NCBI GenBank assembly: GCA_018902915.1
Contig: JAHIPS010000092.1
Span: 1 to 42,332 of the forward strand
From: Candidatus Omnitrophota bacterium
Lineage (GTDB): Bacteria; Omnitrophota; Gorgyraeia; Gorgyraeales; Gorgyraeaceae
Reading direction: 5' to 3'
Length of the DNA: 42,332 nucleotides
The notes below the pieces were generated by a model. That model was not told the origin of the DNA. It saw nothing but the letters and a program-made list of their open reading frames with translations, and ran no database searches. The position numbers were made by a program, and so were the translations under genes. This document shows, piece by piece, positions 1 to 42,332 of this stretch; positions within the stretch are counted from its first letter, which is position 1; each line of letters opens with the position of its first letter.

Positions 1-2
1 AT

Positions 3-345
3 CATGTTGACAAAACTGTTGAAAAGATACCATCTACTGCCAAGATTGTCTCCTTGGGTTCCTGTGGTGGCTACAACAATGTTGATGCCATACTTCGAAA
101 ATCTCCCAACAGCCATTTCATTGGTACTAAAGGAAAAGGTACAATGTGGGTCAATGATCCCCTACTTAAGATGTTAAATGGGCAGATACTAACTGGTAAA
201 GATATCCATTGGCCAAGTTTTTGGACTGAAGCAGAAGCACGACTAGGAGGAAATGGTGATTTTCGTAATTATATCAGCCCTCACAGAAACTTAGGGGTGT
301 TATTTCTGAAAGCGTATAATCAACAGATATCCAAACAACCAAAAC
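3..345 (+). other. C-terminal piece of a possible clan CD (caspase/gingipain-fold) peptidase-like domain
   Basis: The first 114 residues contain KIVSLGSCGGY, with the cysteine at residue 21 at the end of a hydrophobic strand. FIGTKGKGTMWVNDPLL follows, then a GKDIHWPSFW segment. A strand ending in a small-residue-plus-Cys-Gly motif is how the nucleophile of caspase, gingipain and clostripain-like (clan CD) peptidases is presented. The catalytic histidine would lie upstream, outside the window, so it cannot be checked. It could also be an unrelated alpha/beta domain. Confidence 0.35.
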
Positions 346-3300
346 AAACTGGAATGCTCCAAGCCCCTGATGGCCAGATCCAGGTTGGGCAGGTTGTTGA
401 GCCACAGACAATACAGCAAGCCCCTGATGCCGTCATCCGTGATCAGAAACTATTTAATGAATTGGAAAAAGGCGAAGTCCTGCCGAAGTTTAAAAAAGAG
501 ACTACTCAGGAAGAGGTGCTGGGCCAGATTGAGCGGTCTTTAGATGGAACACTAAAAGTATTAAAAGATAAGCTTACGCCTGAAGCATATGCCAAACTCG
601 AGAAGATATTTAACGAGATAAAAGCCAATGTCAAGTTTGCGCCGATAACAGATGACAGACATCCGGACAAACTCGCATATACAGATATAGCAACAAACAT
701 GATATACATAAGACCTAAAAATCAGGGGATAGGGTTTGCCCTTACCGTTCTTAATGAGTATCTCGGACATGCAGAGTTTAAAGAAGAAAGAGAGGCGTTA
801 AACGAGGTTTTGAGCCCTGAGGCGACAAGGTTCGTTGAAGAGACAGTGAGCCTTGTAAAAGCAAAGAAATTCGTGGTTGATATCCTCGGAGTCAGTAATT
901 TCATGGAATTCGCGACAGATGCATTTTCCGGTAAATCCGAGTCAGTTTATGCAAAGGAATGGAAACACATAGCGTCTCTTATCGCGAGCGGCGAACTTGC
1001 AAAAGCAGTGTTTATCACATACGGCTTTAGCGCGTCATTAGGAGGCTTTACTGAAGTCAAGGATGCACTGGTAAGTATAATTTCAGGATGGAAAAAGGAA
1101 TTATCGAGTAAGGAATCGACAAAAACCCCGCAGGAGAAGCAGGAGATTTTAGAAGTAATAAGCTTGCTTGAGCAGGCATTGCCAAGGGAGTATGAAACCT
1201 TGGGCAAGAGTTATGATGGCATGGGAAGACTGGAAAAGATCACTTATATATTAAAAGGAGAGAGCGGAGCTATTATAGATACAGTTATTAACAAATACGA
1301 ATATGATGATGAGACAGGAGACATCTGGGTAAGTGGAAGGATATTATTGGGCAATACCTCAGCGACTGATGAGGAACTGAGGGTGAAGATTGGCGCAGAC
1401 GGCATACCTGACCTGTCTACCGCGCAGTTTGCCACAGGAGAGCACGCAGGAGAACAGGCAACATCAATCACATACACAGATCGCATTAACGGTTTTACGG
1501 AAGTAAGGGATTTGAAGACGGAAACTCGTGCGGTCTATAAAGAAGGAAGAATTTTATATGAAACTGTAGGTGGAATAACGACAAAGTTCTGGTCGTATGA
1601 TAAGGAAGGAAACCCGACAGACAAAGTTGAGCGCGTCGGGAGCACTGATAGAGCAATACGCTATGAATTCATCAAGGAAAAGGAAGACTTTACTACAGAA
1701 GGCACAGCTATCCGTATCCGCGAGACAAAAGATGGCACTTTGAGTTTTGAACCTGAAGAAATAAAGATCCTTCCTGGCGAAGAAAAGGAATTATTTGGAT
1801 CGGAAGGCATGAAGGTTAGCATCGCGGTTCCTAATGATAAGAGTTCTGTAACATTAAAATTAAGGTTTGACTCTAAACAGGACAAATGGATATGGTCAGA
1901 TCAGGAGGTGGATATAAGCGGCTGCACGATTAAATGGGAAATTGCCGGACAGCCGTTTTCAGCTGTGTTAGCTCAAGGAGCTAAGTTTGTAGTATCCGAT
2001 GGCAAGGCTGACATAGAAGGATTAGCCAAATACGAAGATCAACCGGAGGCTAAAACAAATCAAGAGAAGATATTAGCTTTTATAGAAGAAAAAGGTGGCC
2101 TGCCTTCTTCAGAACAAGTTAATACAGTAGCGACTATGAGAGATCACCCGAATAAAGATTTCGCAAAATTAAAGTTACTGGTAATGAAGCAGGCAGGGGA
2201 TTGGATAGTGATTAAATCTAGCATGCCAAGCATAGGCATAGGGTCAGATCTAAGGTGTGATTCATATGGATATACAGATACAAACGCGATTACTTATAAA
2301 AATGGAGGATTTAAGATAACAGATAAGGGCAGGGAATTTAAGAAAGACACATACGCTAATGGAATTCGTATATATCAGCTTATAGTTGAAGCAGGAAAGG
2401 ATATCAAGACTATAGCCGATGCTACCTTAAAATGCAGGGATAAAGGGCTTGTTTTTGATGGCGAATACTGGAAGACAGCTGAAGGAACAAAAGTCTCTGA
2501 TATTATGGTTTCAGGTAAACTCGAGAGTCATTATCTTGGAACATCATATCCTGCTATGGTTTTTGACAAGAATCCTCGAGTTGATGATAAAGGATATATA
2601 TTCTTGGTAGCAAGGGATGGTCAAATTGTACACCAGAGCAAAATAGGCGACAATCCTATAATCTTACCTGGGACACAGACTAATGTCAAGAGAGGTCAGA
2701 TAGGAAATACTGATTTTAGCTTAATCGATGCCAGAGGCAATGATTCGGTAGGTAATCCTTTGCAGTTAGAGCTGTTGGTTTATGGAGACAACGGCGTCCT
2801 TCCTTTAGTAAATACGAATGGTGCCGTAAATTGGCTTGATACGGGAACAATAGAGATAGGAGACAATACATATACCAATAAAGGAAAGGCCTTTGATTTT
2901 GCCGTTTACTTTACAGAGACAGGTCCGCGACATTTACATGGTAAGGGTGAAATGAATCTTAGCATAAAAGATGGCACGGAACGCAAGGTATTAGAATGCG
3001 AAGGCAGTCACTTTAAGACTGACAAGTTTGAAGGATTTTTGAGCATGGTGACAGATATTGAAGAGTTATCTAAAACTACGGACCAGAAAAAAAATGTATA
3101 TATTTATGCCTTTGATGAAAATAGAAAATTACAACTCGCAACCGATGGTGTTACTAAAGGAGATATTTCACATCACATAAAAGAGCCTGATATAAATTCT
3201 TTTACGGTAACCTCTAAGACATACAACCGGCGCATCGGAGAAAAAGACATGTCCATTGCTGTTTTAGCGTTGGAGCTTGCGCCTGGTAAAAAAGCCCATC

Positions 3301-6300
3301 TTGAACAGACCAGTTATTTTTCAACAAATGATGAATATTGCGAAGTTCATACAAAGATAGGGCCTGAAGAGAAAAAGATGCTTTTAGGCACAAAACTCGT
3401 AAATTACGATAAATTTGTCGATACTTTTAAAGAACTTGTTTATGAAAAGTATGCAACTGTTTACGGAAAAGATATGCTCGTGTTTAGCTCTGCCACAAAT
3501 GACCCAACAAAGGATCCAACCAGCTATACTGTAATTAAATATGAAGTGGATGAAAATAAAGGAATAATTAGAGAAAGAGAGTTCTCAAAAAATCCAACTC
3601 TTAAGACAAGCAAGGAACTGCAAAAATCCGAGTATGACTTGAACTGGAAAAAAATAATTACTTATCCTAACAAGGGGAAAACCATTGAAAGGCGATATGA
3701 CTATAAGAATAAGATAATAATTGAAAAGCAGAGAAAGCGTAAAATTACCAAATTTTCAACAATACCTCTGCCTTGTGTGGTTACTGTAACTTATGATATG
3801 AAAGAATATCCTGATGGTAGCGTTGGAAAAGGCACCAGACAAGCAGGAGTCCTGGAAATGATGGCCGAGGTTCCAGAATATATAGGAAGCGCCTTTGCTC
3901 CTCTGGTAATAGACGCAGCTTATGGAATCGGAAAGGCTTTCTGGACAGAAGCAAAAGAATGGGAATATGGCCTAGAAGCAGATATTGTAAAACAACAGAC
4001 AGGGGAATACAGAGAAGAATTTTTCCAATGGGCTACTAAGGATATTGGACCTTCAACTTGGAGTGGATGGAGATATTTCTATATTCCAGTTTATTCAGTA
4101 GCTTCATTTACAAATTTCATCACAGGCTTTTTACCGTATGCTAATGTTTATCTTTTAGCAGCACATATGGTGGTTCATCCAGTAGATACAGTAGAGGGCT
4201 TTTCACAATTGCTCCCCGGACTCTTACTTAGATTTGATAAAAATAGCTTGTATTATGACCCTGTAAGAGGAGTATCAGAGGCAACGGCTCTTATTTTTGG
4301 CCTTAGGGCGCTTAAATCCTCAACAAAGTCAATGTTGAAGGGATTTGGTGTTAAGTTTAAGGGTAAACCAGCAGTACAACAGGTGCAGCCAACGACATTT
4401 ATTGGGCGCATAGGTAAAGGCATAGGTGAAGTAGGCTGGCAGGGGATTAAGGGGGCGAAGGGTATTGTCTATATGTCGCTTGGTTCACAGTTGGCGCTGG
4501 ATTTAGGAGATGTTTTTGGCGGAGCAATCGGAAATGTAGATTTAGGAAGAAAGATTACTAGTGTAGTATTTTTAGGCGGACGGATAGGAATGCATAAACT
4601 TGCGCAGAAAAATATTCAGGAAGAATTAGCGCGGGCACAATATAAGGCAAAAACCCAGGCCTTGTGGAATTATATTGTCAATAGCGCACGTAATCATATC
4701 AGAAGAATGGAAATAGCAGAACAACAAAAGACAGGTAAGCCTGTTTCTTTTAGGCATAGATCTCCACTGCTAACGCGTGTTGCTGTGGAGCGATTTATTT
4801 TTACAAGAGCGGGCTTGCTGCGGAATAATATAACCGAATATAAGATAAAAATAGCTTTCTCTGATGGAGTAAGTAGTTTATCTAATGCTGTAGCGGGATT
4901 TTTAGGTAATATACTTAATAGCAGGCTTCGTTCTTGGTTAGGCTATCGCTTGCTTTCTTTTAGTATGAATCGAGGTTTAAAAAAGCCTGTGACAGTAACA
5001 TATGTTGGGCTTAAGAGAGCTGGCCAGGCAAAAGCTACAGCAGAATTATTTAAGGCAACGCATAAAGAGATACATACAGAAATTTCTAAAAATACAATAG
5101 CAAGACAAGAACAGTATTCTAAAGAACTTAGGCTGGATTTTAAAAGCGGGTCTAAAACAGCCCAAAGATCTGCTGAGACAAGGATTGTTAATGATATTTC
5201 AAAGAATGTTATTAATACTGAAGTAGTAAAGGGTATGGCTGATTGCGATCTGGGTACCTTAGTCTATCGCGGCATGATTACTGCAGAAGGCTTGGGCATA
5301 CTAGCGCAAAAAGGTATAACCTCGTATTATTCTTTAGCCTCCAATGCAGTGTATTATCTTGATGAAATACAATTACAGCCTGAGGTTTATACTTCAGTGG
5401 TTCCATCTGAAGTAGTTACGATATACGGTCCTGATGGGAGTCTGGTGAGCCAGATCGCAGTATCTGGTGTTTCCGATAAGGTACCAACAGAAGTTAGCGA
5501 CCATGTTGTGTTAAAAGAAGCAACCATTTTAGATGCATCTGGTCAGAAGGCTGTTACTACGTCACAAAAAGACATTATTCGTTTAGTTGCTCCTTCAAAG
5601 GTTCAGCTTGAAGGTATGAAGCTTATTCGTGAGGCAGAAACTACTGTTCCGGTTTCTCATGAACTTTTACAGCCAAAAGCACATTCCCCACCTCAAATAT
5701 TATCACCAACTACTGGTTTACCTATTACTGCAGAATCTGTCTCGTCTGAAAGCTCTATTCCACTTCCATTATCTTTATATCATCAAGAAAATATTAAAGT
5801 CGAAAATTATATTAATTCTTCTTCAAACCAGCTCCTCAAGGATGCATTAATTAAAGCAAAAGATGTTATACATGCTGTAAAAGAGGGCCAGGTTATAAGC
5901 GCTCAGGACATCCAGAATATTAGGAAGAATAAAAATGAAAGGGAGAAGTTTTCTATAGTAGATGCAGTTACCCATACATATGGTTTTTGTTACAATAGAG
6001 CGAAACAGTATGGAGAAAATTTTGAATTTCGTCTTGGACAGATAATACATAGTATATTAGTGACAGAAGGAATTAACGAGAGGTCAGAAGGAAAGATGGT
6101 TGCATCTAAGGCAATTGCAGAAATGTTTGCTGCTGGCAAAGAGACGGCAGAATTGGCAGGAGAAGTAGCGTTTTTAGCTTATAAAGCAGTAAAAGATCCA
6201 AATTTTAATGGGGTATTGGAAAAGTGGTTAAGTCAGGAATATTTAGTTACCCAGGTTGAAAAGAATCCATTATTAGATCTTGCGTCGCAATATGCTAAAG

Positions 6301-9300
6301 TCATGGAGTTAAAATCAAATCCATTCGGCGATGGCGTAATATCTGTTGCGATAAGAGAAGTTAAAGAAGATGTAAAACCGGTGCTCAGAATTGTAGGGCC
6401 AAAAGCTATGAAGCAGAGGGCACTTGATTATAAGGCAAGACGAGTTGGCCCAGAAGTGTATTCAAATATAATACATGTTGGGGTTGATGAACATCAGAGT
6501 TTCTTGGCTTCGCCACAAATGATCAGAGGTGTTTTTAATGCATCAAGTAAGTTGCCATCAAAGGTACTTGGAGCTGGACATGAAGAGGTAGGCTTCTGGT
6601 TAGAAGTTTACGAGACATTAAAAGGACTTCATACTTCTTATCCTGATCTATTGGATAATCCTATCCAGCCTATCACCAGTAACAAAAATAGATGGACAGC
6701 GGTTATAAGAGAGAGGCATATTAATAAGTTAAAGATGATATATAAGAATCTTGAAGAATCTGGAAAATTACCAACCAAAGGTAGAAAGATATCTATGCAG
6801 AAGTTTTTGGCTGGATGTAATGCGTGGGCAGCTGCACAGCATAAAGCTATAGGTAGAGATGTTTTTGCATCCAGAGAAGAAGGAGTTAGAAAGGAAGGAG
6901 AAAGAATATATTCAGTAGGAAATAGTGGTCACAGGGAGGAAAATACAATAATAGGAAATAGACTTGAGTCAATGATGATGGCTATGAGAATAGGTAGAGC
7001 TAGAGGGGGTATGAGAACTGGTAAGTTGACGTCGAGCGAAACGAATGAACTTGTAGATTGTTTATTTAATAAAACATTGGAACGTGTTGATTTTGTAGAA
7101 GCCATAAGCCAAATAGGTATGGATAAATTTGATTTTACTACCGCGACCTTACAGAGAGATAGGTTTATGCTTGAAAAGATGGGAACAGATATAATATTAA
7201 TTTCTAAATCCGATTTATTAAGTTTTGGAGCAGAAAGAATGAAGGTATCTATAAGAGATACCCGTAGGCAGTCTATTAATACCTTGATCAAAGATATTAG
7301 CAAAAACCCAACTTCATTAGTAATAGCTGTTACTGCTGATTCCAACATTGGAAACTCTGGGAAGGAAGCAGTAGAGAAAGCTATAGACAAAGGAATAATA
7401 GATTCTAAATACAAAGGCAATGTAGTTCAAATTGATGGCTATAGTCCTATGGACTTAGCAAGGAAGTTGAATGTTTGTAAGGATAGAGTAGTAAAGAATG
7501 GAGAAAACCTGATTGTATTTGCTCCTATTCGTGAAGGATTAAATCCTGTTGCTTCTGCAGTTGAAGCAGCGAAATTAGGCATCAATGCGTCATTACACTT
7601 ATTAACTTTAGAAGGACTTACAGATATGACTCAGATAAAAGGAAGGGTTGGAGCGTATAGAGCTGGAGCACCGGAAGGAAAAGTAGAGTTTTATCTTAAT
7701 ATAAATTTAAAGGATGAGAATAGATTTCTTTTTGATGAGAAAGATGAATTTAAAGCCATGAAACCTCTTGAAAGAGCAAAGAGGGTATTTGAAATAGCCA
7801 TGGAAATTGATGTGGGTATCGGCGTTCGTTCGTTAGGACAGATTTCGCACGTTGTTGAAACTGAAGTTACGCCGGAAGTTATTAAAGAACTTTCCAGACA
7901 GATTATGGGAGAAAATTATAAGCCCAGTGATATAAAAGAATTGTCTGGAAAATTCGAAAATAGAAAAATCCAGAAAACCGTCAGCACTTATTTCGAGAAC
8001 CAAAGAAATGGACTTGTAGTTTTTGATGAAAAAGGGAGATCTACAGGTAGACTCACTGAAAAAGGTCGATTGACTGCAAGAGAGCTAGAAGAAATTTTAG
8101 AATTGAACAAAGAAGAAAAGCGAGATATTGCAAAAGCAATTGATTTTGAATTAAAAGGTAAAGAGATCTCTATTGACAATACCCTGCAGATGTCCAGGAT
8201 AATTGTAGATAGCGGCTTATATAGGAAATCACCAGAGGCATTAATTAATCTGGGTAAATTAGTAAGTTATTTTGGAGTTAAGATAGATTCTGAAAAGCTG
8301 CAACAGGCTATACTATCCTCAGATAAGTTTGTTTTAATCAATTTAATATTACAGAATTTATCCGAGGGTTCTAAGCAACAAAGGAAATTTTTTAAGACTT
8401 TCTTAAATAAAGTTAATTCTTGGAGAGAAGCAGAAGTAAAATATAAAAAAGTTGTTAGAGAAAGCAGAGAACAATATGATAGCAGCAAGATAGCGAGATT
8501 CAAAGTTAATATGGCCTATACAAGATTATTAAAAGCTGAAGCAAAGCTTAAGGATTTAGAATCCATAGTTACTTCTCTTGAAAAAGAAACCACTCCTTCA
8601 AACCTTGCCCAACTCTTACCTTTATTCGACCTTACTGTTAGGTCAGAATCTGTAAACAAGGCAGAGAAGCTGTTTAAAATATTCAGCAATTTAAAGGATA
8701 TCAGCATAACCGAAATTAAAGGCATTGTAGAGGCAGGGAATGCGGGTGAGAGGTTTAAGATTTTAAAGTCAGTTGCCCAAAGAGAGCGTAAAAACAATCC
8801 TAAGATTTATGAATTTCTGGATTCAAATTCATTGAAGATGATAATTAATCTTGTAGACAAGCCTCAATTTAAAGGGTTTGCCTGGGATCATATGCTTGAT
8901 GTTGTAAAGAAGGTGACAGGAAAAGATTTAAGGTATAAGGAATCAAAGGATCTTAAAGAAGTCGCTTATGTCCTTATGGGAGCTTATACAAAAGATGAAA
9001 TTGAAGGGATAGATGCATTATATAAATCATATATAAAAGAAGAGTCGAAAAGAAAAGCTGCTGCAGAGAAGAAGCCCAAAGCTGTTTCAGTTGAGCAGAC
9101 CACCTGGGGAAAGTGGGTAGAGAGATTAGAAAAAGAACAAGGCGTAAAGTTAGAAGACTATGTGGATATTTATGAACCTGGCGAGGAGCTTACAGAGCAG
9201 GAAGCAAAGGACAGGTTTGAGCTTGAGGTGTTCTTGCTTGGGTTCGCCGAGAAGGATAGGCCTTTTTTGCGGGGTATTATTACAGGAAAGGCTTTTGAGG

Positions 9301-12300
9301 ATGAGGAAGCAGACGAGAAGTCCATGGAAGAGACTGTTGATAGTATATTGCGCGAGGCAGAGATTGAATATGAGATAGGAATCCATGCCAAGGTTATAGT
9401 GGGCCTTGATGGTAAAACAAAGATGGTGATACCAGAGGATAGACATGGAAAAGAACTCATCGCAGAGATGTATAAAAACTTTTCCTCTAATGGCAAATAC
9501 AGGGAATTGGGAAAAGGGTTTGTGCCTGAGTACAGCATAATAGAGGGCTTTACAGGCGGGAAGAGCATACCTTGTATCGGGGTTTTGTATCGAGGTGAAA
9601 CAGCTATACCTGAGACTTTAGAAGAGAAAATAGAGAGATTATTAAGAGAAGACAATATAAAAGTAAGAGAAGACAATATAAAAGATGCCGAAGGTTTTAT
9701 TGGGGAGGCTAAGAAATTAGTCGAGGCTTTAGCCGCAAGAGAACATAAGGGCAAATACGTATTTTTTGATGGGTCACATCCTTCCGGTTATGACATAATC
9801 TTTGACGTGCCGAACTTAAAGGTGCGGGATTCCGCTGTGAAGCCTGTAGAAAAAGAAGCAGTCCTTAAGCAGATAGATATTGATTTTAAGGCAATAAAGA
9901 ATGTCGTAGTTGTCGAGAGAGATATAAGGAATTATATAGCTGATATAAAGAATGGCCGTATAAGAGGAGCGCCTTTTAAGATTCCTGAAGATACCCGTCC
10001 GGATATAGTCATTGCATTCAATTCAATAAAGAATTTGCCCGCCGAATCATTAATGCGCCTTTCAGAAAAAGACATAGAAATTATATTCGAATCCGCTCGA
10101 GATGTTTATAAGGGTTATAGAGAGGGCTACAGAGAATTTGAAGACCAGCTTATTTCCGCAAGGGTTAAGATTGTCTCCAGAAAAGAAGGCCTTAAGCAAG
10201 GCATGGAAGGCGTGCTGGAAGAGGTCAGTTTTGTTTCAGCCATTAACTGCGGCGTTGTTTCTCTTAAGGCGTGGTTAAAAGAGATGACAGGTAATGATGT
10301 ATCTTCAAGAAATCTCGCAAGGGAACTTACAGAGGTTATTATAAAGAAGATCAGGGACAATAAAGACCTAGCCAGTAAGATTATTGAGAAGGCTGGCCAG
10401 GACAAGATTATTGCGTCTGCATTAACAGAAGTGGCCCGGAAGTCTTATGGCCAGCCTATGAGGGTTGTAAAACTCGATAGGGAAGCCCTTGGGAAAATAA
10501 AAGTCCCAATCATAATAGGTATTGTGCATCCTGATGAGCATTTCCTGGTGGGCATAGGTAAATCCGGAGACTATATCATTACACTTACAGCTAACGGCAC
10601 ACTGGAGATAGGTGTACCAATAGATGAGTTAATCAGAAAAGAGATAGGTGTATCAATAGATGAGTTAATCAGAAAAAGAAAAGGTGAAACGATTTACGCA
10701 ATAGTCCCTGCTACTTATGATGGAGAAGGAGAAGATGTATCAGCGGATGAAGTATTTGGCGCAAGCCCTGATGTTATATTCAATACTGTCAAATATATAG
10801 ATCCGCGAGAGGTAGAATATTTCAGAATTAGAGGCGCCCAGACTTTGCCAGTCAAGGAGATAAAATCGGCCTTGCTCCCGCAAACAGCCGATGAAACCCC
10901 GGGCGCCCTTAATCCTGCATTTGAAGGGTTGGTAGAGAGATTGCGCAGGGTTTTGGTAATACCTGCTGCAGTCAGAGTCAGCGAAGGAGCTGCAGTCAGC
11001 GAAAAAGAATTACGTAAGGTTAAAAAAGAATTACGTAAGGTTGCTCCTTTGATGAATGAGATAGAGGATGTAGTGCGGGCCAATCCTGAAGAATTTATAT
11101 CAAGCCGCGATGTTATAGGACAGATACTTTTTGACAGCTTAGGCCCTGAAAACTTAGGCCCTGAAGTAGATATCAAGGGCTATCTCAATGATCTTGAGGA
11201 TCTGGCCATGGAAGAGATTAATCGTAAGAGGCCGGCAGTAATTCGCGCAAAGGAGTCGTTGAGAACAAGACTTGTTAGAAGCGCTAAATTAACAACTCGC
11301 TTTATCCTTTCTCCTGCAAGAGCTCTAATGTTATTCCTGGTTTTCCTCAGCGTGCTCAGCATGATAATAGTAACCGTGCCTTTACAAGCTGAAACAGGTA
11401 AGATCTCAGGGCCTGGTATAACAGCGCCTCCTGTGTATGTTTCAGTTCCGTTCTGGAAGATAAAAGCCGTACAAGAATCATACAAGAAGACACAAGATTA
11501 TATAAGGAAAGTAGATGAACGAATATATGGTTTAGCTGAGCAAAGGGCTGAAGAAAAAGAAGAGTTAGGGAAAGAAGATGATGTAGATGCAAAGCTTGCT
11601 TTGCCAGAAGGCGATTTAGGCAGCAGAGCAAGCTCTGCAGCTACGCATGACGTATTGCCAGCGCAAGGCGCTGCAACTACAGATGTTGCCCAACAGGCAG
11701 CGCAAGGCGCTGCAACTACAGAGCAGTCTTTTATGGATAGTTCTATCCAGAGGATTGTCGAAGAATATAAAGAAGAGGCCCAAAAAGGTTCGAAAATAGT
11801 TGCCCTGCAGAGATTTTACAACATAATTATGCTGTCTGACGAAGAGTCAGGTATTTTACAGATTGTTTGTGAGGGTAATAAGAACCTTAAACCTCATCCA
11901 TATCAATCCCTTAGATATGATCTTAAGGGGCTTTTGGATGCTTACGAGAAAGGCGAGATTAAATTCCTACCTGAGGGTTCAGATGAAAGAGTCAGGTATA
12001 GCTATGATAATCACGACCTTAATCGGATCGACCTTAAGGACTGGTTTAGAGAAGGCAAATTCCAGATTTTTGATGTCAGGACAGGCGAAGAAATTCATTC
12101 CATATTGCAGTATGAATTAAGAGACCGCGTGTTCAATTATGATGAAGATATGCGCATATTGATACCAAAGGATAAAGTCGAAGAGTATGAGCTGGATGAG
12201 CGTAAGAACATGAGGACCTTTATCATACCCGGCGATACCCGGATTGACAGAGAAAAGATTAATACTGTTGAAGATATATTAGGCCAGGGTGGAAAAGAGA

Positions 12301-15300
12301 TAATGTCAGGTATTAATGCTCAGGAATTAAAAGTCCAGCGGATATTAGAAGCTGTAAAGATATCGGAAAAGAAGTTGAATATAGATCAAAAGATTATGTA
12401 TGCTATTTTAGTATCCGAAGACGGTGTGCCGTTACGTTTTTATGCTGATAAAGAAAGGATGGATAAAGATATAAGGTATATCGAGGAAAATCTACTGCAA
12501 GGCGCAAGGATGGCGCTGGGCGATGAGTATGTATTGACTCTGAACGGCCATGAGTTCGACGGTCATGTCGTAGCGCTTATAAAGGACAGGGACAATAACG
12601 TCAAAAAAGTCTGGGAGGAGAAATCAGACAGGGTTTCAATGTGGTCATACGAGGATGGCAGATGGGTTCCTGAAGAGGTGGCAGGTTCACCTGATGATAT
12701 AAGGAAGGATATAAAAAAGGATGCCTTATATATAGTATCTTCTGGAAATAAAGAAACCGGGATTAATTACAAGATCCTGACAGAGAAAGAGCTCAAGTTG
12801 TACAATTTCACCCCGAGCACGATGATTGACAAAGGGACAGGCTATGAGCTCCTTATGAGTTATGACGCTGAGGATATAGAGAAGGCCAAGGAAGATTTAG
12901 AGGAATTACAGGACGGTTCTTATTTGAGGCAGTTAGGAGAGACGGCGAATGTTGATATAGGAGGAAAAGAAAAGACGCGCAAGGCTTATGAGACAATGAT
13001 AGCCGGCTGGGGCGGAGAAATTAGTAATGGACGCATTGTTAAAAGATACTTTAATGTTAAAGACCTGCCTTCTCCAGAAGAGATATTCCAGACAGAAAAT
13101 GAGGCGTGGTATAGAAAAGGCGCTGAGATAAGGGATAGGTCCGGGAAATTGACAGGTTACAAAAAAGGCAATCTAATTGTTTATGGGGAATTGGCTGCAA
13201 AACACAACTTGAAACTTCAGCTGCAGAAGAGAGTCAATATGGAAAAAGGAGCACTTGGTATTCTGGAAGGAAAGGTTATAAGAACCAATCTCAGGACAGG
13301 TCAGACAGCGGTTTTTACAGGCAATTTATATGTAGATAGGTATAAAGAGAGGATAGATATAGATACCTATGATTCGATAACAAATTCCTTCATATGGAAT
13401 TATAAAGGCACAGATTATCTTGTTACTATAGAAGACGGCGTAAAAGAAGGCTTAGCCAAGCGGGCAAAAAGAGAAGAGCGTAATCTTAAAAACGTAAAAA
13501 ATCTTACAAAAGTTCAATTAGGTGGAGGATTCCTTGTTAGAAATTTCATACCTTCGAAGATCAGGATAGAGGAAGAAGAAGAGACAGTAAAGACAAGGGT
13601 TATTTCTGAAAGTAAAATTCCAGAGGCCTTGCGGCCGCGTGATACTAGATTATTGCGTGGTATCGGAGCTATCAATATCCTGCCCGAGGATCTTATATTC
13701 ATACCTGGCATAAAATTTAATGCAGAAGACATGGATCTTACGCCCACTCTTACGTTTAACTTGCCTGTAAACGTAGAGGTAGGCAAGGCCTTGATAGAAA
13801 GCGGCATAAGCGGATTGGCTAATTTTACCAATCCTTTTGCTGACATAAAGAGCGAAAGAGAGACTTATCAAAAATATCTGATCCATCTGAAGGCGATTAG
13901 AAGCCGTGACGCTGTAAATGTTGGAGAAAAAGATATCAATAAAGAGATAGAGCATGTAGAGAGATTGCTAAACGCTTTACCGTCAGGACCAGTAAAGAGT
14001 TATATCATTGGCGAGAAGGTAAAGGCTACCTTGCCCGTGGGCCAGAATTGCAGGATTTACATATTTGGCCAGGGACTACAGCAGGCAGGGCCTGATTTTG
14101 GAGAAAAACAAAGAAAAGAGGCAAGGCTCGCTTTTGTATTCGGAGAAAACGAGGCCTATGTATTGAAGAGTTACGGCGACAGATATAAGTCGTTTAACTG
14201 GTTCAGTATAGGCGAAGGGAAAGAAACAACAGAATACGGCATAAAATTTGCAAAACCCATAGATCTAGACAATCTGAAAATAGGATTAAATCCATTTGTG
14301 CTGAAAGACGATAAGGGCGCTAATCTGGGAATAGCTATCCCTGTAAGTTATAGCGCCAATTTGCCCGGCTTGAACGCCAGGATAACAGGAGGAGTTTCTC
14401 CTGTATTTACTAAAGAGCATTCACCTCTTATTGCCGGAAGCGTAGAGGCCTTATTCAAGGTTGCTGGAAACAATAACTTTGTTGCCAATATTACAGGGAC
14501 TAATAAAGGAGACATCCAATATACTCTGGCCCTTACCAATAAAGAAAATAAAAGCGGCATATTATTGCAATACAACCAAGTTTCAGGAGATACTTTTTTC
14601 AGAACGCCTTCAGGCGGCATATACAATAATACTGACTATATAATAGCGAAGGCATATAAAGGCAGCGTTGGTATATTTATTGCGCAGCCTACAGAACCAT
14701 ACCATAAACTGACCCCTCTTGGTTCAAAGGCAATGACTAAACCAGCAAAACTCATGCCGACAATAGGGATAGAGATAGGTACCCCTATAAAGGTCAAAAC
14801 TGCCGAAGAAAAGGCTAAAGAGAAACTCAGAAAGCATACAGAAGAGAAATTTAATACCTTTCTTAGCAAATTGGAATCCGATAGAAAGATTAGTGCTGAG
14901 AAAAAAACTGCCATCTATCAAGCTTTCTGTCGCGAACTTGAAGGTTTAGACGCAGCAACAGGTTCCGATGTAGCGTTAGTTAATAGAAAATACTTTGAAT
15001 ATATGGATGCTTTGAGTGCAGAAATAGCCAGAGATGACGCTGAACAACAGTCTGCACAGATAGAGCAGATTGAAAAACCAGCTCCTGCAATAGAAAAGAG
15101 AACAGAAATAACCCAGCCTGAAAAACCAGCAAAGTATTTGAATCTGCAGAAAGAGGTAGAGAGTTTATTTGCAACGATCTATCCTAAGAAGACTCCTGAG
15201 CAAATAAGAGAACTTATCGGGGAACGCGTAAAAGATGATTTGGAAAAAACCAAAAAATTGCTCTTGAGGCTGGATAACGGTAAGACTATAACAGGAAAAG

Positions 15301-18300
15301 ATTTGGAAAATATAGATGCCCTGATTGCCCACTTTACGGGCCAGGAGGGAAAAGAAGACAGTTTAACCACGGAATTCGCTAATATATTTGCCGCAGCTTA
15401 TTATAAGGCCTTACTTTCAGAGATTACCAGGGAAGAGAAGTATGATTACAATGCGATCTTCGGATTGTATAAGATATTCATAAATGGCTCCATGGAAGAA
15501 AAAGGCATAAATGAAGGGGTCTTAAGCGCCAAAAAAGCCCTGGATAATGAAAAGGATCGCCTGGGTCATGTAACACGGGAGAGCCTGAATGTATTCAGGT
15601 CCAGGATGCTTATGACTCCTCCTGAAGATTTTAACTGGAAGTATTATGATTTCCTGCAGAATAAAGAATTTACAGTAATATATAGCGTTAAGGGATTTGT
15701 GCGGCTTAAATATGAAGGCGAAAGGATATTCCTGGAAAGAAGTAATTTAATCGGAGAAAAATCTGTATATATAGAGGGGAAGGAGATTCTGGCTCTTGCG
15801 TATGATGTTGATTATAGCATGTTGACTGTGGAAGAGCTTGAGGACAATACGCTTAAGCCTAAGACAGGCTCGAGGCGGGAATACTATGGAGAGGACAAGG
15901 AATCGCAGAGGTTGAGAAAATTAATAGAAGAAGAAGATGTCAAGGACATGCCGGTATTGTATCTTGACAAAACAGGCATTGTTCAGTTCTTGCAAAAAGG
16001 TTTTATGCCTTCGTTTGTGGGAAGAGCTGATTACAAACTGATAACCTATCATTATTATATCGAAGGAACCAATATCGAGAAATCTTATCAAAAAGTAGTG
16101 GTATGGGGCAAGAATAACATAGGTAAAGATAAAGATTCTCGCGAAGTAATAGAGTCCGGCATTTTAAAGACAGCAGGTAACGCTCAGGCCCTGGATAAAG
16201 ACGGTCTGATGATAATAGAGCAGAAGTATACACTCCAGCCCAGAAAAATTGACGCAGAAAAGTTTGATCCGAACGAGAGGAAAATCCTTGTAAGAAAATT
16301 AGAAGAATTTCTTGGAAAAGGACTGGAAGAGGTGCCCAAAAATGAAGAATTCTTAATGCAGAGATATCTAAGACTGATAAAGCGCATGGAAGCTGATGGC
16401 TCTGATGCCAAACTAAGAGAGCCGCGCGAAAACCATGTAGGAGAAATGCTCAAAGCAGGAGATTTAGAGCCTGCTATGGTCTGGGAGCTTAGCGAGGAGA
16501 AGTTTGTGCTGGATGAAGGAGAGCCCTTTAGATTAAGTATGCAGGAATTGGACAAAACTCTTAAAGAGTCGTTAAGAGTCAAAGCAGCAGCAAAACCAAG
16601 AAAGAGAATAACTCCCGCAGAAAGGCACATTGCGCCTCAGGAAGCTTTAAAACAAGCTGAAGATAATAGGCCAAGTTACATAAATACCACTGACAGGGTT
16701 ATAAAGGATTGGCGTTTTACCTTTGATATGGGCTTAGGCGGGATATTTAAGACATATACTAGCGAAGATGCGGATAAAATATATGAGCTTATGGATTTCT
16801 TTAGCGATCCTTCCAGAAGACATCCAAGCGGATTTTTTTATACCGCGTATGATGTAAAGACCGGTAAAGGCACCGAGTTTAAGAACCCTGTTGGCCCTAA
16901 TGCGTGGATAGGAATAAGAACAGCTCATAGCATAGAAGAATTAGGAGATAAGGACGATAAGAAACTGGACTTTATAGTAAGCATAGCAGATGAGTTGCTT
17001 AAGCTAAACAGGGAGGGCAAGGTAACTCAAATAGACGGGACACTTACAGACGGCTTGTTTATTTCACTTGGGCCTGAGAATATGAATGAAATGGCCATAG
17101 AGCATAACTTTGATTGTTACGTATTATTCAGGTACCTGGGAGATAAGATAGAAGGCGAGCTTGGCAGGAAATACAGGGATGCTGCTATAAAGATAGCCAA
17201 TTTCTTAAGGGCTCCTGTGCAGGGAGGCGGAGCGTATTTGATAGAAGAAGGCAGGTTTATAAGAGGCATAAGAAACGTAGAGAGATTTCTTAGAGGTGAG
17301 CGTGGAGATGATGTGGTTGATTATACAGTAGCTACAGACGTCCAGGCATGGGGCGCTTCAATAGTAGCGATATACGAGGATGATTTCAAAGGATTAGACC
17401 CGCGCACGTTCGTGAATTACGTAGAGAAGAACTGCGAAGTAGAAGTAGAATTCAACGGCAAGAAGGTAAGGGGCTTTGATTTCTTTAATATAAAAGTGAT
17501 AAAAGAGGAATTAAGGAAATTAAAGGAAGGAGAAGATGCATTGGAGTACGATCTTTATATGCCTTTTGCTAAGAATCCCGACAGATTAAGAAAAGAATTA
17601 AGTGATACAAAAAATAAAATAAAGGCAATAGAGAAAACATGGAGAAAGAAAGCAATGATTGCGGTTGAGTGGATCAACTATATGGTTACTGCATATCTCC
17701 ATGCAGCAGATAGGGCAGAAGAAGAGGGAGATAAAGAGACTGCCGGGTATTACAGGGCCCAGGCAGAGTTTTATAAAAATGAAGTAGACAAACTTATCAT
17801 AGAAGTAAATGGAGAATTTGGACTTGTGTATGCGAACCTTTCAGATATACAGAAAGCCGATGATCCAAATGACAAGACACCCAAGAATTCTAATAGGGCA
17901 ATTTCTTCTTCAGCTACTATCACAAGGACAATACTTGACATAAAGACAAGAGACGGAAGATTCTTTGACCCATTGAGGATAGAAGTGAGGAATAAGGTTG
18001 ATTTATTTAAGAAGGTAGAGGAAATAGACCAGAAGCCGGTAGAGATAGAGAAACAGAAACCGGAGGAAATCAAGGAACAAAAAGAAGAGAAACTGCAGGG
18101 ACACAGACTACAGAAGCCCGGAGTAGACATTCCTTCTACTCTGACATCAATATCAGAGATACCTCGCTCAGCTGCTACAGAACCAGAGCCTCGCATCGTA
18201 AAGATCGTAAAGGAAGAAAAATTAGACCTAAAAGCAGCAGAGACCAAACAGCAAGAAAAGCAGGAACTGCAAGTAATTAAGGCTGGTTTTAGCCTCAAAT

Positions 18301-21300
18301 CTCTTACTAGCCTCGTAAAGAATATTTTTGGTCAAAAAGAAATTAAAGAGGTTAAAGAGGTCGCTAAATCCATAAAGGTTACGCCTGAAAATGCAGTTAA
18401 GCACGCACAATCCGAGTTTGTAAGAAGCGATAATACAGGTCTGCCCATAAGTTATGATGGCGTTATCGGTAAGATAAGAAAATGGATGTTTACCTTTGAT
18501 CTCGCCTTGGACAATATCCTTAATATATATACAGGCAACAAGGAAAATGCGGACAGGACAATAGACTTTCTCATGAAAAAGGCCTTTAGAAAATCAGGTC
18601 TTTTCTATACTGCTTATGAGGTTACACACGGCAACATACAGGAATATACCAACCCGGGCGGTCCTAATGCCTGGATAGGCATAAAACTAGCCCATTATAT
18701 AGAAAACTTCGGAGATGAAAATAATGAGAAACTCTCTTTGGTAAGAGACATTGCAGATGCATTGCTTGCCTTAGAGAAAACATATACAACTGGCATGGGC
18801 GAAGAAGCAGGATTTATTCTTTTAGGCCCTGGCCAGGGGCATGTCAGCATTGAACACAATGAAGACCATTATGTGTTGTTCAAATATTTGGGAAATAAGA
18901 TAGAAGGTAAAGATGGCCAGATATATAGAGATGCTGCCAGAAGGATCAGCGCTTTCTTGAGGACCCCTGTTGAACAAGGCGGAGCCTATATACAAAACCA
19001 AGGCAGGTTCATAAGAGGTATAAAAGACGTATATGCCTTTCTTAATGGAGACACAAGCGATAATGCGGTTGATTACAATGTAGCCACAGACGTCCAGGCA
19101 TGGGGCGCTTCTATAGTAACGATATACAAAGATGATTTCAAAGGAATAGATGCTCGCGCATTGGTGGACTTCGTAGAGAAAAACTGCGGAGTAAAGATAG
19201 ATTTTAATAGCAAGAGAGTCAGAGGTTTTGATTTTACGGATGAGGCCTCAAGAATGGCTATAACCATAAAGAATATCGCGGAGCTGAGAAGGGAGCTTAA
19301 AAGAGAGCCTACTCCGGAAGAGATAGAAACCGTTACAAGAAAACCCATGATTTCAGTTGAATGGACCAACTATATGATTACCGCGTATCGCGATATAGCA
19401 GATATGCTGGATGGAGAAGGCAATAAGCAAGCTGCTGAAGATTGTAGGAAAAAAGCGCAGCTCTATCAGGATGAGATAGATAAGCTTACAATAGAGCGAA
19501 ATGGCCAGATAGGCCTTCCTTATGCTACGTCTTCAGACATGCAGAAGTCTGATGTAAAAGGCGACAATACCCCCAAGAATTGTGAAAATTCTATATCCAT
19601 ATCAGCTACTACTACAAGGGCATTTTTGGATTTGGGAATTGACCCACTCAGGATAGAGATAAAAAGTAAAGTCAGTAGTTTACCTCAGAAAAAATCAGCA
19701 GAGAAAATTGCAGAGAAACCTTACATAGACAAGAAGCCTGTAAGGATAAATATAAGAGACATAGTTAGTTCTAAAGTTCCTGATTTTGTAAGAGGATTGG
19801 GTAAGAAAGGAATTGCAGAATATCTCGCAGGTTGTGAAGTAACGGAAAATACGATTTCTCGAGGAGGAAAAGCTACCCGCCAGTGGATTAGTTTTACGAG
19901 AAATGATATGGAATTGGCTACTTTTGAAGAGGAAGCAGGAAAGATGTATTTCAGTATAGTCCAGTTTGACGAGAACCAGAAAAAAGAGATTTACAGGGAA
20001 AAGTATATTTTTGATGGAACTATTGGAGATTATGCTGGTTCTACAATGCCTGTAGATATATATATCGGAGATGATTTAGTAAAATCGTTAGAATCCAATA
20101 AGGATGAATTTATAGGAAAGGATAAAGTTTTTAGGAATGGTACTTATTACGAGTATGTTGTAAATGTATTTAAAAATTCAGGATTTGAAACTTTTGAAGA
20201 AAAAGACGCTACAGGAGATATGCGTATAGTTTTCTATACGCCGGAGAATAGAACCATCGCTTATATAGCAGGGAAGAGTTTGTATATTATGCGCGATATA
20301 GATAAAACTGCTTTAACAAACTTTGACGAGCAGGGATTTTTTAAGAATCTCCAGGCCAAGGCAGGAGATATATTTGGAAACGATGAGAGATTTAAGCTAT
20401 TCAAAAAGAGGTTTAATAAAGCAAAGATAGCAGCTACCTTGGAATTTGACATAAATCACATGCTGGATCCTCAGCAATACACAGAGTTTACTTATTTTGA
20501 TAAAGGCAAAAAGCTTCCTCTCGGTAGGCTCCAGGCAAGTAATTTTGGACTGACAGTAAACCTGATAGAACATACAGAAGACGAGAAAGGCAATAAGGTA
20601 GTGTCCTATGAAGACCCGCGCCTAAAAGAAACTATAGATATTTTAAGCTCTGATTCCGCAAAGGTTTATTGTGTAGGCGAAGATGGGCCTTTCAAGACAC
20701 CTGAAGAGCTTGAAGCGCAGGCAAAACAATTGACCGAAAAACAAAACCTCATCGCCCACAAGATATTCACTATATCCAACAACGGCAGAGGAAAGATAAA
20801 GGAAAGAAAAGTTTGGACCAGTGTATATTATAAAGATACGGAACTCATTCGTATTGACAGATACGGCTTCAGTATTATTGACTCATTCGCAACAAAGCAT
20901 ACCTTTCGTTATGACGAAGAAAATAAAGAAATAGGTAGATATCGTGCCAGGGCATGGATAGATATTAAAGGCATGACAACAATCCAGGATATAGACACAG
21001 GCATTTCTTGGCAGGAAAAGAGAGACAAGAACGAAAGGCAGATTCTCAAACTCAATGGCGTTATTATAGCAGACGAATTTAGACCTTATAGTCTAATGAA
21101 GTTTGTCTATCCAGAAGATGATACTGAAACAAATGTACCTCAGCATGTCTATACCTTTTCTCTGGATAAAGGATTTGAGGCAGTAAGGCAATATTTAGAG
21201 AAAATAGATAAAAATGAATTTACTAATGAGGACACGAAAGAGGCAAGAAAGCAGAAGATTTTAAAGGATGAATTGTATAGGATTGAAGAAGATGCTGATA

Positions 21301-24300
21301 TAAGGGCCCTTACCGAACATTATGGTAAAGACTGCAAATTTATGATGCATGAAGAATCTCAGGGTATCGGAAATAGGCAAGTTGAGAAATATAAGATTTA
21401 TAATGGTAAGGAATTAATGGCTGTAGGTATTGATAAAGAAACAGGCAAGGTTGTTTACAGGGATTACAAGAGTAGCTTTATAAGATTAATTAACACATTT
21501 TTCGGCAAGATAGCTCCAATAACTTTAGGAATAGAACGAGTCTATTTTGATACAACTGCGCCTTATGAAAGGCCTGTAAAGTCAATAGACGTAGAGGCAG
21601 ACGACTACAAAGGTTTTAACGAAGGCATACTTACAGAATCCATAGATTATAATAAGGATATTTTAAAGGAATGGGTGGAGATTAAGTGCGAGATAACAAA
21701 AGATGGTGCTTTAAAAGAGACGCATATTACAAAAGAGAGACATCCTTTAGCTCCTAACCTTAAGCCACGGCTCTATAAATATACATATATAAATGGCGAA
21801 CTGGAAAGCAGGAAAAAAGTAGCTGATGCTAGAACATTCTTATATAGTCTTGCAATAGCAAGTACGGTTGTGCTAATTCTTCTTTTCATATTCCCGATTT
21901 TAGCAAAGAGATTTGTCCGCAAGGAAAGAAGCCCTTATACAGAGACAAAACGTACAGCGCCTCCTCCTGATAGGGTCAGGCCGATTATTAATGTTTTTCA
22001 CAGGGAGGTCAGGAATGCATTGGAGGAAAATAATAAGCATCCATTTGGATTTTCTTCCGAAGCGACTACAAAAGCCTGGCTTGATATCACAGACGAGGCA
22101 GAAGGATTAATAAGGCAGGGGTATACAGAAGGAAAGATTGTCAAAAGAGAGTTTGAAGAATTTTTGAAATGGTGCGAGCGAGTTAAAGTTACGCCTCCTG
22201 TTCTGCTTGATGGAAATATTAGAGCGTATGTTCTTTATAAAGGTTTTGTGCATATCTATCCTAATAATTTCTCCAACACCACGCCGAATATGATACATTT
22301 TCTATTTTATAGAAGTTTAGAACTTTTAGCTTCTCGCAAAGAGACTGAGATAGCAGGAATGCTCGAAAATGAAGCAAAATCCTGGGCGCCACTGTTAGGC
22401 GGGGAATACAAGAAGGACAAGGATTTTACTAAATATTTAAGGTTTACATATGAAGACCTAGATGATTGGTTTGATAGAGATGATTTTATAAGCAACTATG
22501 ACAACAGGAAGGGAGAGATAAGAGAGATTCTTGCCAAAGAGCTGAATAAGAGAAAAGCAAAGGATAAAAGTGGTTATAAGACCTATACAGATGAAGTTGG
22601 CCCAGTGACTTTACCAGCATGGACAAGAAAGCTATTCAGCGTCATACATATTACAGGTTCAGCTGGATTAATAATAGCAGGTCCTATACTGGGCATTACG
22701 CCACTTTTAATAGGAGGCATTGTAGCTATGGTATTTGCCCTTGGCAGTTTGGCAAAGACTTTCTTAAACAAGAAACGCGTAGAGATACCAGGACTTCGCA
22801 CTTACCGCGGATGGAAATCATTTGTAAGGTCTCATATATGGTTTGTAACCAGTATATTTGTAGGCGCAGCTGTAGTGCTCGGATTAGCAGGATTTGTTGG
22901 AGTACCTTTGCTTTTGTCAGGTTCATTAGCACCTGCATTAACAACTATAGCCAAAGGTATTTTAATTAAGACTGCTATTGCTTCTTCCGGAGTTGCAGTG
23001 GTTTTACAATTATTAAGACTTGTTCCGAGGTTCCCTGTTTTAAGAGCCATTTCATTAAAGGAAGAAAAGGTAATATTTTCTTCCGAAGCAGCTACGAAGA
23101 AGCAGATGGAGAAGCCGCAGCTCAGCGAGGAGCAAAAAGCACAAAGGAAGCGCGCAATAAAGTTCTGGTCGGCTGTGTTTATACCAAAGCTAACCTGGAA
23201 TGTTTTTGTGTTTACATTTCTTGCAGTGCCCACAGCAAAGATTCTCCTTGCCAGCATATTAATGGTAGGAGGCGTACCTTTAGGAAGCTTGTTAATTATA
23301 GGTGCGCTGTGGAGCGTATTTGTGCTGTTCTTCTTTGTGGATGTATTTTCATTCTTCTACCTGGTTGAGTCAATATACTCCTATTATTATGCGAAGCGGC
23401 TCGGATTAGGTCAGGTGACAAATATTAAGAAAATGCGCAATGCTTTGATTAAGACAGAGATTAAGAAAAAGGATGGTACTTTGCAGCTAGCGAGATTTCA
23501 CTTTATTGACCACATGACTCAAAAGGACGGAATGGATCCGCAAGAGGCATGGGATCTTATCTGGGGAAGAATTTTATTACGGCTTTATGCAGAAGACAAG
23601 ATAAACCTGACAAAAGAACAGAAAAAGATCTTGAGCAAGCTTTATGGAGAGGACAAAACAGCATTGACTCTCCAGGAAAGCGAGGAGTTATTAATACCTG
23701 AGTTAGACAACGATGAAGCAAGGGAAAGGCTCTTCTACTTTGTCAATTCAATGTTAATGAATATGCCTGATGCAATGGACTGGGATGCAATGGATAGTAT
23801 GACAGCAAGTATTACAGGAAGCGGAAGCGCGAAGGTAAATCTAGAGGCTTTAAATAAAGTAGACAAAAAAGAAGATATTGGCTTGACAAAGCTTACACTC
23901 CTTATATCCAGGCACCCTGATGAGCGGAAGAAATTCTGCGACAGGATGCAGGATGAATTTGCAAAGGATGCAGCTGGGAATATTATCAATCAAGACATGT
24001 TTGATTATATAGAAAGCCTCAGGACCTTAAAAGGCGAACAGCAAGTCATAATACCGGCACATTTAGATAGTATAAAAAGCCGCAATCCCATAAATACCTG
24101 CTCTGTTTTAAAACAGGGAGAAACAGGCAAGGAAAGAACACTCAAGTATTGCATAGAAGATTGGGCAAACATGAGATACTGGGCTATTTACAGGAATATA
24201 CGCGGCCTTATGTATATAAGAGAGGCGTTTGAAGTTTATGCTAAGATCTGTTTTAAGCAAGGTGCAGATAAAACTAAGGCAAGAATGCAAGATATGGGAG

Positions 24301-27300
24301 AGACAAATTATGAAAGATTTATAGAGAGATTGGTAGATAAGAAGTATCAGGCGTTGATATCGCCAAGAAAACCGTCACAAGGAGCAGAATACCTTGATGA
24401 ATATGCAAAATTAGAATGCGTTGTAACAGAATCTAATTCCTCCAACCGTTATATAGTAAGGCCCTATGAGGACAGAGAGTGGCGCGAAGATGAGAATGAA
24501 TATATAGTTAGGGGACCTATATATAAAGCAGGCGCATTAAAATCAGGAAAATCTGAAAGCCAGAATGTATTTATGGTTCATATCACTGGCAAGAGGACGC
24601 TTTTATTTGACTCAAATTCTGCAACAAGCTTTGAAGATGCTGTAAAGATACCAATGGCCCTCTCAGAATTCCGGCATGACCCAGATTTAAAATTTGTCAA
24701 TTTCCCTGAGTATATATTTACTAAGAGGTACAACTGGAAGGCAAAGGCCTATGCCGCAGCTGACAGGACATGGGTTACTTCTGTCCAGAGAGTATTGGCG
24801 CGCTTTGGCGCAATAGGCTTCTATGGCCATGCAGCAATAATTGATACAAAGACCCTCAAGCAATACGGCGTGATACCACCTGATTATGTGTCAGAAGATT
24901 TGATGCTTGCAATAAAGGCGTGGCTCAAGGATGCCAAGGGTGGCCACAGGGAATACCTGCAGTTCGGAAAGGCAAGGCAGGTTGACTTTATACAGGCGGT
25001 CGTTCCTTTTATGAAATTCATAAGCGGCGCGTTTGAAATGTCTGTAGGAAGGCAGATTTACAGGATATTGCGCAGCAAGAAATTTCCATGGTGGAGCAAG
25101 ATGATGCTCGTGTTCTCCCTGGGATTCTATTTCAAGAAACCTGCAGTCGCATTTCTAATACCTGTTTATCTCAGCGTAATACTTTTCTTGGGTATAAGCG
25201 GTTTTGTGGCATTCCCAGGTATTATATTATTAGGATTTGCTGGGATTGTCATATCGCAGATTATTACTCTCATGAGTTTTTACCAGTTCTATCTTGACGA
25301 AGGCATTGGAAAAGGCTTTTTAAGTTTTCTCCGGATATATCCTTCTATGCTAATGCAATTTGTAACATTTATAGGGTATTATTATCATGGAGCAAAGCAG
25401 GGACTAAAAGGCTTTTCAGAGTTTATATCAACAGGCAAAGACTGGTTTCTGGAATTAGGAGTAAGGGATGGCGATAAACCAGGTGGTGATTTCGGAAGCC
25501 TGCTTACAGGCATAACCGGCACTAAAGAAGCAGGTTATAGCATTAACCACACTACTTATAGAGTACTTCTTACTTCCTTTATATTCGTAACAGCAGCTAC
25601 GCTGGGTATGTGGTTATGGGCAAGCCCTGCTATATTGTGGTCCTTATTCTATATAATAGGAATATTCTTCTGGGGAACAACACCGTTCTTGACGCGAATG
25701 GGCTCAACACCTGCAGAGTTTGGATTGAAACCTTGGTTGAGGTTGATGGGAAGGGATATCAAGAGTTTCTTTAGAGTGGTATTTAAGGAGATATTTTATG
25801 ACGAAAAGGCACAAGGCATAGTTATAAGAGTGCGAACAGGAGAGATAACTAGACGCGAAGGCTTAAAGCAATGGTTTAAAAGCAGAAGGCTTTTAGCAGA
25901 AGTTCCTTTAACAAGGATTCCTGTATACTTTGTAGTCGGGCTTTATATATTCATTGTTAATGTAGTGGCTGGGCTTGTCACAGGTATTTTGGCAGCAACT
26001 GTTAGAAAGGTTAAGAAAATATTTAGACACAGTAGGACAGAACAACCATTTGTTTATACTTCTCAGACTAAGAATTTACTCACCAAGCTGCAGATCCATC
26101 AGGACCTGCAGAATGCAAGACTCCAGATAACACAGGCGCAGAACAATCAACAGAAGGACCAGATAATTACAAGCTTCATCGCTACCTTCTGGACAACACT
26201 GCCTCAAGAACTTACGACAGCACTTCTGGACTTGAATAACAATGCATTAACAGAGGCACAGAAAAAGTTATTTTATGAGCTAGATAGAGTGAATAAAGCT
26301 GATGCCAAGAGGATTTTAGACAAAGCCAAGATTGAAGAATTACTCACCAAGCCGCAGATCCATCAGGACCTGCAGAATGCAAGAGAGCAGATAGAACAGA
26401 CACAGAATGCCCAGCAGAAAGAACAGGCCATCACAAACTTCATCAGCACCTTATGGAATACACTGCCTCAAGAACTTACGACAGCACTTCTGGACTTGAA
26501 TAACAATGCATTAACAGAGGCACAGAAAGAGCTATTTGAGAGAATGGATAAGGAAAATAAAGCCAAGGCAAAGAAGGTCCGAGGTAAGTTCTTCGCACCG
26601 TCAAAGAATACCAAGAACTTTATTAAGAAGTATGAAGATCTGCTAAAGAATGGTGCTCCATGGCCTGCTGATATAAAGGATAAACTCTGGCAAGCCCTTA
26701 ATCCAGATGAAAAAGACACAAAAGGAAAAGATGCTCGCCTTGCAGAAGAGTTAAGAAACCTCAAAGATGAACATAGGAAGAAGTATAATTATGAGAAAAC
26801 AAAATGGTATAAAAAGCCATTTGCTTGGTCTATATTTAGACTAACCCGGATGTTCGGAAGCAAGAAGAAGAGAGCAATAAAAGCCCAAGACAATGTCAAG
26901 AACAATCTATTCAAGGAATTCCAGGAAGCTTATAATGGCTATCTTTTAACTTACCTATTTACCAAGCCGCAGATCCATCAGGACTTGCAGAATGCAAGAG
27001 AGCAGATAGAAGTAGACTGGGAGGCTTTATCCGATACCAATAAAGCTAATTTCCGACAGCAGGCAGAAGACAGCCTCTCAAAACAAAAAGGCTGGTCAGA
27101 TAAGAAACCCGAAGAACAGAAAAAAGCAATCGAAACAGAAGCCAAAAGAATAGTTTCAATAGGCCGTATCACAAACTTCATCAGCACCTTATGGAATACA
27201 CTACCTCAAGAACTTACGACAGCACTTCTGGACTTGAATAACAATGCATTAACAGAGGCACAGAAAGAGCTATTTGAGAGAATGGATGAGGTTAGCAGAG

Positions 27301-30300
27301 ACGTTAAAGATGAATTCTCCCGTTCCTATCCTGGCACAGTGGATAGGGTAAAGGATGAGGAACTTACACCTGATGTAAATATTACTGTTAGTGTAGATAG
27401 CGCTGGGAATATAGAGATAAATGATGGTGGCGCAGAAGAGACATTGGCTAGTGAAGAAAAAGAACTTCTCAAGCAGGCATTTTATAGCTGGGCTGTTGAA
27501 AATAATATAAAAGATATAAACATACCTTTACTTGTTACCTACAATATAGATAAGATAGCAGAACATAAACCAGACAGAATCGAGATAAATAGAATCCTAT
27601 TAAGGGCTCCACCTAAGCATTATGAAGAAAAGAAGACCACTCCAGATACACCCACCACCCACGAACTCTTCTTAAGAGGCATCCTAACCCATGAATTCAT
27701 ACACTTCTTAAATCCAGAAGCCTCAGAATCAAAGGCCCAGCAGCTAACAATAGAATATTACAGAGAACATCCAGAAGTCCTAGATGCAGTCCTGTACACC
27801 CTCAATCCTCAAAATATCAATCTTATAAATGCTAGTGAAGAATGGTTAAAGCGACTTATTGATTTACAGACTTCTGTCAGCGCATCGGCAGCCCTCGACA
27901 TACCCAAGGTCCTTGAGGAGTTCTACGAAGAAGGAAAGACTGCAGACCAGTTGAATGCAAGGCGTCTTGAAAAGCTTGAAGACAAGGATCTATTAAAGCC
28001 TTCAGAGTTTTTCTGGATGGAAGATGAGTTAGAGAAGACAGGTGTAGAATCCACTATAGAAAGCCTCTTAAAGGGAGAGCTAAATATCTACATCTACTCT
28101 GCAGGAGCAGCCTCAAGGATGATGAAGACCCTTGTTGGGTGCGAGTTGGTTACAAAAGAACAGTCCAGAAATCCAGAGATGCTGCGTAAGTATAGAAGGT
28201 GGAACACAGACATCTGGGAAATCGCTGAGATTGTAAGAGAAAATATAGACAATCTGAAAGCTTTGCCTGAAAAGAAAAGATTAGAACTTGAACAGAGCAA
28301 AGCAGAACTTGAAAAATTAAGCAAGGATGATAAGAGATATGAGAAGTTAAATGAGAGATGTAAGGAACTAGAAAATATTTTAGCAACCTTACCGCAATTA
28401 ATAGCACTACCCCAGCTTTATCCCCAGACCCCAGACTACGCAATAAATATGCCAATAGGACCTCGTCATTTAAAAGCCCTTACAGACGGTATAAAGGCCA
28501 TGGCAGAAAAATACAACTTTGATCCTGCAAAGGTATTGAAAAACCTCAAAGTGTCTTTAGGAGTCAACTCAGAGATCCTGGAAGATGTAGCTAAAGACTT
28601 AAATCAATATGACTTCTTCGGCCTTGACCCTGAAAATATAGTCCTGATAATGAACGACTTTGACTATGGATACAAGAGGGAAAAAGGTAAATTTGTGAAA
28701 ACTGATAAGATGACCAACTATAACCATGGCTTCAATGCAGTAAATGGCAATAAAGAGAATTCGAGCTATATCTATAATAAAGATATGCAAAAATTTGAAC
28801 TGCAGCAAAAGAAGGCCTTTGACTACCTGAGGGAGAAAGGCGCCAAGACATGCCTGATCCACCGTTCCAATGACCTTATAACAATGGTGCCTGAATGTAG
28901 CCTTGATATTGAGATGTATGCTGTATACAAGGAATTACACGAAAAACAAGGCGCAAACGTGCTTGTTGAGGTCTTAAATAACTTCACAGGCCAGAAAGGA
29001 GGCCTTCTTGCAGGACGTAAAGATGTAAAAGGCCCATTCGGCTTCTTAGTAGAAGGACTTGCCATAAAGACAGACAAGGTAAAAAATGCCCTTGCCAAAC
29101 TCAGAGCCCAATACCAGAAGCAAGACCTACCAGACATACCATATAACAGACTATACCAGTACTTTGACATAGAAGACCTCCAGGCAAACCTTGATAACAA
29201 TAACGGCATCCTCCCCATGTCTATCAAGGACGATAAACCCGAAAAAGGCATCTGGTCGCCAGAGATACCCACAGGAGACATGACCATATTAGAAGGCTTA
29301 AAGACAGTAGCAGTCATGAGAAGAAATGACTTCCTCATTGACAATAATGTGCTCCCGGAAGATAAACACTACACCAAAGGAGAGGGCTCCCTGATCCATG
29401 ACTTCAAGGAACTCAAGAACATCCTCGCAGGTTTGGCTGTGTTTGATAATCAAGATAAGAAGGGCGCGGAGACATTATATGTAGAACCAACTCATCCTAT
29501 TTGTATATTACTGGTAGGTCCGGCAGCATCTGGGAAGGGTACAAGCTCGAGGGTGTTGCATGATCTAAAACAGGGTCTTGTTCATATATCAACAGGAGAG
29601 ATTTTAAGGGAAGAACAGAGACACGACACTAACCTAGGTCAAAAGGCAACGTATTATATGGATAAAGGAGAACATGTTCCTGACGAGATAATAGTGGATA
29701 TTGTAGAGCAAAGGTTGAGTAAATTATTAAAGGAGGGTGTCACGGGTTTTATCTTTGATGGTTTTCCAAGAACAGAAACCCAGGCCGCACACCTTGATCA
29801 GATGCTTAAGAAGACAGGTTTGTCAGTAGATATTGTCATAGTCCATGATGCAGAACCAGCTACTGTAGAGGAGAGGAGAAAGCGTCGCATTGAAAGAGAT
29901 ATTAGAGATGGTTTGGATGAAAAAGAGAAGATAGAACTGGATAAATTGCTCAAACAGGCAGGCGTAAGGCTATACGAGGCATTTATACAGAGCGAAATAT
30001 GCAAAATAATCATAGAAGAACATAATAGAACAGTAAGACCTTCACCCGATTTGCAAATACTTGATGTCACAACAAGACAGGGACTCGAACCATATATTAA
30101 AAAAGGCACAAGAGGAAGACATGAGCCCAGGATAGCAGATGTAGACATAGATGCCTTTAGGCTAAGACAGGTGAAATACCAGGATACGTTGACTGGAATA
30201 TTGAAGTTTTATCCTTCATCATTGATCACTCGGATAGATGCTAATATAACAAAGGACAAACTTCCTTTGGTTATAGGTCCTGCTCTTAATTTTGCATTAG

Positions 30301-33300
30301 CACATAGGCACCTAACTGGCAGAATTAAGGAGTGGAATTTGTCAACAACCGGAGACGAAAAGATAGCCGCGTTAGAAGAGATAACTCGTTTATATAATCT
30401 TAGCGCTTTGGATAGTCTGAATCTTTATCAGGTGCTTGACCCAGAATGGAGAAATGAAGAATGGGAGTTTGCAGTTGCTGAATATAGGGATAATCCAACG
30501 CAGGAGAATAAGGATAAGGCAAAGGTAAGCATACAGAAATTTTTAGATGAGGAAAAAGAAAAATTATATATAGATAACAAAACACTCAGAGAAGATATTA
30601 ATAGATTTTCTGAGCGAATAGATTATTACTGGAAACTCAGATGGCTTTACTTCAATACCACAGTAGATGAGATTGATTCAGCTGCAAGAGAGTTAGCGTT
30701 AGATTGTATATTTACGTGTTTAGAAGGCAACACCGCCTCAGGCGATGTATTGTGGAAGAATGGAGAAGCAATATTGACAGAGATTATGGTGAGCAGGGAT
30801 AACAGGATTTGGAACCCAGCTTTGAATAAGGCGTTAGAGTTCCTGTCTAATGATAAAAAACGTGAATACTGGGAGAATGTCTCCGAGAGTTTAAATATTG
30901 TAAAGATCGAAGATAATCCTGAACTTGTAGATATAGTCGTTACTTTTATTGGAGACCCTTCGAATGACATACAGGCAAGGACGTGGTTGGCAAAGAAGGT
31001 AATACCAGAGATACTGGCAAGGCCAATAGAAGTAGGAGATGTACAGGAGAAACAAAAGATAGAAGATATCCGCTCCGAGCATATCAGGAGCCTGCTAGAA
31101 GAGTTTAAGATTGCAAGACACCATGATTTAAGAAAGGCCTTGGCCTATGCACTTGGGACTGCAGGAGATATAAGAATCAAAGATGATCTTATGGAGCAAT
31201 TAAAAATAAATAAGGATATGCAAACCCAAGGTGCTGTATCTTTAAATCAGACAAGCGCATTTGAGGCTTTATTTGGCAGGAGATCTGATATTATTAAGAT
31301 ATTAGGTATGTTGAAATACGACAGCTACCCTACTGAATTAAGAGACGAACTTATTTGGTTTGTGCTTTCTGGTAAAATAGACGGACCGCCAATACCAGCA
31401 AAGGCTATGGGAAGGGCTGAAGCTGCCTGCGAAGTTGCAGCGCAGACCCTTATAGATCTATCCGAATTTAATAAATGTAGGCCTGAGATAAAGCAGGATG
31501 TAGATGTCAATTTAGCAGGATTGCTTAATTGTCCAGCAAGAGCAAGGGACATAAAAGAGAAAATAATATCCTTAATAGAAGACAGGGGATCGATTTCAGC
31601 CTTGAAAGAAATGATAAGTAGCCTCGAAAGCTTCAGGGGTTACAATAGAAAGCGGGCAATATACGCCATTGAGTCTTCGGTTGGTATTTATTTCGATGAG
31701 CTTATAAATTATTTCTCGCTGAAGAGCAGGGATTATCAATTGAAGTCGGAGCGCGAGATATCTACGGCATCCATAGAGGAACTTTTAAATAGTACATCTA
31801 TGGGAGAAAACATAGAACTTGATGAGAGGACTGAACCAAATGGGGAAAAACAAAAGATTTTGGTAAGAGATGGAGTAATCTATGAGTATCAAGGTATCAT
31901 AGGTGATAGCCATTCAAACCCAATAGAAGATTATAAAGATATTAATTCAAAACAGCATATCATGGTTAAATCTGGAACTGATTACAGTATAATGATTGAA
32001 TTCATCGGAAATAAAATGTTTGCATTGGCAGGCCTTCCTGTCCCAAAGATGTCCATAGCAAAAGATAAAGAAGGCAGATTTAAGCTCATTATCGAGTATC
32101 TCGGGAATTATACAGGCAATGTTAGAAGAATGCCAAGAAGGTTTTATAATGATTCGAGTATAAAGGCAGCAGTGTTAACGAGCATGCTTTTAGATGACAG
32201 AGATAGAAGTCCGTGGAATATGATGTATATGAAAATACCTCTTAATATTACCAAACTCGGGATTGACGAGATAAAGAGATTGCATCTAATGCATATAGAT
32301 TTTGGAAGCAGTATGTTTTCTAAACCCACAACCGGATTTAGACCTTTTTATCCATACTTTAAAGGAAACATGAGAGACTTTATAATCAGTATTAGGCATA
32401 ATGCAAAGGTCGCAGTAAATCCGGCATATGAAAAGGCAATAGAAGATCCAGATCTAATGAAAGAGTTGGCCAGTATGCTTCAAGCCATCAGCGATAGGCA
32501 GATAGATTCGATTGTTGAGGTAGCTGTTAAAGAGGTGGGATTAGATAATAGCGAGAACGCAAAAAGGTATTTGAAAAACTGGATAAGATGGTGCGAGTTA
32601 GAAAACAAGAATGGTTCATGGAACAGAAAGGCAAGATTACTCAGAGCTGTGCCTATAGAGTTATTTAAACATATTTTGGTAAAAATCGATGAAGGCGGAA
32701 CCTTTGACAGCTGTCTTACTGATATGTTAAAAAACAGGCGCGATGATATAATCACCAAGGAATTCATACTGAGACCGACACTTTTTGATGCAGGGGGTGC
32801 ATTTTATGAGAAGGGTTATGAATATAAATGGGGGAAGACAAAAACTTTAAGCTCTAATATTAGAAGATACGATTTTACGGCTGTAGATAATACGAAGACA
32901 AAACACGAAGGGCATTTAATTGTTAAGATTTTAAGTGATTATGAATGGAAGGTTGAATTATATTATAACAGGCATAAGGAAAAAGAAGTGATTTTAAATA
33001 ACGTTGATGATATTGATACCGTTGAGATAAAAGTACATCTCTATCCGGCTACCATAGATAAAGCTTTCAAGGAGCACAAGTCTGATGTTAGGGCAACTGT
33101 TAATATAAGGTCAAAGGAGGTCGTTAATATAAAAGGTGTGCTTGATAAGAGACAAGAGGAATTACTTAGGCAGGCATTTTCGGCCTTGGCCATAGAGAAT
33201 GATATACAGGACATAGAAATACCGTTGCTTATAACTTCGAGTATGGACAGGATAGCAGAACATAAGCCAGATAGGATAGAGTTACATTGGCACTTATTAA

Positions 33301-36300
33301 GGGCACCTCCGGAGCATTATGAAGAAAAGCGTTCCTACCCGCATATACCCACAACCCATGAACTATTCTTAAAAGGTATTCTCCAGCATGAAATACTCCA
33401 TCTACTTAACCCAGAAACTCCGGAAAAGCATATCCAAAAGCTAACTATAGATTATTACAGGGAAAATCCGGACATCCTTGATGCAGTGCTTTATACCTTG
33501 AAGCCAGAAAACATAAATCTTATAAACGCTGATAGTGACTGGTTAGATCAACTTAGAAGATTAAGGGCAGAGATTGATAGAACAGCAGAGATGTTCATTG
33601 ATGGCATAAACATAAGCAGTAAGTGGATGGAAATGATAAAGTCACGCTCTTTGGGGGGTAGATTTACAGATGCAGATACAGGAGACGAGATAGAGATGTC
33701 TCTTGTTTTAGCCAGAAATGGTTCTATAAAATGCAAGCTGCATAACTTGACACAAAATAAAGAAAGCATTGAGGAGATAAAAGAGATTGATATACCCGGG
33801 ACTAATTTTACAAAGATGTTGAATCCATTAGCCCTAGGCTATAAGCAATCGAAAATTGGAAGACAGCCTGATCCTACTTCGCATAATGAAGAATGCCCTC
33901 TCTGCTGTTCAGAGCCTACTGTTCCTAGAAGTATACTTAACAGAAAACCTATGTTCGAGCTTGTTGTAAACAACAATGCATGGAAGGTATATCCTAAACG
34001 CAGATATTTTAATATTAGAGGACATCTACTTCTTATTCCAGATGTATCGCTTGCGCGAAACAAAAGAGGTCAGAATATTATCTATAGCGACATAAGAGAT
34101 GTTGTATCTATAAGCAATAGAAGCAGAAATATCTCTATAATGTACAATTCACCTCATGCTGGAGCAAGTGCAAATCATATACATTTACATATCTTTCATA
34201 AGGCTGAAGGATATGCCATTGAGAAAGTGAATTTCGATACCAAAGCAAATATTGGAGGGGTTAAGATTTCGAAATCAACAGATTATCCCATCCAGGTTAT
34301 TATGTTAGAATCAGGGGATGCTAGCCAGCTATCGCGAGTTGCCTTTAGTTTTATTGATAAATTACAACAGAAAGGCGTACCCTATAATCTTATGGTTACA
34401 GGAAACAAGATTTATATTATACCGCGCGATATAGAACATGAGGTTGTCAGTGAATTCAGGAAGAATATAGGTTCATTGGAGGTATGCGGTGAGTTTAATG
34501 TATCTGAGCCCAAGGAGTTTGAGGAGATTGATAAAGATAGCATTATTTCTGCATTGAATAAGATGAGTTTAACAGGCGAGCAGATACAGGTTTTAATTGA
34601 CGGCGTTTTAAATAAACAGGAAGAAATATTAACGCAGACAAATATATATAAGAATGAGTTTAAGATAAAACCCAATAACCCTGAGTTATTAAATAAACTT
34701 ACCCAGGATTTAGAGTCTGCCGATGCCAAAGAGAAGTTAGTATCTGCACTGGTTCTTATAGAGAATATGCTGGCCGAACCTGAGGCGAGATTAAAAGCCG
34801 CAGAGGTTATAAAAAATGCAGAGAAAACAGGCCTGTTCAGAAAAACAGATGAGCTTAAAGGCAGGATAGACCTTCATTGCCACACCTACTATTCTGACGG
34901 GTGGGGTACGCCATCAGGTATAGTCTACAATGCCTGGAGAGAGGGCATGAAGGCGGTCGGAGTTGTAGACCATAATACATTTGATGGGTTTTATGAGGCG
35001 TTAAAGGCTGGCAAGATATTAGGTATAGAGGTATTTGTAGGAACTGAGTTTGACCTTTATGATGATGATTTGGATATGAGTAATTTCCATCTGGTAGCTT
35101 ATTTACCAAACAAAGGCGGTCCTGAAGAATTCGTGCGCTGGCTCAATGCCTCTGAAGGATTAGAAGAGTTAAGAGCAAAGTTAAAAGAACTTACTGACAG
35201 ATACAGGACCAAGAATAAGGCATACAGGGTCGCATTTAATAGAAAATATAGAGGAAAGTTCCAAATATCTGACGAGGATCTAGTAGGTTACCTTACCCAG
35301 ATGCCTAATAGATACCAGATTGCCAAGGCGCTATTTGATAAGTATGGACCTGCGAAACTAGGTTTTTCAGAATTCAGGTCAGTGGCAGGCGAATATATAC
35401 CATTTGAAATGGTCCAGATGCGAGGAAGGGATGGTTTGGCTGTGCAGGATGTGCTTAAGATAATAACAAAGGCAGGAGGCGTAGTAATTATGCCTCATCC
35501 TGGAGAAAAACAGCATAACAAACCTCCTATGTTTCCAGAGGGTAAGGCTGAAGAGATACTCAAGAGATATGCTCAGTATATAAAAGGGGTTGAGGTTTAC
35601 TCAAGCAAACATAAGGAATTTACTCGTTTTGAACAGATGGTTGATAATTTAAACAGAACCAACCCTGTTTATAAGAAATTCCCTCTTATAGTAACATTGG
35701 GTTCAGATACGCATGACCAAAAAGGGATATTACTTGGACGGGGTGATGTAAGAGAGAATGTAAAAGGGAACCTTTTACTTTTAATAGATATAAACTCTAA
35801 TATGATAATCGAAAGTTTGAAGACATTGTTAACTAGAAAATCTGATATTTATGATAACATTTCTGTTCGTTTCCCCCCTCGACGAAACGACTTGAAAGAA
35901 GAAGATCTGCCAGGGCAAATAAGAGAATTTTGGCAGGATATACATCATGTTTACATGGATACTGACAAACCGGAATCTATTCGTCAAGAGGCATTGGAAA
36001 AGGTATTTCGCATTGCTGCAAGAAAGCATGATCTTGCAAAATATCCTCAGGCATTAGAGGTTTGGAAGAATGCCAAAGATATCCTGACAGAGATGTATAT
36101 AGGTCATGTGAAAGAGACATATGATTCTGCAATTCCGAATAAAGAAGTGCCTTGGATTCCAACCAGAAGAGAAATCTGGAAGCCAGCTTTGGAAATGGCT
36201 AAAGAGTGTTTTATGGACGTGGATGAAAATGGCATACCAAGACAATTTTGGGTCTATAGCCTAGTTGTGGAAGCGATCAAGCCGGCCATGCAGGTTGGAA

Positions 36301-39300
36301 AAGATGAATACAACAAAGAATTAGTTAAGGAGGTCGTTGGCTGGATGGATAGCAGTCAGCCCGAAACTCTTAAAATAATAGCAGCTGAGATGTTGGGAGA
36401 GATGGGAATTAAAGAAGCTATTAACCAATTGATAAAGGGCCTTGAGGCAGAGTCAAATCCATGGGTAGTTCAGCATTATATTAAAGCAATCAGGGCTTTA
36501 GGTATAAAAGGGCTATTACCGCAAGATGCAATACGGACATTATTAGAATTAGCTCAGGATTTTCCAGAAGAGCAAAAATCCATAGCAAAATCATTAATAG
36601 AGACATTAGGGGAGATTAAATACGGAAAGGAAGAAGGTTTGCTTAAGAGATCAAAGAAGATTTTAGTCAATGTTGCCCTCAATGCCAGAGATGTTGATCT
36701 GCGTGATACAGCTGTGCAGTCGCTCAATAACTTACCAGGCAAAGAGATGGAATATAAGAATAAATCTATATTTCAGAAGTCTATTACTAATATTATTTTA
36801 ATAACTATGTTAATATTTACACCAAGAGTAATAGCGAAGCTTTTACTTCTCGTGCTAAAAAACCCTGAAACAATCGAAAGGCTTACTGGGAGTTCATTGT
36901 CTAGGTTGATTAACTATTGGGCTCAAGGGTCTCGCTTATTTGCTCAAAAGGTGAATCTTCGTTCTCCAGAAGAGATTAAGAATATTGCTTCTGAGCATAC
37001 GGCTAAAGGCGAACCTATTCAAAAGAGACAATATAGGATTGAAGACTTAGAATATCTAAGGCCATTCTGGGAAGTAGGCGTAGTTCATTCTAATCCTATT
37101 GATTTATATTATATAAAAGGCAGAGATAAAGATGATCCAGATAACTGGGTTTTACTTAAAGGTGGCAATGACTATACTTTAAGCATGGATTATATCGGCA
37201 CAAGGATTTTCCAGTTGGCTGGTTTACCTACCCCTAATGTTTCATTGGTAAGGTTGCCGAGCGATGAATTGCGTCTGGCAATAGGTTTCTTAAGAGGGTA
37301 TCGTGACGGTGGATACAATTTACCAAAGAAATATCAAGAGGATCTGTTGATCCAATCAGGATTTGTTTTCGATGCTTTAATTAATTGCCAGGATCGTCAC
37401 CCCACTAATATGCTCTTTAAGACTATACCTTATAATGTTAATATCTGGACCTGGTTATGGAGAAAGATTAAAGGTAGAGAAGAATTTGTTGATAGGATAT
37501 TTGCTGACTTCGGAGCTAGTGGCATTTCCAGAGCAACTGGCGGTATTACAGAATTTCCCAAGGAGGTTACTGAAAAGGATCTGCTTATTATTTTATTAGG
37601 CGCGAGAAATACAGCATGGGGAGCTAAGATTCCAGAGGGAACTATGCTTCAAAACGCAGAATTTCCAAATCCGATTAATGAGGCCTATGGAGCATTAATT
37701 GCAGATTATCAAAAAGGAGGGAGGTTACTCCAGAATTTTGCAAGGGCCTTAAAGGCTATCACGGATGAGCAAATTGAAACGATAGTAAAATCAGCATATT
37801 TGCCTACCGGAGAGACAAGTAAGCAGCTTGTGGTAAGCTGGATTAAACAGTTAGAGATGGAATTATCCCATGGATTCTGGAATAGAAAAAAGCCCCGAGA
37901 TAGACAAAATGTTATTGAGATGCTGGAAGGAGATATGCAGTCCGAGGATTTCAAGGGCGATGTGCAGGATTTTATGATCAAGGCCTTAATCTTAAGAAGG
38001 GATACCTTAGTAAATCTAATAGAAGATTTAATTATAAGTTCTAGCCCACATAGGAAAGAGGAATATAAAGATGATATAAAAGAGGAAAAGATTCCTGAGA
38101 ATGTAATAGTAAAAAAAGATTCCGGATTTGGCGATTCTGCGGCTGAGGTCAGGGTTACTGTGGGCATTGACGGGAAGGTCAAGGGCGAACCCAGACTGTA
38201 TATCCATGGCCCGTTGTTCGAGGAATTCAGAGAAGCAGGTTTAGAAGGTATCTCAAGGGCTATCCTTAAGAAGGAGCTTAAACACATGGAAGATATAAAG
38301 AATGAAGCTTATGAGTTCAGGACATTGGCTAATCTTAAGATAGCTCATGAAAAGTCCATGGAGAGATACCCTGATTCTGATGAAACAAAGGAATTGGCAA
38401 AGGCCGTAGCAGCAGCATGGGATTGGTATGAAGCCCTGGGATATAAGGTGATGTATGACGATTTAATTATGCAGGGATTTAACCCTTTTAATCTCAGAGA
38501 GGCTGCTAACGAACAGTTTAAGAGGGGCAAGAACCTTTCGGGCAGCGCGCTTATGCAATTGGCACAGTTTATGGAGGGTGTCGAGGATAAAGGGATCGGG
38601 CTTTTTTATGCATCAGCCAGGGATTTAAAAGAAGGTAAAGGAACTATTGCAAAGGCCATAGAAACTGCGTTAAAGGATAGAGATTTTGAAGACTATTTGA
38701 AGAATATAATGCCAAAATTAAAACAATTCGACGAAATTGCTTATCTTGGTTTGGTTGTAGGAGAGATAAATGAAGAAACAGCGCTGATTTTTGGTCCATC
38801 TCTGCCGATTCCGCTTATAGATTTTGACCTTATAGATAAAAAGATACAAAAGAATAAAGCGACACTTAGATCAGTCAAATTAAAGAGGGATATTTTAGGA
38901 CCTTCCCAAAATCTTTTTATTAGACCAGAAAAGAAAGCGGTTTCAGTGGTTTCTCCAGATGAATTTGCTTCATTCACTGCCCATAAAGTAGCTGAAAAGA
39001 TAAGACAACTGCAGAAGGATTCTCAGCGGAGTGTAAATATTGTATTTGCTACCGGTAACACTATGATTGGCTTCCTGGATAATTTGGCAAGAGAGTCTGG
39101 TATTGATTGGTCAAGAGTTCAAGCATTTCATCTTGATGAATATAAAGGCCTGCCACCGGATAGCCCATATTCTTTTGCTTATTACTTAAACCAAAATATC
39201 TTCTCCAAGGTTCTTATCCCTGCTGAAAATATCCATTATATCAACGGTGCCAATCCTGACCTTAAGAGTTATATGGAAGAATTAAAAAGATATGGTGGAG

Positions 39301-42300
39301 CAGATATAGTTATTTTGGGAATAGGAAAGGATGGACACTTGGCATTTAATGAGCCTCCCCACTATTCAAGTTTTAATAGTCGTATGCAGGTGGTTGAGTT
39401 GGATGAGAGCACAATCGAGGCTAACGAACCAGATTATCCCGGTATTCGTGATATTCCTTACGCCATTACCATGGGTATGGCAGATATATTTGAAGGAAGG
39501 CACATCTTCTTTTTTGCTAATAAAGAGAAAAAAGCAGAAATAGTTAAGAAATCTTTCCTCGGGCCTGTTACTGAAGAAGTACCTGCCTCTATGTTACAAA
39601 GACATCCTTCTGTTACCGTTGTTCTTGATGAAGGAGCAGCCACTCTATTGCCAATTGATTCTCCTTTCAGGATAGATAAAAAGATGCAAAAGAATAAAGA
39701 GATACTTAGATCAGTCAAATTAGAGAAGGATATTTTTGGACCTTCCCAAAATCTTTTTATTAGACCAGAAAAGAAAGCGTTTTCAAAAGCATTAGAAAGA
39801 ATTGCATTTGTTTTGTCGCCGGATAGCCCCTTGCTTAAACAAAAAGATATCAGGCAGAAAATGCGTATATTAAAGAGGATTGGAGAAGATATACAGAGAA
39901 TAAAGTCATTTAGGGACAGGATAGATGCGGTTTTGAGTAAGATACGTTCATCCGGAACTATAAAGAAACAAGTTTTTAATCCGGAAGATCTTAAGATTCG
40001 CGAAATAGTGAGATCAGTCATGTCCATAGAGAAGGATTTAGAAAGCACGACAAGATTTCAACAATATAAATTGCGTATGCTGGAAGCAATTACTGTTTCA
40101 AAAAATCATATGGAAAAAGGAGATCTTTATTTAGCATCTGTTGCGTTGAAAGGTGCAAGATCTTTACTGAGCGAATATTTGAGATTTCTACATGGAGAAA
40201 CACATGTTATAGAAGAAGAGTTGAAGAAAGCCCAGACTCAACAGCGGCTGGAAGAAGAAAGGAATCGACCTGATTTTTCAGGCATAGAATGCCGTTCCAT
40301 TAGCACCTTAGAGTTAAAAAATATGTTGGAAGGTAAAATTATAGTTACGCCTACTGTGTTAGATAAAAGTCACGATGAACAGACTGAATTACCAATGCAT
40401 ATTCACGATGAGCATGATTTTATATATGATGCGGCTGACCCCAGGCCTTTAAGGAAGTGGTCTGATGAAAGGATGAAGAGGCTTTTGACTGCAGATGCTA
40501 TAAGGATAAATTCTCCCCCTGAGAGCTACCCGGCGTTCATGAAGAAGATTACAGAACGCAGAAGAGAGAAAGGAAATAACACAGTTCTTTTTTGCCTCCC
40601 GAACAAAGGTATCCCGATCCCACCGCAAATTATGAAGCAATTGATGGACATTCTCAGAGAAAATCCCGACATAAAGATAAATACAGGGACTAAAGATAAT
40701 AAAAAGGTATGGTCTATAGAAGAGAAGAAGAACCCTGCTTCTTCTCAATTCCAAAGTTTAAATCTGGAAGAATACGGAATTAAAAACCCCGAAGCTAAAA
40801 AACTAATTAATAGCATACTTTCAATAAAAGGAGTTAGTTTAGGGACACAGAAAGGAAGAATATTCTTTATATTTTCTTCTTCAATAGTTAGGATGAAAGA
40901 ACAAGTAGGGAAAATAAAGGGATTTAGCTTAGATGATGACTCAAAGCGACCGGGCAGATTTGACTTGTTTGATTTAGAAAGAAATGTAAGGGTTGCTAAG
41001 ATTGGTAAAGAAGACAAGATGATAGCTTTGGGACCAGGTAATCCCAATGATATAGAGAGTTTAAAATTTATAAAGAAATTTATAAGACATGTAATTATAA
41101 CACCTCGTAGGGCTAGAGAGGAAAAGCATTCATCAAATTGTAAAATTATGGACGGGTCTAAAGAAAAATATGATGCTGGCAAAATAGAGGATGATAATAG
41201 CAGTAATAGCAATGAGGACCGTGATATCTACTTTGGTTTTGGATTAGGTGTTGGGTTTGGACAAATAGTTAGGGTGATAAAACAGGCGATACAGAAATTT
41301 AAAGGGCTATTAATGCCGCAGGCATATCAGCATATTAGAGATATATGGAAAGTTGTAGCACACGCTATGTTTCCTAAAAAATATCCCCCTATCTTGGAAG
41401 AAAGACCACCTGAAATAATACCAATAGAGGAAAAGATAGAGGAAATAATCCCAGAAGAAATTGAAATTATTGACGAGGTTTTTGGATTAATAGACTTGGA
41501 GCCACTTAGTTTGGATGAAATTAGATATAGGATATATAAACAAAGGAAGTTGAAAAAGAGTAGTAGAGAAAGAAGCAGAGCTAGAGAGGAAATAGATACA
41601 GCAATTAAGAATTTGTTACAAGATGGCAGCATAGGATTTGGATATGATAGAGAAGTACCTTCAAAAAAGATATTTGTCTCATCAAAAAGAATAGAGGGTT
41701 TATTCAGAAAGGGAGAAATTATACGCTTTGCCTATCTTAATGAGCGCCAGCAGAGGATATATTGCACAAGAGAAGAGTTCGATGATTTGGAGGATAAGGG
41801 AAAGTTAACCAAGGTATATATTAAGAAGGGATTAGAAGAGTATTATCTTCAGAACGCCATAGATAAATTAGTAAAGAAGAATGAAATCTTAACCGCCATT
41901 GATAATAAGGGAGGGATGATTCAATTTTTAAGAGAGGTTAAGGATGATTTTCGCATAGAGGTATGCAATAAAAGGTTTGAAGAAGTCTTTACAACATGCG
42001 AGTTAAATAATCCTGAGAAGAAAGGAGAAGCTTATTTAATCCGCAACGCATATAAGATAGCCAGAGAGACTTATGAAAAAAGAGCCTTTTCTGCAAGCGG
42101 AGAATTATACCTGGAACATGTCTTAAATGTAATTGAAAGGTTGATAGAATGGGATATAGATGATGTGGATATATTAGTAGCAGCATTATTACACAAGATT
42201 TCTAAAACGAGGAGAAAAGGGATTTTTAAACCGCTAAAACATTCACTTAGAATTCTGGAAATTGTTAATAAATATGAACGGGCAAGTAATTTGGATTATC

Positions 42301-42332
42301 TTCCGCCTCAACGGAAAAATACAAAAGATACA
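3..42332 (+). CDS. Giant multidomain protein, 14,110 codons, open at both window edges
   Basis: One frame is open across the whole window with no TAA, TAG or TGA. By chance a stop would be expected about every 20 codons at this base composition. Recognisable domains follow one another in this frame: SecA-like motor, C39-like peptidase, signal-anchor, paired glycoside-hydrolase-like domains, GT48-type glucan synthase, two HExxH domains, adenylate kinase, two kinase-like domains, HIT, PHP, NagB and an HD domain. This shows that the frame is real and is read throughout. The start and stop lie outside the window, so 14,110 residues is a minimum. Codon use is uniform in style (ATA, AGA/AGG, GGA, AAA rich), with a somewhat more GC-rich stretch near 9-19 kb. 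Giant genes of this kind are known from Omnitrophota, which is my best guess for the host. The overall function is unknown; surface glucan synthesis and host attachment or predation are guesses from the domains. Confidence 0.96.
346..1200 (+). other. Gln/Pro-rich linker and helical spacer
   Basis: Residues 116-145 are rich in Gln and Pro, with a repeated QAPD motif at residues 120-123 and again about 20 residues later. That looks like a flexible linker. The following sequence to about residue 400 is charged and predicted helical, with no family I recognise. NEYLGH at residues 251-256 sits after a hydrophobic stretch but does not have metalloprotease spacing. It joins the peptidase-like piece to the beta-rich region downstream. 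Confidence 0.5.
1200..3860 (+). other. Beta-rich region beginning with YD/RHS-like repeats
   Basis: From residue 403 the sequence reads SYDGMGRLEKITY and later WSYDKEGNPTDKV. This recalls YD (RHS) repeats, in which short strands alternate with a Y-D-x-x-G-R turn. The rest, to about residue 1285, is a long run of alternating hydrophobic and polar residues with frequent glycine and asparagine turns. This is typical of stacked beta domains in large surface proteins. I recognise no catalytic motif. The RHS likeness is weak and based on a few turns only. A beta-helix or immunoglobulin-like stack is equally possible. Confidence 0.4.
3860..5400 (+). other. Helical region with several hydrophobic segments
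   Basis: Residues about 1290-1800 are mostly helical. The most hydrophobic stretch is near residues 1355-1410, with aromatic and aliphatic runs such as PVYSVASFTNFITGFLPYA followed by VYLLAAHMVV. Further moderately hydrophobic helices occur around residues 1420-1440, 1495-1530 and 1620-1660, mixed with basic stretches. These could be membrane-associated or re-entrant helices, or a buried helical core; none is a clean transmembrane segment. I do not recognise the family. Confidence 0.4.
5400..5850 (+). other. Ser/Pro/Thr-rich linker
   Basis: Residues about 1800-1950 begin with short beta-like segments around VVTIYGPDGSLVSQIAVSG. They continue into a low-complexity stretch rich in Ser, Pro, Thr and Val (near SPTTGLPITAESVSSESSIP), which looks unstructured. 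It separates the hydrophobic helical region from the SecA-like part. Confidence 0.5.
5850..7880 (+). other. Degenerate SecA-like (DEAD-type) motor domain
   Basis: Three landmarks fall in the order found in SecA. First, near residues 2020-2030, EGINERSEGKMVA matches the SecA Walker A region EGkIAEMkTGEGKTLVA, but the glycine-rich loop and the Thr after Lys are lost. Second, VDEHQSFLASPQMI at residue 2161 resembles the Walker B segment VDEvDSiLIDeARTPLI. Third, at residue 2547, GRVGAYRAGAPEGKVEFYLN resembles the arginine-finger motif GRxGRQGDPGxSRFYLS. A segment like the helicase second domain (NLIVFAPIREGLNPVASAV) lies just before it. SecA drives protein export with ATP. Here the altered Walker A suggests a non-hydrolysing scaffold. 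The length between landmarks is shorter than in true SecA. The match is by eye and moderate. Confidence 0.5.
7880..9090 (+). other. Charged helical and coiled-coil spacer
   Basis: Residues about 2627-3030 are rich in Glu, Lys, Leu and Arg with heptad-like spacing, notably around RLTARELEEILELNKEEKRD and AKLKDLESIVTSLEKETTP. There are no hydrophobic membrane spans and no catalytic motif that I can see. It probably forms long helices linking the SecA-like part to the peptidase-like part. Confidence 0.5.
9090..9690 (+). other. Acidic domain of unknown fold
   Basis: Residues about 3030-3230 start with a Lys/Ala-rich linker (RKAAAEKKPKA) and continue as an acidic, mixed alpha/beta sequence with strands such as GIHAKVIVGLDGKTKMVI and SIPCIGVLYRGETAIP. 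No family is recognised. It precedes the C39-like domain and may be part of the same globular unit. Confidence 0.35.
9645..9686 (+). repeat. In-frame tandem duplication, 21 bases x 2
   Basis: The seven-residue unit REDNIK plus V or D occurs twice back to back. The period is 21 bases, so the frame is kept. It is the first of five short in-frame duplications between 9.6 and 11.7 kb. Confidence 0.9.
9690..10880 (+). other. C39-like cysteine peptidase domain
   Basis: Residues 3413-3421 read AINCGVVSL, with the cysteine at residue 3416. KAWLKEM and a long helical stretch follow. Then, after about 97 residues, a strand pair reads IIIGIVHPDEHFLVGIGKSG with a histidine at residue 3513. Cys-Gly at a helix start followed by HF[VL]V about 70-100 residues later is the catalytic arrangement of C39 peptidases and their papain-fold relatives. 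C39 peptidases remove double-glycine leaders from exported peptides. A later strand (GETIYAIVPATYDGEG) could complete the sheet. The upstream part, residues 3230-3400, has alternating strands and helices and no separate identity. The domain lies before the signal-anchor and would be cytosolic in my model. A transglutaminase-like fold is the main alternative. Confidence 0.5.
10605..10676 (+). repeat. In-frame tandem duplication, 36 bases x 2
   Basis: The 12-residue unit EIGVPIDELIRK is followed at once by EIGVSIDELIRK. The two 36-base copies differ at one base. The duplication lies inside the C39-like domain, after the histidine strand. Confidence 0.95.
11001..11042 (+). repeat. In-frame tandem duplication, 21 bases x 2
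   Basis: The unit KELRKV is duplicated with a 21-base period (EKELRKV then KKELRKV), with one base difference. Just upstream, AAVRVSEGAAVSE is a similar imperfect doubling. Confidence 0.9.
11139..11168 (+). repeat. In-frame tandem duplication, 15 bases x 2
   Basis: LGPEN is followed by LGPEV; period 15 bases. It lies 0.1 kb before the signal-anchor segment. Confidence 0.85.
11250..11400 (+). other. Internal signal peptide or signal-anchor segment
   Basis: A basic stretch (RTRLVRSAK, then SPARA) is followed by a hydrophobic core, MLFLVFLSVLSMIIVTVPL, starting at the in-frame ATG at 11328, and then QAETG. Basic N-region, hydrophobic core and a short polar end with Ala is the layout of a Sec signal peptide. 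A signal peptidase cut after LQA is conceivable, although Leu is not the best residue at -3. With positive charges on the N-terminal side, the following part should be outside the cytoplasm. I see no convincing Shine-Dalgarno sequence before 11328, and the upstream frame is open. It therefore looks like a former N-terminus absorbed into a longer protein, or a membrane anchor. Confidence 0.7.
11400..13500 (+). other. Probably exported region, mixed alpha/beta, unrecognised
   Basis: After the signal-like segment comes an Ala/Gln/Thr-rich linker (residues about 3850-3915). About 590 residues of charged sequence follow, with many short strands, for example ILIPKDKVEEYELDE, EDGVPLRFYADKERM and LNGHEFDGHVVALIKDRD. 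There are no membrane spans and very few cysteines. I find no catalytic signature. The region is probably made of repeated small beta/alpha modules that act as a spacer between the anchor and the strand-rich region at 13.5 kb. Confidence 0.4.
11661..11721 (+). repeat. Direct repeat AQGAATT, 22 bases, 39-base period
   Basis: A 22-base string coding AQGAATT occurs at 11661-11682 and 11700-11721 without mismatch, in an Ala/Gln/Thr-rich linker. The 39-base period keeps the frame. Confidence 0.9.
13500..14790 (+). other. Strand-rich region, possible outer-membrane beta-barrel or beta-sandwich
   Basis: Residues about 4500-4930 have repeated stretches of alternating hydrophobic and polar residues of beta-strand length, separated by Gly/Asn/Asp turns. 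Examples are LTPTLTFNLPVNVEVG, YGIKFAKPIDLDNLKIG, NLGIAIPVSYSANLP, DIQYTLALTNKENKSGILLQ and YIIAKAYKGSVGIFIAQP. Consecutive amphipathic strands of this kind occur in outer-membrane barrels. A charged helical insertion (residues about 4610-4665) interrupts the pattern, and no terminal aromatic insertion signal is visible. A soluble beta-sandwich is just as possible. Its place after the signal-anchor fits a non-cytoplasmic location. Confidence 0.35.
14790..16680 (+). other. Helical segment, Pro/Glu linker and mixed domain, unrecognised
   Basis: Residues about 4930-5020 form a Lys/Glu-rich helix. It is followed by a Pro/Glu/Lys linker (near IEKPAPAIEKRTEITQPEKP). Residues 5040-5280 look alpha-helical and 5210-5420 mixed, with strands such as FTVIYSVKGFVRLKYEGERI. 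I assign no function. It connects the strand-rich region to the first glycoside-hydrolase-like domain. Confidence 0.4.
16680..18000 (+). other. Glycoside-hydrolase-like (alpha/alpha) domain, copy 1
   Basis: About 440 residues. Landmarks in order: WRFTFDMGLGGIF; GFFYTAYDV; GPNAWIGIRTAH; AIEHNFDCYVLFRYLGDKI (histidine at residue 5701); ARRGF-type helices ending in GRFIRGI; VATDVQAWGASIVAIY; and AVEWINYMVTAYLHAAD. Repeated helix pairs with conserved Asn-Ala-Trp, Glu-His-Asn and Asp-Val-Gln-Ala-Trp-Gly turns resemble bacterial (alpha/alpha)6-barrel carbohydrate enzymes with S[TVI]EHNxDxY and DVQAWG motifs. The Glu and Asp of those turns are candidate catalytic residues. I cannot name the GH family. 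A second copy follows, and a beta-glucan synthase lies further along the same chain. This suggests trimming or remodelling of the polymer outside the membrane. Confidence 0.55.
18000..18430 (+). other. Charged linker between the two glycoside-hydrolase-like domains
   Basis: Residues about 6000-6143 are dominated by Glu, Lys, Gln and Pro (for example KQKPEEIKEQKEEKLQGH and KQQEKQELQVIKAG). Such low-complexity charged linkers separate folded modules. There is no family match. Confidence 0.7.
18430..19690 (+). other. Glycoside-hydrolase-like (alpha/alpha) domain, copy 2
   Basis: This is a paralogue of the preceding domain with the same landmarks in the same order: WMFTFDLALDNIL; GLFYTAYEV; GPNAWIGIKLAH; SIEHNEDHYVLFKYLGNKI (histidine at residue 6285); GRFIRGIKDV; VATDVQAWGASIVTIY; and SVEWTNYMITAYRDIAD. 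In the 56-residue block around DVQAWG, 41 residues are identical to copy 1, so the duplication is fairly old but both copies are conserved. The turn motifs and the EHN and DVQAWG acids are kept in both, which argues that both are functional or at least fold-constrained. As in copy 1, the GH family is not identified. Confidence 0.55.
19690..21830 (+). other. Beta-rich region before the membrane domain, unrecognised
   Basis: Residues about 6563-7275 hold many short strands (for example MYFSIVQFDENQKKEIY, RIVFYTPENRTIAYIAGKS and GYRYRARAW-like patterns) with few helices and few cysteines. There is no catalytic signature. In the topology model this is the last extracytoplasmic part before the chain re-enters the membrane at 21.84 kb. 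It may serve as a spacer or a binding platform. Confidence 0.4.
21834..21920 (+). other. Transmembrane segment with positively charged C-flank
   Basis: Residues about 7279-7300 (LYSLAIASTVVLILLFIFPI) form a clear membrane helix followed by AKRFVRKER. By the positive-inside rule the C-terminal side is cytoplasmic, so this helix enters the cell from outside. That places everything between the 11.3 kb anchor and here outside. Confidence 0.85.
22620..23410 (+). other. N-terminal transmembrane bundle of the glucan-synthase-like domain
   Basis: Three hydrophobic clusters can be seen: residues about 7545-7590 (GSAGLIIAGPILGITPLLIG and beyond), 7610-7680 (WFVTSIFVGAAVVLGLAGFV and beyond), and 7722-7800 (VFVFTFLAVP, ILLASILMVGGVPLGSLLII, SVFVLFFFVDVFSFFYLV). 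They are separated by basic loops such as NKKR, KKQMEKPQ and RKRAIK. I estimate five to eight helices. RGWKSFVRSHIWFV resembles the FVExRSFxHLYRSFDRMW stretch of callose synthases that precedes their first helices. Confidence 0.75.
23410..25090 (+). other. Catalytic region of the glucan-synthase-like domain
   Basis: Residues about 7803-8363. All the internal GT48 boxes listed for the whole domain fall here, ending with the helix-forming RQIYRILRSKKFPWWSKMML, which corresponds to the SRDxYRLGxxFDFFRMLSF segment. The region is about 560 residues long, shorter than in plants, where the same boxes span several hundred more. It lacks membrane helices, as expected for the cytosolic core. The UDP-glucose site in the family involves the RVLA-YGH and SED boxes, and both are recognisable. 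The glycines and the HREYLQFGKAR stretch (family HHEYIQVGKGR) are mostly kept, with G to A in KGR. Confidence 0.75.
25090..26040 (+). other. C-terminal transmembrane bundle of the glucan-synthase-like domain
   Basis: Hydrophobic clusters lie at residues about 8367-8440 (LVFSLGFYFKKPAVAFLIP and FLGISGFVAFPGIILLGFAG), 8450-8465, 8523-8565 (TSFIFVTAATLGMWLWASP, ILWSLFYIIGIFFWG) and 8640-8668 (VYFVVGLYIFIVNVVAGLVT). GFYF at the first helix matches the VGFYF start of the C-terminal bundle in FKS and callose synthases. The last helix is followed by RKVKKIFRHSR, so the chain ends on the cytosolic side. Confidence 0.75.
26079..26342 (+). repeat. Helical repeat unit 1 (88 codons)
   Basis: The unit starts LTKLQIHQDLQNARLQI and contains LPQELTTALLDLNNNALTEA. 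The next copy begins exactly 264 bases later. The 66-base string at 26199-26264 is identical to units 2 and 3 except for the G/A difference in unit 3. The flanking bases have diverged, so this is the older copy. Confidence 0.9.
26343..26560 (+). repeat. Helical repeat unit 2
   Basis: It starts LTKPQIHQDLQNAREQIEQ and ends with the 120-base block at 26430-26549 (ITNFISTLWNTLP onward to ERMD). That block matches 27168-27287 at 119 of 120 bases. The encoded Gln/Leu/Asn-rich helices look like a coiled coil or small helical bundle on the cytosolic side of the last membrane helix. Confidence 0.9.
26560..26957 (+). other. Basic spacer between helical repeats 2 and 3
   Basis: Residues about 8853-8985 are very basic and aromatic (for example KVRGKFFAPSKNTKNFIKKY and KKPFAWSIFRLTRMFGSKKK). 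They are unlike the Gln-rich repeats on either side. This could be a membrane-surface or nucleic-acid-contacting stretch. I see no family. Confidence 0.45.
26958..27287 (+). repeat. Helical repeat unit 3, split by an insertion
   Basis: The first half (26958-27009, TKPQIHQDLQNAREQIE) and second half (27168-27287, ITNFISTLWNTLP to ERMD) match unit 2. They are separated by about 52 unrelated residues beginning VDWEALSDTNKANF. The second half differs from unit 2 by a single synonymous G/A change in 120 bases. Confidence 0.9.
27290..27900 (+). other. HExxH domain, copy 1 (metallopeptidase-like)
   Basis: The domain opens with short strands (VNITVSVDSAGNIEIND) and a helix. Then come IAEHKPDRIE and LLRAPPKHYEEK, and GILTHEFIHFLNPE with the zinc-binding HEFIH at 27690-27704 (residues 9230-9234). 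LTIEYYREHPEVLDAVLYTL follows. HExxH in a helix is the zinc site of many metallopeptidases; the third ligand may be among the downstream Glu or His residues. Copy 2 at 33.1-33.6 kb is identical at 69 of 101 residues and keeps the motif. The domain could act on other proteins or on the giant chain itself. The family is not named. Confidence 0.6.
28040..29470 (+). other. Nucleotidyltransferase-like (sugar-phosphate) domain
   Basis: After a strand (ELNIYIYSAGAASRMMKTL) a glycine-alanine loop, SAGAASRM, starts at about residue 9366. It is placed like the AGGxGSRL phosphate loop of sugar-nucleotide pyrophosphorylases and resembles the GAASRM loop of DUF4301-type proteins. A coiled-coil insertion follows (residues 9420-9460). 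Then come GPRHLKALTDGIKAM, VSLGVNSEI, IVLIMNDFDYGY, and NNFTGQKGGLLAG followed by GPFGFLVEGLAIKTD. Last is a DNNNGILPMSI segment, which recalls the C-terminal part of UDP-glucose pyrophosphorylase-type enzymes. An adenylate kinase domain follows directly. The usual lysine of the PKxL motif is not obvious, so it may be inactive or a distant relative. Confidence 0.45.
29490..30110 (+). other. Adenylate kinase-like domain with reduced LID
   Basis: ICILLVGPAASGKGTSSR has the P-loop at residues 9839-9847 (GPAASGKGT). HISTGEILREEQR at residue 9861 matches the HxSTGDLLR NMP-binding motif, and GFIFDGFPRTETQAAHLD at 9915 matches the DGFPRT motif. Adenylate kinase transfers phosphate between ATP and AMP. 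These three motifs keep the P-loop Lys and the DGFPR Arg. The part after ERRKRRIERD is short. It lacks the usual zinc- or tyrosine-containing LID with its YHxxxxPP signature and goes directly to helices. Either LID-lacking short-type nucleoside monophosphate kinase activity is kept, or the domain has become regulatory. It is part of cassette A (HExxH, nucleotide domains, HEAT, kinase). Confidence 0.8.
30110..31800 (+). other. Helical, HEAT-like region
   Basis: Residues about 10040-10600 are nearly all helical. The second half shows HEAT-like phasing, for example RKALAYALGTAGDIRIKDDL, RDELIWFVLSGKI and RAEAACEVAAQTLIDLSEF. Paired helices with a conserved Ala-Leu-Gly and a following Asp are characteristic. 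Such solenoids usually hold partner proteins. A comparable region lies before the second kinase-like domain. Confidence 0.45.
31800..32740 (+). other. Kinase-like domain, copy 1 (HipA or PI3/4-kinase type)
   Basis: A strand with a lysine (HIMVKSGTDYS, Lys at residue 10656) leads into helix IGNKMFALAGLPVPKMSI. The catalytic-loop segment reads DDRDRSPWN (32193-32219), and the metal-binding motif HIDFGSS has Asp at residue 10766. The order Lys strand, D-x-x-x-x-N loop, DFG is that of atypical kinases such as HipA and phosphatidylinositol kinases. The histidine of the usual DRH is replaced by Ser here. Activity is possible because the Asp, Asn and DFG are kept. The substrate is unknown. Confidence 0.55.
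32740..33130 (+). other. Beta-rich connector between cassettes A and B
   Basis: Residues about 10914-11043 have several strands (GHLIVKILSDYEWKVELYYN, VEIKVHLYPATI) and probably form a small beta-sandwich. They end where the second HExxH domain begins (RATVNIRSKEVVNIKG). The corresponding strands occur before HExxH copy 1. Confidence 0.45.
33130..33600 (+). other. HExxH domain, copy 2
   Basis: This is a paralogue of the domain at 27.3-27.9 kb, with 69 of 101 residues identical from IAEHKPDRIE to the helix ending WLDQL. The metal site HEILH lies at 33387-33401 (residues 11129-11133), so both copies keep the HExxH histidines and glutamate. It opens cassette B, which continues with HIT and PHP domains. 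Confidence 0.6.
33600..33840 (+). other. Short linker with strand segments
   Basis: Residues about 11200-11280 connect HExxH copy 2 with the HIT-like domain. They contain MEMIKSRSLGGRFTDADTGD and a few strands but no recognisable motif. Confidence 0.5.
33840..34440 (+). other. HIT-like (GalT/Ap4A phosphorylase type) domain
   Basis: CPLCC at residue 11298 supplies a zinc-type Cys pair. It is followed by FELVVNNNAWKVYPKRRYFNI and GHLLLIPDVS. The catalytic triad region is NSPHAGASANHIHLHIF with HIHLHIFH at 34176-34199. HxHxHxx is the nucleophile motif of HIT enzymes, which cleave or transfer nucleoside monophosphates, and the preceding NxPHxGASAxH is typical of the Ap4A phosphorylase and GalT-related branch. 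A strand-rich second half follows (YNLMVTGNKIYIIPRDIE). All three motif histidines are present, so activity is plausible. The substrate could be a dinucleoside polyphosphate or a nucleotide sugar. Confidence 0.75.
34440..34860 (+). other. Helical spacer
   Basis: Residues about 11480-11620 are charged helices with Lys/Glu/Leu heptads (for example EEIDKDSIISALNKMSLTGE, LVSALVLIENMLAEPEARLK). They link the HIT and PHP domains. Confidence 0.55.
34860..35820 (+). other. PHP-domain phosphoesterase
   Basis: RIDLHCHTYYSDGWGTPSGI carries the first metal-binding HxH (DLHCH at 34869-34883) at the start of the PHP fold. DHNTF at residues 11656-11660 is the second motif. VFVGTEFDL supplies the Glu, IMPHPGE at residues about 11829-11835 the next His, and GSDTHD at 11900-11905 the final Asp and His. 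These are the expected metal ligands, in order and at normal spacing. PHP domains hydrolyse phosphoesters such as histidinol phosphate, nucleoside bisphosphates or DNA 3' ends. The substrate is not predictable from this sequence. The inserted helices between the third and fourth motifs (residues about 11700-11800) make it longer than the smallest members. Confidence 0.85.
35820..36780 (+). other. Helical and HEAT-like region
   Basis: After a Pro/Arg stretch (FPPRRNDLKEEDLPGQI), residues about 12060-12250 show HEAT-type paired helices. Examples are TLKIIAAEMLGEMGIKEAINQLIKGL, VVQHYIKAIRALGI and DTAVQSLNNLPGK (each written here in part). This resembles the region before the first kinase-like domain and supports the parallel-cassette view. 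Confidence 0.5.
36780..36860 (+). other. Isolated hydrophobic helix
   Basis: SITNIILITMLIFTPRVIAKLLLLVLK is about 25 residues long, interrupted by Pro-Arg and Lys. It may be a membrane-inserted or membrane-surface helix, or a buried helix. If it crosses the membrane, the second kinase-like domain would be on the other side, which seems unlikely for an ATP enzyme. Confidence 0.5.
37020..37935 (+). other. Kinase-like domain, copy 2 (HipA or PI3/4-kinase type)
   Basis: WVLLKGGNDYTLSMDYIGTR carries the strand lysine at residue 12386. The helix IFQLAGLPTPNVSLVRLP is paralogous to FALAGLPVPKMSIAK of copy 1. The catalytic loop reads CQDRHPTNMLF (Asp 12464, Asn 12469). The metal motif FADFGAS has Asp 12502, which makes a full DRHxxN plus DFG set. 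This copy therefore looks more intact than copy 1, where the loop His is Ser. It is followed by a C-terminal helical part (LLIILLGARN, NFARALKAITDEQIETIV), also mirrored in copy 1 (MLQAISDRQIDSIVEVAV). Confidence 0.6.
37935..38960 (+). other. Linker and helical region with a possible decayed HExxH (KELKH)
   Basis: The strands VRVTVGIDGKVKGEP resemble the strands that open the two HExxH domains (ITVSVDSAGNIEIND, ATVNIRSKEVVNIKG). About 50 residues later LKKELKHMED places KELKH at 38271-38285, where HExxH would be expected but with Lys for the first His. A long helical stretch follows (residues 12770-12900). It contains YASARDLKEGKGTIAKAIE and no other motif. I read this cautiously as a third, inactivated HExxH-type unit that opens a third cassette. 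Confidence 0.3.
38832..38945 (+). repeat. Direct repeat flanking NagB, copy 1 (114 bases)
   Basis: This 114-base block (IDKKIQKNKATLRSV through FIRPEKKA) matches 39672-39785 at about 94 percent (7 differences by my count). The spacing is 840 bases, exactly 280 codons, so the frame is preserved. The NagB domain lies between the copies. Confidence 0.95.
38955..39670 (+). other. nagB-like domain: NagB-type glucosamine-6-phosphate deaminase domain
   Basis: VNIVFATGNTMIGFLDNL is the phosphate-binding N-terminal turn. VQAFHLDEYKGLP has Asp at 13045, corresponding to E. coli NagB Asp72. GIGKDGHLAFNEP has Asp 13110, His 13112 and Glu 13117, corresponding to Asp141, His143 and Glu148 with identical spacing. 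VTVVLDEGAATLL closes the fold. NagB converts glucosamine-6-phosphate to fructose-6-phosphate and ammonia, with these residues catalytic. The domain is about 230 residues, close to the family's 230-270. All key residues are present, so activity is plausible. It is a cytosolic metabolic enzyme, which is odd inside a surface-type giant protein. It may feed amino-sugar pools for glycan synthesis or act as a sugar-phosphate sensor. Confidence 0.9.
39672..39785 (+). repeat. Direct repeat flanking NagB, copy 2 (114 bases)
   Basis: Second copy of the block at 38832-38945. It ends in FIRPEKKAFS, where copy 1 has FIRPEKKAVS, and then leads into the coiled coil. The repeat sits right after the final NagB strand. 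Confidence 0.95.
39785..40270 (+). other. Coiled-coil region
   Basis: Residues about 13262-13420 are Lys/Arg/Glu/Leu-rich helices with heptad spacing (for example QKMRILKRIGEDIQRIKSF and EEELKKAQTQQRLEEERNRP). There is no catalytic motif. Confidence 0.6.
40270..42030 (+). other. Unrecognised region
   Basis: Residues about 13423-14010. Visible features are HIHDEHDF near residue 13460, a hydrophobic GKIIVTPTVLDK strand, YFGFGLGVGFGQ (a Gly/Phe-rich stretch near 41225-41260), and acidic and basic helices after it. A Pro/Glu/Ile stretch lies around PEIIPIEEKIEEIIPEEIEI. The Asn/Ser/Asp-rich linker at about 41190-41220 (DDNSSNSNEDRD) suggests a domain border. I see no family. Confidence 0.4.
42030..42332 (+). 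other. RelA/SpoT-type HD domain, degenerate, cut by window end
   Basis: AYKIARETYEKRA, then SGELYLEHVLNVIERLIEWD (histidine at residue 14039), then DDVDILVAALLHKISK (His 14064), line up with the start of the RSH hydrolase domain: AYEFAEKAH, SGEPYIIHPLAVAEIL, DDTIAAALLHDV. The Asp of the HD pair is Lys here (LLHK), so the metal site would be broken. A helix resembling the LVEGVTKL stretch follows (SLRILEIVNKYERAS), and the window ends before the third metal ligand. RSH enzymes make and destroy ppGpp. This copy is predicted not to hydrolyse it, and any synthase domain would lie beyond the window. Confidence 0.6.

What the first reader, a model, noticed from the sequence alone, without database searches (positions are those of the whole stretch)
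3..42332. The whole 42.3 kb window is a single open frame: a protein of at least 14,110 residues
No stop codon occurs in one frame over 14,110 codons. Motifs from unrelated enzyme families appear in that same frame along the full length, and neither edge shows a start or stop. This is about two fifths of the largest fully described Omnitrophota giant protein, so the true size may be much larger.
Basis: partly seen in the sequence, partly recalled or inferred. Interest (0 to 1): 0.95.

Follow-up and report, generated by a model that had tools for sequence, protein, structure and literature searches.

The report
Giant bacterial protein with fungal-type glucan synthase
This stretch of DNA from an uncultured Omnitrophota bacterium is one uninterrupted coding frame, the middle of a protein of probably more than 20,000 residues; giant genes are known in this phylum, but this one contains a nearly complete sugar-polymer synthase of the kind known from fungal and plant cell walls, and almost every bacterial relative of that enzyme found here also sits inside a giant gene.

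Summary
Confirmed: the whole contig is open in one frame (14,110 codons). The other five frames carry 399-1,368 stops, and codon usage alone picks this frame in 139 of 140 windows. The genome is Omnitrophota, in the same class as the 39,678-residue giant of V. archaeovorus. Ten contigs of this genome are wholly open. A same-family giant (21,570 aa) aligns in the same order and extends about 6,600 aa further upstream, so the full protein probably exceeds 21,000 aa.
Its core is a GT48 module homologous to yeast FKS1 (profile E about 5e-94). It keeps the D-x-N and ED catalytic motifs but has lost several UDP-glucose contacts. Two tandem (alpha/alpha)6 sugar-enzyme-like domains precede it, predicted outside the membrane; NagB-, adenylate kinase-, HIT- and PHP-like domains follow. 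Of 384 sampled genomes of the phylum 37 have a GT48 match, nearly always inside giant ORFs. In relatives, giant genes start with a shared leader, often just downstream of Tad-pilus genes.
Most likely: an envelope-spanning single-chain polysaccharide synthase/modifier. Activity, product, processing and translation as one chain are not shown. Giant ORFs are known; the recurrent GT48 module is the new part.

The parts
3..42332 (+). Interior of a giant ORF (14,110 codons, open at both ends)
   Evidence: collinear relatives
537..1448 (+). Segment (aa 179-482) collinear with G386:C35 aa 6804-7105; fixes the window about 6,600 aa inside the homologous giant
   Evidence: blastp E 8e-9
11322..11378 (+). 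Hydrophobic segment (aa 3774-3792), internal signal-anchor-like; predicted crossing from cytoplasm to outside
   Evidence: Hydropathy scan, positive residues on the N side
11832..21296 (+). Predicted extracytoplasmic segment (aa 3944-7098) conserved in order in paralogue C101 of the same genome
   Evidence: blastp 30-38% identity, E down to 1e-162
13500..14702 (+). Region rich in amphipathic beta-strand-like stretches (aa 4500-4900), suspected beta-barrel; not supported by modelling
   Evidence: Reading of the sequence; AlphaFold model failed, mean pLDDT 36
16623..18002 (+). (alpha/alpha)6 toroid domain, copy 1 (aa 5541-6000)
   Evidence: AlphaFold pLDDT 84, pTM 0.87; Foldseek to AGE epimerases, GH76, GH88, GH94, GH8
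18369..19676 (+). (alpha/alpha)6 toroid domain, copy 2 (aa 6123-6558), 50-51% identical to copy 1
21849..21905 (+). Single transmembrane helix (aa 7283-7301) that begins the synthase module
   Evidence: Hydropathy; a single helix in the same relative place in 15 of 16 other GT48 giants
21906..22682 (+). Accessory domain (aa 7302-7560) conserved across GT48 giants
   Evidence: Alignment A7; sub-threshold matches to the FKS1-family motifs YDDVNQLF and KTYKE..SWLHL
22686..25979 (+). GT48 synthase: transmembrane helices, GT domain, transmembrane helices (aa 7562-8659)
   Evidence: Pfam PF02364 E 6.5e-27, own-genome hit at 23709-25193; profile to FKS1/GSC2 E 5e-94
24549..24977 (+). Catalytic signatures: K8183 (GK...Q), D8203-S-N8205 (DAN motif), E8298-D8299 (ED motif), K8323/R8325 (GKxR)
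   Evidence: Alignment A1 against residues listed in PMC12715860
27690..27704 (+). HEXXH motif (aa 9230-9234), first of two similar metallopeptidase-like segments
   Evidence: Sequence; no Pfam support
28407..29459 (+). Conserved domain (aa 9469-9819), nucleotidyltransferase-like by motif only
   Evidence: 34-37% identity to G061 and G100; not identified by Pfam or PDB
29511..29933 (+). Adenylate kinase-like domain (aa 9837-9977)
   Evidence: PF00406 E 2e-31, NCBIfam
31668..32756 (+). PI3/4-kinase-like segment, copy 1 (aa 10556-10918), weak
   Evidence: PF00454 E 0.008, below cut-off; internal duplicate at 36873-38015
33387..33401 (+). HEXXH motif (aa 11129-11133), second copy
   Evidence: Sequence
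34317..34568 (+). HIT/ATP adenylyltransferase-like domain (aa 11439-11522)
   Evidence: PF09830 E 3e-5
34869..35177 (+). PHP phosphoesterase domain, N part (aa 11623-11725)
   Evidence: PF02811 E 3e-11
36351..36566 (+). HEAT repeats (aa 12117-12188)
   Evidence: PF13646 E 1e-7
36873..38015 (+). Kinase-like segment, copy 2 (aa 12291-12671)
   Evidence: 31% identity to aa 10556-10918
38955..39605 (+). Glucosamine-6-phosphate deaminase (NagB)-like domain (aa 12985-13201), near full length
   Evidence: PF01182 E 7e-23; TIGR00502 E 1e-49, below its cut-off; PDB 2ri0 E 3e-35

Best explanation
The window is the middle of one of at least two paralogous giant genes of an Omnitrophota bacterium. The gene encodes a modular, membrane-anchored protein of probably more than 21,000 residues. 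Shown: the open frame, coding constraint, collinear relatives, the GT48 synthase module with most catalytic signatures, the two toroid domains, and a layout in which the toroids lie before a single membrane helix and the synthase after it. Inferred: the chain crosses the inner membrane near residue 3,780 and again at 7,283, so the toroids lie outside the cytoplasm. The GT48 part then takes a nucleotide sugar (UDP-glucose by analogy) in the cytosol, polymerises it and pushes the chain through its own membrane channel, and the tethered toroid domains cut or modify the emerging polymer. The product would be a beta-glucan-like surface polymer used in the coat or in attachment to prey or host. The downstream NagB-, kinase- and HIT-like domains may feed or regulate the process or may be independent enzymes carried on the chain.
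For: Open frame and coding signal. Collinear homologues and paralogue. Phylum by named records. GT48: Pfam, profile to FKS1 and, more weakly, to cellulose synthase BcsA, conserved catalytic residues. GT48 in 37 of 384 genomes of the phylum, nearly always in long ORFs, none in 14 controls. The same order helix, accessory domain, helices, GT48, helices in other giants. The region 500-1,400 residues upstream of GT48 is homologous between giants. Toroids are sugar-enzyme folds; their stand-alone relative is PilZ, membrane helix, coiled coil, toroid, which places the toroid across the membrane from a PilZ domain. Shared leader at giant-gene starts and Tad neighbours in relatives.
Against: No activity, transcript or peptide data were available. 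The equivalents of three UDP-glucose contacts of FKS1 (Y849, E851, N1085) are not kept in the window. GT48 was not found in 13 other genomes of the same family, nor recognised in paralogue C101, so the synthase is not constant in these giants. An outer-membrane export barrel could not be confirmed. In L190 (G061) the relative of domain aa 9469-9819 follows a signal peptide, so the domains after GT48 may be extracytoplasmic rather than a cytosolic supply line. Topology rests on hydropathy and homology only.
Confidence: 0.5

Rival explanations
1. Predation weapon: the giant protein sits on the cell surface and degrades the envelope of prey cells, as proposed for V. archaeovorus. The enzyme-like domains are effectors acting on the prey, not parts of a synthesis pathway.
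For: Literature proposal and threefold peptide increase in attached cells (PMC10066038). Giant genes lie next to Tad pilus genes, implicated in attachment, in several relatives. Toroid domains have a fold shared with hydrolases. A relative of one downstream domain carries a signal peptide.
Against: The only strong, recurrent enzyme in these frames is a synthase that needs a cytosolic nucleotide sugar. No Tad-type gene pair was recognised in the window's own genome. NagB- and adenylate-kinase-like domains use cytosolic substrates.
Confidence: 0.25
2. Polyprotein: the frame is translated once and then cut by its own or other peptidases into separate enzymes, so no giant molecule persists.
For: Two HEXXH segments lie in the frame (sequence). 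Domains belong to unrelated families. In L190 the chain is split into two genes after the GT48 region.
Against: The peptidase-like segments have no Pfam support. The order of modules is conserved, which a polyprotein does not require. No cleavage-site repeats were sought.
Confidence: 0.3
3. Drifting mosaic: giant frames grow by capturing fragments of ordinary genes, which then decay. Most domains are inactive filler in a long surface fibre or coat.
For: Homologous giants keep only 22-41% identity and swap modules. The adenylate-kinase match is incomplete in most models. Paralogue C101 has no recognisable GT48. Internal duplications.
Against: Codon-position constraint. NagB is nearly complete. 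Catalytic D-x-N and ED motifs and the conserved toroid residues are kept.
Confidence: 0.2
4. Assembly or binning artefact: chimeric contig or spurious open frame.
For: Draft MAG of 128 contigs, 86% complete; both gene ends missing.
Against: Same module order in independent assemblies; ten wholly open contigs in this genome; very long ORFs in single-contig genomes of the class; uniform codon signal.
Confidence: 0.02

Closest known systems
Giant ORF of Candidatus Velamenicoccus archaeovorus LiM (39,678 aa) and other giant ORFs of Velamenicoccia (PMC10066038)
   Same: Same phylum and class, single frame of tens of kilobases, transmembrane helices, few annotated domains, poor conservation. A homologous leader occurs in the presumed V. 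archaeovorus giant ORF (39,687 codons, G075) and on two contigs of this genome.
   Different: G075 is not among the genomes with a GT48 match and shows no significant match to the window parts tested except stand-alone genes. The window's gene start is not on the contig, and no Tad gene pair was found in its genome.
Fungal 1,3-beta-glucan synthase FKS1/GSC2 (GT48)
   Same: About 600 aligned residues with flanking helices, DxN and ED motifs, GKxR and YGH motifs; accessory-domain motifs in the same order.
   Different: Part of a giant chain with other domains fused in front; DSN instead of DAN; Y849, E851 and N1085 equivalents lost in the window; fewer predicted helices after the GT domain. A Rho1-like regulator was not looked for.
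Bacterial cellulose synthase systems (BcsA-BcsZ-BcsC)
   Same: Works like: membrane synthase plus an (alpha/alpha)6 sugar enzyme outside the membrane; the stand-alone toroid relative carries a PilZ domain.
   Different: All in one chain; synthase of GT48, not GT2 (BcsA matches the profile only at E 3e-4); toroid not assignable to GH8; outer-membrane channel not shown.
Gigantic Omnitrophota proteins with Lipocone domains (PMC12419801)
   Same: Giant multidomain membrane proteins said to combine polysaccharide biosynthesis enzymes and peptidases.
   Different: That passage names histidine kinase relays, methylases and LysM domains and does not mention glucan synthase; Pfam showed none of those in the window.

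Membership tests
Omnitrophota (Velamenicoccia-type) giant ORFs | Genome belongs to Omnitrophota | tested here: met
   Phylum-mates used in the search are identical to named Candidatus Omnitrophota contigs; the window genome is labelled the same class as many of them
Omnitrophota (Velamenicoccia-type) giant ORFs | Single ORF longer than 20 kb | tested here: met
   42.3 kb
Omnitrophota (Velamenicoccia-type) giant ORFs | Multiple transmembrane segments | tested here: met
   11 hydropathy segments
Omnitrophota (Velamenicoccia-type) giant ORFs | No catalytic RNA (intron) inside | tested here: met
   No Rfam match
Omnitrophota (Velamenicoccia-type) giant ORFs | Shared N-terminal leader (feature found here) | tested here: inconclusive
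   Gene start not on the contig; two leaders exist on other contigs of the genome (C20, C93)
Omnitrophota (Velamenicoccia-type) giant ORFs | Expressed as protein | not testable with these tools
   No omics data for this genome
GT48 1,3-beta-glucan synthase | Sequence above family cut-off | tested here: met
   94.5 bits against a cut-off of 37.2
GT48 1,3-beta-glucan synthase | DAN-type and ED catalytic motifs | tested here: met
   D8203-S-N8205 and E8298-D8299
GT48 1,3-beta-glucan synthase | All listed UDP-glucose contacts (Y849, E851, K1082, N1085) | tested here: not met
   Only the K1082 equivalent is kept in the window; other giants keep more. So it is filed as a GT48 homologue, not as a proven 1,3-beta-glucan synthase
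GT48 1,3-beta-glucan synthase | Accessory domain, helices, GT domain, helices | tested here: met
   Order conserved; accessory-domain similarity to FKS1 is sub-threshold
GT48 1,3-beta-glucan synthase | Makes 1,3-beta-glucan from UDP-glucose | not testable with these tools
   Needs biochemistry
Bcs-like exporter (works-like comparison) | (alpha/alpha)6 enzyme outside the membrane | tested here: inconclusive
   Fold shown; location only inferred from hydropathy and the PilZ-TM-toroid relative
Bcs-like exporter (works-like comparison) | Outer-membrane beta-barrel channel | tested here: inconclusive
   Model of aa 4370-5000 failed, pLDDT 36
Tad-linked giant genes | Gene starts just downstream of TadB/TadC-like genes | tested here: not met
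   True for G079, G077, G071, G075, G055, G147, and nearby in G100, G183. In the window's genome all 12 T2SSF hits lie in ORFs of 359-417 aa, two per ORF, unlike the single-domain TadB/TadC type of about 300 aa; leader contig C20 has other neighbours

The most novel reading that the evidence does not exclude
Giant proteins of Omnitrophota and of some Elusimicrobiota relatives are envelope-spanning single-chain polysaccharide factories built around a bacterial branch of the GT48 (FKS1/callose synthase) family. They share a delivery leader and are genetically tied to Tad pili in many lineages. This would give a concrete biochemical role to giant genes and a bacterial relative of a family studied almost only in eukaryotes.
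Probability: 0.3. Interest if true: 0.85.

Novelty: new variant of a known kind. Interest (0 to 1): 0.62.

Why it matters
What giant genes of Omnitrophota do is an open question; the main survey (PMC10066038) says their functions are difficult to assess because few domains are recognisable. A conserved module with known active-site residues, a conserved toroid pair with a stand-alone PilZ-linked relative, and a leader that marks gene starts next to Tad genes turn that question into testable ones: is a GT48 polymer made, where, and from what sugar? It also bears on where the eukaryotic GT48 family came from. No held paper combines 'glucan synthase' with 'Omnitrophota', but the key preprint on giant genes (10.1101/2023.11.21.568195) is not in the library, so priority could not be checked.

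Tried and rejected
Linking the contig ends to other contigs by overlap: none. Structure model of the suspected beta-barrel: failed. Naming domain aa 9469-9819 as a UDP-sugar pyrophosphorylase: motif resemblance from memory only, no support from Pfam or PDB, so not claimed. SecA-like resemblance at aa 2300-2620 and cysteine-peptidase resemblance at aa 1-100: from memory, no Pfam hit, not claimed. Assigning the toroid to one GH family: only weak NCBIfam glucoamylase and GH8 hints, rejected as too weak. Defence-system reading: no PADLOC hit in the two thirds scanned. First alignment for the collection scan was too diverse and was replaced by a tighter one. The 42,913-codon ORF of G079 crosses a 100-N scaffold gap, so it is not used as proof of a single intact frame. 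Introns or tRNAs inside the frame: none.

Full report
OBSERVATION. The frame from 3 to 42332 on the + strand is open over 14,110 codons and runs off both ends. The window equals the whole contig C76 of a 1.80-Mb draft genome. The other five frames carry 399-1,368 stops. Scoring codon usage with stops ignored, against 350 ordinary ORFs of the same genome, this frame wins in 139 of 140 windows. Aligned codons of paralogues and relatives differ most at the third position. No tRNA and no Rfam element lies inside. The frame is therefore real coding sequence under protein-level constraint. Whether it is translated and kept as one chain cannot be seen from DNA.

WHERE IT BELONGS. GT48 contigs found in the phylum reappear with names in the public collection, mostly Candidatus Omnitrophota, two Elusimicrobiota by genus name (Proruminimicrobium, Endomicrobium), one labelled Planctomycetales and one Verrucomicrobiaceae. 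The window genome is in the same class as G075, a one-contig genome of 2.0 Mb with a 39,687-codon ORF whose leader match starts at 29,829. The published Tad locus of V. archaeovorus ends at 29,832 and its giant protein has 39,678 residues (PMC10066038), so G075 is almost certainly that organism (inference).

EXTENT. Ten contigs of this genome are open over all the sequence read, about 159 kb or 9% of the assembly (C69 was read for 20 of 24.9 kb). A same-family contig, G386:C35 (21,570 codons, also wholly open), matches the window in order from window aa 179 (its 6804) to 12,901 (its 19,796), so about 6,600 residues are missing upstream. Paralogue C101 matches aa 3944-7098 in order at 30-38% identity, and C64 matches the part of G386 that precedes C101's. 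Two leader-bearing starts exist on other contigs, C20 and C93, 62% identical. The simplest reading is at least two paralogous giant genes; which leader belongs to the window is unknown.

ANATOMY. The first 7,000 residues give no significant Pfam hit. A signal-anchor-like helix lies at aa 3774 and a second helix at 7283, with none between. Between them lie two tandem domains (aa 5541-6000, 6123-6558) whose model (pLDDT 84, pTM 0.87) matches (alpha/alpha)6 sugar enzymes: AGE epimerases, GH76, GH88, GH94 phosphorylase, GH8 and a beta-1,2-glucanase. Stand-alone relatives, mostly 650-690 residues, occur in most genomes tested, including this one and G075. Three that were read carry an N-terminal PilZ match (two above the Pfam cut-off, one just below), followed by a hydrophobic helix, a coiled coil and the toroid. 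This places the toroid across the membrane from the PilZ domain and agrees with the predicted topology.

THE SYNTHASE. Helix aa 7283 opens a module that ends near aa 8660. It contains Pfam GT48 (E 6.5e-27). A profile of 11 such modules finds fungal FKS1/GSC2 at E about 5e-94 over some 600 residues and bacterial cellulose synthase weakly at E 3e-4. The window keeps D8203-S-N8205, E8298-D8299, K8183, K8323 and R8325, but not the equivalents of Y849, E851 and N1085. The preceding 260 residues are homologous across the giants and show the FKS1-family motifs YDDVNQLF and KTYKE..SWLHL in the same order, though below significance. In 15 of 16 other GT48 giants a single helix stands before this domain, as in the window. 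The 500-1,400 residues before GT48 are also homologous between giants.

DISTRIBUTION. GT48 was found in 37 of 384 genomes of the phylum and in none of 14 control genomes. The matched frames are thousands of codons long in nearly all cases. In the named collection (84,980 genomes, two short peptide patterns, so a lower bound) 22 loci were confirmed, of which 20 lie in frames of at least 1,400 codons, limited by contig or fetched length; the exceptions are L196 (2,776 codons, closed at both ends) and L197 (696 codons). GT48 was not seen in 13 other genomes of the window's family and is not recognised in C101, although C101 has a similar helix, gap and helix spacing. The synthase slot therefore seems to diverge or to be exchanged.

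AFTER THE SYNTHASE. The frame continues with a conserved unidentified domain (aa 9469-9819), an adenylate-kinase-like domain, HIT- and PHP-like domains, HEAT repeats, two weak kinase-like copies and a nearly complete NagB-like domain. In L190 (G061) the relative of aa 9469-9819 is in the next gene behind a signal-peptide-like start. Hence the location of these domains is open.

GENE STARTS. Giant frames of G079, G077, G071, G205 and own contig C20 begin with a similar leader. Searching with it gives hits in 73 of 147 genomes at a loose threshold; the significant ones fall mostly in long frames, up to 45,379 codons in single-contig G073. In G079, G077 and G071 the gene lies directly behind two TadB/TadC-like genes (T2SSF domains). 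In G075, G055 and G147 a similar gene lies within about 2 kb upstream on the same strand, and within about 5-8 kb in G100 and G183. This genome shows no such pair, so the Tad link is a feature of relatives, not of the window.

MECHANISM AND STATUS. Shown: frame, constraint, relatives, domains, order. Inferred: topology, activity, product, role. The best-supported model is a single-chain polysaccharide synthase and modifier spanning the inner membrane, in the manner of Bcs systems. Membership as a proven 1,3-beta-glucan synthase is not claimed because listed substrate contacts are missing. The giant ORF itself is a known kind; the recurrent, nearly complete GT48 module and its fixed neighbours are, as far as the held literature shows, undescribed.

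Noticed in passing
G000 contigs C31 and C84: Two other wholly open contigs are paralogues of each other (29-34% identity), with a segment of about 700 residues repeated along C84, pointing to a further giant-gene family in this genome.
   Followed up: no
window 26040-27270 (aa 8680-9090): Repeated segment behind the synthase (QIHQDLQNAR and FISTLWNTLPQELTTALLDLNNNALTEAQKELF, three copies); a similar segment ends the GT48 chain in L190.
   Followed up: partly
window 27300-27900 and 33090-33600: Duplicated HEXXH-containing segment, suggesting internal duplication of a larger block.
   Followed up: no
G073:C1 around 1156742: A 45,379-codon open frame in a single-contig genome of the class, longer than the V. 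archaeovorus giant.
   Followed up: no
G339 contigs C5, C29, C4, C44, C48: Five leader hits in one genome, hence probably several giant genes.
   Followed up: no
L209, L200, L202: Widespread stand-alone protein of PilZ, membrane helix, coiled coil and (alpha/alpha)6 toroid; possibly a c-di-GMP-linked envelope sugar enzyme.
   Followed up: partly
L197 (Verrucomicrobiaceae record JAIYDP010000349.1): A GT48-like match in a frame of only 696 codons, the one confirmed case in the named collection not in a long frame.
   Followed up: no
L190 14202-16322: The gene overlapping the end of a GT48 giant chain begins with a signal-peptide-like start and continues with the domain that the window carries fused at aa 9469-9819.
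   Followed up: partly
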